The notes under the pieces: generated by a model
Databases searched by the model: none
The model's input: the letters and a program-made list of their open reading frames with translations, nothing else
What the model was told of the DNA's origin: nothing
Position numbers and translations under genes: made by a program
From: Subsaximicrobium wynnwilliamsii
GTDB lineage: Bacteria > Bacteroidota > Bacteroidia > Flavobacteriales > Flavobacteriaceae
DNA: 64,000 nt
Direction: 5' to 3'
Assembly (NCBI RefSeq): GCF_007997225.1
Contig: NZ_VORM01000011.1
Span: forward strand, 62,001 to 126,000
In this document: piece by piece, positions 1 through 64,000 of the stretch
Numbering within the stretch: position 1 is the stretch's first letter
Layout: each line of letters opens with the position of its first letter

Positions 1-1013
1 AGGTGTGCAAATTCTGAATTCAATGGTCCGATTTTTACGACTTTAGGCACAAAATCCACGCTTTGACCCACCAAGCGCTCCTCATATTGAATGGCAATAT
101 CCTGTTGCTTGGTATTTCGAATAATGACATCATAAAAACACTTCTCATTTCTAGGGATATCCAAATACGACGAAAAGTCGTTCGTTGAAACCTCGGGAGT
201 TGCTATGTGCTCCATGGCCACGAGCAAGGACTGGAAGATGAATTGCCTAGTGATTTCGCGCTGGTAATCTTGCTTAAACTGCCCAGCCTCAAACAAAATG
301 GTTGGCGCTAAAGCTTGAAAGGTGTCTCCAACACAATTGGCGTTATAGGCATCATCATACACACCCACTTGCCCTGGGATTTGCTGTTGAAGATTCGCAT
401 TCATTTGCGCAATGAGCGTCATGGCCTTTTTCCGGTTTGGAGTTAGGGAAATTTCGGCATCTTCCGCGGGAGACAAAAAAGACACTGTTGCCGATGCATT
501 GCAAGCTCCTGCCCCAAAAATGCTGCGTTGATCATGCAGGTTAAAGCAATAATCGGGCTTAAACCGATCAAAAACATCTCTTAGAATCCTGCTTTCTGGC
601 TGTGATAAGGCTTGCGCATCCCTATTTAAATCGATAGTGTTCGCATTGACTCTTGCATAGGCTTCGGCGCCATCGGGGTTTAAAATGGGAATGACCTTTA
701 TGGTGCAGCGACTTAAAATCTTGGCTGCAAATTCGTTCTCAGCACTCAAAACATTCAGCAAATCAATTACGGACTTTGTAGTCGTGCTTTCATTACCGTG
801 CATTTGGGACCACAAAAAAATCTTTGTGGAGCCAGAACCAATAGTGAGTGATATAATAACCCTGTGCTCAACCGAGACCCCTAAATGGTTCAATCTAATT
901 TTTGGCGACAGTTTATCGCGCCAAGTTTTTAAGGAGCTATTGTTAAGGTATCGCCCGAAAATCGAGGGCTCTTTATAACGCTCGAATAGGCTTTTTTGTT
1001 CGCTGATGTTCAT
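1..1013 (-). CDS. M14-family zinc carboxypeptidase (3' end outside the window)
   Basis: The frame opens with ATG at 1013 and stays open to base 1, so about 337 residues of the N-terminal part are present and the C-terminus is missing. The M14 zinc site is visible: HGNE (H72, E75) and the third ligand in NLHDQ (H160). Other M14 landmarks are the IPILNPDGAEAY motif near residue 109, LNRD with the substrate-binding Arg131, and an FEAGQ segment that should carry the catalytic Glu. No signal peptide is seen, so it is probably cytoplasmic, as in the succinylglutamate-desuccinylase-like M14 branch. It is transcribed away from the XRE regulator gene, and its upstream region carries a copy of the same operator. 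The family is secure; the substrate is not known. Confidence 0.85.
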   Translation of the reverse strand, partial: MNISEQKSLFERYKEPSIFGRYLNNSSLKTWRDKLSPKIRLNHLGVSVEHRVIISLTIGSGSTKIFLWSQMHGNESTTTKSVIDLLNVLSAENEFAAKILSRCTIKVIPILNPDGAEAYARVNANTIDLNRDAQALSQPESRILRDVFDRFKPDYCFNLHDQRSIFGAGACNASATVSFLSPAEDAEISLTPNRKKAMTLIAQMNANLQQQIPGQVGVYDDAYNANCVGDTFQALAPTILFEAGQFKQDYQREITRQFIFQSLLVAMEHIATPEVSTNDFSSYLDIPRNEKCFYDVIIRNTKQQDIAIQYEERLVGQSVDFVPKVVKIGPLNSEFAH

Positions 1014-1032
1014 CTATTATAATTAGTGTTGA

Positions 1033-1040
1033 CAAAGGTA
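1033..1040 (-). promoter_or_regulatory. -7 box of the M14 peptidase promoter
   Basis: On the minus strand the octamer reads TACCTTTG and fits the Bacteroidota TAnnTTTG box. It lies about 20 nt before the ATG at 1013. I see no TTG at the usual -33 spacing. The TTTAC/GTAAA inverted repeat at 1054-1066 lies where the upstream element would be. Confidence 0.5.
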
Positions 1041-1050
1041 AACAAACAGA

Positions 1051-1070
1051 TTGTTACATTTGTAAACAAT
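1051..1070. promoter_or_regulatory. Putative XRE operator upstream of the M14 gene
   Basis: The segment contains TTAC-ATTT-GTAAA, an inverted repeat almost identical to the one in the promoter of the XRE gene (1275-1288). A partial third copy (GTTTACATT) starts near 1096 and a fourth (GTTTACAATGTTATAC) lies next to the XRE start codon near 1310-1325. The repeated spacing and identity suggest binding by one regulator, most simply the adjacent XRE protein. Confidence 0.55.
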
Positions 1071-1254
1071 GAAAATCGCGATATTTTGCTGAATGGTTTA
1101 CATTATTCAACAGTGTGGCATTTGAAATAGGCGCTATTATAACAAATAAGTTTCTCAGAATAAATATAAGCACTATAAAATTAATAATCAATTTATTAAG
1201 TCAAAGCACATAAAGCTTAGGTTTTATCTTAATTTGATATTTTAAAGCTTTATG

Positions 1255-1288
1255 TTGGGCTTAATATTTAATTGTTTACATTTGTAAA
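1255..1288 (+). promoter_or_regulatory. Promoter of the XRE gene with overlapping operator
   Basis: TTG at 1255-1257 and TACATTTG at 1277-1284 are separated by 19 bp, a good match to the Bacteroidota -33/-7 promoter. The -7 box is embedded in the inverted repeat TTTAC-ATTT-GTAAA (1275-1288). Binding there would block RNA polymerase, so negative autoregulation is the simplest reading. Confidence 0.6.
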
Positions 1289-1326
1289 TGAATAAAAGCG
1301 CTTAGTCTTGTTTACAATGTTATACA

Positions 1327-1722
1327 ATGATAAATACCGAAGAATTTGTAATTAGACTTCAAAAAGTGATCGATCACTACGGTGAATCGGCCTCTTCCTT
1401 TGCAGAAAAAATCGGAGTGCAGCGCTCTAGCATTTCCCATATTCTTTCCGGAAGAAACAAGCCCAGTTTGGATTTTGTGCTGAAGGTGCTCGCCTCCTTT
1501 CCTGATGTTGAGTTGTATTGGTTATTGAATGGAAAAGGTCATTTCCCTTCCGAAGAAAAACATCCTGAAGTGGCAACGGTTTCAAAAGTCAGAACAACTA
1601 CTGAAAACGAAACAGGAGCCAAAACAGCGGTCAAAACTAATTTAGGCATACAGGATAAAAGCATTGAGCGCATCGTTATTTTCTACACAGACGGTAGTTT
1701 TAAAAATTTCGAGGATTCTTGA
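1327..1722 (+). CDS. XRE-family helix-turn-helix regulator
   Basis: This 131-residue protein has an N-terminal Cro/CI-type helix-turn-helix (about residues 5-62). The sequence ASSFAEKIGVQRSSISHIL covers helices 2-3, and SGRNKPSLDFVLKVL follows as is typical of XRE proteins. After residue 75 comes a polar linker, then a short hydrophobic C-terminus (IERIVIFYTDGSFKNF) that may mediate dimerisation. No peptidase or ligand domain is present. It is divergent from the M14 peptidase gene, and both upstream regions carry TTTAC-N4-GTAAA sites. It is probably a housekeeping-type flavobacterial XRE regulator rather than a phage repressor, since no phage genes are nearby. The regulated process is unknown. 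Confidence 0.85.
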   Translation: MINTEEFVIRLQKVIDHYGESASSFAEKIGVQRSSISHILSGRNKPSLDFVLKVLASFPDVELYWLLNGKGHFPSEEKHPEVATVSKVRTTTENETGAKTAVKTNLGIQDKSIERIVIFYTDGSFKNFEDS

Positions 1723-1774
1723 ATTTTATGATTTATTTGATTTTGCGTGATGGCATTAATCAGTAGGCATTTCG

Positions 1775-1782
1775 TAATTTTG
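1775..1782 (+). promoter_or_regulatory. -7 box upstream of the lipoprotein gene
   Basis: TAATTTTG matches TAnnTTTG. It lies 14 bp before the ATG at 1797, which implies a very short 5' leader, as is common in this phylum. No clear -33 TTG is seen. Confidence 0.45.
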
Positions 1783-1796
1783 CAAAAACCTTTTAC

Positions 1797-2186
1797 ATGC
1801 ACAAGTTTCTTATTTTCCTGCTTCCCCTTCTGTTTCTGAATTGTTATCAAGTGGAACGCAATTGCGCCGACTTCAAAACAGGCACCTTTGAGTTTAAATA
1901 CATGCTCGATGGCGTAGAGAAAACAGGCACATTCACAAGAACCGAAGACCTCAATATTGATTTTTATGAGAACAGGATTGATTCTGCGTCAGTCCGGTGG
2001 ATCAATGACTGCGAGTTTATTCAGAAGAAATTAAATCCGAAAAACCAAGCAGAGGAAAGAGCCATTCACATGAAAATCATTAGCACTTCTGAAGATCACT
2101 ATACATTTGAATACCAATTGGCCGTAAAAATGCCTTATAAGAAGCAACGCGTTGAAAAAGGTACCGCAACCAAACTAAACGATTGA
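1797..2186 (+). CDS. Small lipoprotein of unknown function
   Basis: The 129-residue product starts with a hydrophobic signal (residues 4-15) that ends in LFLNC, a good lipobox, so Cys16 should be lipidated and the protein anchored in an envelope membrane. The mature part begins with ERNCADFKTGTFEF and looks like a small beta-rich domain. Similar flavobacterial proteins have, as I recall, been mislabelled 'DNA topoisomerase IV' in databases; nothing here supports topoisomerase activity. It is followed at once by the remains of terC. Export and lipidation are well supported; the function is unknown. Confidence 0.75.
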   Translation: MHKFLIFLLPLLFLNCYQVERNCADFKTGTFEFKYMLDGVEKTGTFTRTEDLNIDFYENRIDSASVRWINDCEFIQKKLNPKNQAEERAIHMKIISTSEDHYTFEYQLAVKMPYKKQRVEKGTATKLND

Positions 2187-2187
2187 C

Positions 2188-2585
2188 ATGTGGGATTTCT
2201 TTTTGAGTAGTGAGGCCATTATGGCGCTACTTACCTTGACTTTTTTGGGATGACCAATGGTTTGCACCCAAATCACAATTACACTTTGGTGCTCATGATC
2301 ATTGCGGTTGTGATTTCCATCGTCATAATGATTGCTTTTGCAAACCCGATAAGACGTTTTATAGATAAAAACCCAAGCATTCAAATGTTGGGCTTGGCCT
2401 TTTTGATTTTGATCGGCTTTATGCTCATTACCGAAGCGGCTCACCTCTCCAACACTCAGTTTTTTGGCAATACCGTAGGCGCCATACCAAAAGGTTATCT
2501 GTATTTCGCGATTGCATTCTCACTTTTTGTGGAATTCCTGAACTTCAAGATGTCCGAGAAAAAGAGCAGCAAAAAAAAAGCATAG
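2188..2585 (+). pseudogene. TerC-family membrane protein gene with internal deletion
   Basis: ATG at 2188 starts a 21-codon frame with a TerC-like N-terminus (MWDFFLSSEAIMALLTLTFL) that ends in TGA at 2251. In another frame, from about 2250, the sequence continues as the last 110 residues of a TerC protein: MTNGLHPNHNYTLVLMIIAV, then FANPIRRFIDKNPSIQML, then IPKGYLYFAIAFSLFVEFLN. TerC proteins are normally about 250-270 residues, so roughly 130-140 internal residues are missing and the two ends are out of frame. The junction lies in TTTTTTGGGATGACC. The surviving C-terminal part holds three membrane helices. An expressed C-terminal fragment from the internal ATG at 2250 is possible but unlikely to keep the family's transport role. 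Confidence 0.8.
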
Positions 2586-2705
2586 GTGTATTGGCTATGA
2601 TTAGTTGAGTGTGCAGCTTTGATAAGGCAATTGCTTTGCTTAGGGAGAAGTCCTCTATGTTTGTTGACTTCCAATTTATAATGGCTGTTTTGTAAGGACT
2701 ACGCC

Positions 2706-3029
2706 TTAATCAACGAAGGTTTCTCGGATAATAGCCTTGCATTTTTGTATTTCTGATTTCGATAACCGGTCAAAACTTTTTAGTATGCGTGACTTGTCAA
2801 TCGTACGAATTTGATCGATCGCAATCATGCCCTTTTTGTCCTTATGCTTAACCGCAATTCGTGTGGGGTACTTTTTCAAATTGGTCGTCATGGGTGCAAC
2901 GACAATGGTGTTTAGAAACCTGTTTATTTCATTGGGTGATATGATTACATAAGGACGCGTTTTCTTGATTTCACTACCTATCGTAGGGTTGAGATTTACA
3001 AGGATGATGGAGTATTGTTTTAATTCCAT
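2706..3029 (-). CDS. mazF: MazF/PemK-type endoribonuclease toxin
   Basis: The 107-residue product has the MazF fold signatures: an N-terminal QYSIILVNLNPTIGSEIKKT (the G-E-K/R strand and loop), RPYVIISPNEINR, the IVVAPMTTNLKKYPTRI core and a C-terminal IDQIRTIDKSR. MazF toxins cut mRNA at short specific sequences and are neutralised by MazE. The start codon overlaps the 3' end of the upstream antitoxin gene by 10 bp, the normal arrangement for translational coupling. The protein is full length for the family. It lies at the edge of a variable region next to restriction genes, so it may stabilise that region or act in phage defence. Confidence 0.9.
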   Translation of the reverse strand: MELKQYSIILVNLNPTIGSEIKKTRPYVIISPNEINRFLNTIVVAPMTTNLKKYPTRIAVKHKDKKGMIAIDQIRTIDKSRILKSFDRLSKSEIQKCKAIIRETFVD

Positions 3030-3265
3030 TCCTCAAAATCTTCATCTTCGAATACGTCATTGAATAATAACTGGTCGTCGTTATTTTTTCGCATTTTTTC
3101 GAAGGCTTTCTCCCAATTTTTTCTTGGGCTGTCGATTGGCTTTAGTATAATCCGATCTTTTTCCAATATCATTTCGACTTTGTCCGTAATATTATACGTT
3201 TCCAAAATGGTTTTGCTTAAGCGCAAGCCTTTTGAAGTTCCTATTTTGATAATTGCTGTTTCCAT
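3020..3265 (-). CDS. mazE: MazE-type antitoxin, AbrB-like
   Basis: This 81-residue protein has an N-terminal swapped-hairpin DNA-binding domain: METAIIKIGTSKGLRLSKTI, then a second strand pair with VEMILEKDRIILKP. The C-terminal third (WEKAFEKMRKNNDDQLLFND to EEWN) is acidic and should wrap the toxin. Antitoxins of this type bind their own promoter with the toxin. The gene precedes mazF and overlaps it by 10 bp. Both genes are AT-rich like their surroundings and show no sign of decay. Confidence 0.88.
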   Translation of the reverse strand: METAIIKIGTSKGLRLSKTILETYNITDKVEMILEKDRIILKPIDSPRKNWEKAFEKMRKNNDDQLLFNDVFEDEDFEEWN

Positions 3266-3577
3266 AACTATTTTTTGTGGTCAAAAAGTGCTTGCAATTT
3301 ACTGAATCTGCAAGTTTTTTTTATCAATGGCAACGGATTTGCATAAAATTAGTTGTGTGATTCAGCATGTAATTTGGCAAATAAGATGGTTCGAATAGAG
3401 AATCTGCGATGATTTTCGCAAGTAATTAAGAAGCAATTAATTATATACATTTATATAAGCTGCCTTTTCTTTGACGTTAACTTGCTACCTTTGGCAAAGA
3501 CATACTCTTTTACAGTTTTGGTTTAGCGTAGATGGTGCGACTGGAAATGTGTATTTCTTTCAGCGTTGGGAATTCCG
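3266..3577. other. Intergenic region between mazE and the MvaI-type remnant
   Basis: About 310 bp with no supportable gene. It contains AGCAATTAATTATA (3432-3445), shared with 6068-6081. On the minus strand, 3510-3589 stays open for about 26 codons (reading FNGITEFPTLKEIHISSR) but is preceded by a stop and has no start, so it may be a fossil of a lost gene. Confidence 0.4.
3432..3445 (+). repeat. Short shared intergenic motif, copy 1
   Basis: AGCAATTAATTATA is identical to 6068-6081, in the same orientation. The two copies enclose the restriction-modification remnants. I recall this string as the edge of a widespread flavobacterial intergenic palindrome, which I cannot check here. Confidence 0.4.
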
Positions 3578-4261
3578 TTATGCCATTAAATTGTAATTCT
3601 CACTCGGTGGAAACAATAAATCTAGACAATTTGCATTGAGTTTAAAATTACAACCTTTGTCTATGACCTTACCACTTGGCATTCTCTTAATTGGATAATC
3701 CATTGTTATAGCTCCAGTTTCTACTAGAATTTCAAATTTATCAACCATTGGATTTCTTGTGTGTTCTACCTCGATGAAATGGAAATATTCGTTGTTATCT
3801 TCAATCTTACTTTCTGCTTTAATCCAAAAAGTCTCTTTATGTTTTTTTAATAAGGCCTTGCGCAGCGTTTCTAGTTCCCAAACTAGAAAATCGCCAATTT
3901 CTGGTTTATCGGAATTCTCAACAAGCCAGTCTTTTTTATCCTCAATTCTTAATATTAAACCTTGTACATTTCTCCCAGTTCCTCGCATTGTGTTATATAA
4001 ACGGAAAATACCTTTTTCCCAATATCCGAAAGTATCTAAAATTTCGACTCTTGATTTGAATTTGCTTAAATTCCAATTCGGTGTTTTACCAAACAATCCT
4101 TTTCTGTTATTCCTAGCATCTCTAAAAGATTTAAGTTCGATTCCTTTATAATCTGGTGCTTTAGAAGAATTCATTTCAATTCCAAGTAAGGATTCTATAG
4201 TTCTTCCGATTCCCGTATCTGAATTGAACTCAGATTTAGTTAATAATAATTTGGGCGTTAC
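3578..4261 (-). pseudogene. MvaI/BcnI-type restriction endonuclease, 5' truncated
   Basis: From the ATG at 4174 the frame gives 198 residues, but homology-like sequence continues upstream of that ATG without a start: FNSDTGIGRTIESLLGIEMN followed by SSKAPDYKGIELKSFR. The SDTGIG..TLE..LG and apDykGIELK elements are the family's N-terminal active-site region (GIELK provides the PD-(D/E)xK E and K), so Met at 4174 is internal. The upstream frame ends at a TAG (4262-4264) inside the structured element at 4253-4334. The element therefore appears to have replaced the true 5' end. The C-terminus (NANCLDLLFPPSENYNLMA) looks complete. Relatives cut CC(W/S)GG-type sites. A shortened protein lacking the first segment is probably inactive. 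Confidence 0.72.
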
Positions 4262-4334
4262 CTAAGGGTCGGGCTATCCGCTACAAGTCCTCGCTCGTGC
4301 CTCGCTGTGGGCTTTCCACTTCTATCCCTAACGC
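4253..4334. repeat. 82-bp imperfect palindromic intergenic element
   Basis: The ends are inverted (GCGTTA at 4255-4260, TAACGC at 4329-4334). Inside are GGGTCGGGCTATCCGCTACAA near the left and TTTCCACTTCTATCCCTAAC near the right, with a GC-rich middle that includes GTGGGCTTTCCAC. The layout (short terminal arms, conserved flanks, variable centre) recalls integron attC sites, but the GTTRRRY and RYYYAAC cores do not match. It sits between the truncated endonuclease and mrr. Confidence 0.6.
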
Positions 4335-4345
4335 AAAAGAACTCG

Positions 4346-5152
4346 TTAGAAATTCTTAAACCAGTCTTCGTCAATTGTAACCTCTTCTTTAAACTCAACA
4401 GAAACTCCAAGTCCAAGTTCTTTGAGCTTTTCAACTAATAAATCTCCATCAATCAAATCTATTACAGGCGCCCCATCTCTTGACGCTTCAGCTATTGCAT
4501 CTCTTGTAAACATACCAGTAGTGATAAATAATCCTTTATCAGTTCTTCCTACCATTGCACCACGAAAATCTCGCATATCTTTTGCGCCAACTTTTCCCTT
4601 ATATCTTTTACATTGGAAAATAATATGAAAGCTTAAAATGCCATTTATTTTTGCTATACCAACTCCATCAATACCACCATCTCCTGTTCTTCCTTTAACT
4701 TCAACTTGCGAAAATCCTTTCTCTCTTAATATTCTTTGCACCAAACGCTCAAATGCATTTGGGGAAAGATTATCTGAAATCACATTTAATAATTTCTGTC
4801 TCCACTCTTCATCATCAGTAATTTCTTCATCTATTTTTTTTGCTAAACTTTTATCAAAAGCTATTTTATATTTTGGTAAATTTATTTCTTGGTTCGCTTT
4901 AATAGCCCAAACACCCCGTTTTGAGTTTTCAATTGATCCTTGGTTTTTAAGCATTGTTCTAACCCAAGCCATTTGATATTCAAATTCGGTTTGGTTAGTA
5001 TTTTTATGCATTTTATTTAATAGCTCTTCTGGTAATTGAAGAATATCTATTACTTTATTGTTAATTTCATCATTCGATCCAGAGCCACCTAATTCGGTTA
5101 AGGCTTGTATCGTATAATTAAAAAAATATTCTCTTTTTGGAAATGATTTCAT
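4346..5152 (-). CDS. Mrr-type restriction endonuclease
   Basis: The 268-residue product starts at ATG 5152; the upstream TTG would add only three residues. Residues about 10-95 form the winged-helix Mrr_N region (FFNYTIQALTELGGSGSNDE, then AWVRTMLKNQGSIENSKRGVW). Residues about 150-260 are the Mrr catalytic domain: SPNAFERLVQRILREKGF, the GRTGDGGIDG motif with the catalytic Asp, and FQCKRYKGKVG with the Q-x-K half of the PD-(D/E)xK site. Length and motifs are complete. Mrr enzymes are type IV nucleases that cut foreign methylated DNA or stand beside type I/II systems. Here it lies on the same strand as remnants of an MvaI-type endonuclease and a C5 methyltransferase and is the only apparently intact restriction gene. 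Confidence 0.88.
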   Translation of the reverse strand: MKSFPKREYFFNYTIQALTELGGSGSNDEINNKVIDILQLPEELLNKMHKNTNQTEFEYQMAWVRTMLKNQGSIENSKRGVWAIKANQEINLPKYKIAFDKSLAKKIDEEITDDEEWRQKLLNVISDNLSPNAFERLVQRILREKGFSQVEVKGRTGDGGIDGVGIAKINGILSFHIIFQCKRYKGKVGAKDMRDFRGAMVGRTDKGLFITTGMFTRDAIAEASRDGAPVIDLIDGDLLVEKLKELGLGVSVEFKEEVTIDEDWFKNF

Positions 5153-5179
5153 ACTTTGCAATATACAATTTTAACGAAA

Positions 5180-5434
5180 ATGTTAGTAAAAAATTTAGAA
5201 CATCTGAAAGAGCTTGCAAATAATGAGAAGGGAGATTTGGAAGATTTTTACGTTTCATTGGCTGGCGGTATAGTCAAAAGCGGTAAAAGAATCTTTTATG
5301 ATAAAGAGTTTGATTCATTTTCACTTGTTAATGAAGTGGATGATTCATTTCAGTCATTTGATTCGTCAGAAATTGGGGAAGTAACTAATTTGCTTGAAGC
5401 TATAAGTAAAAACGCATTATTTAAAGATTTATAA
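5180..5434 (+). CDS. Small hypothetical protein, divergent from mrr
   Basis: I chose ATG 5180 over the TTG at 5156 because it leaves the mrr start free. The product is 84 residues, acidic, and begins VKNLEHLKELANNEKGDLED. It contains a likely beta-hairpin (IVKSGKRIFYDKEFDSFSLV) followed by DSFQSFDSSEIGEVTNLLEA. No signal peptide or membrane segment is seen. I do not recognise a named family, though proteins of this kind are common in flavobacterial accessory regions. It is convergent with the methyltransferase fragment, overlapping it by 6 bp. It could belong with mrr as an immunity or regulatory partner, but nothing in the sequence proves that. Confidence 0.55.
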   Translation: MLVKNLEHLKELANNEKGDLEDFYVSLAGGIVKSGKRIFYDKEFDSFSLVNEVDDSFQSFDSSEIGEVTNLLEAISKNALFKDL

Positions 5435-5941
5435 GTTTATAAGAATTTCTAACCCAATAGCTCTTGCCATTAAAGGCGGAAAACTATTTACAACTAAATC
5501 CGAACAAGTTAGATTTTGATGTTTCAATCCACCTTTATTATTACCTTGAAACACGAAAGAGTCGTCAAAATATTGCAAACGTGACATCTCTCTTACTGTC
5601 AAAGCTCTTGGCGAATTATAATGAATGTAATCGTCTGCAATAGTCATTATGGTAGAGCTTTGTTCGTCTGGTTTTAAAACATTGTAGTTTCGTTTGTTTG
5701 TTGAAAGACCTAAAACTGTTGCAAGTGATGAAAAAAAGTAATTATAAAATTTTAATTCTGACTCTTCTAATATTAGTAAGGCAGCGGATAGAGCTGTGAA
5801 GAAGCGAAATAATTCTCGAAAGTAATTAAAAGTTAGCGAAATCATAATTGCAGAAAATAAACCTGAAACTATGCCAATCCAAAATCTTTGTCTTCCAATA
5901 TTTTGAACCGATATTTTTTCTTTGGTAAATTTTCTTGTCAC
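5429..5941 (-). pseudogene. Chimera: membrane-protein N-terminus fused to C5 cytosine methyltransferase C-terminus
   Basis: The 170-codon frame starts with GTG at 5941. Residues 1-80 resemble a small membrane protein with hydrophobic stretches (FWIGIVSGLFSAIMISLTF and FFSSLATVLGLS). From about residue 84 the sequence changes to the end of a Dcm-type methyltransferase: DEQSSTIMTIADDYIHYNSP, then motif IX RALTVREMSRLQYFDDSFVF, then motif X as LVVNSFPPLMARAIG. The catalytic PCQ and ENV motifs and the SAM-binding motif are absent, so it cannot methylate DNA. The join is in frame, probably by chance. With the truncated MvaI-type endonuclease it marks a destroyed restriction-modification system. 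Confidence 0.78.
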
Positions 5942-6067
5942 TTACGTATTCTTATTTTAATGTGTTACAATGCTCTTGTGTATGGTTAGTTACGTTTTCT
6001 CAAGGCACTAATTTATTAAACAAAACATACTTTCGTGAACGGGATATATTCTCAAAGAACAAGTAGC

Positions 6068-6081
6068 AGCAATTAATTATA
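6068..6081 (+). repeat. Short shared intergenic motif, copy 2
   Basis: AGCAATTAATTATA is identical to 3432-3445. It is followed by CGCGTATTGTGCGTTCG. The 160 bp between 5942 and 6100 hold no gene that I can support. Confidence 0.4.
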
Positions 6082-6100
6082 CGCGTATTGTGCGTTCGTT

Positions 6101-6628
6101 TTATTTCATTAAATAATCCAATATTTCAAATTTCTTAAGTCCAAATAGAATAGCTAACAGCCAATAAATAACTAGAAATATTCTTACTGCTACTTTTTCA
6201 GGTAAAACTCCAAAAAATTCCATTAAATATTGAGGAAACTTTACAATAAAGTCAATCCAAAAAATTGGATTAAAAGATTCTTTAAACCGCTTTCTAAAAA
6301 CACCGATTGCTTCATTGAATCGCATTCTAATACTTCCGACAATATCAACTCTTCTGTTTGTTAAATTATCAAATCCAGAAACTTGCATATTTGCAAAATT
6401 TCCGTATCCTAAAGACTCTTGGTGTATTATGGAGAAATCTTTCAGTCCAGCGTCTTTTAAAAGAGATATAATTTCTTGTTTGTATTGAGCAAACTCTAAT
6501 GCATTTGTTTGAAGATATTCTTGATACTTTTTAAATAACTTCTGAATTCTCTTGTACTTATAAAAATTGGTTATAAATCTAATAAGCATTACCGTAGCTA
6601 AAAATCCAATGATATAGTACAAATTCAT
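6101..6628 (-). CDS. Hypothetical membrane protein
   Basis: The 175-residue product has one membrane helix at the N-terminus (about 3-19, YYIIGFLATVMLIRFI) and another near the C-terminus (about 145-165, VRIFLVIYWLLAILFGL). Between them lies a charged, partly helical region (KYKRIQKLFKKYQEYLQTN) and a GYGNFANMQVSGFDNL segment. I recognise no family. The start codon directly follows the stop of the upstream gene (6629-6631), so the two are almost certainly cotranscribed. The very AT-rich composition fits the surrounding accessory region. Confidence 0.6.
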   Translation of the reverse strand: MNLYYIIGFLATVMLIRFITNFYKYKRIQKLFKKYQEYLQTNALEFAQYKQEIISLLKDAGLKDFSIIHQESLGYGNFANMQVSGFDNLTNRRVDIVGSIRMRFNEAIGVFRKRFKESFNPIFWIDFIVKFPQYLMEFFGVLPEKVAVRIFLVIYWLLAILFGLKKFEILDYLMK

Positions 6629-7111
6629 TTATTTTAATTTACTCAATTCATTTAATTTAATTAGTTCCAAATCTTCATTATTGAAAGCTGTCCATTTGCC
6701 AGAATTATAGTCTTTAGAGTAAAGTCCGTTTTCGATTAAATATTTATATTTGTTTTCAACTTTTTCAATCAATTCTTTAATTGTTTTTGCTTTTGCTAGT
6801 TCATTATCGTTCAAAATTAAGGAGTCAAATCTTTTTAAGGTATTTATATATGCATACTCGGGTTTATGAGTACCAACGACATATTCATCTAAATCTCCAC
6901 AATTGCTAATTATAAAATCAGAATCCGATTCATTGATTTCATTGAGCAGAGATTTAATTGTCGTTCTTCTCGTTAATCTTTCTGCTCCAACTAAAAATGG
7001 AACTGTTAAACCATATCTTCCTTTTTCGTTACACCAAAAATCAATTAAGTTTTTCCAAATCATATTAAATAATTCGTATTTTTTTATTGACGTACAACTA
7101 GTTATATCCAT
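6629..7111 (-). CDS. Hypothetical cytoplasmic protein
   Basis: This 160-residue protein starts at ATG 7111 and is read before the membrane protein, with no gap between stop and next start. It has no signal peptide or membrane segment. Its features are a WKNLIDFWCNEKGRYGL stretch, a VPFLVGAERLTRRTTIKSLL segment and a C-terminal helical part rich in Glu, Lys and Asn (LAKAKTIKELIEKVENKYKY). No known motif is recognisable. The pair 6629-7111/6101-6628 may be an orphan two-gene system. It is a plausible candidate for a defence or toxin-immunity pair only because of its neighbours. Confidence 0.55.
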   Translation of the reverse strand: MDITSCTSIKKYELFNMIWKNLIDFWCNEKGRYGLTVPFLVGAERLTRRTTIKSLLNEINESDSDFIISNCGDLDEYVVGTHKPEYAYINTLKRFDSLILNDNELAKAKTIKELIEKVENKYKYLIENGLYSKDYNSGKWTAFNNEDLELIKLNELSKLK

Positions 7112-7275
7112 ACAAATATTTACCTCGAACTAAAAGCTATTCCCAATGCATCCTCAATCAAAACCTTTTGCAGTCAACCAACTACAATAAGCCAATCCAA
7201 AATTTTTTTTACTACCACCAGGCCACTGGATCACAAGCAAAATTGTTACCCTTAACAGCAAAACAACCGGCCAGC

Positions 7276-9963
7276 TTAAAACAAGGTCGTTTGCCCTTCG
7301 CCATCTAAATCGGAATCTTCTGAATCCTCCGCATCATCAGGCTTCATTGTTGCTGTGGTGTCTTTTGCTGAATTGCCTTCCGAAGCATCATCGCTATTGG
7401 AATCTACTTCAGTTTCATCAACCACTTCCAAATCTTCGGCATGGGTTTCCTCTGGTGCTTCGTAAGGTAAAGGATCCAACAAACTGATCTGGTTGACCTT
7501 TTCCTTGGTCAATTGGTTGCCAAGTGCGCTGATGCCTTTGATGGCGATGAATTCCTCGATATTGACGCTCTCATTGTCCTTGCGCTCCTTACCACGTTCT
7601 TTTTTGAATTCAATGTCAACCACGGGTTTCCAGTCGGTTGAAACGATTTCCAACTGGGAATTGGCATGTTCTGAAATAAACAATTCTTCCTTGCCTTCGG
7701 TCTCGATCAAGAAACGTTTCACATAATAAAGTTCTTTTTCGCCATTGTAATAGATCGCAGATATGGGTTTTTTGGGATTCCATTTTTCCAAAACAATCAT
7801 ATCATCCTCAAAATGTGCGGTCAACTCTGGAAGAATGGTTTTTAAAACGCCCTTTTGGGAAATGACCAACAAGCGGTCTTCTCCTCTAAATTCGCCAATG
7901 AGCCAGCCGCGATCATCAACATTGAGACGCTGTACGGTATCGTCAAACCAAATCTTTCTTGGTTTTAAGGTGGAAACGCCACGTTCTTTGAGCTCAATTT
8001 TCTTGATGGCATGTTTAGTGACCATGTTGCCTTTGGAGTTGCGCCCTTTGATGAGCACTTCCGCAAAATCCAAATCCCATTTTAGTTTTTTGATACTGCC
8101 TACTTGGCGTAGATACACGGTCACAACTTCGGCCTCGCCATTGGGGTTTGCCGAGAAATACCACATCTTGGAGCCTTTGGCATCTTTGGTCAAGTCATAT
8201 TCCTTATCACGGGTTATCGCCGTGATGGAAAAACGCTTGACGTAGGTTGCGCCTTTGCTCCCGTGCCGATAAATCATGTTATATATGGTGCGCTTGTCTT
8301 TCTTTTTAAATACGGCAACATGCACGATGTCTTTGCCAATAAAGGTTTTGCTATCCACCTTGGTGACCATCATCTTACCCTCGCCTGTAAAAACAATGAT
8401 ATCATCAATGTCACTGCAATCGCCCACATATTCGTCGCGTTTCAGGGAGGTTCCGATAAAGCCTTCCGCGCGATTGACGTAGAGCTTGGTGTTTCTTATA
8501 ATCACTTTGCTGGCATCAACATCTTCAAAGATCCTGATCTCGGTTTTGCGCTCACGGCCTTTGCCGTATTCTTTTTTGAGACGCTCAAAATAAGCAATGG
8601 CATAATCAATGAGGTGTGCCAAATGGTGTTTGACCTGGGCGATTTGATCCTCAAGGGCGTCTATTTTTTGCTGAGCCTTGTCAATATCGAATTTGGAAAT
8701 ACGCTTGATTCTAATTTCGGTCAATCGCTCGATATCCTCCTGGGTAATGGCACGTTTCAAATGTGCGATGTGTGGCTTTAAGCCTTTATCAATGGCGTTT
8801 ATGACACCTTCCCAAGTTTCTTCCTCCTCAATATCCCGATAGATGCGCTTTTCAATGAAAATACGCTCTAAGGAAGCAAAATGCCATTGTTCTTCAAACT
8901 CGCCGAGTCTAATTTCCAATTCACTCTTGAGCAATTGCACGGTATTATCGGTTGAGCGACGCAACATTTCGGTAACCCCCACAAACAGTGGTTTGTTATC
9001 TTCAATCACACAACCCAACGGCGAAATGGAATTTTCACAACTGGTAAACGCGTAAAGGGCATCAATGGTTTTTTCAGGTGAAATACCTGCAGGCAGATGC
9101 ACTAAGATTTCAACTTCGGCAGCGGTATTGTCGTCAATTTTCTTGATCTTGATCTTGCCTTTTTCGTTGGCTTTTAAAATGGAATCAATCAGCGAGGTGG
9201 TATTCGTTCCGAAAGGGATTTCAGTAATGACCAAGGTGTTCCTGTCCAATTGCGAGATTTTTGCCCGCACGCGAATCTTTCCGCCTCTCAACCCGTCTTT
9301 ATAATCGGTCACATCGGCAATTCCGGCAGTAGGGAAATCGGGAACAATTGTAAATCGTTTTCCATTTAAATGCTTGACGGAAGCATCTATCAATTCAATA
9401 AAGTTATGTGGTAGTATTTTTGTTGAAAGCCCCACTGCAATGCCCTCACCCCCTTGCGCCAGAAGCAGCGGAAACATGACCGGAAGGTTTATAGGCTCTT
9501 TACGCCTGCCGTCATAGCTGGACTGCCAACCGGTAATTTTTGGATTATAAACCACCTCTAAGGCAAATTTAGACAAACGTGCCTCAATATAACGTGAAGC
9601 CGCAGCTCTGTCACCGGTTAAGATATTGCCCCAATTCCCTTGGGTATCGATCAAAAGATCCTTTTGCCCAATCTGCACCATCGCATCTGCGATACTGGCA
9701 TCGCCATGTGGATGGTATTGCATGGTATGCCCTACAATGTTGGCCACTTTATTATAACGACCATCATCCAGATCTTTCATGGAATGCATGATCCTGCGCT
9801 GTACGGGTTTGAACCCATCTTCAATGGCAGGCACCGCACGTTCTAAAATCACATAAGAGGCATAATCCAAAAACCAGTCTTTGTACATCCCGGTGACCCT
9901 GGTAATGCTTTCTTGTGGTTGTTCGTTTTGCTCGTTCGCCAAATCATCAATTTCTTCACTCAT
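7276..9963 (-). CDS. parC: DNA topoisomerase IV subunit A
   Basis: The 895-residue product starts at ATG 9963; a TTG one codon upstream overlaps the preceding stop region and is less likely. The catalytic core is clear: ITRVTGMYKDWFLDYASYVI at the N-terminus, the HPHGD motif near residue 84, and AAASRYIEARLSKFA with the active-site Tyr at about 125. A tower/coiled-coil region follows (about 330-460), then a beta-pinwheel C-terminal domain. The last 90 residues are strongly acidic (VDETEVDSNSDDASEGNSAK and beyond), a tail seen in flavobacterial ParC/GyrA proteins. With ParE it decatenates daughter chromosomes. Assignment to topoisomerase IV rather than gyrase rests on linkage to parE. It is the last gene of a three-gene minus-strand operon. 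Confidence 0.93.
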   Translation of the reverse strand: MSEEIDDLANEQNEQPQESITRVTGMYKDWFLDYASYVILERAVPAIEDGFKPVQRRIMHSMKDLDDGRYNKVANIVGHTMQYHPHGDASIADAMVQIGQKDLLIDTQGNWGNILTGDRAAASRYIEARLSKFALEVVYNPKITGWQSSYDGRRKEPINLPVMFPLLLAQGGEGIAVGLSTKILPHNFIELIDASVKHLNGKRFTIVPDFPTAGIADVTDYKDGLRGGKIRVRAKISQLDRNTLVITEIPFGTNTTSLIDSILKANEKGKIKIKKIDDNTAAEVEILVHLPAGISPEKTIDALYAFTSCENSISPLGCVIEDNKPLFVGVTEMLRRSTDNTVQLLKSELEIRLGEFEEQWHFASLERIFIEKRIYRDIEEEETWEGVINAIDKGLKPHIAHLKRAITQEDIERLTEIRIKRISKFDIDKAQQKIDALEDQIAQVKHHLAHLIDYAIAYFERLKKEYGKGRERKTEIRIFEDVDASKVIIRNTKLYVNRAEGFIGTSLKRDEYVGDCSDIDDIIVFTGEGKMMVTKVDSKTFIGKDIVHVAVFKKKDKRTIYNMIYRHGSKGATYVKRFSITAITRDKEYDLTKDAKGSKMWYFSANPNGEAEVVTVYLRQVGSIKKLKWDLDFAEVLIKGRNSKGNMVTKHAIKKIELKERGVSTLKPRKIWFDDTVQRLNVDDRGWLIGEFRGEDRLLVISQKGVLKTILPELTAHFEDDMIVLEKWNPKKPISAIYYNGEKELYYVKRFLIETEGKEELFISEHANSQLEIVSTDWKPVVDIEFKKERGKERKDNESVNIEEFIAIKGISALGNQLTKEKVNQISLLDPLPYEAPEETHAEDLEVVDETEVDSNSDDASEGNSAKDTTATMKPDDAEDSEDSDLDGEGQTTLF

Positions 9964-9966
9964 CAA

Positions 9967-10446
9967 TTATAGCTCCTTATGTTTTAGTTTAATTATTTTT
10001 GTTAGGGATTGCCTAATGTAACGCCGTTTCTTTTTTGTAAGCAAGGTGACATTAAAAGTATCTTTGCTTTTTTTACCTCTAGAATTTGAGGTGTAAATGA
10101 CCAAGGTTCTATAAAATAAGAAATTATTGAACTTAAAGGCCAACAAATTGTCTTTTGCAAATTCGATGCGCTTTTCCCGATAGTTGAAATTATCGCTCAA
10201 CATCAAGCCTTTGTTAAGTATGATCACATTTAACCCGTCACTATCGTACTCAAAATATTTGGAAACACGGTGTACCAGAAAAAAGATGAGTGTAAAACCA
10301 ACCAACACCAGCACCATGGCAATGGCCGAATCGGAAGTGATATCGCTAAACACCCTTGAAAGCGTTGCCATGACTATGGCAAGAACCACAAGGATGAAGT
10401 AAACCGATACAATGGTGTTTTTTACGTTGGAATTGTTGGTGCGCAT
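9967..10446 (-). CDS. Hypothetical membrane protein between parE and parC
   Basis: The 159-residue protein has two membrane helices near the N-terminus (about 10-30, TIVSVYFILVVLAIVMATLS, and about 42-60, AMVLVLVGFTLIFFLV). They are followed by a soluble domain of about 95 residues with alternating strands (NVIILNKGLMLSDNFNYREK, LVIYTSNSRGKKS) and a basic C-terminal helix (KKKRRYIRQSLTKIIKLKHK). The layout resembles a membrane-anchored PH-like domain, but I cannot assign a family. It begins 2 bp after the parE stop and ends 3 bp before the parC start codon, so the three genes are translationally packed. Its conserved position would argue for a link to chromosome segregation. Confidence 0.75.
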   Translation of the reverse strand: MRTNNSNVKNTIVSVYFILVVLAIVMATLSRVFSDITSDSAIAMVLVLVGFTLIFFLVHRVSKYFEYDSDGLNVIILNKGLMLSDNFNYREKRIEFAKDNLLAFKFNNFLFYRTLVIYTSNSRGKKSKDTFNVTLLTKKKRRYIRQSLTKIIKLKHKEL

Positions 10447-10448
10447 GA

Positions 10449-12302
10449 TTACTCTTCTATAACGTCTAGTTCTACTTTGAGGTTATCGATTATAAATTCT
10501 TGGCGAGTTGGTGTATTTTTACCCATGTAAAAGGACAGGAGATCTTCAATAGACATGTCTTTGTCGAGCATGACCGGATCCAGACGAATGTCCTCACCAA
10601 TAAAATGGACAAACTCATCTGGTGAAATCTCACCCAAGCCCTTAAATCTCGTGATCTCTGGTTTTGGCTTTAATTCTTCCATGGCATTCCTGCGTTCTTC
10701 TTCGGAATAACAATAAATGGTCTTTTTCTTATTTCTCACACGGAATAAAGGCGTTTGCAAAATATACAGATGCCCTTCCTTGATGACTTCAGGAAAAAAC
10801 TGAAGAAAAAAGGTAATCAACAACAAGCGAATATGCATCCCATCCACATCGGCATCGGTAGCGATGACCACGTTGTTGTAACGCAGATCTTCTGTAGATT
10901 CCTCTATGTTCAATGCGGCTTGCAACAGATTGAACTCTTCGTTTTCGTAAACAATTTTCTTGCTCAAACCATAACAGTTGAGCGGCTTTCCTTTTAAGCT
11001 GAACACCGCTTGGGTATTTACGTCCCTTGATTTTGTGATACTCCCGGAAGCAGAATCGCCCTCGGTAATGAATAATGTGGTTTCTAAATAACGCTCATTT
11101 TTGGTATCACCAAAATGCACGCGGCAATCGCGTAATTTTTTATTGTGGAGGTTGGCTTTTTTCGCACGGTCTTTGGCCAGTTTTCGAATGCCCGACAGTT
11201 CTTTGCGCTCGCGTTCGGCCTGAAGGATTTTACGTTGCATCTTTTCAGCAACGTCTGGGTTTTTATGAAGAAAATTATCCAAATATTTTTTTAGGAAATC
11301 GTTGATGTAGGTCCTTACCGTTGGGAACTCCCCTCCCATATCGGTTGAGCCCAGTTTCGTTTTGGTCTGACTTTCAAAAACGGGTTCCATGACTTTGATG
11401 GAAATGGCGGTCACGATGGATTTTCTCACATCTGAGGCCTCGTAATTTTTTCCGTAGAACTCTCTTATGGTTCGCACAATGGCTTCACGGTAAGCTGCCA
11501 AATGTGTACCACCCTGAGTGGTGTTTTGTCCGTTTACAAAACTGTGGTACTCTTCACTGTATTGGGTTTTACTATGGGTGATGGCTACTTCAATGTCCTC
11601 GCCTTTAAGGTGAATGATGGGATAAAGTCGGTCGCTTTCGGTAATGTTTTCAGACAAAAGGTCTTTGAGACCATTTTCACTGTAATATTTTTCGCCATTA
11701 AAAAGAATCGTCAATCCCGGGTTAAGGTACACGTAATTCTTGAGCATTTTCTCAATATACTCATTACGGTATTTGTAGTTTTTGAATATGACTTCATCTG
11801 GAATAAAAGAGACCTTGGTTCCCTTTCTACGGGAGGTATCATCCAACAATTCGTGATTGATTAGCTCACCTTGCTCAAATTCTGCAGAAGCCGATTTGGC
11901 ATCACGTGTGGATTCCACCCTGAAATAACTGGAGAGTGCGTTGACCGCTTTGGTACCCACACCGTTGAGACCCACCGATTTTTTGAAGGCTCTAGAATCG
12001 TATTTGCCACCCGTATTCATTTTGGAGACTACATCCACAACCTTACCCAAGGGAATACCACGCCCATAATCACGAACAATGACTTTATTGCCTTGTATGG
12101 AAATCTCAATGGTCTTGCCGGCGCCCATGACATATTCGTCTATGGAATTGTCCAACACTTCCTTCATCAAAATATAGATACCATCGTCTGGAGATGAGCC
12201 ATCTCCCAATTTACCGATGTACATGCCAGGTCGCATCCGGATGTGTTCCTTCCAATCGAGCGAGCGTATGTTATCTTCGGTATATTTAGTTTCTTGGGTC
12301 AT
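10449..12302 (-). CDS. parE: DNA topoisomerase IV subunit B
   Basis: The 617-residue protein has the GHKL ATPase domain first ([15 protein letters not shown], then DYGRGIPLG, then [14 protein letters not shown]), the transducer domain with [13 protein letters not shown], and the TOPRIM domain with [14 protein letters not shown] and [10 protein letters not shown], the Mg2+-binding acidic cluster. The C-terminal [11 protein letters not shown] segment is typical. There is no large insertion, so it matches the shorter ParE/GyrB class. It supplies ATP hydrolysis to the ParC/ParE enzyme. It is the first gene of the operon, and I see no other gene upstream on the same strand before 12428. Confidence 0.95.
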
Positions 12303-12427
12303 ATTTTAATGGGATCTGGATGCGATGCTAATATAAGGCAACACTATAAAACATGGAATAAGCTTATCACAAAGTAATTAACAATGAAATTTGATAACTC
12401 CATTCCTTCTTTGGAATTTGAGCAGGA

Positions 12428-12592
12428 TTAATCCTGGGACTTACCCGCGATATAGGCAAAATATAAAAATGGTGCAATAACGATCACTGCGGCAATGATT
12501 AGCGCTGTAATGAGCACGAATTTAAATACATAGACCAAAACAAAGAATGCTGCTATGGCAATTAAGATGAAGATTATAAGTTTTTTTCCCAT
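12428..12592 (-). CDS. Small two-helix membrane protein
   Basis: ATG at 12592 opens a 54-codon frame: an N-terminal KK, two hydrophobic segments (LIIFILIAIAAFFVLVYVF and VLITALIIAAVIVIAPFLYF), then AYIAGKSQD. The composition is that of a real membrane microprotein and not random sequence. It lies upstream of parE on the same strand, 125 bp away. No family is recognised. Confidence 0.6.
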   Translation of the reverse strand: MGKKLIIFILIAIAAFFVLVYVFKFVLITALIIAAVIVIAPFLYFAYIAGKSQD

Positions 12593-13058
12593 TTTTTTAT
12601 TAGATTTTAATGCCTAAAGATACCTAATTTTAGTTGGTTTAGCCCTTGCACACCATCAAAAGCATGAAATTTCATCGCATCCCATTTATAAGAGCTCTTT
12701 TGCATTTGCGGTACCTTGGGTCGTTTTTGAAGTAGGTCGAAAACCCTATCTTTTAAACACTTTGAATGTAACTTCTACTCGGTAAAAAAACAATGCATCT
12801 TGAGTCTAGAAGCTAGCTCATTAATAGGAATGGTTTTGATTTCTTGATGCAAGATTGCATTTGAACTTACTTACACTGCTTCTTCGGAACAGGAATCCAA
12901 AAAATGACTGTACCTAAAAAAATCCCCGCTACTACTTCTAAGCATTCCCTTTTACTGCCTCCCTTCCGCAGAAAAAATTAATAATTTGAGCACCCACAAA
13001 AATCTAATATGAAAGCAGCACGATAATAGTAAAAAGTCTATACTCCAAAGCGAAGCAG
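12593..13058. other. Gene-poor intergenic region
   Basis: No complete gene is seen. On the minus strand, about 12867-12984 is open for 38 codons without a start and reads like a membrane-protein end (LEVVAGIFLGTVIFWIPVP). This may be a relic. The rest is AT-rich and unremarkable up to the heptamer tract. Confidence 0.4.
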
Positions 13059-13130
13059 TCTAGATTCTAGGTTCTAGCTACTAGCATCCAGCTTCTAGCA
13101 TCCAGCCTCTAGCCTCTAGCCTCTAGAATT
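13059..13130. repeat. 7-bp periodic tract (TCTAGCN type) next to the ychF stop
   Basis: Ten consecutive 7-bp words can be cut without slip: TCTAGAT, TCTAGGT, TCTAGCT, ACTAGCA, TCCAGCT, TCTAGCA, TCCAGCC, TCTAGCC, TCTAGCC, TCTAGAA. The tract ends 2 bp before the ychF stop codon (13131-13133). Confidence 0.85.
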
Positions 13131-14225
13131 CTAAACATTGAACAAGAAGTGCATCACATCGCCATCCTTAACCACGTAATTTTTGCCTTCCACACGCATT
13201 TTACCAGCTTCCTTTACTTTAGCTTCGCTGCCAAAAGCCACGTAATCCTCATAGGCGATGACTTCGGCACGGATAAACCCTTTCTCGAAATCGGTGTGGA
13301 TCACACCAGCCGATTGCGGTGCTGTTGCGCCAACATCAATCGTCCAGGCTCTAACCTCTTTGACACCGGCAGTGAAATAGGTTTGTTGGTTCAATAATTT
13401 ATAGGCAGATCGGATCAATTTTGCAGATCCAGCCTCTTTCAAACCAATGTCCTGCAAAAACATTTGGCGCTCTTCATAATCGTCCAACTCATTGATATCG
13501 GCCTCTGTGCCCACGGCAAGCACCAAAACTTCGGCATTTTCATCCTTGACCGCTTCCCTCACTTTCTCCACATAGGCATTGCCTGTGGTTGCTGAAGCTT
13601 CATCCACATTGCAGACGTACATCACTGGCTTATCGGTTATGAACTGCGCTGGTTTTACAAAATCGGCATAATCATCGTCACTAAATTCTAAAGCTCTTAC
13701 CGAAATGCCTGCTTCCAAACCAGATTTGATTTTCAAGAGCACGGCCTCTTCTTTTTGAGCTTCCTTATTACCGGTTTTAGCAGCGCGCTTAACCTTGTCC
13801 AATTTTTTGTCAACCGTTTCCAAATCCTTAAGCTGAAGCTCCATATCAATGGTTTCCTTATCACGAATTGGGTTGATATTGCCATCAACATGTATGATAT
13901 TATCATCGTCAAAACATCGCAACACATGAAGAATAGCGTCGGTTTCTCTAATATTGGCCAAAAATTGATTGCCCAAACCTTCGCCTTTACTTGCGCCTTT
14001 TACCAAGCCCGCAATATCAACAATCTCTACAGTTGCTGGCAATACGCGCTCCGGGTTGACCAAACTTTCCAATTTTTCCAATCTTGAATCTGGCACGTTG
14101 ACCACACCAATATTAGGTTCGATGGTACAAAACGGAAAGTTCGCACTCTGCGCCTTGGCATTGGATAAACAATTGAATAAGGTTGATTTTCCTACGTTTG
14201 GTAATCCTACAATTCCTGCTTTCAT
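13131..14225 (-). CDS. ychF: Redox-regulated ATPase / Obg-like translation-associated P-loop protein YchF
   Basis: The 364 residues match the universal family length. Visible motifs are G1 GLPNVGKST (residues 6-14), [32 protein letters not shown] (G3 region), and NVDEA in place of the usual NKxD, which is why this family prefers ATP. A helical hairpin (about 140-200, rich in Lys and Glu) and a C-terminal TGS domain ([20 protein letters not shown] to the end) follow. It binds ribosomes and the proteasome-like machinery in other species and is linked to oxidative stress. It stands alone on the minus strand. Confidence 0.96.
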
Positions 14226-14388
14226 GATGCTGTATCTTGCTTTTTCCTAATGCTATATTATGCTTCGGAAAAGGTATTTATGGGTTCTTGTTATATTTTG
14301 TAATCCTATAAAAGCTTGAGTGCGATCAAGATTTTTACTAGGGATTTTGCGAGTGCAAATGTAGGCAATTATCTTGTTGTTTGAAACA

Positions 14389-14431
14389 AAAAAGCCTGTT
14401 CAAAAATTACACGAAGCTAGAGGCTTTTTTT
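14389..14431 (-). terminator. Intrinsic terminator after the YfhO gene
   Basis: AAAAAAGCCT (14389-14398) pairs with AGGCTTTTTT (14422-14431) across a 23-nt loop, giving a T-run in either direction. It lies 120 bp downstream of the minus-strand YfhO stop and upstream of ychF. Confidence 0.6.
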
Positions 14432-14553
14432 TGAAATTCATATCGATAAAAGTGCTGCTAGATTTCAGGAAATCGGCAGCTTTTAAATCTGTCTTAGAAT
14501 CAAGATTGAGACACCTCTGAACTGCATGGATCTGATCACAATAAATTTAACCG

Positions 14554-17004
14554 CTAATCTAGCTTTTTACTCGTTTCTGATGTTCTTCGGAAGGCCATAT
14601 AGGTTCCCCCGAAAATAAGTAAAATCAACAGGATGGAACTCCCCAACGCAATCTGGCTCCCGGTTTGGATGACCTCAGGCTCAAATTTGAAAACTATTTT
14701 ATGCGTTCCTGCAGGCACATTCATCCCTCTAAGTACATAATTCACGCGGTGATGCGGCACTTTTTTTCCGTCAAGTGTGACCTGCCAGCCGTTACCGTAG
14801 TAAATTTCAGAAAAGACTGCAAAACCATTGTGAGCGTTGTTGGTTTCAAACTCCAATAGGTTTGGCTCGTATTTGCTTAGTTTTATAGATGCCAATGAAT
14901 CAACCGTGAAACGTTGAGTACTCAAATCTGAAGCTGTGGTGACCGCCTTGACCTTGGTATTTAAACTGTCTAAAGCCTTGATTTCAGCATTTGCGGAATT
15001 CAATTTCTCTAATTCTGACACAAACCAAGCATTCCCGTTGGGTTGGGTATAAGTGGTAGTGGCCTGGATTTGATTGGCCTCATCATCCACAATAATATAC
15101 TTGGTGTTGAGCATGTTGAGCACCTCCATATTGTTTTTGGCGATATGAAAATCATAAAGCTCATCAAAACGTTTGAGTTTTGCAGCATGGTACCCACTCA
15201 AGCTATTGTGAAAATAGGCAGCACGCGCGGGCATGGCACTTGCTTGTGAAACATCCAAAACCCGAAAATGTGTCTTGTCTTTCAGGACTTCCAAATCGGC
15301 AGCATTCGCTTGGTAAGGCTTGTTGACCTGTAAAGCTGAAACAAAATTATCATTATTGACATAACGCCGATTCACACCTACCAAATCAAATAAAATCAAG
15401 ATTGCGAAAATACCAATGACTACGTTTTCTGAGATTTTTTTCTTCAGAAACATAAAAATGCTACCTGCGGAAAGCAAGACCAAAATCAAGGTTCTAAGTG
15501 TATCTTGGGTAAAGAAGCTTTTTCGATCTTCCTTCAAAGCATCCACAAAGGCCTGGCCATATTCACCATACATTTGTCGAAATTGGCCATCTCTAGCGCC
15601 AACAAAATCGAAAAAGGTGGATTTGAACAGCAAGAATACCAATGCCAATCCGCCCACAATTAAGGTGCTGTATTTAAGTGCCTTTAACTTATCTTCGTCT
15701 TTATCAAAATCATTGAAGAGTTTTACCAAACCAAAAATCGCCAGAACAGGCAAGCACAATTCAATGATGACTTGAATGGAGCTAACCGCCCGAAACTTGT
15801 TGTATAAGGGCACGTAATCAATAAAGAAATCGGTCAAAAACCCAAAATTCTTTCCGTAGGATAACAATAGCGATAAGATACTAGCACCAACAAGCCACCA
15901 TTTTAGGCGCCCTTTTACCAAAAACAAGGCAAATACGAACAAAAATATCACAACCGCTCCAATATAAGCTGGAGCTTCAACAATGGTTTGATCGCCCCAA
16001 TAGGTTGGTGTTTCCGCCACTGCTTCCAATGCTTGCACAGGGCTTGCACCTATGGTTTTATAAAATTCGTAGGAAGCAGAATCCTTTCCAACATCCTCAC
16101 CGCTACCACCACCTAAAAATCTCGGGATGAATAGGTTGAAGGTTTCCACCAAGCCGTAACTATATTCCGTAATATAATCCTTGCTCAAACCAGAAGTAAT
16201 TTCCTTTTGTGAGCCGTCTGCATTAATTGTAAGGTCACTTTTACCACGTGTACTTTCTTTCACGTACTCTTGGGTGGCCATGATGTTTGTAGCATTCAAG
16301 CCAACTGCCAGTATCACGCCAATGCTCATGATGCCAACCGATTTGAAGAAATGAGGCAGCATCTTTTTTCTATAAGCATCAACTAGATAGGCGACTCCCA
16401 AAACCAAAACCAACAACATCAAATAATAGGTCATTTGAAAATGATTGGCCTGTATCTCAAGACCAAGCGCAATGGTAGTGAGCAAAAAGCCAAAAATGTA
16501 GCGTTTCCTAAACGTTAATATAATACCACTCAACACCAAAGGCATATAGGCAATGGCGTGCGCTTTACTATTATGCCCAACGCCCAAAATGATAATGAGA
16601 TAGGTGGAAAAGCCAAAAGCCAAAGCTCCCAATGCAGACAAACGATAATCAACCTTTAATGCAAGTAACAATACGTAAAAACCTAAAAAATAAATAAATA
16701 GGTAGTCTGCAGGTCTTGGCAAAAAGCGCAATGCAGTATCTAATTTCTTGATGTAATTATGTGGATAGGCAGCGCCCAATTGATAGGTTGGCATGCCGCC
16801 AAATGCACTATCGGTCCAGTAGGTTTCCTCGCCTGTTTCAGCCTTAAACTCCTTTTGCTGCTTAGACATGCCAATATAATGCATGATGTCGCTTTGCTCT
16901 ATCTGTTTGCCTTGCAAAACAGGACTAAAATAAATGAGTGAAACCACCACAAAACCTATCAATACAAGTAAGTGAGGCAGTATTTTTTTAAACGAAAATT
17001 GCAT
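14554..17004 (-). CDS. YfhO-family polytopic membrane protein
   Basis: The 816-residue protein begins with a membrane helix (about 9-27) and a periplasmic loop that contains DSAFGGMPTYQLGA, the typical YfhO start. About a dozen further helices run to residue 570 (for example FIYFLGFYVLLLALKV, LGALAFGFSTYLIIILGVGH, IFGFLLTTIALGLEIQANHF). A large exported domain follows (NAWFVSELEKLNSA, AHNGFAVFSEIYYGNGWQVT), with a final helix near 785-805. The fold is that of GT-C-like glycosyltransferases; in Firmicutes YfhO glycosylates teichoic acids, but the flavobacterial substrate is unknown. The preceding gene on the strand is the DUF4834 protein, 130 bp away. Confidence 0.85.
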   Translation of the reverse strand: MQFSFKKILPHLLVLIGFVVVSLIYFSPVLQGKQIEQSDIMHYIGMSKQQKEFKAETGEETYWTDSAFGGMPTYQLGAAYPHNYIKKLDTALRFLPRPADYLFIYFLGFYVLLLALKVDYRLSALGALAFGFSTYLIIILGVGHNSKAHAIAYMPLVLSGIILTFRKRYIFGFLLTTIALGLEIQANHFQMTYYLMLLVLVLGVAYLVDAYRKKMLPHFFKSVGIMSIGVILAVGLNATNIMATQEYVKESTRGKSDLTINADGSQKEITSGLSKDYITEYSYGLVETFNLFIPRFLGGGSGEDVGKDSASYEFYKTIGASPVQALEAVAETPTYWGDQTIVEAPAYIGAVVIFLFVFALFLVKGRLKWWLVGASILSLLLSYGKNFGFLTDFFIDYVPLYNKFRAVSSIQVIIELCLPVLAIFGLVKLFNDFDKDEDKLKALKYSTLIVGGLALVFLLFKSTFFDFVGARDGQFRQMYGEYGQAFVDALKEDRKSFFTQDTLRTLILVLLSAGSIFMFLKKKISENVVIGIFAILILFDLVGVNRRYVNNDNFVSALQVNKPYQANAADLEVLKDKTHFRVLDVSQASAMPARAAYFHNSLSGYHAAKLKRFDELYDFHIAKNNMEVLNMLNTKYIIVDDEANQIQATTTYTQPNGNAWFVSELEKLNSANAEIKALDSLNTKVKAVTTASDLSTQRFTVDSLASIKLSKYEPNLLEFETNNAHNGFAVFSEIYYGNGWQVTLDGKKVPHHRVNYVLRGMNVPAGTHKIVFKFEPEVIQTGSQIALGSSILLILLIFGGTYMAFRRTSETSKKLD

Positions 17005-17134
17005 GGAATGGTTTTAAAAGGAAACGAAGGCGAAAAGTAGTTATTTTTTTTGGAATACCATTAAAACCATCATGACGATTGTAAGCGTTTGAAGATGCGC
17101 GATCCCAATGAATTAATTGTTACCGATTTGAGAA

Positions 17135-17419
17135 TCAATCAATTTCTTCATAGTCAATATATTCACCAACTTCCTTATCAGAGTTCTTGTCAGAATTTGG
17201 CACTTTATCAATAACCGTTTCTCCCGCTCTCTCATTTTGAGCTTGCTGCTGGCGTTGTTGCTGCTGAAATTGACCACCAAAACGCTCCTGCATTTTTTTA
17301 GACATATAACGCACAAAATAAGGCGCAAAAAATCTAATGAGAATTTTTATCCCGTAGTAAATCAATACTATGACTAAAATCGTGCGTAAAAAACCAATTA
17401 AAGAGGCAGCTTGAAGCAT
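17135..17419 (-). CDS. DUF4834-type small membrane protein
   Basis: The 94-residue protein has one N-terminal membrane helix (about 6-28, SLIGFLRTILVIVLIYYGIK), an amphipathic FAPYFVRYMSKKMQERFG segment and a Gln-rich stretch (QQQQRQQQAQ). It ends acidic with the phrase YIDYEEID. That architecture is the DUF4834 family of Bacteroidota as I know it. The function is unknown. It lies upstream of YfhO on the same strand and may be cotranscribed. The divergent gene begins 106 bp away. Confidence 0.8.
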   Translation of the reverse strand: MLQAASLIGFLRTILVIVLIYYGIKILIRFFAPYFVRYMSKKMQERFGGQFQQQQRQQQAQNERAGETVIDKVPNSDKNSDKEVGEYIDYEEID

Positions 17420-17494
17420 TTAAAATTTTTTTCAAAAATACAATTATATGAATTTAAAATGACTTTTAAATACTTAAAAAATATATAAAATCTC

Positions 17495-17502
17495 TATATT
17501 TG
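17495..17502 (+). promoter_or_regulatory. -7 box of the outer-membrane protein gene
   Basis: TATATTTG fits TAnnTTTG, 23 bp before the ATG at 17526. The upstream region is A/T-rich, without a clear -33 TTG. Confidence 0.5.
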
Positions 17503-17525
17503 GCTGAAATCCTAAGCGGAAACCA

Positions 17526-18443
17526 ATGTTCAAAAAAATCCTACTGCCATCACTATTGTTAGCATCCTCTCTAGTATTTGCCCAATACACAGAGGTTATC
17601 AACTCTAATAGACCAGGTGTTTCAAAGAGTGCATTTTCTGTTGGCACCAATGTGGCTCAATTTGAAGTGGGACCATACATGATCAAGGAGGAGCACACAC
17701 CATTAAATTATGAGGTTTCAGGTTTTGGCGCTGACTTCTCTGCACGATACGGTTTGCTTTTTGAACAATTGGAACTCAATATAGAAGGCATTTATCAAAA
17801 TGACACCTTTAAGGATAACCGATCTGCAATTACTTCCGAACGAAGTCGTGCCAACTTTAAAAGTTTTGCCGTTGGCGCCAAATATTTAGTTTATGACCCT
17901 TATAAAAATGAAGGTCAAGAGAAACCGAATCTTTACAGTTACCATGCTAATTTTGGCTTTAAATGGAAAGACTTGATTCCTGCAATAGCGGTTTATGCGG
18001 GTGCTAATTTTGATACCAAAGACAACCCGTACACCGCCCCAGGGATAGAAGGTTTTAGCCCAAAAGTAATGATCGCCACGCAAAATAATTTTTCTGGCGG
18101 ATGGGTATTGGTGCTCAATCTAATAAAAGACCGTATTGGAACCGAGCAATCAGACTTTCAGTACGTCGTTACTTTGACCCATAGTTTCAATCCGCAATGG
18201 GTGGTTTTTGGGGAAACCCAAGGCATCCAGAGTGACTTTTATGCCGACAATCTGTTTCGATTTGGTGGCGCCTACCTGTGGAGCAAGGATTTTCAAATCG
18301 ATACCGCAGTCACGTTCAATACAAAAGATACGCCTTCCGTTTTTGGTGTCAATCTCGGACTTTCCTACCGTTTGGATTTTCATCAGGATAAGGAAATTGA
18401 CAATAAAAATTCTGTTGAAGATGTTGACAAACGACGTAATTAA
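17526..18443 (+). CDS. Outer-membrane beta-barrel protein, phenol-MetA/transporter-like
   Basis: The 305-residue protein starts with a signal peptide (MFKKILLPSLLLASSLVFAQ, cleavage after Ala-Gln). The mature protein begins with VINSNRPGVSKSAFSVGTNV, the pattern of the PF13557-like 'transporter / MetA-pathway of phenol degradation' proteins in Bacteroidota. Alternating strands with aromatic girdle residues run to the end (AQFEVGPYMIKEEH, LSYRLDFHQD), consistent with about 12 barrel strands. A charged tail (EIDNKNSVEDVDKRRN) follows. The transported molecule cannot be inferred. The downstream GNAT-like gene is on the same strand 60 bp away and may share the transcript. Confidence 0.8.
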   Translation: MFKKILLPSLLLASSLVFAQYTEVINSNRPGVSKSAFSVGTNVAQFEVGPYMIKEEHTPLNYEVSGFGADFSARYGLLFEQLELNIEGIYQNDTFKDNRSAITSERSRANFKSFAVGAKYLVYDPYKNEGQEKPNLYSYHANFGFKWKDLIPAIAVYAGANFDTKDNPYTAPGIEGFSPKVMIATQNNFSGGWVLVLNLIKDRIGTEQSDFQYVVTLTHSFNPQWVVFGETQGIQSDFYADNLFRFGGAYLWSKDFQIDTAVTFNTKDTPSVFGVNLGLSYRLDFHQDKEIDNKNSVEDVDKRRN

Positions 18444-18503
18444 CCAACCAGATAATCGGTCTATAATTTTCAAATTCGCGGAAATCATTTAGACAAAACG
18501 CCT

Positions 18504-19628
18504 ATGATTAGCATAAAAGAAATTCAGTCGAAAAGCGACTTGAGCAAATTCGTGAAATTTCCGTTCAAACTCTATAAAGACTCCAAATATTGGGTGCCTC
18601 CTATCATCAAGCAAGAACTTGAAACCTTCAATAAGGAGAAAAACCCTATTTTCAAAGATGCGGAAGCCCGTTTTTTTCTAGCTTACAAGAATGATGAGAT
18701 TGTTGGCCGCATTGCAGCCATTATCAATTGGTTGGAAGTCAATAACCAGAAACAGAAAAAAATGCGTTTTGGATGGTTCGATTTTATCGATGATCCAGAG
18801 GTTTCGAAAGCTCTTTTAACTGAAGTTGAGCGCATTGGCAAGGAAAACAATCTTGATTACACCGAAGGTCCCGTTGGTTTTTCAAATTTGGATAAGGTTG
18901 GCGTGATGACGGAAGGATTTGATTCCATCGCCCCCATGATCACTTGGTACAATCACCCCTACTATGCCAAACATTACGAAGATTTTGGCTACGTGGTAGA
19001 AAAACATTATTCCGAAAGTCGCTTCCCCTTTGAAAACGTTAAACCAGAATTTTTCAAAAAAGCGCAGGAGCTCATCAAGCGGCGTTATGATTTGAAACCG
19101 TTGCACTTAACCAAGACTGAAGACGTCATGCCCTATGCAGACAAGATGTTCGATTTGTTCAACAAGAGCTACTCGTCCCTTTCGTCCTTTGTTGCGATAA
19201 CCGATATTCAAAAGGAATATTTCAAACAGAAATTCATAAGTTTTGTCAATCCAGAATACATCAAGTTTGTTGTTGATAAACATGACGAACTCGTTGGCTT
19301 TGCCATCGTAATGCCCGCATTTTCAAAAGCGCTACAAAAAGCCAAAGGTAAATTATTTCCCTTCGGGTTTGGGCATATCCTAAACGCCAAGAAGAACAGC
19401 AAGGACGTTATTTTCTATTTGATAGGCATCCATCCCGATTATCAAAACAAGGGCGTACACGCAGTTATTTTCAATGAATACTACGAAACTTTCAGGAAAA
19501 AAGGCATCCAAACCTGTTTTAGAACACCAGAGCTGGAAGACAATGACGCGATACATAAAATATGGAAACATTTTGATCCTGTGGTTTACAAGCGACGGAA
19601 AACGTTTAGGAAAAGTTTGAATGCTTAG
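18504..19628 (+). CDS. GNAT-like protein, about 370 residues
   Basis: The 374-residue protein begins ISIKEIQSKSDLSKFVKFPF, followed by LYKDSKYWVPPIIKQE, the usual start of a flavobacterial family with an acetyltransferase-like fold. A core AYKNDEIVGRIAAIIN and the segment IGIHPDYQNKGVHAVIFNEY (R/Q-x-x-G-x-G/A-like, with an altered acetyl-CoA loop) support the fold, and TPELEDNDAIHKIWKHFDP is the late-strand signature. Relatives are sometimes labelled GTP cyclohydrolase, without support in the sequence. No signal peptide is seen. The substrate is unknown. A strong bidirectional terminator follows. Confidence 0.75.
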   Translation: MISIKEIQSKSDLSKFVKFPFKLYKDSKYWVPPIIKQELETFNKEKNPIFKDAEARFFLAYKNDEIVGRIAAIINWLEVNNQKQKKMRFGWFDFIDDPEVSKALLTEVERIGKENNLDYTEGPVGFSNLDKVGVMTEGFDSIAPMITWYNHPYYAKHYEDFGYVVEKHYSESRFPFENVKPEFFKKAQELIKRRYDLKPLHLTKTEDVMPYADKMFDLFNKSYSSLSSFVAITDIQKEYFKQKFISFVNPEYIKFVVDKHDELVGFAIVMPAFSKALQKAKGKLFPFGFGHILNAKKNSKDVIFYLIGIHPDYQNKGVHAVIFNEYYETFRKKGIQTCFRTPELEDNDAIHKIWKHFDPVVYKRRKTFRKSLNA

Positions 19629-19663
19629 GAAAGGAAGGAGCTGGGGTTTAAGCTTTGAGAATT

Positions 19664-19705
19664 AAGTAGAAAGTACAAAGAATCAAGACTCTAGACTCTT
19701 GACAA
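19664..19705. repeat. 7-bp periodic tract (AAGNNTC type)
   Basis: Six words cut without slip: AAGTAGA, AAGTACA, AAGAATC, AAGACTC, TAGACTC, TTGACAA. The tract begins 35 bp after the stop of the GNAT-like gene and precedes the terminator. Confidence 0.7.
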
Positions 19706-19731
19706 GTCTTTTTACCAAGGATATGTTATAA

Positions 19732-19770
19732 AACAAAAAATCCGGCACTTGATGTGCTGGATTTTTTGTT
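19732..19770. terminator. Bidirectional intrinsic terminator
   Basis: A 17-bp stem, AACAAAAAATCCGGCAC with GTGCTGGATTTTTTGTT (one G-T pair), closes a 5-nt loop, with T-runs on both strands. It serves the convergent genes ending at 19628 (+) and 19878 (-). Confidence 0.9.
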
Positions 19771-19877
19771 TGAAAGAAACCTTAGTGTGGAAGATTGTCC
19801 ACATCTAAATAGTTGCGCTAAAAATTAGCTGCAATCAAGTTTTGGTTCTTACATCTAATAATCTTGATTCTATAAGC

Positions 19878-21137
19878 TTACTCGCCCATTGCAGCCATAA
19901 CGGCAGCAGAAAGACGCCTGTAAGTGCCATTTTCCAATCGGGTTCTAATGGCTTCAAAAGCATCCAGTGTTACGGTTACATCTTCTAAAGTATGGGTCGC
20001 TGTTGGAATCATGCGCAGTAAAATCAATCCCTTAGGTATTACAGGATATACTACTATCGAACAGAATACACCATAATTTTCACGAAGATCGCGCACCAAA
20101 GCCATCGCTTCTGGGATGCTTCCTTTCAAATATACTGGGGTGACACAACTTTGTGTGGTACCAATATCAAAGCCGCGTGCTTTCAAACCAGATTGCAGGG
20201 CATCGGTATTTTCCCAAAGCTTATCCTTCAATTCTGGCATGGTACGCAACATATCCAAACGTTTCAAGGCGCCAACCACCAATTGCATTTGCAAGGATTT
20301 GGCAAACATTTGAGACCGAAGGTTGTATTTCAAATAATCGATTATTTCTTGATCGGCAGCAATAAACGCACCGGTACTGGCCAGAGATTTTGCGAAAGTG
20401 GCAAAATACACGTCAATATCGTCTTGCACACCTTGCTCCTCGCCTGCTCCTGCGCCTGTGGCACCTAAAGTTCCAAAACCGTGGGCATCATCAACAAACA
20501 ATCTAAAATTGTATTTTTTCTTGAGAGCGACAATTTCCCTCAATCGACCTTGCTCACCGCGCATTCCAAAAACGCCTTCAGAAATCACTAAAATACCTCC
20601 TCCAGTTTGCTCGGCCATTTTTGTGGCACGGTCTAGGTTTTTCTCCAAACTTTCAACATCGTTGTGCTTGTAGGTAAAACGTTTGCCCATGTGAAGGCGC
20701 ACCCCGTCAATAATACAGGCGTGGGCATCAACATCATAGACAATAATATCGTCTTTAGACACTAAGGCATCGATGGTGGACACCATCCCCTGATATCCAA
20801 AATTCAACAAATATGCAGCCTCTTTGCTTACAAATTCTGCCAATTCATTCTGTAATTTTTCGTGTAGATCGGTATGGCCAGACATCATTCTCGCTCCCAT
20901 TGGGTATGCTGAACCGTACTCTGCAGCAGCTTCCGCATCTATTTTCCGAACTTCTGGATGGTTGGCCAATCCAAGGTAATCGTTTATGCTCCAGGTAATT
21001 ACTTCTTTACCTTGAAACTTCATTCTATTTGAGATTTTTCCCTCTAATTTTGGAAACACAAAATAGCCTTCCGCTTGAGATGCCCATTTACCCAAAGGGC
21101 CTTTATCTCTATAAATCTTTTCAAATAAATCCTTCAT
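19878..21137 (-). CDS. Alpha-oxoamine synthase family PLP enzyme, probable cysteate acyltransferase
   Basis: The 419-residue protein is a fold-type I PLP enzyme of the serine palmitoyltransferase/KBL/AONS family: WSINDYLGLANHPEVRK, the GYQGM loop, DAHACIIDG (H139 stacks on PLP), VDDAHGFGTLG (216-226) and ATFAKSLAST with the Schiff-base Lys250. Family members condense an amino acid with an acyl thioester. Three roles are possible: glycine C-acetyltransferase, serine palmitoyltransferase, or the cysteate acyltransferase that makes capnine sulfonolipids of gliding flavobacteria. I favour the last because the next upstream gene is a cysteine-synthase-like enzyme that could supply cysteate. The C-terminus (RRLSAAVMAAMGE) is complete. 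Confidence 0.75.
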   Translation of the reverse strand: MKDLFEKIYRDKGPLGKWASQAEGYFVFPKLEGKISNRMKFQGKEVITWSINDYLGLANHPEVRKIDAEAAAEYGSAYPMGARMMSGHTDLHEKLQNELAEFVSKEAAYLLNFGYQGMVSTIDALVSKDDIIVYDVDAHACIIDGVRLHMGKRFTYKHNDVESLEKNLDRATKMAEQTGGGILVISEGVFGMRGEQGRLREIVALKKKYNFRLFVDDAHGFGTLGATGAGAGEEQGVQDDIDVYFATFAKSLASTGAFIAADQEIIDYLKYNLRSQMFAKSLQMQLVVGALKRLDMLRTMPELKDKLWENTDALQSGLKARGFDIGTTQSCVTPVYLKGSIPEAMALVRDLRENYGVFCSIVVYPVIPKGLILLRMIPTATHTLEDVTVTLDAFEAIRTRLENGTYRRLSAAVMAAMGE

Positions 21138-21297
21138 TTAAAGCTAGTATTTAGTCAAATTAGTGGTTGCAAAATTAGTTAATTATATTATGACTGCATA
21201 ATATTTTTATGAACCATACCCATGTGGGGTCTGTGAAAAAACGCAAATCCCATTACGCAAAAAAGCACAATAGGATTTCAAGTGTTTTCAAATAATA

Positions 21298-22335
21298 TTA
21301 TTTTATGTATTGAATTTTTTCTGCGGAAATTTTCTCATTGTCAAAGAAACCTTGGTCTTCCATCCATTTATCACTGTAGACCTTACTCATATAACGTGAA
21401 CCATGATCTGGAAATATAACCACAACCCTGTCCCCCGCTTTGAATTCGCCTTCTTCCTCGAGTTGTTTAAGCGCTTGCATCGCAGCACCACTGGTGTAAC
21501 CTACGAATAAGCCTTCAGTTTTTGAGATCTTTCGAGCCATGTGCGCGCTTTCCTCATCGCTTACCTTGACAAACTTATCGATCAAATCAAAATTGGTAGC
21601 CGTTGGAATTAGATTTTTACCAAGCCCTTCAATACGGTAAGGATAAATTTCCTTTTCGTCAAACTCACGGGTCTCGTGGTATTTCTTCAGGACAGATCCG
21701 TAAGCATCAACGCCAATCACTTTCACTTCCTGATTTTGTTCTTTCAAATATTTGGCAATACCAGAAATGGTACCCCCTGTGCCACTGCAGGCTATCAAAT
21801 GGGTGATTTTACCTTCCGTCTGTTCCCAAATTTCTGGACCCGTGCTTTGATAATGCGCATCCAAATTTAAATCGTTGAAATATTGATTGATGTAGATAGA
21901 GCCTTCCGTCTCTTTATGCAAACGCTTGGCCACTTCATAATAAGATCTAGAATCGTCGGCCTTCACATTAGCAGGACAAACATACACCTGCGCTCCCATG
22001 GATCTCAACATGTCAATCTTATCTGGTGAGGATTTAGAGCTTACCGCCAAAATACATTTATAGCCTTTGACAATACTTACCATGGCAATGCTAAAACCGG
22101 TATTGCCAGAAGTAGTCTCAATAATGGTATCGCCAGGGTTCAATATGCCCTTGCGCTCGGCTTCCTCTATAATGTGCAGTGCAATTCTGTCTTTGGAAGA
22201 GTGACCAGGATTGAAAGCCTCAACTTTGGCATAAAATTCGCCTTTGAATCCTTCAGTCATTTTGTTCAATTTGATAAGTGGCGTTTTACCTATTAATTGT
22301 AAAACATTATCAAAAACCTGTCTGTCTTTTTTCAT
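21298..22335 (-). CDS. Cysteine synthase-like PLP enzyme, probable cysteate synthase
   Basis: The 345-residue protein is a fold-type II beta-replacement enzyme. [11 protein letters not shown] contains the PLP Lys48, [11 protein letters not shown] the phosphate and substrate loop, [15 protein letters not shown] the second PLP phosphate loop and [12 protein letters not shown] the C-terminal loop. Classic O-acetylserine sulfhydrylases have NPxxSVKDR; here the Val is Ser and the loop reads GHSSKDR, which marks a divergent subgroup. In Flavobacteriia a homologue placed beside an oxoamine synthase makes cysteate from O-phosphoserine and sulfite for sulfonolipids. That role is an inference from the neighbour gene, 160 bp downstream. 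Ordinary cysteine synthesis remains the alternative. Confidence 0.8.
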
Positions 22336-22411
22336 AAATGCTATTTATCAATTTCAATTTTAGCAAAAAAGTGAAACCCACACCGTTGCGAAATTACTAT
22401 TTTTTTTTGAT

Positions 22412-24472
22412 TTATACAGTAATTCCTTCCATATCCAACAGAAAGGCATATTCCTTAGCCACTTCCTTAAGTGCTTCAAATCGCCCAGAAGCACCGCCAT
22501 GACCAGCTTCCATGTTGGTCAATAGGTAGAGTCTGTTAGTATCCTGTTTATAAGTTCTAAGTTTGGCCACCCATTTTGCAGGCTCCCAATACTGTACCTG
22601 CGAATCATGAAGACCCGTGGTAATAAGCATATTTGGGTAGGCTTGTTTTTTTACCTGGTCATAGGGTGAGTAGGCTTTGATATAGTCGTAGTACAACTTA
22701 TCATTGGGGTTTCCCCATTCATCATATTCTCCAGTAGTAAGCGGTATGGTTTCATCCAACATGGTGGTTACCACATCCACAAAAGGCACTTGGGCAACAA
22801 CACCATGATATAACTCTGGTGCATCATTAACAATTACACCCATCAACAAACCTCCAGCACTGCCTCCCATTGCGTATAAATGTGCTGCGGAAGTGTACTT
22901 ATTCTCAATCAAAAATCTGGAACAGTCTATAAAATCGGAAAATGTATTTTTCTTAGTCAGCAGTTTGCCGTCTTCATACCAGGATCTACCTAAATACTCA
23001 CCGCCTCTAACATGGGCAATGACGAAGATGAAGCCGCGGTTTAAGAGACTCAATCTAATGGTAGAAAAATAAGCATCCATGGTTGAGCCATAACTGCCGT
23101 AGGCATATTGCAATAAAGGCGCCTCGCCGTTGATTTTGGTATCCTTTCGGCGCACCAATGACATTGGGATTTTGCTGCCATCGTTCGCAGTGGCCCAAAG
23201 TCGTTCTGAAACGTAATTGTCCTTATCGAAATGTGGATCCAGCACCTCCTGCTCTTTTTTGATGTCTTTGAGCTTGGTTTCCATATTGAAATCAATCACA
23301 GCAGCAGGTTGCGTCATGCTGTTATAGCTATACCGCAAAATTTGGGTATCAAACTCAACGTTGGACCCTGTGCCAGCGGTGTAGGTTTCACTATCAAAAG
23401 GCAAGTAATAATCGGCTTTTAAATCCCAGCGCTTGATGCGTATGTGATTGAGCCCGTTGCTGCGCTCACTTATAACCAAGTAATCCTTAAAAATATCGAT
23501 ATCCTCTAGGAGCACATGGGCTCTGTGTGCCAAAACTTCTGTCCAGTTTTTGATTGAGGTCTTGTTTTCTGGGGTTTTCATCAACTTGAAATTAATGGCA
23601 TCATCCAGATTGGTAAGAATGTAAAAAGAATCCTCATAGTGCGAAATACTGTATTCCAATCCGCGAACCCGTTCTTGAAAAAGCTTGAATTTGGCATCGG
23701 GCTCATCGGCAAGAATGAAGTGGAATTCATTGGTCATTGTGCTATAACAGGCAATGATGATGTACTTTCGGGATTTGGACTTATAAACCGCCACGCCAAA
23801 CGTATGATCTTCTTCTGTGAAAACCAAGGTATCCTCAGCTTCGGCATGACCTATTTTGTGTTTAAAAATCTGATTGGAACGCAAGGTCTGTTCATCCTTG
23901 ATGGTATAGAACAAGGTGGAATTATCACTGGCCCAAGTAGATGAGCCTGTCGTGTTCTCAATCGCATCAGAGAATATTTCATCGGTAATCAAACTCTTGA
24001 TTTGAAGTTTATACTGCCTTCTGCCGGTGGTATCGATCCCAAAGGCCACCATGCTATTATCTGGGCTAATACTCAAACCTACCAATCTAAAATAGGATTG
24101 GTCTTTAGCCATGGCATTGCAATCGAAGAGAATTTCCTCGGCGGCTTCGAGTGTTTCCTTTTTTCGGGAGTAGATGGGATAATCCTTTCCTTTTTCATAG
24201 CGAACAATATACCAATACCCATTGTATTTATAAGGTACGGAAGAATCATCTTCCTTGATACGGGCTTTCATTTCATCGAAAAGATTTACTTCAAAATCCC
24301 TCGTGTGGGCGGTTTCTTGTTCGTAATACTCGTTTTCGGCATGCAAATAGTCTAAAACTTCTTGGTCTTCACGTTGGTTGAGCCAATAATAATTGTCGAT
24401 TCTGCTATCGTTGTGAATGCTGAGTTCTTTTGGTATTTTTCTGGCAATGGGAGGATTAAGGATGGTCTTCAT
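22412..24472 (-). CDS. ptrB: Oligopeptidase B-type S9 serine peptidase
   Basis: I place the start at ATG 24472 (KTILNPPIARKIPKELSIHN), 13 codons inside the longest frame, because the family begins here. The 686-residue product has an N-terminal seven-bladed propeller (about 70-410) and a C-terminal alpha/beta-hydrolase domain. The catalytic Ser is in AMGGSAGGLLMG, Asp in TGLHDSQVQYWEP and His in MEAGHGGASGR. YAYGSYGSTMD and HVRGGEYLGRSWYEDGK are typical of oligopeptidase B. It cleaves short peptides after basic residues. No signal peptide is seen, so it is cytoplasmic or periplasmic by an unknown route. It is divergent from ybaB with 107 bp between the starts. Confidence 0.9.
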   Translation of the reverse strand: MKTILNPPIARKIPKELSIHNDSRIDNYYWLNQREDQEVLDYLHAENEYYEQETAHTRDFEVNLFDEMKARIKEDDSSVPYKYNGYWYIVRYEKGKDYPIYSRKKETLEAAEEILFDCNAMAKDQSYFRLVGLSISPDNSMVAFGIDTTGRRQYKLQIKSLITDEIFSDAIENTTGSSTWASDNSTLFYTIKDEQTLRSNQIFKHKIGHAEAEDTLVFTEEDHTFGVAVYKSKSRKYIIIACYSTMTNEFHFILADEPDAKFKLFQERVRGLEYSISHYEDSFYILTNLDDAINFKLMKTPENKTSIKNWTEVLAHRAHVLLEDIDIFKDYLVISERSNGLNHIRIKRWDLKADYYLPFDSETYTAGTGSNVEFDTQILRYSYNSMTQPAAVIDFNMETKLKDIKKEQEVLDPHFDKDNYVSERLWATANDGSKIPMSLVRRKDTKINGEAPLLQYAYGSYGSTMDAYFSTIRLSLLNRGFIFVIAHVRGGEYLGRSWYEDGKLLTKKNTFSDFIDCSRFLIENKYTSAAHLYAMGGSAGGLLMGVIVNDAPELYHGVVAQVPFVDVVTTMLDETIPLTTGEYDEWGNPNDKLYYDYIKAYSPYDQVKKQAYPNMLITTGLHDSQVQYWEPAKWVAKLRTYKQDTNRLYLLTNMEAGHGGASGRFEALKEVAKEYAFLLDMEGITV

Positions 24473-24545
24473 AATTAAATAGGTGCTTTTCGCTGCGTAA
24501 TTTTTCCGCAATAAAAAAAATCTTTATTAACGTTCGGCAATTTAC

Positions 24546-24553
24546 TAATTTTG
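24546..24553 (+). promoter_or_regulatory. -7 box of the ybaB promoter
   Basis: TAATTTTG fits TAnnTTTG, 26 bp before the ybaB ATG. No good -33 TTG is present at the usual distance. Confidence 0.5.
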
Positions 24554-24579
24554 CAAAGATAACTTAAATACGAAGAATT

Positions 24580-24903
24580 ATGTTTGGAGATATGATGGGA
24601 ATGATGGGTAAACTGAAGGAAACCCAAAAGAAAGTGGAAGAAACCAAAGCGCGAATGGACAACGTGCTATTAGACGAAAACAGCAGCGACAACAAACTCA
24701 AAGTCACGATTACCGCCAATAGAACCTTAAAATCGATTAGCATCGATGACGAATTGCTTCAGGATAAGGAAATGCTTGAAGATTATTTGATTTTGACACT
24801 TAACAAAGCCATTGAACGCGCCAGCACAGTGAATGAAACAGAGATTGCAGCAGTGGCCAAGGAAGGGATGCCAGATATTCCTGGAATGGATCTATTTAAG
24901 TAA
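24580..24903 (+). CDS. ybaB: YbaB/EbfC nucleoid-associated protein
   Basis: The 107-residue protein has the family plan: a Met-rich start ([20 protein letters not shown]), a long N-terminal helix, the [20 protein letters not shown] beta-hairpin, and an ending [11 protein letters not shown] that resembles the PGLPF-type tail. YbaB forms dimers that bind DNA without strong specificity. In many bacteria it lies next to recR or dnaX, which are absent here. Short length and near-complete motifs make the call firm. Confidence 0.92.
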
Positions 24904-25274
24904 GTCGCTCTGATTCTTGCTTTGCAAACTATTGAAGCTTCCTAAAAACAGCACTTTGCTTGCCTCTAGATTAGACCTATGACGAAAAGACTTATGACGT
25001 AGGACTGATTATGGAGCAGGATTGGCAGATGTCTAAATCAATAACCTCTGGGCAAGCCCACGACGTATGAATTGAAAGATGTTCTTTGTATTTCGAGGTA
25101 AGCCTCGGGGAATAAAACCCTCTGGAGGGATTGAAATCAAATATGTTTTTAGATGCTACTTTTCGGGAATGAACAGATTAAGGTGAATTTGCTTAAAGGC
25201 AGGTAGGCTTATGATCCCGAAGCTTCAGGAGGGGAGAACCTTTTTATTGCTATCCTAATCTATAGTGTAGTTCT
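24904..25274. other. Intergenic region with a dispersed repeat
   Basis: About 370 bp without a gene. It holds the 98-bp repeat at 25035-25132 and, closer to the threonine aldolase stop, a short CCCGAAGCTTCAGG palindrome-like stretch. No coding relic was seen. Confidence 0.5.
25035..25132. repeat. 98-bp dispersed structured repeat, copy 1
   Basis: Ungapped match of 87 in 98 bases to 32768-32865. Three inverted motifs are kept: GGGCAAGCCC, CGAGGTAAGCCTCG and CCCTCTGGAGGG. Differences fall mostly between the stems or in loops (for example CGAGGTAAGCC here, CGAGGCAAGCC there), which fits selection on structure or recent spread. Confidence 0.85.
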
Positions 25275-26300
25275 CTACACATCCAATTGCTTCAAGATCT
25301 CCAAAAAGCGCTCGTGCATGGCATCGGTGTAATCCAAATGCGTGACCAATCGCAATTTGCCATTGCCCATCCCGCTAACCCTGATGTGATTTGAGGCCAT
25401 GGTTTTTAGAAAATGGGTCTCATCTGTGTTTTGATTCAATTCAAAGATAATGATGTTGGTCTCTACTTTTTGCACCTGTTTGACGCATTCCAATTGCGTT
25501 AAAACAGCTTCGATTTCTTTGGCTTTGATATGGTCTTCCGCCAATCTGTCCAAATGATGGTCCAGCGCATATAAGCCTGCCGCTGCTAAATACCCAGTTT
25601 GGCGCATGCCACCACCTAAAATTTTCCGAATGCGGATGGCGTTTTTCATAATGGTTTCAGTTCCTACCAAAACCGTCCCAGCCGGGCAACCAAGGCCTTT
25701 GCTTAGACAGACTGAGATGGTATCGAATACTTTTCCGTAGGCCTTGGCATCTTCTTTTTTTGCCACGAGAGCGTTCCAAAATCGGGCGCCATCTAAGTGC
25801 AAGCCCAAATTATGTTGGTCGCAAACTGTTTTTATCTTTTTGATTTCAGCAAAATCCCAACAGGTGCCTCCGCCTCTATTTGCGGTGTTTTCAATTTCTA
25901 CCAAAGCGGTCAACGGGCTGTGATAAAAATCTGGTGGATTGATGGCTTCAACAACTTGTTGCGCAGTAAAAGTGCCTCCTTGGCCCTGAAGTAGCTTGCA
26001 GGAAATCCCGCTGTTAAAGGAAGCGCCACCGCCTTCATAATGATAGATATGCGCATTGCTGTCACATATCACTTGGTCGCCAGGATTGGTATGCAATTTC
26101 AATGCGGTTTGGTTCGCCATGGTCCCTGTGGGGAAAAATAGCGCAGTGTCCATCCCAAACATATCGGCAATTCGGGCTTCCAAAGCATTTACGGTGGGGT
26201 CTTCCTTATAGACATCGTCGCCAGTTTTGGCGCTCATCATCGCCTCCAACATGCCTTTGGTGGGCTGGGTTACGGTATCGCTTCTTAAATCTATAATCAT
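25275..26300 (-). CDS. ltaE: Low-specificity L-threonine aldolase
   Basis: The 341-residue protein is a fold-type I PLP enzyme with the threonine-aldolase signatures: IDLRSDTVTQPTKGMLEAM at the start, GDDVYKEDPTVNALE, FFPTGTMANQTALKLH, LHLDGARFWNA (Asp contacts the PLP pyridine N) and SVCLSKGLGCPAGTVL with the Schiff-base Lys. It splits threonine or allo-threonine into glycine and acetaldehyde. Length is standard. It is divergent from prfB with 100 bp between starts and is probably monocistronic. Confidence 0.92.
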   Translation of the reverse strand: MIIDLRSDTVTQPTKGMLEAMMSAKTGDDVYKEDPTVNALEARIADMFGMDTALFFPTGTMANQTALKLHTNPGDQVICDSNAHIYHYEGGGASFNSGISCKLLQGQGGTFTAQQVVEAINPPDFYHSPLTALVEIENTANRGGGTCWDFAEIKKIKTVCDQHNLGLHLDGARFWNALVAKKEDAKAYGKVFDTISVCLSKGLGCPAGTVLVGTETIMKNAIRIRKILGGGMRQTGYLAAAGLYALDHHLDRLAEDHIKAKEIEAVLTQLECVKQVQKVETNIIIFELNQNTDETHFLKTMASNHIRVSGMGNGKLRLVTHLDYTDAMHERFLEILKQLDV

Positions 26301-26376
26301 GTGCTTAAGCTATTTTTTTAAGATGTAAAGCTAAAAAATAAGCGCTAGTTAATTTCGCCTAACAGCGTTTAAATTA

Positions 26377-26384
26377 TAAATTTG
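26377..26384 (+). promoter_or_regulatory. -7 box of the prfB promoter
   Basis: TAAATTTG fits TAnnTTTG and lies 16 bp before the ATG at 26401. Confidence 0.5.
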
Positions 26385-26400
26385 CCCAAAATTCACACTC

Positions 26401-27511
26401 ATGATAACATCAGATCAGATTAAAGATCTCCAAACCCGCCTCGACAAACTTAGGCACTATCTTTGACATAGATGCCAAACTTATAGAAATCTCAAACGAG
26501 GAAGAACAAACCTTCGACCCTAATTTTTGGAACGATTCCAAAAAAGCCGAAGTGATTATGAAATCCATCCGCGAGAAGAAAAATTGGGTCAAAGACTACA
26601 ATCTAGCCCAGACATTTGTTGAGGATCTTGAGGTCATCTACGAATTTTATAAAGAAGATGAAGCTTCGGCTGAAGATGTGCAGAATCGTTTTGAAAAAGC
26701 GCTTAACAGTATCGAAAAGTTGGAATTCAAAAATATGCTTTCCGAAGAAGGCGATTCTCTTAGCGCCGTATTGCAGATTACCGCTGGCGCTGGTGGAACA
26801 GAATCCTGTGATTGGGCAAGCATACTCATGCGCATGTACTTGATGTATGCCGAGAAGAGCGGATTCAAAGTCAAAGAACTCAACTTCCAAACTGGCGATG
26901 TGGCTGGCATCAAGACCGTGACTTTAGAAATTGAAGGCGATTTTGCCTTCGGCTGGCTCAAAGGTGAAAATGGCGTTCACCGTTTGGTGCGCATCTCACC
27001 ATTTGATAGCAATGCAAAAAGACATACAAGTTTTGCGTCGGTTTACGTGTATCCATTGGTGGATGACACCATTGAGATTGAAATCAATCCCGCCGACATT
27101 GAAATCACAACGGCACGCTCCTCTGGGGCTGGGGGTCAAAATGTGAACAAGGTAGAAACCAAAGTACAGTTAACACATAAACCAACTGGAATCCAAATTT
27201 CCTGTTCAGAAACCCGCTCGCAACATGATAACCGTTCACGGGCCATGCAAATGCTGAAATCACAGTTGTATGAAATTGAGCTGCAAAAGCAACTGGCGCA
27301 ACGTGAAGACATTGAAGCTGGCAAGATGAAGATTGAATGGGGCAGCCAAATTCGAAATTATGTACTGCATCCCTACAAATTGATCAAAGATGTGCGCTCT
27401 TCTCATGAAACCGGTAATGTAGACGCCGTATTGGATGGCGATATCGAGCCATTTCTAAAAGCCTATTTGATGATGATGGGACAGAAGGAAGAGGATAGTA
27501 ATCAGTTGTAA
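26401..27511 (+). CDS. prfB: Peptide chain release factor 2 with programmed +1 frameshift
   Basis: Frame 0 runs from ATG 26401 for 21 codons ([20 protein letters not shown], then L) to an in-frame TGA at 26464-26466. After a +1 slip on CTT-T the frame continues from GAC at 26465 to 27511, giving about 369 residues, the normal RF2 length. Domain 3 contains [20 protein letters not shown] with the GGQ that triggers peptide release; the SPF-type recognition motif appears as [13 protein letters not shown], which reads UGA/UAA. Frameshifting makes RF2 regulate itself, since low RF2 delays termination at UGA. A reader that ignores the shift would call a shorter gene from an internal ATG. Confidence 0.96.
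26449..26467 (+). promoter_or_regulatory. RF2 programmed frameshift site
   Basis: The site reads CTTAGGCACTATCTTTGAC. CTTTGAC is the conserved slip and stop context. The upstream AGG is the only Shine-Dalgarno-like stretch and lies 6 nt from CTT, not the 3 nt of the Escherichia coli AGGGGG-TAT-CTTTGA arrangement. Confidence 0.9.
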
Positions 27512-27908
27512 AGGAAGTGAAATAGACGGGAGACGGGAGAAGATGAAGATGAAGATGAAGATGAAATAGAAGTTGAAATTGAAATTGAACTTGATCCCGA
27601 TAACTATCGGGAGAAGATGATGGCGATAGAATTAGCTTTGAAGGAATTAAAATAGACGGGAGAAGATGAAGATGAAGATGAAGATGAAATAGAACTTGAA
27701 ATTGAACTTGAAGATGATGGCGATAGAATTAGCTTTGAAGGAATTAAAATAGACGAGAGAAGATGAAGATGAAGATGAAGATGAAGATGAAGATGAAATA
27801 GAAGTTGAATTTGAACTTGAACTTGAAATTGAAATTGAAATTGAAATTGAAATTGAAGTTGAATTTGAATTTGAACTTGAAATATAAGATGATGCCGATA
27901 GCTATCCG
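27512..27908. repeat. Compound purine-rich minisatellite after prfB
   Basis: Three long units begin with AATAGACGGGAGA-like text (27521, 27651, about 27747). Each continues with runs of GATGAA or GAAGAT, then GAAATT/GAACTT words, and closes with GATGATGGCGATAGAATTAG or a decayed form of it. The inner words have a period of 6, but GACGGGA at the left edge has a period of 7. A TCCCGATAACTATCGGGA hairpin lies at about 27595-27612. No start codon opens a sensible protein. Confidence 0.8.
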
Positions 27909-27964
27909 AACTTGAAACTTTGAACTTTGAACCTTGTAACCTTAAACCTTAAATTTTTAAAATC
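27909..27964. repeat. 7-bp periodic tract (AACTTTG type) ending at a start codon
   Basis: Eight words cut without slip: AACTTGA, AACTTTG, AACTTTG, AACCTTG, TAACCTT, AAACCTT, AAATTTT, TAAAATC. The last word touches the ATG of the HAD gene at 27965. Confidence 0.8.
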
Positions 27965-28585
27965 ATGAAGACATCCATAAACACCATCATATTTGATTTA
28001 GGAGGCGTACTCATTGACTGGAATCCCGAGTATGTTTACTTAGATGTTTTCAATGGCGACCGGAAGAAGATGGAATGGTTTTTTGAGACCGTCTGCACCC
28101 ACGATTGGAATGAAAATCAAGATGCTGGCTACCCCTTAAAACAGGCCACTGAAGATCGCATCGCGATGTTTCCGGAGCATGAGGAATTGATTCGCATGTT
28201 CTATGGGTGTTGGGAGGACATGTTGGGCGGCGCTATTGAAGGTACTGTTTCCATCCTTAAAAAACTCATTGATCATCCCAATTATAAAGTCGTGGCATTG
28301 ACCAATTGGAGTGCCGAGACTTTCCCAATTGCTTTGGAGCGATTTGAGTTCTTGCATTGGTTTGAAGGCATTTTGGTGTCTGGCGCTGAGCAAACCAGAA
28401 AACCATTTCCAGAAATTTATGAGCTTACACTGGATCGTTTTAATATCACTGCGGAAAATGCCCTGTTTATCGATGACAATCTGCGCAATATCAAGGCTGC
28501 GGAAGCCATGGGAATTAACGGAATCCATTTTGAATCGCCAGAGCAATTGGAAACCGAACTTTTGAAAAACGATGTCCTCTTATGA
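27965..28585 (+). CDS. HAD-superfamily phosphatase (YihX-like)
   Basis: The 206-residue protein has the haloacid dehalogenase motifs: motif I FDLGGVLIDWN (nucleophile Asp in DLGG, with the second Asp replaced by Gly, as in some YihX-like and epoxide-hydrolase-N-like members), motif II VVALTNWSAE, motif III Lys in RKPFPEIYEL and motif IV LFIDDNLRNIKAAEAMG. An alpha-helical cap lies between motifs I and II. It should hydrolyse a small phosphate ester. The gene overlaps arsC by 4 bp (ATGA), so both are translationally coupled. Its 5' end directly follows a heptamer tract, leaving no obvious promoter. Confidence 0.88.
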   Translation: MKTSINTIIFDLGGVLIDWNPEYVYLDVFNGDRKKMEWFFETVCTHDWNENQDAGYPLKQATEDRIAMFPEHEELIRMFYGCWEDMLGGAIEGTVSILKKLIDHPNYKVVALTNWSAETFPIALERFEFLHWFEGILVSGAEQTRKPFPEIYELTLDRFNITAENALFIDDNLRNIKAAEAMGINGIHFESPEQLETELLKNDVLL

Positions 28586-28923
28586 TCACTATTTATCACA
28601 ATCCGCGTTGCAGCAAATCCAGACAAGGGCTTGAGATTTTGAAAAATTCAGGGCAGGAATTTGAAATCATCAACTATCTCAAGGATCCGCTTTCCGAAGA
28701 AAAATTAAGACAGATCCTTGCGCTATTAAACATTGCCCCTATCGCTTTAGTGCGACAAAACGAAACCATCTGGAAAAGCGATTACAAGGGAAAAACCTTG
28801 ACTGAGGATGAGATCATTTCTGCTATGGCAAAGCATCCCAAATTGATTGAGCGACCAATTGTAATTAATCAAGATAAAGCCATAATTGGCAGGCCTCCTG
28901 CTTTGATCGCCTCCCTTCTTTAG
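28582..28923 (+). CDS. arsC: ArsC-family (glutaredoxin-type) reductase
   Basis: The 113-residue protein begins ITIYHNPRCSKSRQGLEIL, with the HNPRCSKSR active-site loop of glutaredoxin-dependent arsenate reductases (nucleophilic Cys9). A KHPKLIERPIVINQDKAIIG segment and an IGRPP-like C-terminus are also typical. It may reduce arsenate, or be a YfgD/Spx-like relative of unknown substrate. No arsenite pump or arsR is nearby, which argues against a dedicated arsenic operon. Its start overlaps the HAD gene's stop by 4 bp. Confidence 0.85.
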   Translation: MITIYHNPRCSKSRQGLEILKNSGQEFEIINYLKDPLSEEKLRQILALLNIAPIALVRQNETIWKSDYKGKTLTEDEIISAMAKHPKLIERPIVINQDKAIIGRPPALIASLL

Positions 28924-28996
28924 ACCACCTTTAACTAATATTTAACGGGGTAACCCTACTCTAACCTTTATTTTTACAAACCTAATCACAGCTATT

Positions 28997-29407
28997 ATGT
29001 CAAGAATTTTATTAGTCCTTTGTCTTACCCTTGCACTTCAAACCACAGTCTTTTCGCAAACTAACAACGAAGCGCGTCAAAAGGAAAAATACGAGGAAAA
29101 GGTCGAAGAAAACAAACAAAAATACATTCAGGATTTTTTGAAATCCCTGGATGTGGATGCGTTTCAAAAGGAAATCATCTATCAAAGCATAGACACCTAT
29201 TTTGATGAGGTAACGAAAATCCAAACCTTCGGTCTTAAAAGTTATGAAATGAAAGATGAAATAGACAAGATGCGAAGACGCCATTTTGCCGATGTTCGAA
29301 CCATTGTTTCAGAAGAGGTCATGCAAAGAATCGAGGATGCGGTAACTGGTAAATGGGATCCGAAAAAGGATAAGAAGAAACAAAAAAAATCCAGACGCGA
29401 TAAATAG
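28997..29407 (+). CDS. Secreted helical protein upstream of a TonB-linked receptor
   Basis: The 136-residue product has a signal peptide (SRILLVLCLTLALQTTVFSQ) and a charged, mostly helical mature part with a coiled segment (ARQKEKYEEKVEENKQKYIQ), then FLKSLDVDAFQKEIIYQSID and a strongly basic tail (KWDPKKDKKKQKKSRRDK). The pattern resembles the CpxP/Spy-like small periplasmic helical proteins, but I cannot place it firmly. Only 13 bp separate it from the receptor gene, so the two form an operon and it may help assemble or regulate the barrel protein. Confidence 0.7.
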   Translation: MSRILLVLCLTLALQTTVFSQTNNEARQKEKYEEKVEENKQKYIQDFLKSLDVDAFQKEIIYQSIDTYFDEVTKIQTFGLKSYEMKDEIDKMRRRHFADVRTIVSEEVMQRIEDAVTGKWDPKKDKKKQKKSRRDK

Positions 29408-29420
29408 AGAACAGCAACAC

Positions 29421-31937
29421 ATGAATCAAATTTTATCTGCACTTAGCCTAATGTTCTTATGTAGTTTGAGTTCGCTCTCTGCACAAAATAAAATCAACAT
29501 CTCAGGCACTGTTGTAGATTCACAAGAAAAATACCCTTTAGAATATGCGACGATCTCTTTTTTCAATCCCAATGGGAGTGAAGCGATTGAAGGCGGCATC
29601 ACTGATCTTGAGGGAAAATTCAATATTGAGGTGGTTCCTGGCAATTACGACCTAAAGATTGAATACCTCTCCTACAAATCAAAGACCTATAAAAATAAAT
29701 CTCTCACAAAAGCTATGGATTTGGGTACCGTTGGTCTCGAAGTGGATATGGCAGCTTTAGATCAAGTAACAATTGTGGCTGAACGTACCACGGTCGAAAT
29801 CAAGCTCGATAAGAAAATATATAATATTGGCTCAGATCTTACCACGGCAGGCGGTACCGTGAGTGATGCCCTTAACAATGTCCCATCAGTAGCGGTAGAT
29901 GTTGAAGGGGGGATTAGTTTACGCGGTAATGAGAACGTCACGATATTGATCAATGGAAAACCTTCAGCCATGGCAGGATTTGGCGACACCAACGTATTGA
30001 GCCAATTGCCTGCAGAAGCCATTGAACGCGTTGAGGTAATAACCTCTCCTTCCGCGAGATATGACGCCGAAGGCACTGCGGGGATTTTAAACATTATACT
30101 CAGACAAAAGGAAACGCTTGGTTTCAACGGCTCCATAACACTCAATTTAGGTAATCCCGATCTTGCGGGAATTGCTGCCAACTTGAATTACAGGACTGAA
30201 AAATTCAACCTGTTCTCCAATATAGGTTTTAGATATGACGATGCGCCGCGAAACAGTTTTAGTGATGCCAATTACTTTGACCGATTGATAGACGGCGCAT
30301 TGCGTTCACCGGAATACGAGCGTATTGTAGAAGACCAACAGGTAGAACGAAACAACCGTGGTTACAACGCCAATGTGGGTATGGAGTATTTTTTATCTGA
30401 TAAAACGTCGCTCACCGGAAGTATCTTTTACCGCTATAAGGAAGATGCCGACATTTCAAATAATGATAGTGAGCGCTTCAATAACAATGCAATTGTAGAG
30501 CGCACCTTAAGGATAGAGCGGGAAAATCAAGATGAGAACAGTTATCAATTGGCACTCAATTACATGACCAAGTTTAATGATGAAGGGCATGAATTAACTG
30601 CAGATTTTCAGTTTGAAGAGGATCGCGAAAATCAAAACACCTTTATCAACGAGGATTATCTCCTCACACAAGATGCAGCAACAGTTCCTTTTCAAAAAGA
30701 ACAAATTTTTGCTACAGAAGATCAAAAAGAGTTTCTTTTTCAAGCCGATTATGTCTTGCCCATTGGTGAGGATGCTCGATTTGAAGCGGGTTACCGAGGC
30801 AATTTTGAAAACGAAATCACTGATTATAGGCTAGAACAGGAAGATTTGAGCGACGCTTCGTTTTTTGTAAACGACACCATTACCAACCTATTTGATTACG
30901 AGGAAAACGTCAATGCGGTCTATTCGCAATACGGCAACAAATTTGGCAAATTCTCATTTCTTTTGGGTCTGCGTTTGGAAAACACCCAGCTTAAAGGCAC
31001 TATTGATTCCAGATTATCTGATGAAGAATTAGTGGAAGCCTTTGGTTTCCCTATCGATACCGACTTCAATAATAATTATTTAGGGCTTTTCCCTACGGTT
31101 AACTTGATTTATAACCTAGGCAAGGACGAGGATCAGGAAGAAAGCCTTACTTTGGGTTATAATAGACGTATTAATAGACCTAGAAGTTGGTATATCAATC
31201 CGTTCCCTACGCGTTCTAGCCGTACCAGGGTTTTTCAGGGTAATCCCAATTTAAATCCGGCCTTCTCCAGTGCCTTCGATTTAGGCTATTTGAAACGTTG
31301 GGATAAATTCACATGGACCACTTCCGTTTATTACCAATACGAAAGCGATTCTTTTGAGCGCGTTGAGGAAAATACGGGGCAACGAACTACAGATGGCATT
31401 GACATCATACGAACCATTCCGGTAAATTTATCCAACAATATAAGAACTGGAGCAGAATTAGGCATTCTCTACAATCCAAAAAAATGGTTGCGATTGAATA
31501 GCAGTATCAATTTCTTTCAGTTTAAAACTGAAGGCGAATTCAACGGCATCGACTACGGCGCAAAAAATACAAGTTGGTTCGCACGTTTCAGCGGAAAAGT
31601 GACGCTACCTGGCAATATTGACTGGCAAACCAATGCATTCTATCGAGGTGCTGAGGAAGGTGCGCAGACCAGGACCGAGGGTCTCTTTTCTATGGATTTA
31701 GCCATCAGCAAGGAAGTCTTAAAGAATAAAGCAACGGTTTCATTGAATGTTCGGGATGTATTCAACTCCAGAATAAGAAATCAATTTACCACTACTGAAT
31801 TTTTCCAGCGTTATTCAGAGTCCCAATGGAGACAACGCCAAGTGACCTTATCACTGCTGTATCGCTTTAATATGAAGAAAGAAAAATCACGTAACGGAAG
31901 CCGCGAAAATGGAAATGAATTTGAGTTTGAAGGATAG
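29421..31937 (+). CDS. Outer-membrane TonB-dependent-receptor-like beta-barrel protein
   Basis: The 838-residue protein has a signal peptide (about 1-21), a CarboxypepD-reg-like domain (about 25-108: INISGTVVDSQEKYPLEYAT), a plug domain (about 120-225: IYNIGSDLTTAGGTVSDALN, GGISLRGNENVTILINGKPS, PAEAIERVEVITSPSARYDA) and then a 22-strand-type barrel to the C-terminus. The 'NNVPSVAVDVEGGISLRGN' phrase is typical of the outer membrane beta-barrel family 3 (PF14905-like) receptors of Bacteroidota. No SusD partner is encoded nearby, so it is unlikely to be a SusC. The ligand is unknown. The C-terminal tail is basic and polar (KKEKSRNGSRENGNEFEFEG). Confidence 0.88.
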   Translation: MNQILSALSLMFLCSLSSLSAQNKINISGTVVDSQEKYPLEYATISFFNPNGSEAIEGGITDLEGKFNIEVVPGNYDLKIEYLSYKSKTYKNKSLTKAMDLGTVGLEVDMAALDQVTIVAERTTVEIKLDKKIYNIGSDLTTAGGTVSDALNNVPSVAVDVEGGISLRGNENVTILINGKPSAMAGFGDTNVLSQLPAEAIERVEVITSPSARYDAEGTAGILNIILRQKETLGFNGSITLNLGNPDLAGIAANLNYRTEKFNLFSNIGFRYDDAPRNSFSDANYFDRLIDGALRSPEYERIVEDQQVERNNRGYNANVGMEYFLSDKTSLTGSIFYRYKEDADISNNDSERFNNNAIVERTLRIERENQDENSYQLALNYMTKFNDEGHELTADFQFEEDRENQNTFINEDYLLTQDAATVPFQKEQIFATEDQKEFLFQADYVLPIGEDARFEAGYRGNFENEITDYRLEQEDLSDASFFVNDTITNLFDYEENVNAVYSQYGNKFGKFSFLLGLRLENTQLKGTIDSRLSDEELVEAFGFPIDTDFNNNYLGLFPTVNLIYNLGKDEDQEESLTLGYNRRINRPRSWYINPFPTRSSRTRVFQGNPNLNPAFSSAFDLGYLKRWDKFTWTTSVYYQYESDSFERVEENTGQRTTDGIDIIRTIPVNLSNNIRTGAELGILYNPKKWLRLNSSINFFQFKTEGEFNGIDYGAKNTSWFARFSGKVTLPGNIDWQTNAFYRGAEEGAQTRTEGLFSMDLAISKEVLKNKATVSLNVRDVFNSRIRNQFTTTEFFQRYSESQWRQRQVTLSLLYRFNMKKEKSRNGSRENGNEFEFEG

Positions 31938-31957
31938 TTTTTAAGTTTGAAATAGCA

Positions 31958-32013
31958 AGTAGTTAGTGGGTAGTGGGTAGTTGTTAGTTGTTAGTTGTTA
32001 GTTGTTAGTTGGA
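31958..32013. repeat. 7-bp periodic tract (AGTTGTT type) after the receptor gene
   Basis: Eight words cut without slip: AGTAGTT, AGTGGGT, AGTGGGT, then AGTTGTT four times, then AGTTGGA. It starts 20 bp after the receptor stop codon. Confidence 0.9.
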
Positions 32014-32057
32014 TAGACAAAAAGTAAAAGAATTAGCTTTACAAAAAGATGCAAACG

Positions 32058-32089
32058 AAAAAAGGAAGTCAAATTGACTTCCTTTTTTT
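32058..32089. terminator. Bidirectional intrinsic terminator
   Basis: AAAAAAGGAAGTCA pairs with TGACTTCCTTTTTT around a 3-nt AAT loop. It serves the convergent receptor gene (+) and the small membrane protein gene (-). Confidence 0.9.
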
Positions 32090-32110
32090 ATGATAAAAAC
32101 CGAGTATTTT

Positions 32111-32302
32111 TTAGTGACTCAATTGTTCTTCTTTTTCTCTTTTCGCTTTCTTTTCAGCCTTATATTCTTGGAAACGCTCCAATAAAGAACCACCGATCCA
32201 GTAAGGCACAACGAAAGTAATTAAAAATATCATCAACCAAAAACCTAAGGTTAAAATGGCTAAAAACGCTAAAAATCCTAAATATTGGTCAAATTCAAAC
32301 AT
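32111..32302 (-). CDS. Small membrane protein
   Basis: I take ATG 32302 as the start because a GTG seven codons upstream would begin inside the promoter. The 63-residue product opens FEFDQYLGFLAFLAILTLGF and has two adjacent hydrophobic segments (about 7-45), then a charged helical tail (ERFQEYKAEKKAKREKEEQL). No family is recognised. The promoter (TTG, 20 bp, TATCTTTG) and a downstream terminator give it a complete transcription unit, which makes it more credible than its length alone would. Confidence 0.65.
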   Translation of the reverse strand: MFEFDQYLGFLAFLAILTLGFWLMIFLITFVVPYWIGGSLLERFQEYKAEKKAKREKEEQLSH

Positions 32303-32322
32303 CTGTACTTTTTTTGTTGTCA

Positions 32323-32353
32323 CAAAGATATAATAAAGAGTTTTATTTTACAA
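32323..32353 (-). promoter_or_regulatory. Promoter of the small membrane protein gene
   Basis: On the minus strand TTG (32351-32353) is followed after 20 bp by TATCTTTG (32323-32330), a full Bacteroidota-type promoter. The transcript would start about 10-15 nt before the ATG at 32302. Confidence 0.65.
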
Positions 32354-32767
32354 TAGTTTGTTTGGGTTTTATTAACAGGGTTATTAAGAAGCAGGCCTAT
32401 CTCAAAGCCAATGTTGGTGTTTTTGAGCTTCAAATGACCAAATTGTAAAACCCAATTTTAAAATCTTCCGAACAAAATAAAAATTTTCGAAATACCATTG
32501 CTGTTTTTTAGAAAAAGACCTTCCACTGAATATTAATAGAAGCTTCCTATCCCAGATGACATGTAAATTGGTACTTCAGCCTTCAGCAAAACCAAAAGTA
32601 AACGCTTCGTTACTTGGGCTCGTTTTAAGTGAACCAATTACGCTTCAAAAAAGAGGACCAGCACATAAATTTTGTCAATTGAACATTCCCTAATGCCTGA
32701 CCTATCAAAATATAAAATTACGCGTTAATCCATCAGCATTTCAATTATTTTTGCCGCATTATAACGA
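32354..32767. other. Intergenic region upstream of the second 98-bp repeat
   Basis: About 410 bp without a supportable gene on either strand. It is AT-rich. No coding relic or clear hairpin stands out before the repeat at 32768. Confidence 0.45.
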
Positions 32768-32865
32768 AAATCAATACCCTCGGGGCTAGCCCACAAGGTA
32801 TGAATTAGAAAATGTCCTTTGTATTTCGAGGCAAGCCTCGGGGAATAGAACCCTCTGGAGGGATT
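32768..32865. repeat. 98-bp dispersed structured repeat, copy 2
   Basis: Partner of 25035-25132 (87 of 98 identical, same orientation, no gaps). Here the first stem reads GGGGCTAGCCC, and the CGAGGCAAGCCTCG and CCCTCTGGAGGG stems are intact. It ends about 125 bp before fumC. Confidence 0.85.
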
Positions 32866-32955
32866 TAAACAATGCCAGAAGCTAATCTAAGTATCGATTT
32901 CTTCGGAATTGCCTTCAAACCGCAAAATTTACTTACAAAAAACATCGAAAACCCC

Positions 32956-32963
32956 TAACTTTG
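32956..32963 (+). promoter_or_regulatory. -7 box of the fumC promoter
   Basis: TAACTTTG fits TAnnTTTG, 26 bp before the ATG at 32990. The position supports that ATG over the ATG-like starts further upstream. Confidence 0.55.
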
Positions 32964-32989
32964 TAAGACACCAAAAATCAGTGATAATT

Positions 32990-34387
32990 ATGGATTATAG
33001 AATAGAAAAAGACACCATGGGCGAAGTCCAGGTACCTGCCGATAAACTTTGGGGCGCACAAACCGAACGTTCCCGAAATAACTTTAAAATTGGGCCTTCT
33101 GCCTCAATGCCATTGGAGATCATTTATGGTTTTGCCTATCTCAAGAAAGCAGCAGCATATACCAATAATGAGCTTGAAGTACTTTCCGAAGAGAAAAGAG
33201 ACATGATTGCAGAAGTTTGCGACGAGATTTTGGAAGGAAAGCATGACGATCAATTTCCTCTGGTAATCTGGCAAACCGGTTCTGGCACGCAAAGCAATAT
33301 GAATGTGAATGAAGTCATTGCCAACCGTGCTCACCAAATTGCAGGCAAAACCATAGGCGAAGGCGAAAAGACCATCCAACCCAATGACGATGTGAACAAA
33401 TCACAGTCTTCAAATGACACCTTCCCTACCGGAATGCACATCGCGATTTACAAAAAAATCGTTGAGAACACCATTCACGGCGTCATCACCTTAAGAAATA
33501 CGCTACACAATAAATCACAGGAATTTAAGGAAATAGTCAAAATTGGGCGCACTCACTTGATGGATGCGACACCAATCACACTCGGCCAAGAATTTTCTGG
33601 TTATGTTTCCCAGCTGGACCACGGCATTAAAGCATTGGAAAACACACTACCGCACTTGGCGGAATTAGCCTTGGGTGGCACCGCAGTTGGCACAGGACTT
33701 AACACACCTAAAGGCTATAGCGAATTGGTAGCCAGCTATATTGCGAAATTTACCGGTTTACCTTTTGTTACCGCAGAAAATAAATTTGAAGCACTTGCAG
33801 CACATGATGCCTTGGTAGAAACCCATGGTGCACTCAAACAATTGGCAGTGGCATTGAATAAGATTGCCAATGACATTAGAATGTTGGCGTCTGGACCTCG
33901 AAGCGGTATTGGCGAGATTACCATCCCTGCCAATGAGCCAGGAAGTTCCATAATGCCAGGAAAAGTGAACCCTACCCAATGTGAGGCCTTGACCATGGTT
34001 TGCGCCCAAGTGATTGGAAACGATGTTGCGGTCACAGTTGGTGGCACACAGGGGCACTATGAGCTCAACGTATTCAAGCCGGTCATGGCAGCCAATGTGT
34101 TACAATCGGCTCAATTGATTGGTGATGCTTGCCTTAGTTTTGAAGCACATTGTGCTAATGGCATCGCCCCAAATAAAGAAGTGATCAAGCAATTACTGAA
34201 TAATTCCTTGATGCTGGTTACTGCATTAAATACCAAGATTGGCTATTATAAAGCTGCAGAAATCGCTAATACTGCCCATAAAAACGGAACCACCTTGAAA
34301 GAAGAAGCCATCAATTTGGGTTATGTTTCGGCCGAGGATTATGACAAATGGGTAAATCCCAAGGACATGGTTGGCGAAATCAAGTAA
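32990..34387 (+). CDS. fumC: Class II fumarate hydratase
   Basis: I start the gene at ATG 32990 ([20 protein letters not shown]), because the -7 box lies just upstream and the 27 extra codons before it do not resemble the family. The 465-residue protein has the class II motifs: [45 protein letters not shown] and the signature [15 protein letters not shown] that carries the mobile catalytic loop. It interconverts fumarate and malate in the TCA cycle, without an iron-sulfur cluster. It is monocistronic. An odd feature follows the stop codon: a T9SS-like tail in the same frame (34388-34504). Confidence 0.96.
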
Positions 34388-34504
34388 GAAGGAAAGCTCG
34401 GCTTAAAAAGTAAAGTTGCGAATACTGAACGTATTGATGTATCTGGCTTCGCCCATGGATTTTACAGCATTCAATTTGTGAATGGGCAAGGTACTGTCAA
34501 GTGA
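34388..34504 (+). pseudogene. Remnant of a type IX secretion C-terminal sorting domain
   Basis: Directly after the fumC stop and in its frame, 38 codons end in TGA at 34502 and read LKSKVANTERIDVSGFAHGF, then YSIQFVNGQGTVK. The pattern (polar strand, idvSgla.GfYsiqf.n, K at the end) is that of the type A sorting tail of secreted flavobacterial proteins. There is no start and no cargo domain, so it should be the last piece of a lost secreted-protein gene. Confidence 0.6.
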
Positions 34505-34536
34505 ATTAAAAAATAAGTGAATTTTAATTGAGTTGT

Positions 34537-34567
34537 AAAAGCGCTGGCCAATTGGTTGGCGCTTTTT
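34537..34567 (+). terminator. Intrinsic terminator downstream of fumC
   Basis: AAAAGCGC (34537-34544) pairs with GCGCTTTT (34559-34566) around a loop that itself contains GGCCAATTGGTT, followed by a T-run. It precedes hutI by 50 bp. Confidence 0.8.
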
Positions 34568-34619
34568 GATTTATGCATGTCTTATTTTTTGACTAATTTT
34601 AGCATCTAAATGTAATTTC

Positions 34620-35855
34620 ATGACCATACTCATCCTCAATATCAAAGAACTCATTCAAACTAGGGAAACCAATGTCACCATTGTAAAAGGTGCTGATATG
34701 AAATCACTTCCCATCCTAAAAAACGCTTATTTATTGATTGATCACGACACGATTGTGGAGTTTGGTAAAATGGAAGATTACATAAACATCGAAGCAGACG
34801 AAACCATTGATGCAACCGGTAAAATTGTAATGCCCGCTTGGTGTGATTCTCACTCCCATATTGTTTATGCTGGTGATAGAACCCAAGAATTTGTAGATAG
34901 AATCAATGGGCTAACTTACGAAGACATCGCCAACCGTGGCGGAGGTATCTTAAACTCTGCTGAAAAACTGCAGCATGCAACCGAAGACGAATTATATGAA
35001 CAAGCTTCAAACCGCCTGAATACACTTATAAAGATGGGCACCGGAGCCTTGGAGATAAAATCGGGTTACGGGTTAACAGTCGATGCTGAACTTAAAATGC
35101 TTCGCGTCATCAAAAAATTAAAACGGGAGTTTCCCATTAAGATCAAAGCCACCTTATTGGCAGCACACGCCTTACCCAAAGCTTACAAAAACAATAAAGT
35201 AGCCTATGTGGATTTGATTATCAATGAAATGATTCCGAAGGTTTGCGCAGAAGACTTAGCGGAATACATTGATGTTTTTTGTGAAACGGGCTATTTTGAT
35301 TTAGAGGACACCCAAAAAATTTTGGAAGCTGGTAAAACTCACGGATTGATCCCAAAAATACACGTCAATCAATTCAACGCTTTTGGTGGTGTAGCGCTGG
35401 GTGTTGCATACGATGCGCTTTCGGTAGATCATTTGGAAGTAATGACCTCTGAAGATATCACTGCTTTAAAGGGTTCCAATACCATGCCAGTGGCGCTTCC
35501 CTCCTGCTCTTATTTTTTAAGTATTCCTTACACTCCGGCCAGAGCCATAATAGACGCTGGACTACCATTAGCTTTGGCTACCGACTATAATCCTGGCTCC
35601 TCACCTAGTGGCAACATGAATTTTGTGCTGAGTACAGCGTGCATCAAAATGAGCATGACGCCAGAAGAAGCCATCAATGCCGCCACCATCAATGGCGCTT
35701 ATGCCATGGGCATTTCCAGTCAATACGGAAGCATTTGCAGAGGCAAAAAAGCCAATCTCATCATTACCAAACCCATCCCCAGTTATCAGTATTTACCGTA
35801 TTCCTTCGGTGAGAATTGTATAGAGCGTGTGATCATCAATGGGCGTATCATTTAA
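34620..35855 (+). CDS. hutI: Imidazolonepropionase
   Basis: The 411-residue protein is an amidohydrolase of the HutI subgroup. WCDSHSHIVYAGDRTQEFVD holds the HxH metal pair and the substrate-binding Arg, and EIKSGYGLTVDAELKMLRVI, LLAAHALPKAYK, KIHVNQFNAFGGV and LATDYNPGSSPSGNMNFVL (the metal Asp) complete the site. It opens imidazolone-5-propionate to N-formimidoylglutamate, the third step of histidine degradation. hutG lies 1.1 kb downstream on the same strand but is separated by a minus-strand gene and a terminator, so the two are not one operon. Confidence 0.95.
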   Translation: MTILILNIKELIQTRETNVTIVKGADMKSLPILKNAYLLIDHDTIVEFGKMEDYINIEADETIDATGKIVMPAWCDSHSHIVYAGDRTQEFVDRINGLTYEDIANRGGGILNSAEKLQHATEDELYEQASNRLNTLIKMGTGALEIKSGYGLTVDAELKMLRVIKKLKREFPIKIKATLLAAHALPKAYKNNKVAYVDLIINEMIPKVCAEDLAEYIDVFCETGYFDLEDTQKILEAGKTHGLIPKIHVNQFNAFGGVALGVAYDALSVDHLEVMTSEDITALKGSNTMPVALPSCSYFLSIPYTPARAIIDAGLPLALATDYNPGSSPSGNMNFVLSTACIKMSMTPEEAINAATINGAYAMGISSQYGSICRGKKANLIITKPIPSYQYLPYSFGENCIERVIINGRII

Positions 35856-35921
35856 GATATTCAACGTATCCAGGATCAAAAATCCCCAGCCGAACCTATC
35901 ACATCAGCCTTCAGCAAATAA

Positions 35922-35955
35922 AAAAATCCGAACGCCAGTTGACTTTCGGATTTTT
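35922..35955. terminator. Bidirectional intrinsic terminator
   Basis: AAAAATCCGAA (35922-35932) pairs with TTCGGATTTTT (35945-35955) around a 12-nt loop, with T-runs on both strands. It lies between the convergent hutI (+) and the coiled-coil gene (-). Confidence 0.88.
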
Positions 35956-35981
35956 CTGAAAATTATATTGATTGATGTATT

Positions 35982-36875
35982 TTATTCCAAAGTAAATTCA
36001 GTGGAAGAAATGAGTTCCTTCTTATTGAAAACATTTACGATGTAACGTCCTTCTTCAAACTCATCATTGGGTGCGATAAATTCACAGATGTTTAAATTTC
36101 GGTTTTCATAATTGAATTTACTTACCAAACTGTAGTTAAGTATTTTTTCCCCGAACTGGATTTGTTCGTTGGCACCTAAAACATTGCTTCTAGGATCCAA
36201 AACCTGTATGTACAATTCCTTATCTCCTGCACCAACCAATGCATTTTTGGCAATGGTAAAGCATACGCGAATTTTATCACTTCTTCTCGCTCTTTCCGTA
36301 GGGATTAGTTTCCCCGAATTTCGCTCAATCACACCAAAGCCCTTCAAATCCACCGTTTGTAAAACCGCAGCATTTTCAACTACCTCAGCCAATTGCGTAT
36401 TTTGAACGAGTAATGAATCGGAGAACATATTGCGTTCTGCCAAGCGTACATTTGTACTATCCAATGAGGTTGACAATAAGGAATTCTGGCTTTTCAATTG
36501 ACTGTTCTCTGCCATCAACACATCCATTTCCTTTTGTAAGGCATTGAATTTAGTTCTATAACCCCATAGACTGTTGACACTGTTTTGAGACACCTTCAGC
36601 GAGTCGATTAAGCCTTGAATCCGTTCTCGCGCACCCAATAAATCCTCATTCGCCACTTGATTTTCAGCTATGGCCACGTCATATTGTTTGGCCATGACGT
36701 TTAGGTCTGTCATCACTTGATTTTTCTCTTTTATAAGAGCAGTTTCATTTTCCTTGTTGTTCTTATAAAGATTAAAGGTGTAAATGCCTGTGCCAACAAA
36801 AAGTACCAATAAAATGACGACCGCAATTTTTAATCCCGAACCTCCATTACTGGTGTTAGCATTTGAATTTTCCAT
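35982..36875 (-). CDS. Membrane-anchored coiled-coil protein
   Basis: The 297-residue protein has a short polar N-terminus (ENSNANTSNGGSG), one membrane helix (about 15-34, LKIAVVILLVLFVGTGIYTF), a coiled coil over about residues 40-165 (ENETALIKEKNQVMTDLNVM, KEMDVLMAENSQLKSQNSLL), and a C-terminal beta-rich domain (KIRVCFTIAKNALVGAGDKE, ELYIQVLDPRSNVLG, FEEGRYIVNVFNKKEL). The topology puts the coil and the domain outside the cytoplasm. I know the type from flavobacterial genomes but no function. It sits between hutI and hutG on the opposite strand and is probably unrelated to histidine use. Confidence 0.75.
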   Translation of the reverse strand: MENSNANTSNGGSGLKIAVVILLVLFVGTGIYTFNLYKNNKENETALIKEKNQVMTDLNVMAKQYDVAIAENQVANEDLLGARERIQGLIDSLKVSQNSVNSLWGYRTKFNALQKEMDVLMAENSQLKSQNSLLSTSLDSTNVRLAERNMFSDSLLVQNTQLAEVVENAAVLQTVDLKGFGVIERNSGKLIPTERARRSDKIRVCFTIAKNALVGAGDKELYIQVLDPRSNVLGANEQIQFGEKILNYSLVSKFNYENRNLNICEFIAPNDEFEEGRYIVNVFNKKELISSTEFTLE

Positions 36876-36984
36876 AAGTTTTTCTTTTAGTTCTTGTTAA
36901 TGTTTTTAAATTACATTTAATTAGATGTCTTGGGACATCAAAAATTTAGTTTGGTCTTCTAAAATAGCAATTTTATCTGTCAAC

Positions 36985-38007
36985 ATGAAATATTTAAAGC
37001 GTCTTACACATTCAGAGTTAAGCAAAATCCTGAATCCACGTCCTAAGGAGATCAAGTTTGGTGAGCAAATAGTCCTGTTATCCAATTCCACACCTATATA
37101 CGACCAACTTTTAAATTTAGACGTTGGCTATGTTATTTTCGGGATTAAGGAAGCGGTTGGGGTTTTTGCGAATTGTGGTAACCATGGAACCGAGAATGCT
37201 TGGGATGCCGCCATCAAAGTGTTGGTAAATACGCAGGCAAACCCGCACACACATGCTAATAAAGTGCTCATTTTAGGCTGTTTGGAATTTGAAGCATTCC
37301 AAGAGAAAATTAATACCCTAGACCAATCCAATAAAAAAGACCTCAAGAAAGCGCGGAAAATAGTTCAAAAAATAGATGCCGAGGTCACTTTTTTGATGCA
37401 TCAAATCGTAAGTGCTGGCAAGATTCCAATTGTGATTGGTGGTGGTCACAACAATGCTTATGGCAACATAAAGGGAACCTCATTGGCGCTGAAAAAACCT
37501 ATTAACGTCATTAATTTTGATGCACATCACGATTTTAGGGATGAAGAAGGCAGACATAGCGGTAACGGCTTTTCTTACGCTTTCGCGGAAGGCTTCCTTA
37601 AACGCTACTTTATTTTCGGAATGCACGAAAATTACGTTTCCGATACCATTTTAAATACACTCAAAAAGTTAAAGAACATACAGTATAATACGTTTGAGGC
37701 AATCGCTATAAGGAAAACGCTGGATTTAAAACATGAAATGAATGCTGCACTTGAGCATTTGGGAGATGCCGCTTTTGGTTTAGAAATTGACTGTGATGCC
37801 ATCAAAAACACGCCAAGTAGCGCCAAGACACCAAGCGGCTTTTCGGCAGAACAAGCCAGACAATTTGTTGATTTTTTTGGATCCTGCGAAAATGCCAGCT
37901 ATTTACACATCTGCGAAGCTGCCCCAACTAAAGAAACCGAAACCCAAGTAGGAAAACTCATCACCTATCTCATTAGCGATTTTATACGTGCACATGCAAA
38001 TGATTGA
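36985..38007 (+). CDS. hutG: Formimidoylglutamase (arginase/agmatinase fold)
   Basis: I start at ATG 36985; the 20 codons upstream look like leader sequence. The 340-residue protein is a ureohydrolase with the Mn2+ site: VIGGGHNNAYGN, NFDAHHDFRDEEGRHSGNGF and GLEIDCDAIKNTPSSAK (the usual SxDxD strand is EIDCD). It hydrolyses N-formimidoylglutamate to glutamate and formamide, the last step of the pathway that HutI feeds. The GNAT gene that follows overlaps it by 8 bp. Confidence 0.88.
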   Translation: MKYLKRLTHSELSKILNPRPKEIKFGEQIVLLSNSTPIYDQLLNLDVGYVIFGIKEAVGVFANCGNHGTENAWDAAIKVLVNTQANPHTHANKVLILGCLEFEAFQEKINTLDQSNKKDLKKARKIVQKIDAEVTFLMHQIVSAGKIPIVIGGGHNNAYGNIKGTSLALKKPINVINFDAHHDFRDEEGRHSGNGFSYAFAEGFLKRYFIFGMHENYVSDTILNTLKKLKNIQYNTFEAIAIRKTLDLKHEMNAALEHLGDAAFGLEIDCDAIKNTPSSAKTPSGFSAEQARQFVDFFGSCENASYLHICEAAPTKETETQVGKLITYLISDFIRAHAND

Positions 38008-38461
38008 AATTATTCCCTATAAAAAGCAATATCGCAGTGATTTTTACAAACTGAATATCGAGTGGTTGCAAACCTATTTTTATGTAGAACCCTATGATGA
38101 AGAAGTGCTGAGCAAACCAGAAACCTACATCCTCAACAAAGGAGGGCATATTTTTTTCATCAAAAATGACGAACGCATTCTAGGCACCTTCGCGCTCATG
38201 CCAACTGCTAACCCTGCCTGCTTCGAACTCACAAAAATGGCAGTTTTACCAGCATATCGCGGTCAAAAAATTGGGCAGCAACTCCTACAGTTTGCCATCG
38301 ATTTTGCCAAAAGGCAGTCTTATGAGTCACTCATGTTATATTCTAACACAAAGCTCGAGAACGCCATTTACCTGTATCGCAAATATGGCTTTAAGGAATT
38401 ACCTGTAGAACCCAACGCACCCTACAAACGCGGAAACATTAAAATGGAACTTATTTTATAA
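38000..38461 (+). CDS. GNAT-family N-acetyltransferase
   Basis: I choose ATG 38000 (IEIIPYKKQYRSDFYKLNIE), which overlaps the hutG stop by 8 bp; an earlier ATG at 37988 is possible. The 153-residue protein has the GNAT core: GTFALMPTANPACFELTKMA, then the acetyl-CoA loop VLPAYRGQKIGQQLLQFAI (R-x-x-G-x-G/I) and NAIYLYRKYGFKELP. The acceptor is unknown. Translational coupling to hutG suggests coexpression with histidine degradation. Confidence 0.88.
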   Translation: MIEIIPYKKQYRSDFYKLNIEWLQTYFYVEPYDEEVLSKPETYILNKGGHIFFIKNDERILGTFALMPTANPACFELTKMAVLPAYRGQKIGQQLLQFAIDFAKRQSYESLMLYSNTKLENAIYLYRKYGFKELPVEPNAPYKRGNIKMELIL

Positions 38462-38947
38462 TCCTTTAGACATTGCATTATCCAATTTCCCGCAAAATTG
38501 ATTTTCATTCTCACATAAACTGCTTAGCGTCTCTAATATCAATTGGTTCAAATGCTCATCTTTAGGTTTGATCTTTTGCGCTAACAGAAATTCGTGGTAG
38601 GCTGCAAGCAAATCGTCCCGCATTAATTGTGCTTGGCCAGCCCGCATTAAAAATGAAAACGCCTCTGCATCCAAACGCTGCATACGTTCTTGATTCTGTA
38701 TGGCAATCGCTCGGGAATGTGCCATGAATTCTGGGATTTTCACAAATAGACCCACGCTAACCAAGACTATAAGCATCCAGGTAAAAATAGAATGTAAACG
38801 ACTTGATTTTTTGGAAGGCTGTAACTTAAACTGTCTCTTGTAGAGTGGTAAGGTGTTGCTAGTTGGTTTCGTGCTTCGTTTTGCAAACGCCTTTCTTGAC
38901 CGCTGCTTAAAGACCCAATTGGCCATACCAAATCCCATATAGCCCAT
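38456..38947 (-). CDS. Membrane protein with a helical (TPR-like) C-terminus
   Basis: The 163-residue product has a basic N-terminus (KQRSRKAFAKRSTKPTSN), a membrane helix (about 55-70, IFTWMLIVLVSVGLFV) and a C-terminal helical region (AEAFSFLMRAGQAQLMRDDL, LAAYHEFLLAQKIKPKDEHL) whose Ala/Leu spacing resembles one to two TPR repeats. It ends 6 bp inside the convergent GNAT gene. No family is recognised. The topology suggests a cytoplasmic basic part and an outer-side helical domain. Confidence 0.65.
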   Translation of the reverse strand: MGYMGFGMANWVFKQRSRKAFAKRSTKPTSNTLPLYKRQFKLQPSKKSSRLHSIFTWMLIVLVSVGLFVKIPEFMAHSRAIAIQNQERMQRLDAEAFSFLMRAGQAQLMRDDLLAAYHEFLLAQKIKPKDEHLNQLILETLSSLCENENQFCGKLDNAMSKGL

Positions 38948-39043
38948 AATATCCTTTATGTTATGAGTAGGGGTTTCTTCGGAAATGTTACAGATTTTTT
39001 TTTTATAGAGGAAATTTGCGAGTACTGAATCCTCCAGAAAGTT

Positions 39044-39256
39044 CTAACTTAAGGTCTCTCTATTTTCTTTGTTTTTCCACCAAAAGAGATATACGGCACT
39101 CATGTTTATAATCATGATTAAGGGAATATAAATTGACGCATCCAGATGAGCTATTTTAATAAAAACTACAATTCCCATTATAAGAAGTACGAACAATACA
39201 GCCACGAATTTCATCACTGTAGTATATTCTTTATTTTTCAGTTTTGACATTTTCAT
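39044..39256 (-). CDS. Small two-helix membrane protein
   Basis: The 70-residue protein starts MKMSKLKNKEYTT (ATG 39256; ATG 39250 is an alternative) and has two hydrophobic segments (about 15-33, VMKFVAVLFVLLIMGIVVF, and about 41-58, YIPLIMIINMSAVYLFWW) with a charged tail. The shape resembles the small two-helix membrane proteins elsewhere in this window. No family is recognised. Confidence 0.6.
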   Translation of the reverse strand: MKMSKLKNKEYTTVMKFVAVLFVLLIMGIVVFIKIAHLDASIYIPLIMIINMSAVYLFWWKNKENRETLS

Positions 39257-39402
39257 TTTTATTTTTTCGGAAAGATTTTTATTTTAGCTCGTTGCCAACC
39301 AATTTTAGAGTTGCTTTATTTTTTAAAAGTTCTAAAACCTCTAAAATTAAAGTACAACATATTTCAATGGTTTATTTTATAGGGCTTATAGATGATCAAC
39401 TC

Positions 39403-41106
39403 CTATTCTTTTGGCTCGGCCGATTTCAAGGAATCCAAACGCTTTTGCAAGCGGTCAATTTCCTCAGTATTCCTATTGGTTGAAGGCACTGCCATAATGG
39501 AGTCCACCGCATTTTGAATCATCAAGTCCTCGTCGGTTTCAGCATTCTCATAAAAATAGCCAATACCTTCACTGGCCCTCCACGCTTCGTTCAATTGATC
39601 ATAAATGGCCTGATCCCAAGTGCTTGGGTGTTTAACATCAATCCAAACCACATCACGATATTCACTGTCTATCAAAGCGAGATCTGGCGTTGCCGCTCCA
39701 TCAAACTGTCCTGCATTACTCTCTCTTATGGCAGAGATGGTACCCAAGAAAAAGAGTCGTCTGCGGCCTGCAATATCCTTGATGTAAGGTCTAAATTCCA
39801 CCGGTTTATTTACAGACCAGTCAAATTCCTTCCTGGATTCGATAACCTTTAAAGGCATTGCTGAAACGCCTGCATAACCTTGCTTTTTGGCAGCATGATC
39901 ATAATAATACAATTTATCAGTGCCATCGGCGGGTACAAAAACGCTGAAGCTCAAACTGGTGCGCTCTGCCCCTATGGGTTCTAAACCAAACCAATGATAG
40001 AGCCCGCTGTAAGCATCGCTCGCTGAACCGGCAAAATCAAAATCGGTCACGAAAGGTTGTTGATTTTGATCACTTGCCAAATTGGGAATCTTTACAGCAG
40101 TTTCCATATTCCAAGGTAATGGATCGCTAAAACCCCCCAAAAATTTAAGTGATTCGGCCTGCAAGCGTGAGACCTTTTGCGCCAAAGTATTTTGTTTGGT
40201 TAAATAGGGATAGTTTTTCAATTCGTCTGGTGAAATGTATTTTCCTTTACCAATGGCTATTCTTTCAAGATAATCGTTAAAGTCGTGCTCACCACTTTCA
40301 ATGACCATCACACCACCAAAACTTGGATACGGAAAGAAAAAGCCTTTCCACTTAATCAAGCTAACCACCTCAACCCATTCACCACTATCATTTTTCATAT
40401 AAAAGGTGTCGCCTGGCTCGTAATTGATCAACATCCACGGATTGAAACGCTGTACGACTGCATTGTAGGTGTTACGACTGAATTTCAGCGATTCTCCAAT
40501 TGAAAAAATCACGGGAATTCTATTTTCCGCAGAAAAGCGCGGAAAAGGAGAGGTGCTGGAAACCGAAAAAACTTCCTCAATATCATCCCGTATTTGTTGT
40601 AAGCTGTATTTTTCCGAAGGTTGTATGGCCATGGTCCATTTGTTCTCATTATCTACACGCACCAAATGAGGCAAGGACACGTCTTTGGTCTCTCCCACGC
40701 TTTCATTGGCCATGGAATAGATGTTGCGCAAGGGCTGAATGCGTTCATTTTGCGTTAAAGGCAGCTCATTTATTTCCACTTTATTGAGATCGTTGAACAC
40801 ATTATAAGTCTTCATATAATCATAAAATTTGAGGTGCCAGCCCACCAAATAGATAAGCGCAAAAAATGTGATCAATAGCGCCAAAATACCCAAACGCCTG
40901 CCTGTGCTGGCTGAATTTCGAAAAGCACGTAGGCCAAAAAACAAGACTATCAAGCTGAGCAAAATTACAAATATGTATTTTCTAACAAATAACAAAACGG
41001 GCTGATAGTCATCACGCAGCACAAAGAGCGCAATGATCAAGGCTGCAATGACCAAAACACTGATGATTTTTTGTTTTACACCTCTTCTCCAATAATTTGC
41101 AAACAT
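39403..41106 (-). CDS. Large membrane protein with extracytoplasmic domain, unknown
   Basis: The 567-residue protein has three membrane helices near the N-terminus (about 13-30 VLVIAALIIALFVL; 37-58 VRKYIFVILLSLIVLFFGL; 70-90 LGILALLITFFALIYLVGW). Beyond them is a soluble region of about 450 residues with many beta-type segments (TFYMKNDSGEWVEVVSLIKW, GGVMVIESGEHDFNDYLERI) and a C-terminal coiled piece (TEEIDRLQKRLDSLKSAEPK). I do not recognise the family. It is the third gene of a tight minus-strand operon with two small membrane proteins and part of the larger unknown cluster with an AAA+ ATPase. Confidence 0.75.
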   Translation of the reverse strand: MFANYWRRGVKQKIISVLVIAALIIALFVLRDDYQPVLLFVRKYIFVILLSLIVLFFGLRAFRNSASTGRRLGILALLITFFALIYLVGWHLKFYDYMKTYNVFNDLNKVEINELPLTQNERIQPLRNIYSMANESVGETKDVSLPHLVRVDNENKWTMAIQPSEKYSLQQIRDDIEEVFSVSSTSPFPRFSAENRIPVIFSIGESLKFSRNTYNAVVQRFNPWMLINYEPGDTFYMKNDSGEWVEVVSLIKWKGFFFPYPSFGGVMVIESGEHDFNDYLERIAIGKGKYISPDELKNYPYLTKQNTLAQKVSRLQAESLKFLGGFSDPLPWNMETAVKIPNLASDQNQQPFVTDFDFAGSASDAYSGLYHWFGLEPIGAERTSLSFSVFVPADGTDKLYYYDHAAKKQGYAGVSAMPLKVIESRKEFDWSVNKPVEFRPYIKDIAGRRRLFFLGTISAIRESNAGQFDGAATPDLALIDSEYRDVVWIDVKHPSTWDQAIYDQLNEAWRASEGIGYFYENAETDEDLMIQNAVDSIMAVPSTNRNTEEIDRLQKRLDSLKSAEPKE

Positions 41107-41193
41107 GGGCTACTTATTTAATGGTTTTTGATTGATTTTTTGATCTTACAAAATGGTTTTCTGCTGAAGCAAAACAAATTGAGGGTTCACATC

Positions 41194-41487
41194 TCATTTA
41201 AAAGAAGATTCCGCACTTACCTTTGAATTGGACATTTTTTTTATTTTCTTTAGAGCTTTCCGCCGAGATCGCATTCTTTTGTTATAAATGATGTGTCCTA
41301 AAAGGGCTAAAACAACAGCAAATATCACTGCAAGCGGTAAAATAGTATCAAAGTTCCAACCGTTTTTAAAATTGATTATGGCTATTTGAACCAGCATCAA
41401 CAACAGGGCTAGCCCAAGTAGGAAATAGCTGAAATACCTTTGGAATTTTCTTTTTTTGATTTTTTGATTTTCAAATGGTTTGGTCAT
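41194..41487 (-). CDS. Small basic membrane protein
   Basis: The 97-residue protein has a basic start (FENQKIKKRKFQR), two membrane helices (about 18-37, YFSYFLLGLALLLMLVQIA, and about 48-66, ILPLAVIFAVVLALLGHI) and a very basic C-terminus (NKRMRSRRKALKKIKKMSNS). Its start is 11 bp after the stop of the upstream gene, so the two are coexpressed. No family is recognised. The positive charge at both ends predicts that both lie in the cytoplasm. Confidence 0.7.
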   Translation of the reverse strand: MTKPFENQKIKKRKFQRYFSYFLLGLALLLMLVQIAIINFKNGWNFDTILPLAVIFAVVLALLGHIIYNKRMRSRRKALKKIKKMSNSKVSAESSFK

Positions 41488-41497
41488 GGGTATCGTT

Positions 41498-42034
41498 TTA
41501 CATTAAGCCTTTATCTTTCAACCGCTCACGAGCTGATTTTTTATTTGGATCTGGTTCCTCTTTAATGTCCTCTTTGGCCTGCTCAACAGCATTATTGTCC
41601 TTATGCTTTAAATCGTCAAAAAAGTCCCTACCGCGATCAACCGCAACATCAAATTTATCTTCTAGCGAATCACTTTGGGCCCCAACGGCCTGAGTGGATT
41701 TTATGATGAAGCTGGCCAAATAAGTCCCAATCAAAGTGCCAAATATTGCCGAAGAGAATAAGGAGAGCCCTTGATAATTGACCAAAACCTGAAGCGGTGT
41801 TAAAAACTCTATGACCACTGCTGCAAAAAGAAATACGGCAACCAGAAAAATAAGGCGCGGCAGAAAAGCCTGTTGGAAAATAAAGCCTTTTTTACTATTG
41901 GGCTTCATTTGTAGCTTTTTGCTATTGACCATTCTATTGACAAGACGGTATGCGCCATTTCCATTGGACTCTCTCCAATAGATGAAAATGCCAAAAAGGA
42001 TGGCTGCGATAAATGTGATGATTTCTAGTCCCAT
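41498..42034 (-). CDS. Three-helix membrane protein, unknown
   Basis: The 178-residue protein has membrane helices at about 4-20, 58-78 (LPRLIFLVAVFLFAAVVIEF) and 92-112, followed by a charged cytoplasmic-type tail with long helical stretches (SLEDKFDVAVDRGRDFFDDL, NAVEQAKEDIKEEPDPNKKS). The tail could bind a partner such as the coiled-coil or AAA+ protein encoded upstream. It is the first gene of the group 42034-39403; a terminator-like hairpin and a heptamer tract separate it from the DUF-type gene upstream. No family is recognised. Confidence 0.7.
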   Translation of the reverse strand: MGLEIITFIAAILFGIFIYWRESNGNGAYRLVNRMVNSKKLQMKPNSKKGFIFQQAFLPRLIFLVAVFLFAAVVIEFLTPLQVLVNYQGLSLFSSAIFGTLIGTYLASFIIKSTQAVGAQSDSLEDKFDVAVDRGRDFFDDLKHKDNNAVEQAKEDIKEEPDPNKKSARERLKDKGLM

Positions 42035-42051
42035 GGTTGAAAAAATTTAAT

Positions 42052-42072
42052 GTTCAAAGTTCAAAGTTCAAG
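42052..42072. repeat. Short 7-bp periodic tract (GTTCAAA type)
   Basis: GTTCAAA, GTTCAAA, GTTCAAG, immediately upstream of the minus-strand gene that starts at 42034. Only three words, but it is in the same class as the longer tracts. Confidence 0.6.
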
Positions 42073-42184
42073 GTTTTCCTAATGCTAACGAAAAGCTGTA
42101 CCAAGTTTTGCGGTTCTAACTAAATCGAGTCCTTGCTGCCAAATCAACAAACTCTCAAATTTGAGCTTCATTATTTCTGTTTTC

Positions 42185-42222
42185 TAAAGATAGGAAACTT
42201 CCTATTCTTCCGCCTATCTTTT
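42185..42222 (-). terminator. Terminator-like hairpin after the 411-residue gene
   Basis: AAAGATAGG (42185-42193) pairs with CCTATCTTT (42212-42220) around an 18-nt loop, with T-runs nearby on both strands. It lies 70 bp after the stop at 42295 on the minus strand. Confidence 0.6.
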
Positions 42223-42294
42223 TAGTTGGATAATGCCACTTCAAACTCCATACTTTTTAGTTCTAATGCTGTGTTTCCAAGGATATGCCTTCCG

Positions 42295-43530
42295 TTAAAT
42301 ATTCTTTTTAATAATCTCGATAATCCAATCTTTCAATGAATCATCCAAAGGCTCATAGATTTTATAAAACAATTGTTTATCATACCAATATAAAAACAGC
42401 ACATCTTTTGGTGCGACATTGACCAGTAGTTTCCAAATTAAATCCTGGTGTTTAGCTGGTAGACTGGAGTGCGGCTCATGCAAGGCTTCAAATAAATCAA
42501 CATCTACGATATCTGAAATCTTAAAAGCATTGCTGGTTTCCATCTTTTCAAGATAGCGTTCTACACTCATCACTGTTTTGCGCGGTTCGAGATCTAATTT
42601 GTTCAAATAACTTTTAAACAACACCGAATCGTTTAAAATGACCTGTATGGGGTGTGCTGTGTTCTTTAAATACTGAGCCAACATAAATTTTTTGATGCGC
42701 TCGTAGCGTTTGGTTTTCACAATGGCTTCCAAATCATAACTTATTATGAGATGATCCTGCAGTTTCGCCATGAGTTCTGGCTGTGAAATGTGAAAAATGA
42801 TGACCTCATGCACTGTATCCTTAATGGCCTCTTTATACCATTTCAAATCTTGGAAAATCACAATGGGTGCAATAAAATCACGCAATACATAAACGCCTCC
42901 AAAAGCTTGCGTGTAGAAAGAACTTGTAGAAAAATCCAAGGCTGGCAGTTCTAAATTTCGATGGCGAAGGTCTCCATAGGCTTGAGCTGACCGAAGAATT
43001 TTGCCTTGTAAATCCTCATCAATAAAATTATTGCCTTGTTTAAAGGTATCAATAAGCTGCAGTTGCTCTTGTTGCTGATGGTAAAGATTATCCATCAAAT
43101 GAAAATTGATGTGAATGATATGGTATTTTAAGACATCCAAAGGTTCATAAAAAGCATCTATTTTTTGGTCAAAATCGATACAGATGGCAGAATCCCGCGT
43201 GATGTCACGAATTTGATCGGCATAATTTTTAAATATCAGCTGCATCATGTCCCTATCAAACGTATGATAAGGCATATAAACTGGCTTATTTTGTTGTATT
43301 GGGGAAATGATGATCCCATGCGGATTTGATGCGCCATTGCATAAATAGTGGCTTTCCTCCTTTTCCATTGCAATTTCAGGGCTCCAGCCAATGCCGTCAA
43401 TTGAAAAGTTGGTCAGTTTCGTTTCTGTAAGACCCAACTTTTTTAGGCATTTATTATAACGCTCCACCAGCTTCCCAGAAATCGGGATGAGTTCATCTCT
43501 ATATAAATGTGCTGCTTTTAACTTTTGCAT
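42295..43530 (-). CDS. Conserved-looking soluble protein of unknown function
   Basis: The 411-residue protein has no membrane segment or signal. It is mixed alpha/beta and includes WSPEIAMEKEESHYLCNGAS near residue 48, a YMPYHTFDRDMMQLIFKNYA stretch, and two long helical regions. I recall similar proteins beside AAA+ genes in Bacteroidota under a DUF number, but I cannot confirm which one. It is transcribed downstream of the Nudix gene (118-bp gap) and is part of the AAA+ neighbourhood. Codon use looks like that of its neighbours, so it is probably native and not newly acquired. Confidence 0.75.
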   Translation of the reverse strand: MQKLKAAHLYRDELIPISGKLVERYNKCLKKLGLTETKLTNFSIDGIGWSPEIAMEKEESHYLCNGASNPHGIIISPIQQNKPVYMPYHTFDRDMMQLIFKNYADQIRDITRDSAICIDFDQKIDAFYEPLDVLKYHIIHINFHLMDNLYHQQQEQLQLIDTFKQGNNFIDEDLQGKILRSAQAYGDLRHRNLELPALDFSTSSFYTQAFGGVYVLRDFIAPIVIFQDLKWYKEAIKDTVHEVIIFHISQPELMAKLQDHLIISYDLEAIVKTKRYERIKKFMLAQYLKNTAHPIQVILNDSVLFKSYLNKLDLEPRKTVMSVERYLEKMETSNAFKISDIVDVDLFEALHEPHSSLPAKHQDLIWKLLVNVAPKDVLFLYWYDKQLFYKIYEPLDDSLKDWIIEIIKKNI

Positions 43531-43648
43531 CTTTAGTCCCTGCCAATGCAGGAATCTTTTTAGTGGTTACTCGTATTTATAATCGTCGTAATTATTGAAC
43601 ATCTATGTTACGCATTTGCGGCATATTTTTTATAAATCATGAGCAATC

Positions 43649-44233
43649 TCATGAGTGTAACAATGTATTTATTTGAGCATATTGCAATAACATAATTGTT
43701 TTTGCGTCAACAATATCGCCGTTTTCAACCATTTCCAAAACTTTGGAAAATGATAACTCCAAAACTTCAATGTCTTCATTTTCACTAGCTAATCCGCCTC
43801 CTTCATCCACCTTCAATTCCTGCTTATATTCTGCTACAAATAAAAACATTTTTTCAGTTAACGCTCCAGGCGACGTATACGCTGTTAATACCTGTTTGGC
43901 ATTTTTTATTTTATAGCCAACTTCTTCTTCTGTTTCTCTTATTATGGTTTCTAGCGGGCTGTCTTTATGGTCTATTGCACCCGCACAAACTTCAATGGAC
44001 ATGCCCTCTTCTCTATGGTTCTCATAAATTGGCATTCTGAATTGCTTAGTTAGAATCACAGTGCTGTTTTCTACATTGTACAACAAAATCGCAGCGCCAT
44101 CTCCTCTATTGTAACTCTCCCGCGATAAACGTTTCCATGCTCCGTTTTCGAATTGATAATCATAATCGATTCTGTTTAATGTTCCCCATTGTTTTGAGAG
44201 CGTTGTATGGGTTATGTTTTTGATTTTATTCAT
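43649..44233 (-). CDS. nudK: Nudix hydrolase, GDP-mannose pyrophosphatase-like
   Basis: The longest frame opens with GTG at 44260, but ATG 44233 (NKIKNITHTTLSKQWGTLNR) is the better start. The 194-residue protein has the Nudix box GAIDHKDSPLETIIRETEEE continuing VG (G-x5-E-x7-RE-x2-EE-x-G), preceded by QFRMPIYENHREEGMSIEVC and followed by YTSPGALTEKMFLFVAEY, a typical order for the NudK/ADP-sugar group. It should cleave GDP-mannose or a related nucleotide sugar. A CATGAG-CAAT-CTCATG hairpin covers its stop codon region (43638-43653). It follows the AAA+ gene by 36 bp. Confidence 0.85.
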   Translation of the reverse strand: MNKIKNITHTTLSKQWGTLNRIDYDYQFENGAWKRLSRESYNRGDGAAILLYNVENSTVILTKQFRMPIYENHREEGMSIEVCAGAIDHKDSPLETIIRETEEEVGYKIKNAKQVLTAYTSPGALTEKMFLFVAEYKQELKVDEGGGLASENEDIEVLELSFSKVLEMVENGDIVDAKTIMLLQYAQINTLLHS

Positions 44234-44269
44234 AAGTCTATTCTCTTTCTTCGATAACACTTAATCACT

Positions 44270-46222
44270 TCAGTTTCCAAATTGTTCCCGAGCTTCCGCA
44301 TCAATATGCATTTGATTGACGCGTGATTCTACTTTTCGTTTGAAATCGGTGTCGGCAATGGTGGCAACATTGTCTAAATAACGCACGACCTCTTGACGTC
44401 GGATTTCAGAAAAGTCCAATCCTTTCATATTGGCGCGCATCAATTCCTGTAGCATACCAAATTTCGTCTCGTAATCCTTTTTGAAATAGGTCTCTGGATT
44501 GTCAAACCAAGACTGTTCCAAATCGAAGTCGGTCAATCTCAGGGAAACGGCACTTTGGATGTTTCTTACATCGCGCGATGAAAAGAACGGAAAAATCTTC
44601 TGGACTTCCTTGTACAAATTGGCGTAAAACAATTGCTCATTGGTTTTATACTGTTTTTCCATTTTGTCGTAAACCTCGAAAACACGTTCCTCTGTGGGTT
44701 TGTTGGTCACATTAAGAATTTCGCCCATATTTTTTGCCAAACCTTGATCTTGAAGATAATCGTAATTTTCAGGATTTTTCATATTCACAAAATCGGGCAT
44801 GGTGTCATCAAACTTGCGCCACCATAGATGATCTTGATCTAAAAAGTCGTGTTCTGTGCGGGCACCATCAATCTTGAAACGTCCTTGCACACGGGAGATG
44901 ACCGCTTTATCCAACATTTCTGGAAGATTGGTAAAAAGACCAATGGAACTATTGCCATAATTCACGGCATACGCACCTTCCGTATAACGTAAAAACACAC
45001 CTATCACTTCCTTGACACCTGCTGAAACACCTTGTGCGGTTCGTTCCTGTAAATTATTTTCGGCATCATCAATGGGTGCGAAAATCAATTTTGAAGGATC
45101 TTGCAAAGGTTTCATCCAATCCACCATTTTTTCTGCAGAACCCCCTTGAAAGGTTGAAATAAGCGTGTCTGGCATGGGATGGAACAGAAATGGAATATCC
45201 AGGTTATCGCTGTGTTCTTTCAATCGGGTTGCAATGGCGGCAATGAGCATGCTTTTTCCAGTTCCGGGAATACCGTAGCCCATAAAAACGGGCATAAAAC
45301 CACCCAATTCTTGAAACGGATTCTTTTGTGCGGTAAAATCGTAACTCAGTAAACGCTCGGTCAAACGTCGCGCAAAATGCTTGGCGTCTCTGTTCCCAAC
45401 AATTTGTTCAAATTGTATTTTATTAAACTCCACACTCTTCGCAGCCCCTTGAAACGCATTGTCCCAACCTGAAATCGCGAAATCTGATTTTTCCAGTTTA
45501 TAGGTTCTATCGATAATGGTCTCGGTATATTCCAAACTGCTTTTACGCATTTGTATTTCGGCAATCAAGGCCTGAAAAAAGACCACTGTAAAATCCACCA
45601 CATCCTGATCTGACTTGATCATTTCTGGATGCCCCAAATACTTGTCGTAATAGAACATGGCGCAGGACGTTCCTTTTAAAGGCGTCATCAAGGACACTTC
45701 GGGAATGCCGGCAAACTTGTTTTTCATGACACTCAAATCGTCGGAAACGGAAGTCTGTAAATCAAATAAAATCTTATATGCTGCGGAAAACAACATAAAC
45801 GCCGTGGCGGTTTGCATCTTGCTTTCGTATTCCCGTTTCCCGGAAGTATCCAAAGCCGACTTATTTTCTATCAGGCTGGAAAGTCCGGAAGCATCGTAGT
45901 AACTATCCTTAATCCAAATGCCAAGTGTGAGCCCTTCCTGCACCGCATACAGCGTTTGGTTCAAATGCAAGGGGATGGCGATGGAATCTGGCAACAAACG
46001 CTTCTTAAGGTCTAAGATGGTCTTTGAGACCGAGGCGCCTTCCGCAGCGTTACCTTTGGCGCGATTGAGATACAATAAAATCGATTCGTCCTTGTTGTCC
46101 TTATTCTTATTTTTGGCGCGTTGCCCTTGCTCCCATTGCACACTTTTGATGTAAGACGTTGCTTCATCCCGAAGCATGTCCAGTTCATTTTGTTTTATGG
46201 GAAAAGTTGAGTTGTGTTCCAT
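44270..46222 (-). CDS. AAA+ ATPase of unknown role
   Basis: The 650-residue protein has an N-terminal helical part of about 290 residues, then an AAA+ module. Walker A is GYGIPGTGKSML near residue 316-327, Walker B LIFAPIDDAENNL (about 379-391) and sensor 1 GNSSIGLFTNLPEMLDKAV (about 423-441) with a candidate arginine finger SRVQGRFK after it. A C-terminal region of about 190 residues (EVQKIFPFFSSRDVRNIQSA) ends the protein. The B strand carries Asp-Asp-Ala-Glu instead of the common D-E. No transposase, protease or helicase domain is attached. It may remodel proteins or membranes together with the coiled-coil and membrane proteins encoded around it. Confidence 0.82.
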   Translation of the reverse strand: MEHNSTFPIKQNELDMLRDEATSYIKSVQWEQGQRAKNKNKDNKDESILLYLNRAKGNAAEGASVSKTILDLKKRLLPDSIAIPLHLNQTLYAVQEGLTLGIWIKDSYYDASGLSSLIENKSALDTSGKREYESKMQTATAFMLFSAAYKILFDLQTSVSDDLSVMKNKFAGIPEVSLMTPLKGTSCAMFYYDKYLGHPEMIKSDQDVVDFTVVFFQALIAEIQMRKSSLEYTETIIDRTYKLEKSDFAISGWDNAFQGAAKSVEFNKIQFEQIVGNRDAKHFARRLTERLLSYDFTAQKNPFQELGGFMPVFMGYGIPGTGKSMLIAAIATRLKEHSDNLDIPFLFHPMPDTLISTFQGGSAEKMVDWMKPLQDPSKLIFAPIDDAENNLQERTAQGVSAGVKEVIGVFLRYTEGAYAVNYGNSSIGLFTNLPEMLDKAVISRVQGRFKIDGARTEHDFLDQDHLWWRKFDDTMPDFVNMKNPENYDYLQDQGLAKNMGEILNVTNKPTEERVFEVYDKMEKQYKTNEQLFYANLYKEVQKIFPFFSSRDVRNIQSAVSLRLTDFDLEQSWFDNPETYFKKDYETKFGMLQELMRANMKGLDFSEIRRQEVVRYLDNVATIADTDFKRKVESRVNQMHIDAEAREQFGN

Positions 46223-46236
46223 TTTTTTTTAATCTT

Positions 46237-46292
46237 CAGTATTCAATATTCAGTCTTCCGTCTTCCGTCTTCCGTCTTCCGTCTTCCAAAAC
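46237..46292. repeat. 7-bp periodic tract (CCGTCTT type) upstream of the AAA+ gene
   Basis: Words: CAGTATT, CAATATT, CAGTCTT, then CCGTCTT four times, then CCAAAAC. It begins 15 bp before the minus-strand ATG at 46222, so it is in the 5' region of the AAA+ gene. Confidence 0.88.
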
Positions 46293-46358
46293 GCATAACA
46301 TCAAAAATCCATTGTTCCACTTTCTTTTTTAATAGGCATCCCAAACTACTTTCTGCCA

Positions 46359-46393
46359 ACTGAGGACTGCCTACTGCAGACTGCTGACTTCAA
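46359..46393. repeat. 7-bp periodic tract (ACTGCNN type) overlapping a gene end
   Basis: ACTGAGG, ACTGCCT, ACTGCAG, ACTGCTG, ACTTCAA in exact 7-bp register. It covers the stop codon (46371-46373) of the minus-strand gene and supplies its last codons (V-S-S-L-Q). Confidence 0.75.
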
Positions 46394-47408
46394 AAGGAGG
46401 TTTTTCAAGCGTCCCCATGATTTCTGGCGTTTTACTATACAGCAATTGGATGATGCGATGGGGTGCAAACACATATTTTTTATGTTGTACCGTTTTCCAT
46501 TTTTGCAAGGTTTGTTTACTAAAATAGCCGCCTTCTGTAAATTGGCTTCCCGAGATGACCTCGTCAATACTTAAAGCAACTGCATAAGACTCTAAAGGGA
46601 TATTCTTGTTGGCAATATTTTCTAGAATGACATGGGTCACCTCGTCCCCATCTTTTGCAAACACATTGTGAAATGGCCCCAAATCAATTCTTTTGATATG
46701 TTTGGGCTGTATATCTGGCAACTTGCGATCAATACCGTAGGCCATGATGTCGAGATCCATGTCGCGATCGGCAGTGGATTTGAGCACTTCATAAATCTCC
46801 TGCTTATAGCTCTCTATACTTTTTCCTTCATAATCAAAGTACATGAAACACACGTAAGGCCGATTGTTAGACACATCATAAAAACTCCAACTGGTCATAT
46901 ATGAAGCCGCAGAGCCCTCTGGCGCATCTATGATTTTTCCTTGTACAAAACGGTTGAAGATGAATTTCTGTTCTACGGAAGTATAATAAACAATGGAAGC
47001 CGCTTCAAAAAGTTTGTCTTTTTTGATGGGTTGCTTCTTATGCAACAATTGCGTTAGAAACTCTTCCTGCAACTCACTAACATCTTTAAGCTTATTGAGG
47101 TAGTTGCCTTTGAGCGATAGATCATTGAATAAGTATCTAAACTCCAAATAATTGGGAAGTCCAGATTTGGTAAGATCCACCTTCATATTGTCCTCTTGGT
47201 CATACATATACTTTACACGCATGGCTTCAATGGAATAGGAGAGTAAATCGCAATATTGATTAAAGAAGATCAACTCCTGTTGGGTGCATAACTCATGCTT
47301 CTTCACACTCGAAATGAGCTCCTTTAGCGCGAAATCAAGCATTTTGTGATAAAAGACATACTGTTCCTTCGAGTCTAGGATGGCGGAATCTAAAGGGGTT
47401 ACAATCAT
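46371..47408 (-). CDS. Unknown soluble protein of the AAA+ cluster
   Basis: The 345-residue protein has no signal or membrane segment. It has a helical N-terminal half (LDFALKELISSVKKHELCTQ, YCDLLSYSIEAMRVKYMYDQ) and a beta-containing middle and end (ASYMTSWSFYDVSNNRPYVC, FMYFDYEGKSIESYKQEIYE, IKRIDLGPFHNVFAKDGDEV). I do not recognise it. Transcription runs from the coiled-coil gene (203 bp upstream) towards the AAA+ gene (148 bp downstream). The coding 3' end lies within a heptamer tract, so the last five residues may vary among relatives. Confidence 0.75.
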   Translation of the reverse strand: MIVTPLDSAILDSKEQYVFYHKMLDFALKELISSVKKHELCTQQELIFFNQYCDLLSYSIEAMRVKYMYDQEDNMKVDLTKSGLPNYLEFRYLFNDLSLKGNYLNKLKDVSELQEEFLTQLLHKKQPIKKDKLFEAASIVYYTSVEQKFIFNRFVQGKIIDAPEGSAASYMTSWSFYDVSNNRPYVCFMYFDYEGKSIESYKQEIYEVLKSTADRDMDLDIMAYGIDRKLPDIQPKHIKRIDLGPFHNVFAKDGDEVTHVILENIANKNIPLESYAVALSIDEVISGSQFTEGGYFSKQTLQKWKTVQHKKYVFAPHRIIQLLYSKTPEIMGTLEKPPFEVSSLQ

Positions 47409-47562
47409 TTTTATGAGGCTTCAATTTTATCGTTTTCTGCTGAAAGACCTTACCACTGCATGAAACAATATTTCGTTTAGTGATTTAGTAGTATTGGAAC
47501 TAGCATTACAGCAGGTCGTAATCGATTTCAAAATGCATTGGGATAATTAAGTTGGATGTATA

Positions 47563-47592
47563 ATCCTACAAGGTTTTTGAAACCTTGCAGGA
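47563..47592. repeat. Strong hairpin downstream of the coiled-coil gene
   Basis: ATCCTACAAGGTTT and AAACCTTGCAGGAT pair almost completely around a short loop. There is no T-run, so it is more like a palindromic repeat than a classical terminator. It lies 20 bp after the minus-strand stop at 47612. Confidence 0.65.
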
Positions 47593-47611
47593 TAGCAATT
47601 CCAAATATACC

Positions 47612-48955
47612 CTAAGATAATAAATCGTCGGCTCCAGCTTTTGGTTTTGAAGAAGCAGCGGGTTTAGCATCGTCTCCTGTTGGCGCTGCAGCATCGGCTT
47701 TGTAGTAATCTTCAAATATTTCTTTCATATCAATGCCATACCGCTCTGAGAAATTCTTCTGTATGTCAAGATCCTTCGCTCTAATTTCCTGCAAAGCTTC
47801 CGCATAGCTGCTATAAACACCTTGCATGACTTTTTCATGAACTGGGATATTGTCCATCATTTCTTGACGTGCTTTGGCGCTCGCGGTATGCATCGACGCT
47901 AGGGTTTCTCCAATATGTTCATCGGTTTTCACACCCAAATGCTCTAAAATGGCAGCGAATTCCTGATCGGTTCGCGCCTTTAGAGCCACCACATAACCGT
48001 CATAGTATTTAAGACGCTCTTCTGTATCACTCTTTAATTTGGCGCGATGTGTTTGCAAGTTGCTTCTCAAGGAAGTCAACACCTTAATGGTCAAATTATG
48101 CTTGTGCACGAAACTGTCTTTTGATGCAGCCAAGGTGGTGTAGGCATTCTTGAGACCTTCCAGTTCTTCGACCTCTTGCTCAATAGTGGTCACTTTACCA
48201 ATGGCTTCAGCATAATTTGCCGATTGCTTGTCCACAATTTCCTCAAGAGCTTGGCGCGCTTGTTTTAGAGCTGCGTATTTTTCCTCGAGTTTAGCTTCAA
48301 CCTCTTTCTTTTTCTCTAAGGATTTTATGTGATTTTTAGTGGCCTCAACAATTGCAGTTTGAAGTTTATCTTCGACCTCCTTGATCTCCACCTCTCGATT
48401 TTTAAGTCGCGTAACCGCTGCCTGTGACTTGTAACTTAATTCGCTAAGTAGCGTTTGAACATCTGCAGACTCTATACGCGTTTGAAACATGGCTTTCGCC
48501 TTATTATCGGCAGCATCTCTATCTTTTTGAGCGGTTTGCAGATCCTGCTGTGCTTCCTTGATTTTACTTTTGCGGCCCCAAAGATTATTCCACCAGCTAT
48601 CTGGCTTGGCTTCAGCATCTTCCAGTTCAACTTTAGAACGCTCCAAGCGTTTTACGGCATCGTCAATGATTTTTTGCTCATTGGCATTTAATGAGGAGAA
48701 TTTTTCAAAAATGATCCCAACTTCATCTTGATAATCGGTAAGATCCTTAATGGCATCCAATAATGTGCTGCGGTCTTTTTCAGCCATGTGAACCACGTCG
48801 TCTAATGTAGCATTAAGGATTTTTTGACGACTTTCTGGATCATCTTCCTGGGCTAGTTTGGATTTCATCGTGTCAATGGCTTTGCCCCAGTTGACATCTA
48901 CTTTTTCACTTTTTTCGTTGGAGTTGGTCTCCAATAAATCAAAATCATTAGACAT
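47612..48955 (-). CDS. Long coiled-coil protein (TelA/PspA-like in shape)
   Basis: The 447-residue protein is almost wholly helical. Coiled segments run from about residue 75 to 330 (NEQKIIDDAVKRLERSKVEL, DLQTAQKDRDAADNKAKAMF, KKEVEAKLEEKYAALKQARQ), with a Trp-rich break WWNNLWGRKSK near residue 130. The last 30 residues are low complexity (AAPTGDDAKPAASSKPKAGA) and end DDLLS. There is no membrane segment. The shape recalls TelA toxic-anion-resistance or PspA/IM30-type proteins that act with AAA+ partners at membranes, but I see no decisive motif. Databases may call relatives microtubule-binding, which is only a reflection of the coil. Confidence 0.78.
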   Translation of the reverse strand: MSNDFDLLETNSNEKSEKVDVNWGKAIDTMKSKLAQEDDPESRQKILNATLDDVVHMAEKDRSTLLDAIKDLTDYQDEVGIIFEKFSSLNANEQKIIDDAVKRLERSKVELEDAEAKPDSWWNNLWGRKSKIKEAQQDLQTAQKDRDAADNKAKAMFQTRIESADVQTLLSELSYKSQAAVTRLKNREVEIKEVEDKLQTAIVEATKNHIKSLEKKKEVEAKLEEKYAALKQARQALEEIVDKQSANYAEAIGKVTTIEQEVEELEGLKNAYTTLAASKDSFVHKHNLTIKVLTSLRSNLQTHRAKLKSDTEERLKYYDGYVVALKARTDQEFAAILEHLGVKTDEHIGETLASMHTASAKARQEMMDNIPVHEKVMQGVYSSYAEALQEIRAKDLDIQKNFSERYGIDMKEIFEDYYKADAAAPTGDDAKPAASSKPKAGADDLLS

Positions 48956-49101
48956 AGTATAGGTAGTGTTTAGGTTGAAATTTGTTTTGGAATAGCAATG
49001 TCGTTAAAAAATATGGTTTTTGAAACTATTACATTCGTAATTTATTGGTAGAAAAAATCAATAAAATGTTACAGCTGATCTTAAAAATGTAGGTTTGTTA
49101 T

Positions 49102-49109
49102 TATCTTTG
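49102..49109 (+). promoter_or_regulatory. -7 box of the metallo-hydrolase lipoprotein gene
   Basis: TATCTTTG fits TAnnTTTG, 17 bp before the ATG at 49127. A TTG at the expected -33 distance is not obvious. Confidence 0.5.
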
Positions 49110-49126
49110 AACAAAATTCTATAATT

Positions 49127-49924
49127 ATGAAAACCAACACCTTATTACTAATGTTCTTTTTAGCTTTGCTAAGCGCTTGTAAAACAGAAAAAAAAGAAGT
49201 CGGCGAAAAAGACATGAACACCAATACTCCTGAAATGCAAAAAAGCGAGAACGCGTCCCAAAAGGAATTGAAAATATCACCAATTGAACATGCCACTATG
49301 GTTTTGACTTATGGCGATGATCAAATTTTCGTAGACCCAACGAAGGGCGTGGAAGCCTTTAAGAAATTTTCTGCACCTCAAATTGTGTTGATTACCGATA
49401 TACATGCCGATCACTTTGACTTGGAAACCCTTAAAGCCCTAAACTTAAAAAACACTACCATAGTTGCTCCAAAAGCGGTAGCCGATCTATTTCCTAAAGA
49501 TTTTAGATATGGAAAATTAATCATTCTCGATAACGGGGAAACACAAAACATCATGGGTTACGATATAGAAGCCATCCCAATGTACAATTTGAGAGAAGAG
49601 GCTTTGAAATTCCACCCCAAGGGACGAGGTAACGGTTATGTGATCAACTTCGGATCTAAGCGCATCTACATTTCAGGGGATACAGAAGACATTTCCGAAA
49701 TGAGAAATCTCAAAGACATTCAAGTGGCCTTCGTTTGCATGAACCTTCCTTATACCATGACCGTGGAAAGTGCTGTGAGTGCTGTATTGGAATTCAAGCC
49801 TGACAAAGTCTATCCCTATCATTATAGAGGTACGGATGGTTTGAGTGACATTGAAAAATTTAAGACAATGGTCAACAAAGGCGATGAAAGTATTGAAGTC
49901 GTAGCGTTGGATTGGTACAACTAA
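49127..49924 (+). CDS. Metallo-beta-lactamase-fold lipoprotein (UlaG-like)
   Basis: The 265-residue protein has a lipoprotein signal (TNTLLLMFFLALLSAC, lipobox LLSAC), a polar linker, and an MBL domain from about residue 55: IEHATMVLTYGDDQIFVDPT, then LITDIHADHFD (the HxHxDH site reads D-I-H-A-D-H with the first His replaced by Asp), GRGNGYVINFGSKRIYISGD (metal-bridging Asp) and PYHYRGTDGL (last His). It resembles UlaG-like lactonases, here bound to a membrane from outside. The substrate is unknown. The changed first ligand (Asp for His) is worth checking because it could alter the metal site. Confidence 0.85.
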   Translation: MKTNTLLLMFFLALLSACKTEKKEVGEKDMNTNTPEMQKSENASQKELKISPIEHATMVLTYGDDQIFVDPTKGVEAFKKFSAPQIVLITDIHADHFDLETLKALNLKNTTIVAPKAVADLFPKDFRYGKLIILDNGETQNIMGYDIEAIPMYNLREEALKFHPKGRGNGYVINFGSKRIYISGDTEDISEMRNLKDIQVAFVCMNLPYTMTVESAVSAVLEFKPDKVYPYHYRGTDGLSDIEKFKTMVNKGDESIEVVALDWYN

Positions 49925-50030
49925 AATAATTGAACATCTTAAGGGTCAGACCTCGAACTTTTTTATAATGAAATAGTTGAGATTGTAATTAAAAATGTAT
50001 ATTTGATTTCCCAAGGCTAAAAAACTTAAC

Positions 50031-50264
50031 ATGAATTCATTTATCTCCTTACCGAATTTGATACTCGTTAGCGCTACCCAGCTCACAATAGTACTAATCA
50101 TTACCGCCACGATATTTGCAATTTTCATTGGTGCAGCAGTGATAAAAATGTTCAAGCTAAAGGCAGAGAGCAAACGATTATTAGACAATAGCACCTTTAA
50201 AAAGGATGTAGATAAAAGCTACAAAGATTTTACCGATAGTCATTTATACGATAGTAATAACTAA
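50031..50264 (+). CDS. Small membrane protein
   Basis: The 77-residue product has one long hydrophobic segment (about 15-40, SATQLTIVLIITATIFAIFI, then GAAVIKM) followed by a charged helical tail (KLKAESKRLLDNSTFKKDVD) and SHLYDSNN. No family is recognised. It stands alone, 106 bp after the MBL lipoprotein, and ends at a strong terminator, which supports its reality. Confidence 0.6.
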   Translation: MNSFISLPNLILVSATQLTIVLIITATIFAIFIGAAVIKMFKLKAESKRLLDNSTFKKDVDKSYKDFTDSHLYDSNN

Positions 50265-50280
50265 AAATTTATACATTACA

Positions 50281-50318
50281 ACATAAAAAAAACCTGCAAG
50301 TTGCAGGTTTTTTTATGT
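50281..50318. terminator. Bidirectional intrinsic terminator
   Basis: ACATAAAAAAAACCTGCAA pairs with TTGCAGGTTTTTTTATGT (one mismatch), with T-runs on both strands. It ends the small membrane protein gene (+) and ettA (-). Confidence 0.9.
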
Positions 50319-50334
50319 GTGATACTTTCTAAAA

Positions 50335-52026
50335 TCATCTCACTAACTTTTTATATTTTATTCTCTTGGGCATGAGATCACCGCCTAAACGTTTTTTCTT
50401 GTTTTCTTCATATTCAGAGAAACTACCTTCAAAGAAATAGACTTGACTATTGCCTTCAAATGCCAAGATATGTGTGCAGATACGGTCTAAAAACCATCTA
50501 TCGTGAGAGATGACCACTGCACAGCCTGCGAAATTTTCCAGACCTTCCTCCAAGGCTCTCAAGGTATTGACATCAAGATCGTTGGTAGGCTCATCTAGGA
50601 GCAGCACGTTACCTTCTTCCTTCAGCGTCATCGCCAGGTGCAAACGGTTACGTTCACCACCAGAAAGCAATTTCACTTTTTTATTCTGTTCACTGCCCGA
50701 AAAATTGAATCGGCTCAAATAGGCTCTAGAATTCACTTGTCTTCCGCCCATCATGATCAACTCTTGTTCATCACTAAAATTTTGCCAAATGGATTTTTCA
50801 GCATCAATATTGGAGTGTTTTTGATCAACATAAGCCAATTTTGCGGTTTCACCGACCTTGAACTCGCCTTTATCTGGGTTTTCCTCGCCCATAATCATCC
50901 TGAAAATCGTTGTTTTACCAGCACCATTGGGCCCAATAACACCAACAATTCCCGCTTGAGGCAATTTAAAATTCAAATCCTCATACAGTAATTTGTCATC
51001 ATAGGCTTTGCTTACACCATTGGCCTCAATCACATTGGTTCCCAAACGCGGTCCGTTAGGGATGTAGATTTCCAGTTTCTCGTCGAGTTGCTTTTGATCT
51101 TGGCTCAACAATTTGTCATAATTGTTTAAACGCGCTTTCTGTTTGGTCTGTCTTCCTTTAGCGCCTTGACGCACCCATTCTAGCTCACGCTCCAAGGTTT
51201 TTTGACGTTTGGAAGCTGTTTTGCTCTCTTGCGCCATGCGCTTGGACTTTTGATCCAACCAAGACGAATAATTCCCCTTCCATGGGATGCCCTCACCTCT
51301 ATCCAATTCCAAAATCCAACCTGCCACATTATCCAAAAAGTATCTATCGTGGGTTACCGCGATAACAGTGCCCTTATACTGTGCCAAATGATGCTCCAAC
51401 CAATGTACCGATTCGGCATCCAAGTGGTTGGTAGGCTCATCCAATAGCAAAACGTCGGGTTCTTGCAACAACAAGCGACATAAAGCCACACGACGTCGCT
51501 CCCCACCAGAAAGTACACCTATTTTTTTATCGCCTTCTGGGGTGCGCAATGCATCCATAGCGATTTCTAATTTGGTATCGAGTTCCCAAGCATCTGCAGC
51601 ATCAATTTGATCCTGTAGCACCGCTTGGCGATTCATCAATTTCTCCATTTTATCGGGATCACTATACACTTCCTCAAGACCAAATTGGTCGTTGATTTTA
51701 TTGTATTCGTCAAGGATTGCAACCGTTTCTGCAGCACCTTCACGCACTATTTCCATCACGGTCTTATCATCGTCCAATTGTGGGTCTTGCTCTAAATACC
51801 CCACAGTGTAGCCCGGAGAAAACACAACATCGCCCTGATAATTGGTATCCACACCTGCGATGATTTTCAATAAGGTGGATTTACCAGAACCGTTGAGCCC
51901 TAAGATTCCAATCTTTGCGCCATAAAAGAAACTCAAATAGATGTTTTTAAGCACAGGCGTATTTGCACTTTGATAGGTCTTTGTGAGACCAGACATTGAA
52001 AATATTACTTTTTTATCGTCACTCAT
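50335..52026 (-). CDS. ettA: ABC-F translation factor EttA
   Basis: The 563-residue protein has two ABC domains without membrane parts: Walker A GILGLNGSGKSTL and GVIGPNGAGKTTI, ABC signatures LSGGERRRVALC and LSGGERNRLHLA, Walker B VLLLDEPTNHLDAE and VLLLDEPTNDLDV, and the linker with a basic helix (ERELEWVRQGAKGRQTKQKA). The EttA type is indicated by the short arm and a total length near that of the Escherichia coli protein (about 555). EttA binds the E site of the ribosome and regulates initiation of elongation with the ADP/ATP ratio. Its 5' region is a heptamer tract that fills the space to the next gene. Confidence 0.93.
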   Translation of the reverse strand: MSDDKKVIFSMSGLTKTYQSANTPVLKNIYLSFFYGAKIGILGLNGSGKSTLLKIIAGVDTNYQGDVVFSPGYTVGYLEQDPQLDDDKTVMEIVREGAAETVAILDEYNKINDQFGLEEVYSDPDKMEKLMNRQAVLQDQIDAADAWELDTKLEIAMDALRTPEGDKKIGVLSGGERRRVALCRLLLQEPDVLLLDEPTNHLDAESVHWLEHHLAQYKGTVIAVTHDRYFLDNVAGWILELDRGEGIPWKGNYSSWLDQKSKRMAQESKTASKRQKTLERELEWVRQGAKGRQTKQKARLNNYDKLLSQDQKQLDEKLEIYIPNGPRLGTNVIEANGVSKAYDDKLLYEDLNFKLPQAGIVGVIGPNGAGKTTIFRMIMGEENPDKGEFKVGETAKLAYVDQKHSNIDAEKSIWQNFSDEQELIMMGGRQVNSRAYLSRFNFSGSEQNKKVKLLSGGERNRLHLAMTLKEEGNVLLLDEPTNDLDVNTLRALEEGLENFAGCAVVISHDRWFLDRICTHILAFEGNSQVYFFEGSFSEYEENKKKRLGGDLMPKRIKYKKLVR

Positions 52027-52118
52027 TGTTGTTTGTTGTTAGTTGTGGAGTTGTTAAGTCGTTAAAGTAACGACTGCATACTGAAGACCGTGGACTGAAA
52101 TCTGCGACTGAGAACTAA
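52027..52118. repeat. 7-bp periodic tract filling the ettA upstream gap
   Basis: TGTTGTT, TGTTGTT, AGTTGTG and related words lead into ACTGCAT, ACTGAAG, ACCGTGG, ACTGAAA, TCTGCG, ACTGAGA-like words with a single slip. The tract runs from the ettA start codon to the stop codon of the small upstream gene at 52119, so it occupies the whole intergenic space. Confidence 0.75.
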
Positions 52119-52295
52119 TTAAACCCTCCCCTTAAGCGCATTGAAGACCCAAGCAATAGCGAAAAAGCCAACGCCAACGGCGCCAAATCCCCAGCCAGCA
52201 ACGTCATCATATCTAAAGGCACCCATGGCCATTAAGCCTAAGCCTACTATTATCATGATTGTGGTAGCCCAAGCCAACACTGTATTTTTGTTCAT
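52119..52295 (-). CDS. CAL67264-type small membrane protein
   Basis: I use ATG 52295, two codons inside the longest frame. The 58-residue protein has two membrane segments (about 6-26, LAWATTIMIIVGLGLMAMGA, and about 32-52, AGWGFGAVGVGFFAIAWVFN) with a short loop FRYDDV between. From memory this is the flavobacterial 'CAL67264 family' membrane protein. The function is unknown. Confidence 0.75.
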   Translation of the reverse strand: MNKNTVLAWATTIMIIVGLGLMAMGAFRYDDVAGWGFGAVGVGFFAIAWVFNALKGRV

Positions 52296-52397
52296 TGCCA
52301 TAATTCATTCTGTTTTAAGGGAACTACAAATATCGTATATTTTTGAAGAAAAGAGTAGCCTTTATTAAAATGCTTATTTTAGAGCTTCATTCGTGCT

Positions 52398-53123
52398 TTA
52401 GTGCATAGGCACCTCAATCAACAACAACTCCGAATCTTCTTTAGAATTGATTATGAATGAATCCGTTTCTGAAACACCTATCGCATCCCTTTGCTGTAGC
52501 TCATCTGTTCCAATTGAAACAGTACCGTGAATCGTCATTATATAAACACCTTGAGTTTTACCACCGACAGTGTAATCAAAGGTTTTTCCTTTGCTTAAAT
52601 CCAATCTGGAAATTTTGGCGTTTTGATGAATATGCAGACTTCCATCAACTGGACTATCAATTGAAGACACGACGGTTTGGAGCTTATCTCGACGTGCTGA
52701 AGCATCGAATCGCTTCTGTCCATAACGCGGCTCCACGTTGCGTTTATTTGGCATGATCCATATTTGGAATAGATTCAAGTGTTCATCATTGCTTCCGTTC
52801 ATTTCGGAGTGCGACACCCCAGTGCCGGCAGACATAATCTGAACCTCTCCAGCTTCAATCGCTTGCCAAGCATCTTTCATAGTATCGCGATGCTTCAAAC
52901 TGCCACTCAATGGGATTGTGATGATTTCCATATTATCGTGCGGGTGGGTTCCAAAACCCATTTTTGCCGCAATAATGTCATCATTTAAAACGCGTAATGC
53001 GCCGAAGCTCATTTTGTCTTTATCAAAATAATTCGCGAAACTAAAGGAATGGTTGGCCTGCAACCAGCCGTGATTGGCCTGGCCTCTATCTGCTGCTTTG
53101 TGTATCACTGTTTTCATATCCAT
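52398..53123 (-). CDS. Pirin-family protein
   Basis: The 241-residue protein (start at ATG 53123; ATG 53117, MKTVIHKAADRG, is equally possible) is a bicupin of the pirin/YhhW group: QANHSFSFANYFDKDKMSFG, FGTHPHDNMEIITIPLSGSL with metal-binding His residues, GTGVSHSEMNGSNDEHLNLF, and QIWIMPNKRNVEPRY. Pirins bind Fe or Mn and several oxidise quercetin-like compounds. An inverted repeat (53184-53207) lies between this gene and the MarR gene. Together with MarR and FMN reductase it fits a redox or electrophile response. Confidence 0.9.
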   Translation of the reverse strand: MDMKTVIHKAADRGQANHGWLQANHSFSFANYFDKDKMSFGALRVLNDDIIAAKMGFGTHPHDNMEIITIPLSGSLKHRDTMKDAWQAIEAGEVQIMSAGTGVSHSEMNGSNDEHLNLFQIWIMPNKRNVEPRYGQKRFDASARRDKLQTVVSSIDSPVDGSLHIHQNAKISRLDLSKGKTFDYTVGGKTQGVYIMTIHGTVSIGTDELQQRDAIGVSETDSFIINSKEDSELLLIEVPMH

Positions 53124-53183
53124 GTTCCCTAAAGCGGGTATTGTTTGTGCTTGATTTAACTTTTAGGTGTAATATCTTGGTTA

Positions 53184-53207
53184 TCATAATTTTACTCAAT
53201 ATTATGA
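53184..53207. promoter_or_regulatory. Candidate operator upstream of the pirin gene
   Basis: TCATAAT-N10-ATTATGA is an exact inverted repeat, 60-80 bp before the pirin start. It shares the TCATAA/TTATGA arms with the repeat at 54503-54526. It could bind the MarR protein encoded next to it. Confidence 0.45.
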
Positions 53208-53227
53208 GACTAAAGTTTTTAAAAGGA

Positions 53228-53665
53228 CTAGCGCATCTTATCTAAAAGTGTGCTGAGTTGTTCGGCTTCTATTTCAGAGAGGTTTTTTAGTAACTCCTGG
53301 TTAAGATCGCTGGGAATTGAAGTCAAAAGTTCGTCTCCTTTATTGGTCAATTTAATTTTGACAACCCGACGATCTGCTTCCGAAGCAATACGAGAAATGA
53401 GTTGTTTGGCGCAGAGCTTATCCATCAAACGGGTGGTATTGGGTGAGCGCTCAATCATGCGATCCTTTATGGTTTGCACCTTCAAGGGTTCTGCCGAGCC
53501 GCGAAGAATCCTTAAGATATTATATTGTTGCGGCGAGATTCCGTAGCTTTTCAAATAGCTTGTTTGTGCACTCGAAATCCAATTGGCGGTATAAAGAATA
53601 TTCAGCAAGGCCTTGACACGATGGCTGGTAAATCTCGAGTGGATGTCCTTAGCTAAGTCTCCCAT
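53228..53665 (-). CDS. MarR-family transcriptional regulator
   Basis: The 145-residue protein has the MarR winged helix: an N-terminal helix (KALLNILYTANWISSAQTSY), the SPQQYNILRILRGSAEPLKV helix-turn, QTIKDRMIERSPNTTRLMDK (recognition helix), and wing DRRVVKIKLTNKGDELLTSI. The dimerisation helices lie at both ends. It has no obvious redox Cys pair. MarR proteins of this type repress genes until a small phenolic or electrophile binds. It is downstream of a GNAT gene and an FMN reductase in the same orientation, and probably controls them and pirin. Confidence 0.92.
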   Translation of the reverse strand: MGDLAKDIHSRFTSHRVKALLNILYTANWISSAQTSYLKSYGISPQQYNILRILRGSAEPLKVQTIKDRMIERSPNTTRLMDKLCAKQLISRIASEADRRVVKIKLTNKGDELLTSIPSDLNQELLKNLSEIEAEQLSTLLDKMR

Positions 53666-53695
53666 ATCATCTCATTTTTTTTAATTCCGAAGCAG

Positions 53696-53977
53696 TCAAA
53701 TTAAAACATCGTTATAATCTGTATTTTTCTTTAAGGCCGATTTTGCATAACTGCAAGTCGCTCTAACCTTCAAGTTGTGTTCTCTCGCATAAGCCACGGC
53801 AGCATCCAATAATTTATGGGCGACACCCTGTCCTTGAAGCGATTCATCCACTTCGGTATGGTCGATGTTCATTTTAGCGTCGGTTTCCTGCTGAAAGGTC
53901 ATCTTAGCGACTTCATTTCCTTGTTTTTCAATATAAAATCGACCGCCTTTAGCGTTAATTTCTGTTTTGATTTCCAC
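53696..53977 (-). CDS. YjdJ/PF14542-like GNAT acetyltransferase
   Basis: The 93-residue protein starts with GTG at 53977, overlapping the last base of the FMN reductase stop (TAGTG). It has the small GNAT fold typical of this group: RFYIEKQGNEVAKMTFQQ, NIDHTEVDESLQGQGVAHKL (acetyl-CoA loop Q-x-x-G-V-A) and VRATCSYAKSALKKN. No extra domain is present. The substrate is unknown. Its overlap with the reductase indicates tight coexpression, and the MarR gene follows 31 bp later. Confidence 0.85.
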   Translation of the reverse strand: MEIKTEINAKGGRFYIEKQGNEVAKMTFQQETDAKMNIDHTEVDESLQGQGVAHKLLDAAVAYAREHNLKVRATCSYAKSALKKNTDYNDVLI

Positions 53978-54507
53978 TATAAGCTGTTTTTAAATTGTTT
54001 GACTTCTTCCAATAGTTCTGTATTCATGGCTTCATTGGTAATTTTTCCGTCGGAAAAATTCTCGTTAAAAGACGGCAATGAGAACTTACCAACAATATTG
54101 GCATCATGACGCGGAAAGCGATCCATCGCCATCTCCAAAACCGATTGGCCTCCCTTCGCTCCTGGTGAGGTCGCCATTAAAAGCATTGGTTTCCCCAACC
54201 AGTTCTTCTGCTCAGCCCGTGACAGCCAATCAAAAAGATTTTTAAATACTGCGGAATAGGCTCCGTTGTTTTCAGCAAGCGAAAGGATGATGCCATCTGT
54301 TGTTTTGAGTAATTCCAAAAACCGAGTCGCATTATTCGGAATGCCTTCCGAAGCCTCCAAATCCTTACTGTAAATAGGCGTAGTGAAATCGTTGAGGTCT
54401 AAAATAAGCGCTTCGGCATTGTCCACCAAAAAAGCGGCGTAAGTCGCCAATTGCTTGTTAATGGAATCTGAACTGTTGCTACCTGCAAAGGCTATAATGT
54501 GTTTCAT
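53977..54507 (-). CDS. NADPH-dependent FMN reductase
   Basis: The 176-residue flavodoxin-fold protein begins KHIIAFAGSNSSDSINKQLA, with the GSxxxxSxN FMN-phosphate loop, and has ADGIILSLAENNGAYSAVFK (read here as TTDGIILSLAENNGAYSA) and GKPMLLMATSPGAKGGQSVL loops typical of the NADPH_FMN_red/ArsH-like family. It likely reduces FMN or quinones with NAD(P)H. An inverted repeat (TTCATAAA-N8-TTTATGAA) covers its start codon. It is the first gene of the operon with GNAT and MarR. Confidence 0.88.
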   Translation of the reverse strand: MKHIIAFAGSNSSDSINKQLATYAAFLVDNAEALILDLNDFTTPIYSKDLEASEGIPNNATRFLELLKTTDGIILSLAENNGAYSAVFKNLFDWLSRAEQKNWLGKPMLLMATSPGAKGGQSVLEMAMDRFPRHDANIVGKFSLPSFNENFSDGKITNEAMNTELLEEVKQFKNSL

Positions 54508-54526
54508 AAATTAAAGTGTTTATGAA
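54503..54526. promoter_or_regulatory. Candidate operator at the FMN reductase start
   Basis: TTCATAAA (54503-54510) and TTTATGAA (54519-54526) form an inverted repeat with an 8-bp spacer over the ATG. The inner arms TCATAA/TTATGA recur upstream of pirin. It may be a MarR operator or an initiation-region hairpin. Confidence 0.5.
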
Positions 54527-54648
54527 GTGAAGGTAATTAAAATGCATTTATCTTCCAAGGAAACTATTTCCGTGTCATTCATTTTAACAAAACATTCACT
54601 TCCACAACTTCTTTAGGTTTTGTAAATTCGTTCCAAACTTAAAAACTC

Positions 54649-56277
54649 ATGGATTTAAACTTCAACAAAAACGAAGATCACAATAAGTTACTGCTTTCCG
54701 ATTTGAGAAAACGCTTGGCGCAAGTGAAATTGGGCGGCGGTCAAAAGCGCATCGATAAACATCACGAAAAAGGCAAAATGACCGCAAGGGAGCGCGTTGA
54801 TTTTCTTTTGGACTCCAAAAAACCATCCATTGAAATCGCTGCTTTTGCTGGCGAGGACATGTATGAAGAACATGGTGGCTGCCCCTCTGGAGGTGTTGTG
54901 GTTAAAATGGGTTATGTGAAAGGCAAGCAATGCATTGTCGTTGCCAATGATGCCACCGTGAAAGCTGGCGCTTGGTTCCCCATCACAGGGAAGAAAAATT
55001 TGAGAGCACAGGAAATCGCCATAGAAAACCGATTGCCAATTATCTATTTGGTGGATTCTGCCGGTGTTTATTTGCCTTTGCAGGATGAGATTTTCCCCGA
55101 TAAGGAACATTTTGGGCGCATCTTTAGGAACAACGCGGTGATGAGCAGCATGGGCATTACCCAAATTGCAGCGGTCATGGGCAGTTGTGTCGCTGGTGGT
55201 GCTTATTTGCCAATTATGAGCGATGAGGCCTTGATTGTCGAAAAAACCGGAAGTATTTTTCTCGCCGGAAGCTATCTCGTCAAAGCAGCCATTGGAGAAT
55301 CCATTGATAATGAAACGCTCGGTGGCGCCACGACGCATTGTGAAATCTCTGGGGTTACCGATTATAAAGCCAAGGATGATAAGGATGCGCTGGAAACCAT
55401 CCAACGTTTGATGGATAAAATTGGCGATTACGACAAAGCCGGATTTAATAGGGTTGACGCTAAAAAGCCGAAAGAAAACGTGGATGATATCTTCGGAATA
55501 GTGCCTCGTTCGCGGGCCGATCAATATGATATGAAAGAAATCATCAAACGTTTGGTAGACAAAAGCGAATTTGATGAATATAAGGAAGGCTACGGAAAAA
55601 CCATCATAACCGCATACGCGAGAATTGATGGATGGTCTGTTGGGATTGTCGCCAATCAACGCAAATTGGTAAAAACCAAAGGCGGCGAAATGCAGTTTGG
55701 TGGCGTGATCTACAACGACAGTGCCGATAAGGCCACACGATTTATCGCCAACTGCAATCAAAAGAAAATCCCTTTGGTGTTTTTGCAGGATGTTACTGGT
55801 TTTATGGTGGGCAGTAAATCTGAACATGGTGGCATCATCAAAGATGGTGCTAAAATGGTAAATGCCGTGAGCAACTCCGTTGTGCCTAAATTCACCATCA
55901 TTATTGGCAATAGTTACGGCGCAGGAAATTACGCCATGTGCGGTAAAGCCTACGATCCACGGTTGATCGTCGCTTGGCCAAGTGCTGAATTGGCGGTAAT
56001 GAGCGGTAATAGCGCAGCAAAAGTGTTGTTACAGATTGAAACTGCCTCCCTCAAGAAAAAGGGCGAGAAAATTACCGAGGAAAAAGAAAAGGAACTTTTT
56101 GACAAGATCAAGAACCGTTATGACAAACAAGTGTCGCCGTATTACGCAGCCGCTAGAATCTGGACTGATGCCGTGATTGATCCCTTAGACACTAGAACGT
56201 GGATTAGCATGGGGATTGAAGCTGCAAACCACGCCCCTATTGAGAAGAAGTTTAATATGGGTGTTTTACAGGTTTAA
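54649..56277 (+). CDS. Acyl-CoA carboxylase carboxyltransferase (beta) subunit
   Basis: The 542-residue protein has the two crotonase-like domains of the propionyl-/methylcrotonoyl-CoA carboxylase beta subunit: KMTARERVDFLLD near residue 45, the N-terminal acyl-CoA domain with GAWFPITGKKNLRAQEIAIE, SAGVYLPLQDEIFPDKEHFG, and the C-terminal domain with FLQDVTGFMVGSKSEHGGII, GAKMVNAVSNSVVPKFTIII and GNSYGAGNYAMCGKAYDPRL. It transfers CO2 from biotin to an acyl-CoA. The biotin-carboxylase/carrier subunit is not in the window. The motif pattern (GAGNYAMCGK) slightly favours a methylcrotonoyl-type over a propionyl-type enzyme, which I cannot settle. Confidence 0.9.
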   Translation: MDLNFNKNEDHNKLLLSDLRKRLAQVKLGGGQKRIDKHHEKGKMTARERVDFLLDSKKPSIEIAAFAGEDMYEEHGGCPSGGVVVKMGYVKGKQCIVVANDATVKAGAWFPITGKKNLRAQEIAIENRLPIIYLVDSAGVYLPLQDEIFPDKEHFGRIFRNNAVMSSMGITQIAAVMGSCVAGGAYLPIMSDEALIVEKTGSIFLAGSYLVKAAIGESIDNETLGGATTHCEISGVTDYKAKDDKDALETIQRLMDKIGDYDKAGFNRVDAKKPKENVDDIFGIVPRSRADQYDMKEIIKRLVDKSEFDEYKEGYGKTIITAYARIDGWSVGIVANQRKLVKTKGGEMQFGGVIYNDSADKATRFIANCNQKKIPLVFLQDVTGFMVGSKSEHGGIIKDGAKMVNAVSNSVVPKFTIIIGNSYGAGNYAMCGKAYDPRLIVAWPSAELAVMSGNSAAKVLLQIETASLKKKGEKITEEKEKELFDKIKNRYDKQVSPYYAAARIWTDAVIDPLDTRTWISMGIEAANHAPIEKKFNMGVLQV

Positions 56278-56318
56278 TTCTTGAGATTCCAAAATGCAAT
56301 CATAAAATTTCAAATTTC

Positions 56319-56361
56319 AGGATGGTAAAAAGAGATAGATTAGTCTCGATTTTACCATCCT
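56319..56361. repeat. Long hairpin spanning the pccB-MFS-fragment junction
   Basis: AGGATGGTAAAA (56319-56330) pairs with TTTTACCATCCT (56350-56361), and an inner GAGA/TCTC pair lengthens the stem. The right arm is also the start of the duplicated MFS sequence. No T-run follows. It may be a terminator for the carboxylase gene formed by the rearrangement. Confidence 0.55.
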
Positions 56362-56551
56362 ACTTTTGATCCTTGGCGGCGAAGCAGTATTCATATTGCC
56401 GTTTGTGCTCCAGCGAACATTTAGACCCACTTTTTTAGAGACCTTTGCCATCACCAACACCCAACTTGGCAGTTGCTTTTCGGTCTATGGCATTGTGGCG
56501 TTATTTTCTTATTTGTTTGGTGGGCCATTGGCAGGAAATTTTCGTCTGTAG
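56354..56551 (+). pseudogene. Duplicated 5' fragment of the downstream MFS gene
   Basis: The frame from 56354 to a TAG at 56549 encodes residues about 10-73 of an MFS protein (GEAVFILPFVLQR, RPTFLETFAI, FSVYGIVALFSYLFGGPLA) and matches codons 10-73 of the full gene (57774-57965) at 53 of 59 compared residues. No start is present. It is a relic of a duplication around the intervening barrel-protein gene. Confidence 0.85.
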
Positions 56552-56732
56552 GTTTAGAAATTGACTGTTTTACTTTAACTAAATCAAGGATAAATTCTAT
56601 TTCAGTAATATTCAAAATTCAGTTCAATCGTAAACTATTGAAGTTCAAGCATACTCCACATAATTGAAAAACACCCTTAAAACATGGCTTAATTGTTGAC
56701 CTAAAAATGCACATAACTTTAAAACTATTATT

Positions 56733-57371
56733 GTGAGAAAATTATGTACAGTATTGTTTTTGGTAATTACTGCATCCATTTATGGACAGGACAATGAAGA
56801 GAAATTTCTAATTGAAACCGGAACCTGGAATTTAGAAGGTTCCTTTTCAATAAACTCCGCAAAAAGCGAATTTTTTGAGAATGACAATTTAAAAAGCGAG
56901 TTTTTTGGCTTTAGTATCTCGCCTAAGGTCGGATACGCCATTCAAGACAATCTTGTTATTGGATTGGGTTTAGGGTACTCATATTCAGAATCTGAATTTG
57001 GGAATCAACAAGCATTAAATAGCGACAGAAATAGTAATTCTTATAGTATTTTTCCCTACATAAAGAAATTTATTCCCATTGGAAAAAAAATGGCTTTTCA
57101 TCTTCAGGGCGAAACCAGATATTCATTGGGCAGCACCAATTTTGAAAATAGTGGTATTGAAGAAAGAGAAAGTAAATCTTTCTTTATTGGTATTAGACCT
57201 GGAGTAAGTTACTTTCTATCAAAAAGCATTTTACTTCAAGCAAATTTTGGTCAGTTGGGCTACGAGAATAATCAAATAAAAGTTGGTGATACGGATGATT
57301 CTGAAACAGATGTTTTTGGGTTTGATATCAGTTCCTCAAATATTATATTCGGGTTGACGGTACTTTTTTAA
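56733..57371 (+). CDS. Outer-membrane beta-barrel protein
   Basis: The 212-residue protein begins with GTG at 56733 (no nearby in-frame ATG) and a signal peptide (RKLCTVLFLVITASIYGQ). The mature part has eight to ten amphipathic strands (FFGFSISPKVGYAIQDNLVI, GLGLGYSYSESEFGNQ, FLSKSILLQANFGQLGYENN, SSNIIFGLTVLF) and ends in a strand with Phe at the C-terminus, as outer-membrane barrels do. It fits the OmpA/OmpW-like or 'outer membrane beta-barrel' class. It lies between the MFS fragment and the full MFS gene and may have arrived with the duplication. Confidence 0.78.
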   Translation: MRKLCTVLFLVITASIYGQDNEEKFLIETGTWNLEGSFSINSAKSEFFENDNLKSEFFGFSISPKVGYAIQDNLVIGLGLGYSYSESEFGNQQALNSDRNSNSYSIFPYIKKFIPIGKKMAFHLQGETRYSLGSTNFENSGIEERESKSFFIGIRPGVSYFLSKSILLQANFGQLGYENNQIKVGDTDDSETDVFGFDISSSNIIFGLTVLF

Positions 57372-57522
57372 GATTACTAAATAATGATGGTTGAAGTTGT
57401 TTTATAACACCTACAAATTTCACTTTTTTGCCTCACACCGCTTTTATATGAAGTGAATGCGACATCTCCCTACATTATAGTTCTTATCAAAAAGGGCTTA
57501 TCTCTTTTAAAATACCAAAATG

Positions 57523-57549
57523 AAAGTTCGGCTAAAACCGAACTTTTTT
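57523..57549 (+). terminator. Intrinsic terminator after the barrel-protein gene
   Basis: AAAGTTCGG (57523-57531) pairs with CCGAACTTT (57538-57546) around a 6-nt loop, followed by T-run TTT. It may also end the minus-strand reading frame at 57559. Confidence 0.85.
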
Positions 57550-57558
57550 AGTATATAT

Positions 57559-57714
57559 TTACCGTTGTTTATGAAGCTGCAGTAATCCACAAACTGGCAC
57601 CCATAAGATTAGCACCAAAAGAGTAGAAAAGAAATACACAAGTGAGGGAAAACCTTTGTTTGAGTTGAGGGTTTTTACCAATTGCCCACTAAATTTTACA
57701 AACGAAACCATAAA
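57559..57714 (-). CDS. Possible small membrane protein
   Basis: From ATG 57714 the frame gives about 51 residues (FMVSFVKFSGQLVKTLNSNK, then a hydrophobic segment FFSTLLVLILWVPVCGLLQL and HKQR). The frame extends upstream to 57771 but there it overlaps the MFS start. The terminator at 57523-57549 lies directly downstream on this strand. I think a real microprotein is possible but unproven. Confidence 0.35.
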   Translation of the reverse strand, partial: FMVSFVKFSGQLVKTLNSNKGFPSLVYFFSTLLVLILWVPVCGLLQLHKQR

Positions 57715-57746
57715 CATCATTAAAAAGACTACAATTCTTACCAATC

Positions 57747-59057
57747 TTGAAAACAAAACTAAAATCAACACTAACCATCATCCTTCTTATCTTAGCCGGT
57801 GAGGCCGTCTTTATCCTACCTTTTGTTCTTCAACGCATATTTAGACCCACCTTTTTAGAAACCTTTGCCATCAACAACACGCAACTTGGCAGTTGTTTTT
57901 CGGTCTATGGCATTGTAGCGTTATTTTCTTATTTGTTCGGTGGGCCATTGGCAGATAAATTTAGACCACATGTTTTAATGTCGGTCGCTTTGATTTTAAC
58001 AGCCTCTGGCGGATTTTATCTCGCCTCCTACCCTTCACTTTTAAATTTGCACATTCTTTACGGTTTTTGGGGCTTTACCACCATATTCCTGTTTTGGGCA
58101 GCAATGATCAAAGCCACTAGAATTTGGGGCGGTAAAAACCGACAGGGCATCGCTTTCGGGTTTTTGGATGGTGGGCGCGGATTGGTGGCTGCGCTTTTTG
58201 GCTCTGCCGGTGTATTTGTGTTTTCGCTCTACATATCCAAGGACATTGAATTTACAACTTTACAAGAACGACAAATCGCTTTTAAGCAGGTCATTCTTTA
58301 TGCGTCTATCGTGATTTCCGTTATTGGTGTATTGGTTTTCTTTTTTTTGAAGAACCTACAATCAAGCACTGCGGATTCTGATTTATCTGTAGAGACGATG
58401 GCAGCTAATTCCCAAACCCTAACAATTGACAACTTTAAAGCAGTCATGCAATATAGAGCGGTTTGGCTCTTGATGATCATTATATTATGTGCCTATTTTG
58501 GTTATAAAATGACCGATATTTTCAGCTTGTACGCCAATCAAGTGATGTTGTACGATGAAATAAAATCTGCAAAAATTGGAACGTATTTACTGTACATGAG
58601 ACCAATTATCGGGGTGGTTATTGGGGGGCTTGCAGATAGGACCAGAGCCACACTTTGGATCGTTATTGGTTTTGTTTTAATGGTATTGACCAGTTTATTA
58701 TTTGCATCTGGTATCGTCAATTCAAACACAACACTGTTATTTGTATTATCAATTGGTATTATGGCCTTGGGCGTTTACTCGGCAAGAGTCCTATATTTTG
58801 CGGTTTTGGAAGAAGCTAAAATCCCATTGGCCATTACGGGCACTGCGGTTGGTTTTATCTCTGTGGTGGGTTATACGCCAGATATTTTTGCTGGCCCGCT
58901 TATGGGCTATTTTTTAGATGCCAATCCTGGTGCTGTTGGCCTTGAACATACTTTTGGGTTGATGGTAGGATTCTCTGTGGTTGGATTGGTGGCATCGGTT
59001 GTATTGTGGCGCCGCAGTGGCAAAGCGACCGTAATTACAAAACAAAAAAGTCGTTAA
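57747..59057 (+). CDS. MFS transporter
   Basis: The 436-residue protein starts with TTG at 57747, since no ATG occurs before residue 75 and the preserved N-terminus KTKLKSTLTIILLILAGEAV fits a first membrane helix. Twelve membrane segments are visible, with the conserved loop-2 motif GGPLADKFRPHVL (G-x-L-a-D-r-x-x-r/k) between helices 2 and 3. The family is the sugar/nucleoside-type MFS seen in Bacteroidota, but the substrate is unknown. Its first 73 codons are duplicated at 56354-56548. It is followed by 157 bp of gene-free sequence. Confidence 0.88.
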   Translation: MKTKLKSTLTIILLILAGEAVFILPFVLQRIFRPTFLETFAINNTQLGSCFSVYGIVALFSYLFGGPLADKFRPHVLMSVALILTASGGFYLASYPSLLNLHILYGFWGFTTIFLFWAAMIKATRIWGGKNRQGIAFGFLDGGRGLVAALFGSAGVFVFSLYISKDIEFTTLQERQIAFKQVILYASIVISVIGVLVFFFLKNLQSSTADSDLSVETMAANSQTLTIDNFKAVMQYRAVWLLMIIILCAYFGYKMTDIFSLYANQVMLYDEIKSAKIGTYLLYMRPIIGVVIGGLADRTRATLWIVIGFVLMVLTSLLFASGIVNSNTTLLFVLSIGIMALGVYSARVLYFAVLEEAKIPLAITGTAVGFISVVGYTPDIFAGPLMGYFLDANPGAVGLEHTFGLMVGFSVVGLVASVVLWRRSGKATVITKQKSR

Positions 59058-59214
59058 GCTTTTGCCAATCACACTGTAATAGTTACTGCAACCTACTTTC
59101 GCCATTGATCTCTGTAAACCTTTGCGAATTTTCGTTTAACAGCGTGGCTATTCTACAGGGTTTCACAACGCAGTACGAGTTTCACGTATAGAAAAGCCAA
59201 TTTACCTATTTAGC

Positions 59215-60552
59215 TTAATTACCCAGTTGCTCCTTAACTCGTGGTATGGTCAAAAGTTTGGTTTGTCTTCCGTTGACATAACGAAAACCGTCTGTTCCAT
59301 AAAAGCCAGCTTCTTCCAACATAATCCTGATATCCCGTTTCCACTCGGGGATGTTCACGGTAGTATTCAACTCTATGGCATAAACCGTGTTTGGATATAA
59401 AGGATAATCCCCTGCTCCTTCCACACCTTGTTGTGAATCCCACATCCCGATTGTGGGCCCAGCAGAATGTCCATAACTCCCAAGTGGATGTGTATATATC
59501 GAGGGTTTCAGTCCTTCTTCTTTAGCTGTACTTAAAGATTTCAATAAAATGTCGTTTCCTGTTTTTCCGGTTTCAAAATTAGCAGTGAATATATCCTGAA
59601 GTCGATTTCCTTCAGCTAGGGCGTCTGTTAAAAACTGTGGTGGTTTTGTTTCATTTGGTTTAAGAACATAGGCCAACTCTTGACAATCGGTATTGAGTCT
59701 TAAATAGGTAATCCCAAAATCACAATGTATCAAATCGCCTGGCATTATAATTTGTTGTTCTGGCCTATCTGAAAACGAATATAGGTGTCCTTGAAGCTCG
59801 TTCTGGGTTCGTTGCACATCAACCGTAGGATGAAACCAAGTTTCAAGACCTAAATCACTCACTTTTTGACGCATCCACCACTCTACATCAGAGGTTGTGG
59901 TGATGCCAGCCGTAATGACTTTTTCAGAAAAAGCTTCGGCAATAATATCGTGAGTAATAGCAACCAACTGATTGTAGATAACCATTTCACGTTCAGTTCT
60001 CGTTTCTATCCAAGCGACTGCCAATTTTTCTGCGGAAACCACTTTCGGTTTCAATTGTTTGGGCAAGATTTCCATAAATTCGTCAAAATCGGTTTTGTCA
60101 AGACCATCGGCAATATTGAAATGTTTGGAATAATTCAATCCAATCCTTTCCGGATTTCGTTCTTCAATAATCGCTACTAAGCGCTTCCATTGGTTAGGCT
60201 CTTGCTCTTTGTCCCATGCCGATTTAATGTTATCACCAAAATCATAACGCGCCACTGCTAATTTTTCTATCGTATTTTTAGCTGAGTCTCTATAGAAAAC
60301 GATTATCGTTCTACGTCTAGCATTGAGCCACTTTGCAGGAAGCATGGTTTTCAATACGGGGTCTTCGTTATATTCCCTTGAAATTAATATCCACATATCC
60401 AGTGCTGCTCGATCCATCAATTCTGGCAACACATTATTGAAGCGGTCTGCTAGAATCTCGTCTATGACTTGGGCCTGCTTTTCTACTGATAGAATTTGTT
60501 GGGCATTGAGCTGAAACGATAAAGACAAAAATAGCAAGCAAATTAGTTTCAT
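59215..60552 (-). CDS. Exported M24-family metallopeptidase (Xaa-Pro aminopeptidase-like)
   Basis: The 445-residue protein has a signal peptide (KLICLLFLSLSFQLNAQQ) and a creatinase-fold catalytic domain. The metal-binding residues are seen in order: HCDFGITYLRLNTDCQE (two Asp), GHSAGPTIGMWD (His), TVYAIELNTTV (Glu) and MLEEAGFYG (Glu). The N-terminal creatinase-N-like domain (about 25-160) precedes it (AALDMWILISREYNEDPVLK). It should release N-terminal residues from Xaa-Pro peptides or a related substrate in the periplasm. It stands alone, convergent with the MFS gene. Confidence 0.88.
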   Translation of the reverse strand: MKLICLLFLSLSFQLNAQQILSVEKQAQVIDEILADRFNNVLPELMDRAALDMWILISREYNEDPVLKTMLPAKWLNARRRTIIVFYRDSAKNTIEKLAVARYDFGDNIKSAWDKEQEPNQWKRLVAIIEERNPERIGLNYSKHFNIADGLDKTDFDEFMEILPKQLKPKVVSAEKLAVAWIETRTEREMVIYNQLVAITHDIIAEAFSEKVITAGITTTSDVEWWMRQKVSDLGLETWFHPTVDVQRTQNELQGHLYSFSDRPEQQIIMPGDLIHCDFGITYLRLNTDCQELAYVLKPNETKPPQFLTDALAEGNRLQDIFTANFETGKTGNDILLKSLSTAKEEGLKPSIYTHPLGSYGHSAGPTIGMWDSQQGVEGAGDYPLYPNTVYAIELNTTVNIPEWKRDIRIMLEEAGFYGTDGFRYVNGRQTKLLTIPRVKEQLGN

Positions 60553-60601
60553 GATCTTTGAGAATTTTCCTTAAAATTACTCAAAATTGAACACATTCAT
60601 T

Positions 60602-60627
60602 AAAAAAGCGGCTAGAAATAGCCGCTT
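60602..60627 (-). terminator. Intrinsic terminator after the vWA gene
   Basis: AAGCGGCTA pairs with TAGCCGCTT around GAAA, followed on the minus strand by a T-run (complement of AAAAA at 60602). It lies about 36 bp after the minus-strand stop at 60663. Confidence 0.9.
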
Positions 60628-60662
60628 CAATTTTGTGAAGTGATATTCTAAAAATCATCTTG

Positions 60663-62099
60663 CTAAGACGCCACTCCCGCATATTTCTCAATCAATCTAA
60701 CAATTAAATCATTTAATTTTTCAACTTTGAACTTATCGGTCGTAGGATCGATATGAGCATTTCCAATACCACTATCATCGGTAAGAAAAACGTAAGTTCC
60801 ATTGGTTGAAACGCTAAAGAAACGCATCAAAAACTCTACATTTTTATTGGCACCACTGGCTACAATAGGAATAATCTTGATGCCCTTGGCTTGGGCAAGT
60901 TTAATCTGTTCTTTTATAATCGTTACATTTTCTTGAGTTAAATGTGGAGGTGCATCCAGTAACAAAAACAACAATTTAGATTTAGCGTTTTCGTTCCAAC
61001 TTTTGCTCATCGAGGTCGCCAATCCTTGTTCAACAGCCTCTTCATAATCCCCTCCGCCACCGGCATGTTGATTGGCTAAGATGTCCTGTACACTTTTAAC
61101 ATCTTCATTGAAATCAAAATCCTTAACCACATAATCATCACCATGATCACGATAGAAGGTCAAGGCTACTCGCTTTTTAGCAATGCTTTGGTCCAAACGT
61201 GAAATGATATTTTGCAACTCAGCTTTTAGATAATCAATCTCATCGCCCATAGAACCCGTAGCATCAATTGTAAACATGATGTCAATGTCGTTGGACTGTT
61301 GCTTTTGATCCAAAACAAACCTCACCTCGTCATACGAACTGGTTATTTTTTGTCCCGTTACTTTTCCATCTTGCTGAATTTGCACTGTGAAATACTCATC
61401 TTTACACTTATGGCTAAAATCTTTAAACAAGACGGCTTTGCCAGTCATGTCTGTTCGTGAGCTCATTATTTTTTCTCTGGCATTGTTGTAAAGTGATACA
61501 GGTACATTATTGATAGCATGGCCTTCTGCATCCCTTACATCAACAACAACCCTATCTTCTAGCGAAAACTCCCAGTTTTTTTGGATGTACTTATATTCAG
61601 ATTTTCTTAGGGCTTTAAGCCATTCGTCCCATTTCTCGATATCGTTAATTTCGCCGGCAGTTAATTGACCATAACTAGGTTGGTTATTTACAGACACCCC
61701 TGATACTTTGCCAGAAATTGAGCTAGCACCCCGAATTGCAATTGAAGATGAAGATGATTTTGACGCTCTTGAACCATAAGCTGTAACCACCACTTCTTCT
61801 AAAGCAGCTGAATCTTCTTTTAAAACAACGTCTAACTTAGTGCTATTGGCAACTTTGATTTCTTGTATTTCAAACCCAACGTATGAGAAGATTAGCGTTT
61901 TGCCAATGGCCGTTTCAATACTATATTTACCATCAAAATCGGTTTGTGTACCTTTAGTCGTGCCCTTGATTGTCACATTTGCACCAGGTAAAGGTGCGCC
62001 GTCGTTTGAAGAACTAACGGTTCCTTTGATCCTAATGTCTTGTGCATTGACATGCATCCCGATTAGAAGTACGAATGCCATTTTAAATAACTGTTTCAT
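60663..62099 (-). CDS. Exported vWA protein with a TonB-receptor-like N-terminus
   Basis: The 478-residue protein has a signal peptide (about 1-19), a CarboxypepD-reg-like domain (about 21-95: IRIKGTVSSSNDGAPLPGAN), the phrase EEVVVTAYG (101-109) that in SusC/RagA receptors leads into the plug, then a short plug-like piece (SIAIRGASSISGKVSGVSVN), with no barrel. From about residue 270 comes a von Willebrand A domain with MIDAS FTIDATGSMGDE (277-288; DxTGSM in place of DxSxS), a later Thr/Asp set (LLFLLLDAPPHLTQ) and IPIVASGANKN. vWA domains bind proteins through a divalent ion. A domain fusion of this order is unusual. The terminator at 60602-60627 ends the gene. Confidence 0.82.
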   Translation of the reverse strand: MKQLFKMAFVLLIGMHVNAQDIRIKGTVSSSNDGAPLPGANVTIKGTTKGTQTDFDGKYSIETAIGKTLIFSYVGFEIQEIKVANSTKLDVVLKEDSAALEEVVVTAYGSRASKSSSSSIAIRGASSISGKVSGVSVNNQPSYGQLTAGEINDIEKWDEWLKALRKSEYKYIQKNWEFSLEDRVVVDVRDAEGHAINNVPVSLYNNAREKIMSSRTDMTGKAVLFKDFSHKCKDEYFTVQIQQDGKVTGQKITSSYDEVRFVLDQKQQSNDIDIMFTIDATGSMGDEIDYLKAELQNIISRLDQSIAKKRVALTFYRDHGDDYVVKDFDFNEDVKSVQDILANQHAGGGGDYEEAVEQGLATSMSKSWNENAKSKLLFLLLDAPPHLTQENVTIIKEQIKLAQAKGIKIIPIVASGANKNVEFLMRFFSVSTNGTYVFLTDDSGIGNAHIDPTTDKFKVEKLNDLIVRLIEKYAGVAS

Positions 62100-62179
62100 G
62101 ATGGTTTGTGTTTAAAGTTGAACACAAACCTAAAGGAGTTATCTGTTTTATAAAATGAAGAATGAGTGAAACACCGGTT

Positions 62180-63256
62180 TCAATGAGTCATTGGCCCTAG
62201 AATCGCTTCGTAGGTTTTTTGGCGTTGGATTTTCTTGGTTTCGGTTTCTATAAACTTCGGAAGGTTGTAGATTTTCTTCGGAACTTCAAATTTTTCCAAA
62301 TCGGCAAACACTGAATCCTCCAATGCGTTGGAAGTACCTTCAAGGATCAAAATAACTTTGTCGCCCAAATCGGCATCGGGTTCTGAAGCGATAAAGAAGC
62401 GCTTTTCAATTTTTTCCTGAAGCTTCTCTTCTACCAATTCTGGAAACACTTTAACCCCTCCAGAATTGATCATATTGTCATATCGGCCTATGATTTTAAA
62501 ACGATCTTCAGCAATCAATTCTACAATATCGTTGGTCACGATTTGATTATCAGCAATTTTGGCTGCATTGATGACCAGGCAATTCCGGTCGTCCTTGCTA
62601 ATTTGAATGTCACGCAACACTTGAAAATCTGGCGCGGCTCCTGAAGAACCATTTAAAGCCTTAACTGCAATGTGGCTTACAGTTTCGGTCATGCCGTAGG
62701 TCTCAAAGACGCGAGCCTCCACTTTGACAAGTTCCGTTATAATGGCTTTTGAGACTGAAGCTCCGCCCACAATAAGGATTTTGATGCACTTTAAGCGGTT
62801 CAGGGAATTTTTGAGCTGCAGCGGAATCATCGCACAGAAATCATACCTTTTTTCATCATCATAAGCAGGATTGGAAGATGGTGCCACCACATCCAACTCC
62901 AGACCCAGAATCATGGCGCGAACCAACATCATTTTACCTGCGATGTAACGACTAGGCAAACAGTGTAGTGCGGTGTCTCCCGGACTGATATTAAAAAAAT
63001 CACCTGTCATCAAGGCCGATTCAATCATTGCATCCTTTTGGATGACAACATCTTTGGGTATCCCGGTGGAACCAGAGGTTTTTACCTTTACAAAAGGATT
63101 AGCATCTAACCAATCCAACAAAAAGTCGCCCATATTCTTTTCATAGGCCTCGCCTTCTTTGACCAAGCTGTAAGCCACTTCCTTGAGCTGTTCGTGATCG
63201 TATTTGATGCCGTTGAGCTTGAATTTTAAATGTACTTTATCGTATGTTGGTGTCAT
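62180..63256 (-). CDS. menE: o-Succinylbenzoate-CoA ligase
   Basis: The 358-residue protein is a short member of the AMP-forming acyl-CoA synthetases. It carries the P-loop KTSGSTGIPKDVVIQKDA, then YGMTETVSHIAVKALNGSSG (A4/A5-type motifs), GRYDNMINSGGVKVFPELVE (A7-A8 hinge) and IQRQKTYEAI with the C-terminal catalytic Lys region. Flavobacterial MenE proteins are about this length, well below the 450-residue standard, so it is not a truncation. It attaches CoA to o-succinylbenzoate in menaquinone synthesis, the main quinone of the phylum. Its start overlaps the stop of the CPBP gene by 4 bp. Confidence 0.85.
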   Translation of the reverse strand: MTPTYDKVHLKFKLNGIKYDHEQLKEVAYSLVKEGEAYEKNMGDFLLDWLDANPFVKVKTSGSTGIPKDVVIQKDAMIESALMTGDFFNISPGDTALHCLPSRYIAGKMMLVRAMILGLELDVVAPSSNPAYDDEKRYDFCAMIPLQLKNSLNRLKCIKILIVGGASVSKAIITELVKVEARVFETYGMTETVSHIAVKALNGSSGAAPDFQVLRDIQISKDDRNCLVINAAKIADNQIVTNDIVELIAEDRFKIIGRYDNMINSGGVKVFPELVEEKLQEKIEKRFFIASEPDADLGDKVILILEGTSNALEDSVFADLEKFEVPKKIYNLPKFIETETKKIQRQKTYEAILGPMTH

Positions 63257-64000
63257 AGTGAGTTGTATTCTGTAGGATTATTTCCAATGATTTTATAATC
63301 TTCATTTGGCGGTTCATGCACTTTGCCAAATAATTTCTCTTTCCAATTTGTCCATTTGTAAACTTTCGAGAAAATAAACAACAAGATAGGAAATATGATG
63401 AAGACTGGTAAGACCAAATCCATAAATTCTAGCTTCGGCTCGGCAATATCCTTTAAAATGGAATGGGTTTGAAAGGCTGTCCAATCACTCGTCACTAACA
63501 ATGCAGTGAATAAATTATTGGCAGCGTGAAAGCCTAGAGCCAATTCTGTACCTTCATCCATTAGGGTGAGTATGCCCAGAAAAAGCCCCGTGCCAATGTA
63601 ATAAACCATCAAACTATAGCCCAATTTGCCCACTTCTGGGTTGGCGATGTGCAGGGTTCCAAAAATCACGGATGTCATTAGCAAAGGAAACCACTTATTC
63701 TTGGCCAACATCCCAAAACCCTGCATCAAATAGCCTCTAAACACATACTCTTCCAAGCTGGTTTGAATGGGTACCAGTGCCACAGCAATCACAAATAGAA
63801 TCAAAAACCGTTGTGGTTCAAAATTTAAGACATAGGCTTCAGGGTTGAGATAGAAATAATCGACCAACACCAATGAGGAAGAAATAATGCCCCAAAACAA
63901 AAAAGCAAACCAAATGCGCTTCCAATCCAATTTTGGACGAGACGTGGCAACGGCGGTCATGGTTTGATTGTGTACATATTTAACCGCTAGAAACAAGCCT
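63253..64000 (-). CDS. CPBP intramembrane metalloprotease (5' end outside the window)
   Basis: The frame is open to base 64000; an in-frame ATG at 63960 and a TTG at 63996 are internal, because the upstream sequence (GLFLAVKYVHNQT) continues the family pattern. About 248 residues are present. The CPBP motifs are SLEEYVFRGYL (EExxxR), FGTLHIANPEVGK (FxxxH) and GFHAANNLF (HxxN). Six or so membrane segments are visible (for example FLILFVIAVALVPIQT, LLMTSVIFGTL, GLFLGILTLM). These CAAX-protease/bacteriocin-processing proteins cleave lipidated or small peptides in the membrane, or act in bacteriocin self-immunity. It shares an ATGA overlap with menE but the two functions look unrelated. Confidence 0.8.
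   Translation of the reverse strand, partial: GLFLAVKYVHNQTMTAVATSRPKLDWKRIWFAFLFWGIISSSLVLVDYFYLNPEAYVLNFEPQRFLILFVIAVALVPIQTSLEEYVFRGYLMQGFGMLAKNKWFPLLMTSVIFGTLHIANPEVGKLGYSLMVYYIGTGLFLGILTLMDEGTELALGFHAANNLFTALLVTSDWTAFQTHSILKDIAEPKLEFMDLVLPVFIIFPILLFIFSKVYKWTNWKEKLFGKVHEPPNEDYKIIGNNPTEYNSL

Follow-up and report, generated by a model that had tools for sequence, protein, structure and literature searches.

Period-7 intergenic repeats of Subsaximicrobium wynnwilliamsii and a possible ladder hairpin between co-directional genes of Flavobacteriaceae

In a 64,000-nt stretch of the Subsaximicrobium wynnwilliamsii genome (contig NZ_VORM01000011.1, positions 62,001 to 126,000; hereafter the window), a sequence-only reading picked out eight intergenic tracts that share a 7-bp period, each with a consensus word of its own, and proposed that they reflect either slippage or a factor that reads spacing and not base identity. 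We use 'ladder' for facing arrays of CAGTNNN and ACTGNNN units whose four-base cores would pair while the three-base spacers stay open.

Heptad tracts in the window

Lag-7 identity of the eight tracts, in their order along the window, was 0.78, 0.74, 0.71, 0.88, 0.93, 0.82, 0.68 and 0.46, which confirms the period at 0.68–0.93 in seven of the eight, the eighth being 52027–52118. One of the seven, 27909–27964, which had been cut into heptads without shift, does contain a shift (lag 8, 0.60; lag 15, 0.63). An independent TRF search returned period 7 at 13059/13073, 27908, 31958, 42052, 46231/46249 and 52026, period 14 at 46353 and no period at 19664. The tracts and their neighbours are as follows.

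13059..13128, no strand assigned: heptad tract CTAGNNN, 2 bp from the TAG stop of ychF (lag-7 0.78; TRF period 7/14)
13131-14225, minus: ychF (TIGR00092)
19664..19705, no strand assigned: weaker, purine-rich heptad tract in a convergent gap (lag-7 0.74; no TRF report)
27909..27964, plus: heptad tract of TTGAACC type, containing a shift and abutting the start codon (27965) of a HAD hydrolase gene (PF13419; lag-7 0.71)
31950..32013, plus: AGTTGTT heptad tract, 12 bp past the TAG stop of an outer-membrane beta-barrel gene (29421-31937; PF14905); G/T skew +0.52 (lag-7 0.88)
42046..42075, minus: TTCAAAG heptad tract, 11 bp upstream of the start of the 41498-42034 gene (minus strand; lag-7 0.93)
46223..46292, minus: putative start-side ladder arm; ACTG arrays at the same start in genomes G002, G009, G020 and G084
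46359..46393, minus: putative stop-side ladder arm, CAGTNNN units in sense (lag-7 0.68); G084 has this arm at the corresponding position
52027..52118, minus: gap upstream of ettA, entire from stop to start, as read (lag-7 0.46)

The location of the tracts at or near gene edges was borne out, the farthest being 19664, which lies 35 bp past the stop of the 18504-19628 gene. Judged by their sequence, the tracts at 46237 and 46359 look like the two arms of one element. Read in sense, the start-side arm has drifted, multiplied ACGGAAG units followed by units with the ACTG core, after which come a run of A and the ATG start codon of an AAA ATPase gene (44270-46222, minus strand; PF00004). The stop-side arm begins within the 3' end of the 46371-47408 gene and supplies its TAG stop. 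The two arms pair as a ladder in both the MFE and the centroid structure, and the start-side arm reaches a duplex z of -2.7 against the remainder of the gap toward its partner arm; the fold of the whole gap is no better than its shuffles (z -0.39). In G084, which belongs to another genus, both arms are present at both gene edges of the same junction, with neighbouring genes 68% and 82% identical to those of the window. The 52027–52118 gap is the complete spacer between a 60-aa ORF (52119-52301, minus strand) and ettA (product EttA, TIGR03719), with CAGT-type heptads by the stop and AACAACT-type heptads by the start, and is probably another ladder element, partly drifted; its fold is likewise no better than shuffles (z +1.66).

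Excess in the sampled genome and diversity of words

We sampled 60 stretches of the genome (823,023 of 4,896,608 bases; 129.5 kb intergenic and 692 kb coding), including one contig (C42) chosen since it carries an AGTTGTT match. The intergenic DNA contained 64 period-7 tracts, compared with a mean of 0.12 (maximum 1) in eight dinucleotide shuffles, and the coding DNA only one. Periods 8–13 gave zero or one tract each, period 14 gave six and period 6 gave 22. The genome carries a strong, intergenic, period-7 tandem repeat. Tracts were densest in convergent gaps (18 in 64), not in co-directional ones (34 in 289), with one in 72 divergent gaps.

That each locus has its own word is true only in part. 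There are 34 canonical words among the 64 tracts, but words recur (AAGACTG in 6, AACCTTG in 5), and within the window AACTTTG (27909) and GTTCAAA (42052) are the same word on opposite strands, both canonical AAAGTTC, while CCGTCTT (46237) is, in sense, a drifted ACTG-core array that faces the ACTGNNN array at 46359. Likeness between units falls with distance, from 0.845 at distance 1 to 0.759 at distance 14. Slippage fits most tracts, since adjacent units are the most alike, the words are many and one of them has been strongly multiplied at 46237; most words other than ACTG/CAGT show slippage and edge polarity only. Word-specific transposition was rejected, no common element being seen in the 150-bp flanks on each side of same-word tracts; flank matches were mainly between neighbouring tracts or tracts sharing simple hexamer or other heptad runs. 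G-quadruplexes were rejected as well, G runs being present in few words.

The disappearance of the tracts from relatives, which had been set as evidence against the period, was half seen: 45.7 kb of intergenic sequence from 20 genus relatives holds a single strict period-7 tract, but ACTG arrays precede the 46222 start in G002, G009, G020 and the other-genus G084. In G246, the genome richest in ACTG matches, no period-7 tract was found in 102 kb. Heptad tracts also lie near orthologues of the window tracts 31958 and 27909 (L074 and L065); given 10 tracts over 68 loci, these may be due to chance.

A fixed core with free spacers

The commonest core is ACTGNNN, four fixed and three free bases, found in 95 of 249 genomes of the family. 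In S. wynnwilliamsii gaps, ACTG–ACTG distances peak at 7, 14, 21 and 28 (68, 52, 43 and 30 vs about 2), with a small excess at 6 and 13 (11 and 8). Two orthologous arrays of two sister species differ at 8 of 111 core positions and at 30 of 72 spacer positions, and 172 spacer readings (43 matches, 30 loci) include 41 different triplets. In one of these arrays, the alignment of the sister species places gaps of 15 and of 27 columns, neither of them a multiple of 7. Of the two processes first proposed, slippage fits most tracts, but a factor that reads spacing alone is unsupported for the ACTG/CAGT class, the largest, because four of its seven bases are kept and three are free; this class retains spacing plus a short core. 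In a second genome, G283, 15 of the 20 stretches were chosen around ACTG matches, and the five others have no ACTG pair at distance 7.

Polarity at gene edges

Edge polarity was scored for 59 of 105 arrays, those with a single gene edge within 25 bp. CAGT reads outward in 56 of the 59 (three being second readings of one place), whichever strand the gene is on; the 46 other arrays have two edges nearby or none, sit at the end of a contig or fall within an ORF. Arrays at start edges carry ACTG in sense in 20 of 21 cases, and arrays at stops are as many or more. The words ACTG and CAGT outside arrays have no edge preference (32:30 and 70:73 in S. wynnwilliamsii), and a general word bias was rejected as the source of array orientation. 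The ACT trimer does exceed AGT before starts outside arrays in four of five sets (361:232 in S. wynnwilliamsii), with no mirror image after stops. When all words are considered, tract position correlates with G/T skew (rho -0.59, p 3.6e-6) in the 53 of 64 S. wynnwilliamsii tracts that lie between two called ORFs; the remaining 11 were dropped from the skew, growth-polarity and duplex tests. Gene calls took the longest ORFs with a minimum length of 100 aa (60 to 150 aa in some scripts), which makes start edges approximate.

Facing arms at recurring junctions

Independently of gene calls, the arm order CAGT then ACTG was found in 31 of 299 genomes and the reverse order in one. Among 30 pair loci, one per genome, 22 are at junctions that recur in other genomes, including those of different genera: rpoB–rpoC, sufC–sufD, atpD–atpC, nqrD–nqrE, trpD–trpC, MoxR–DUF58 and rRNA spacers (flanking genes were compared at 71 loci, one array each, with several genomes counted twice). 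Five of six arrays in rRNA operons lie between two tRNAs and one between 16S and a tRNA, so translation is not required. TTCAANN/TTGAANN paired arms were absent from all 249 genomes in either order, which makes that comparison uninformative.

RNA folding of the pairs gives 4-bp rungs separated by 3 × 3 loops at a pitch of 7. In 29 of the 30 pair gaps, pairing is 0.93 for cores and 0.38 for spacers, strong folding of these gaps being built into the search pattern. None of the 29 had spacers selected to pair (z below -1.64; free-folding mean z +0.38), and spacer complementarity in fixed register was below that of re-paired controls (1.35 vs 1.91 of 6, sd 0.17). With free folding the spacers are neutral, and we conclude only that they are not selected to pair. 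For 11 rpoB–rpoC gaps chosen as ladder-like, RNAalifold returned the ladder with 17 pairs, three of them with two-sided change, and weak covariation (term -0.09); as the cores hardly vary, ladder pairing is not proven. In an evenly drawn set, 70 of the 84 rpoB–rpoC gaps found were read: 41 have a hairpin of some sort (five strict ladders and 36 others, four of which resemble degraded ladders by eye) and 29 no clear hairpin. The five rpoB–rpoC ladders scored for terminator features all run out into A-rich sequence and ATG, with no T run, unlike an intrinsic terminator, in which a T run comes after a G+C-rich stem in the sense direction.

In S. wynnwilliamsii itself, a duplex with the remainder of the gap reaches z < -2.5 for 4 of 53 tracts, compared with 2 of 53 shuffled-tract controls (mean duplex z -0.85 vs -0.31), and the search for facing pairs, with spacers of up to 33, gave none; therefore, most tracts of this genome are not ladder arms.

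Origin and possible function

We consider that the period-7 repeats would arise by 7-nt slippage at many unrelated seeds, and that a facing pair, with the CAGTNNN arm on the 5' side and the ACTGNNN arm on the 3' side, fills a co-directional gene gap, where it may serve as a ladder hairpin of polycistronic transcripts; this combination has, in our judgement, about an even chance of being correct. In the transcript, each pair of cores would form 4 bp, with the spacers left open as 3 × 3 internal loops, so that the period would be the pitch of the hairpin. As the most likely mechanism, the ladder would act in cis within polycistronic transcripts, whether mRNA or pre-rRNA, by folding the intervening spacer out of the way, and it might mark or protect the unit boundary as a processing or segment-stability hairpin. 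Units would be gained and lost by slippage and spacers would drift, as only core and pitch would matter. A wider version, tentative and on balance doubtful, is a new class of structured RNA across Bacteroidota, a 'heptad ladder' of CAGU/ACUG rungs and open loops between polycistronic units, recognized by a dedicated nuclease or RNA-binding protein sensitive to pitch and core and indifferent to the bases of the spacer; in this version, the TAACTGA arrays known from giant sulfur bacteria and from cyanobacteria would be single-arm relatives. A ladder at recurring operon junctions would provide a concrete, testable reason for one large heptamer class, apart from plain slippage, and, should it prove to be a hairpin for processing or stability, would add an unlisted cis element to the rpoBC, atp, suf, nqr, trp and rRNA operons of Flavobacteriaceae.

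Plain, functionless slippage, with 7 nt as the slip unit of the polymerase of these bacteria and repeats purged from genes by selection, is unlikely to be the whole account. The many words, the near absence from coding DNA, the likeness of adjacent units and an expansion in S. wynnwilliamsii not common to its genus relatives all agree with it, and it has already been proposed for heptamers (as reported in PMC4692102), but it leaves unexplained the arm order (31 genomes to 1), the edge polarity (56/59), the fixed core with free spacer and the recurrence of junctions across genera. Another reading is a DNA-binding factor, for example a boundary or nucleoid protein between transcription units, that would recognize CAGT in 7-bp steps, each step being two thirds of a helical turn. 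The exact pitch, the strand-independent edge rule and the spacers that are not selected to pair speak for such a factor, which would, however, need no facing arms; the near emptiness of divergent gaps also counts against it, and we regard it as improbable.

An action of start-proximal arrays on translation initiation, as MacGregor proposed for TAACTGA, is equally improbable. ACTG arrays do stop a few bases short of starts, and they recur before the same AAA-ATPase and nqrE starts, and ACT outnumbers AGT ahead of starts outside arrays as well, but the same rule holds for arrays at stops and in rRNA spacers. Least probable, and very unlikely, is the growth of broken DNA ends: G/T-rich heptads would be added in the 5'→3' direction before the ends rejoin, leaving CAGT pointing outward on both flanks, as in fused telomeres. 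The skew correlation, one rule for both edges and all words, speaks for it, as do the spacers of the two arms, which are not complementary in fixed register. Yet Ku-dependent end joining was rejected, Ku being encoded in 6 of 25 genomes rich in arrays and in 2 of 25 poor in them; distal growth polarity within arrays, also rejected, is weak in S. wynnwilliamsii (20 to 10, sign p 0.10) and absent in G283 (4 to 4); and recurrence at the same junctions across genera would not be expected.

Relation to known repeats

The statement of the sequence-only reading that no named element of this type exists is wrong for heptamer repeats in general, which are already known (PMC4692102 and PMC4679880); the facing-arm ladder architecture was not found in the literature searched. 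In Xanthomonas and Nostoc, heptameric simple sequence repeats (GGGNATC, GGGGA(T/C)T) vary in their unit counts (PMC4692102); the same paper notes that over-representation of heptamers in bacteria had been noticed, as of 2015, without detailed literature. Like the present tracts, those repeats have period 7, are intergenic and are numerous in each genome, but they are G-rich and discussed as G-quadruplexes, in contrast to the word diversity, facing arms and edge polarity seen here. By the excess of period 7 over other periods and shuffles (64 vs 0.12), the S. wynnwilliamsii tracts belong among heptameric intergenic repeats.

TAACTGA, a rotation of ACTGNNN, forms direct repeats in Beggiatoaceae, cyanobacteria and five Bacteroidetes; in the BOGUAY genome, 147 of 170 sets point toward a start codon (Table 1 of PMC4679880), some sets elsewhere are past stops in reverse orientation, and mixed heptamers occur in Bacteroidetes (PMC4679880). 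In the same text, these MacGregor repeats are one fixed heptamer, with related ones rare in BOGUAY and one inverted repeat, unlike the free spacer bases, facing arms, shared junctions across genera and rRNA spacers reported here. With 41 different spacer triplets, the ACTG arrays are not a fixed heptamer; as with TAACTGA, those at start edges point toward the nearby start codon (20/21).

REP/BIME and REPIN elements and intercistronic hairpins are extragenic inverted repeats, often located between cistrons. Unlike the shared palindrome of REP/REPIN, the ladders share no stem sequence past the 4-nt core at pitch 7, about four of seven bases per unit. Rfam 15 models gave no match at the gap in 12 ladder loci at E up to 1; Flavo-1 and Bacteroid-trp, structured RNAs of Bacteroidota, are near three of these loci, with matches elsewhere than in the gap.

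Period 7 in intergenic DNA

Cutting into 7-mers and lag identities bore out the single 7 bp period that the sequence-only reading had claimed for the tracts of the window, named here by their starts: lag 7 was prominent in seven of the eight stretches (identity 0.68–0.93), and in the slipped tract at 52027-52118 it was present but weak (0.46). Tandem Repeats Finder reported period 7 or 14 at every stretch except 19664. The window has a G+C content of 39.6% and belongs to a genome of 4.9 Mb in 132 contigs; one protein of the window has its closest relatives in Algicola, Yeosuana, Algibacter, Winogradskyella and Flaviramulus, which places the organism within the Flavobacteriaceae or near that family.

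The genome-wide scan covered 60 stretches (823 kb, 16.8% of this genome), in which ORFs were called and gapless self-matches scored at lags 3 to 30. The 129.5 kb of intergenic DNA held 64 period-7 tracts versus a mean of 0.12 in shuffled controls; the coding DNA of these stretches held one. At the other lags, there were 22 tracts of period 6, six of period 14 and 0 to 3 each of the rest; period-6 runs make up the second intergenic excess. The 64 tracts carry 34 canonical words, and several words are found in more than one tract. The excess is much weaker in relatives (10 tracts in 97 related loci, and one in 20 stretches from genus relatives holding 45.7 kb of intergenic DNA).

Tracts 13059, 19664, 27909, 31958 and 42052 are heptamer repeats, a kind already known (PMC4692102, PMC4679880), although the sequence-only reading had no named element for them.

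Fixed cores and free spacers

In many tracts four positions of the heptamer are constant and three variable, for example CTAGNNN at 13059 and ACTGNNN at 46359. Clustering of the variable phases, scored in tracts with six or more units, was seen in this genome (p 0.002, 41 tracts) and in genome G049 (p 0.002, 10 tracts), with p 0.087 in genome G283 (14 tracts). ACTG-to-ACTG distances in the intergenic DNA peak at 7, 14, 21 and 28, with a small excess at 6 and 13. Four successive ACTGNNN units with free spacers match 146 times in this genome versus 21 for the reversed control, and are present in 95 of 249 family genomes. Two orthologous arrays were compared between G049 and G279, which are sister species with 88% identity over 6 kb: 8 of 111 core positions differ, and 30 of 72 spacer positions, with the cores set from G049. 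Phylum-wide, the pattern is found in 70 of 198 genomes, some of them rich in the control core instead. The control, GTCANNN x4, is abundant in the Bacteroidota genomes G439, G446, G459, G502 and G429, where it replaces or accompanies ACTGNNN; thus, other lineages may use another core.

Polarity and gene edges

Three or more ACTG/CAGT cores were found in 105 arrays. For 59 of them one gene edge, and only one, is no more than 25 bp away, and 56 of the 59 (three being repeat readings of one place) read CAGT on moving away from the gene, whether the edge is a stop or a start. Copies of the cores outside arrays showed no such bias. Tracts are also nearer to gene edges than random placement predicts: those no more than 15 bp from an edge number 26 of 53 in this genome (11.4 expected), 14 of 20 in G283 (3.7 expected), 3 of 9 in G049 (1.8 expected) and 4 of 8 in the kin loci (2.4 expected). 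Taking all words of this genome together, the composition of the tracts has the same sense, G/T-rich departing from the left gene and A/C-rich nearing its right-hand neighbour (53 tracts, rho −0.59, p 3.6e-6). Of the tracts at a left edge 12 of 14 conform, as do 15 of 21 at a right edge; the skew of tract-free gaps is near zero. The trend is weaker in G283 (p 0.07, 21 tracts), and no compositional polarity was seen in G049 or in 68 kin loci (nine tracts each). The many other words of this genome may be arms gone astray or the product of simple slippage.

Facing arms at operon junctions

A search that makes no use of called genes asked for three CAGT units followed by three ACTG units, with 3 to 33 bases between them. 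It found such CAGT-then-ACTG pairs in 31 of 299 genomes, at no fewer than 52 distinct places among the matches listed (the first places per genome), some of them orthologous. The opposite order occurred at one place in one of the 299 genomes (L283, G248:C1:203784). The genes flanking 30 sampled pairs were oriented ++ in 16, −− in nine, +− in three and −+ in one, with one unknown. At 71 loci the products of the genes to either side of the arrays were compared with one another in all combinations, and a representative of each was named from NCBIfam (rpoB, rpoC, atpD, sufC, sufD, nqrD, nqrE, trpD) or Pfam (AtpC, TrpC, MoxR-type AAA, DUF58).

Table. Junctions at which ladders or arrays recur ("search" marks the ACTGNNN x4 family search)
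rpoB–rpoC: five genomes, four genera
sufC–sufD: five genomes
atpD–atpC: five genomes, two from the search
nqrD–nqrE: three genomes, two from the search
trpD–trpC: two genomes
MoxR–DUF58: two genomes
16S–23S spacer: arrays in six genomes, two from the search; between two tRNAs in five of the six

Recurring junctions account for 22 of the 30 pair loci; rough arithmetic for 30 random gaps, at ~2000 gaps per genome, gives an expectation far below one coincidence. We did not find facing-arm ladders at fixed junctions in searches of an open-licence library of papers, which is no proof that they are unpublished.

In the window, both arms are present in the gap 46223-46370 and its flanks. Read in the sense direction, the gene at 46371-47408 terminates within CAGTNNN units, which provide its TAG. 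ACTG units that have drifted and been multiplied to ACGGAAG run up to the start codon of a gene for an AAA ATPase. ACTG arrays precede the same start in three genus relatives (G002, G009 and G020), and G084, of another genus, has the same two-gene junction (proteins 68% and 82% identical) with a CAGT arm next to the stop and, roughly 440 bases away, an ACTG arm next to the start. The remaining relatives have short ACTGAAGACTA-like stretches only, or nothing.

Predicted RNA structure

RNA folding of the facing-arm gaps gives a ladder of 4 bp rungs with 3x3 loops between them, as at L241:17255-17400 (−35.6 kcal/mol, z −3.3) and L241:16060-16205 (z −4.35), and predicted pairing across the pair gaps (29 of the 30) is 0.93 for cores and 0.38 for spacers. 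The sequences themselves establish the 7 bp period, its preference for intergenic DNA, the core, the order of the arms and their return at operon junctions; that the arms pair in RNA and act in processing or stability is inferred. Random spacers fold as well as real ones, none of the 29 gaps being better than z −1.64. The window arms 46237 and 46359 form a ladder in both MFE and centroid folds, with a stability no better than shuffles (z −0.39).

RNAalifold returned the same ladder from 11 rpoB–rpoC gaps picked for their ladder-like look, with two-sided changes in 3 of 17 pairs and a covariation term of only −0.09. In an even draw over the family (70 of 84 rpoB–rpoC gaps found), there were five strict ladders, 36 other hairpins (four of them degraded ladders by eye) and 29 gaps without clear structure (22 short and seven longer). 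A hairpin is thus common at this junction, the ladder being one way of making one. The corresponding gap of S. wynnwilliamsii (L297) is 190 nt long, with several predicted hairpins and no ladder. No Rfam family matched at the gap in the 12 ladder loci searched; away from the ladders, Rfam matched Flavo-1 RNA in L259 and L280 and a Bacteroid-trp leader in L241.

Other sites in the window

Tract 52027-52118 fills the whole interval from a stop codon to the ettA start codon; CAGT heptads adjoin the former and AACAACT heptads the latter. Among eight genus relatives whose gap was found by script, three (L178, L180 and L181) have similar AACAAC leaders before ettA, and a clear CAGT arm was seen in none. 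Immediately 5' of ettA is a 60-aa ORF (52119-52301, minus strand), at a site where the DNA is 76–85% identical to that of many genus relatives. Tracts 27909, 31958 and 42052 share the compositional edge polarity described above. The region 27520-27883 contains a near-duplicate block of ~97 bp that includes hexamer runs (GAAGAT, TGAAAT) and a CCCGATAACTATCGGG palindrome; CCCGATAGCTATCGGG from this region is also found at four other sampled places.
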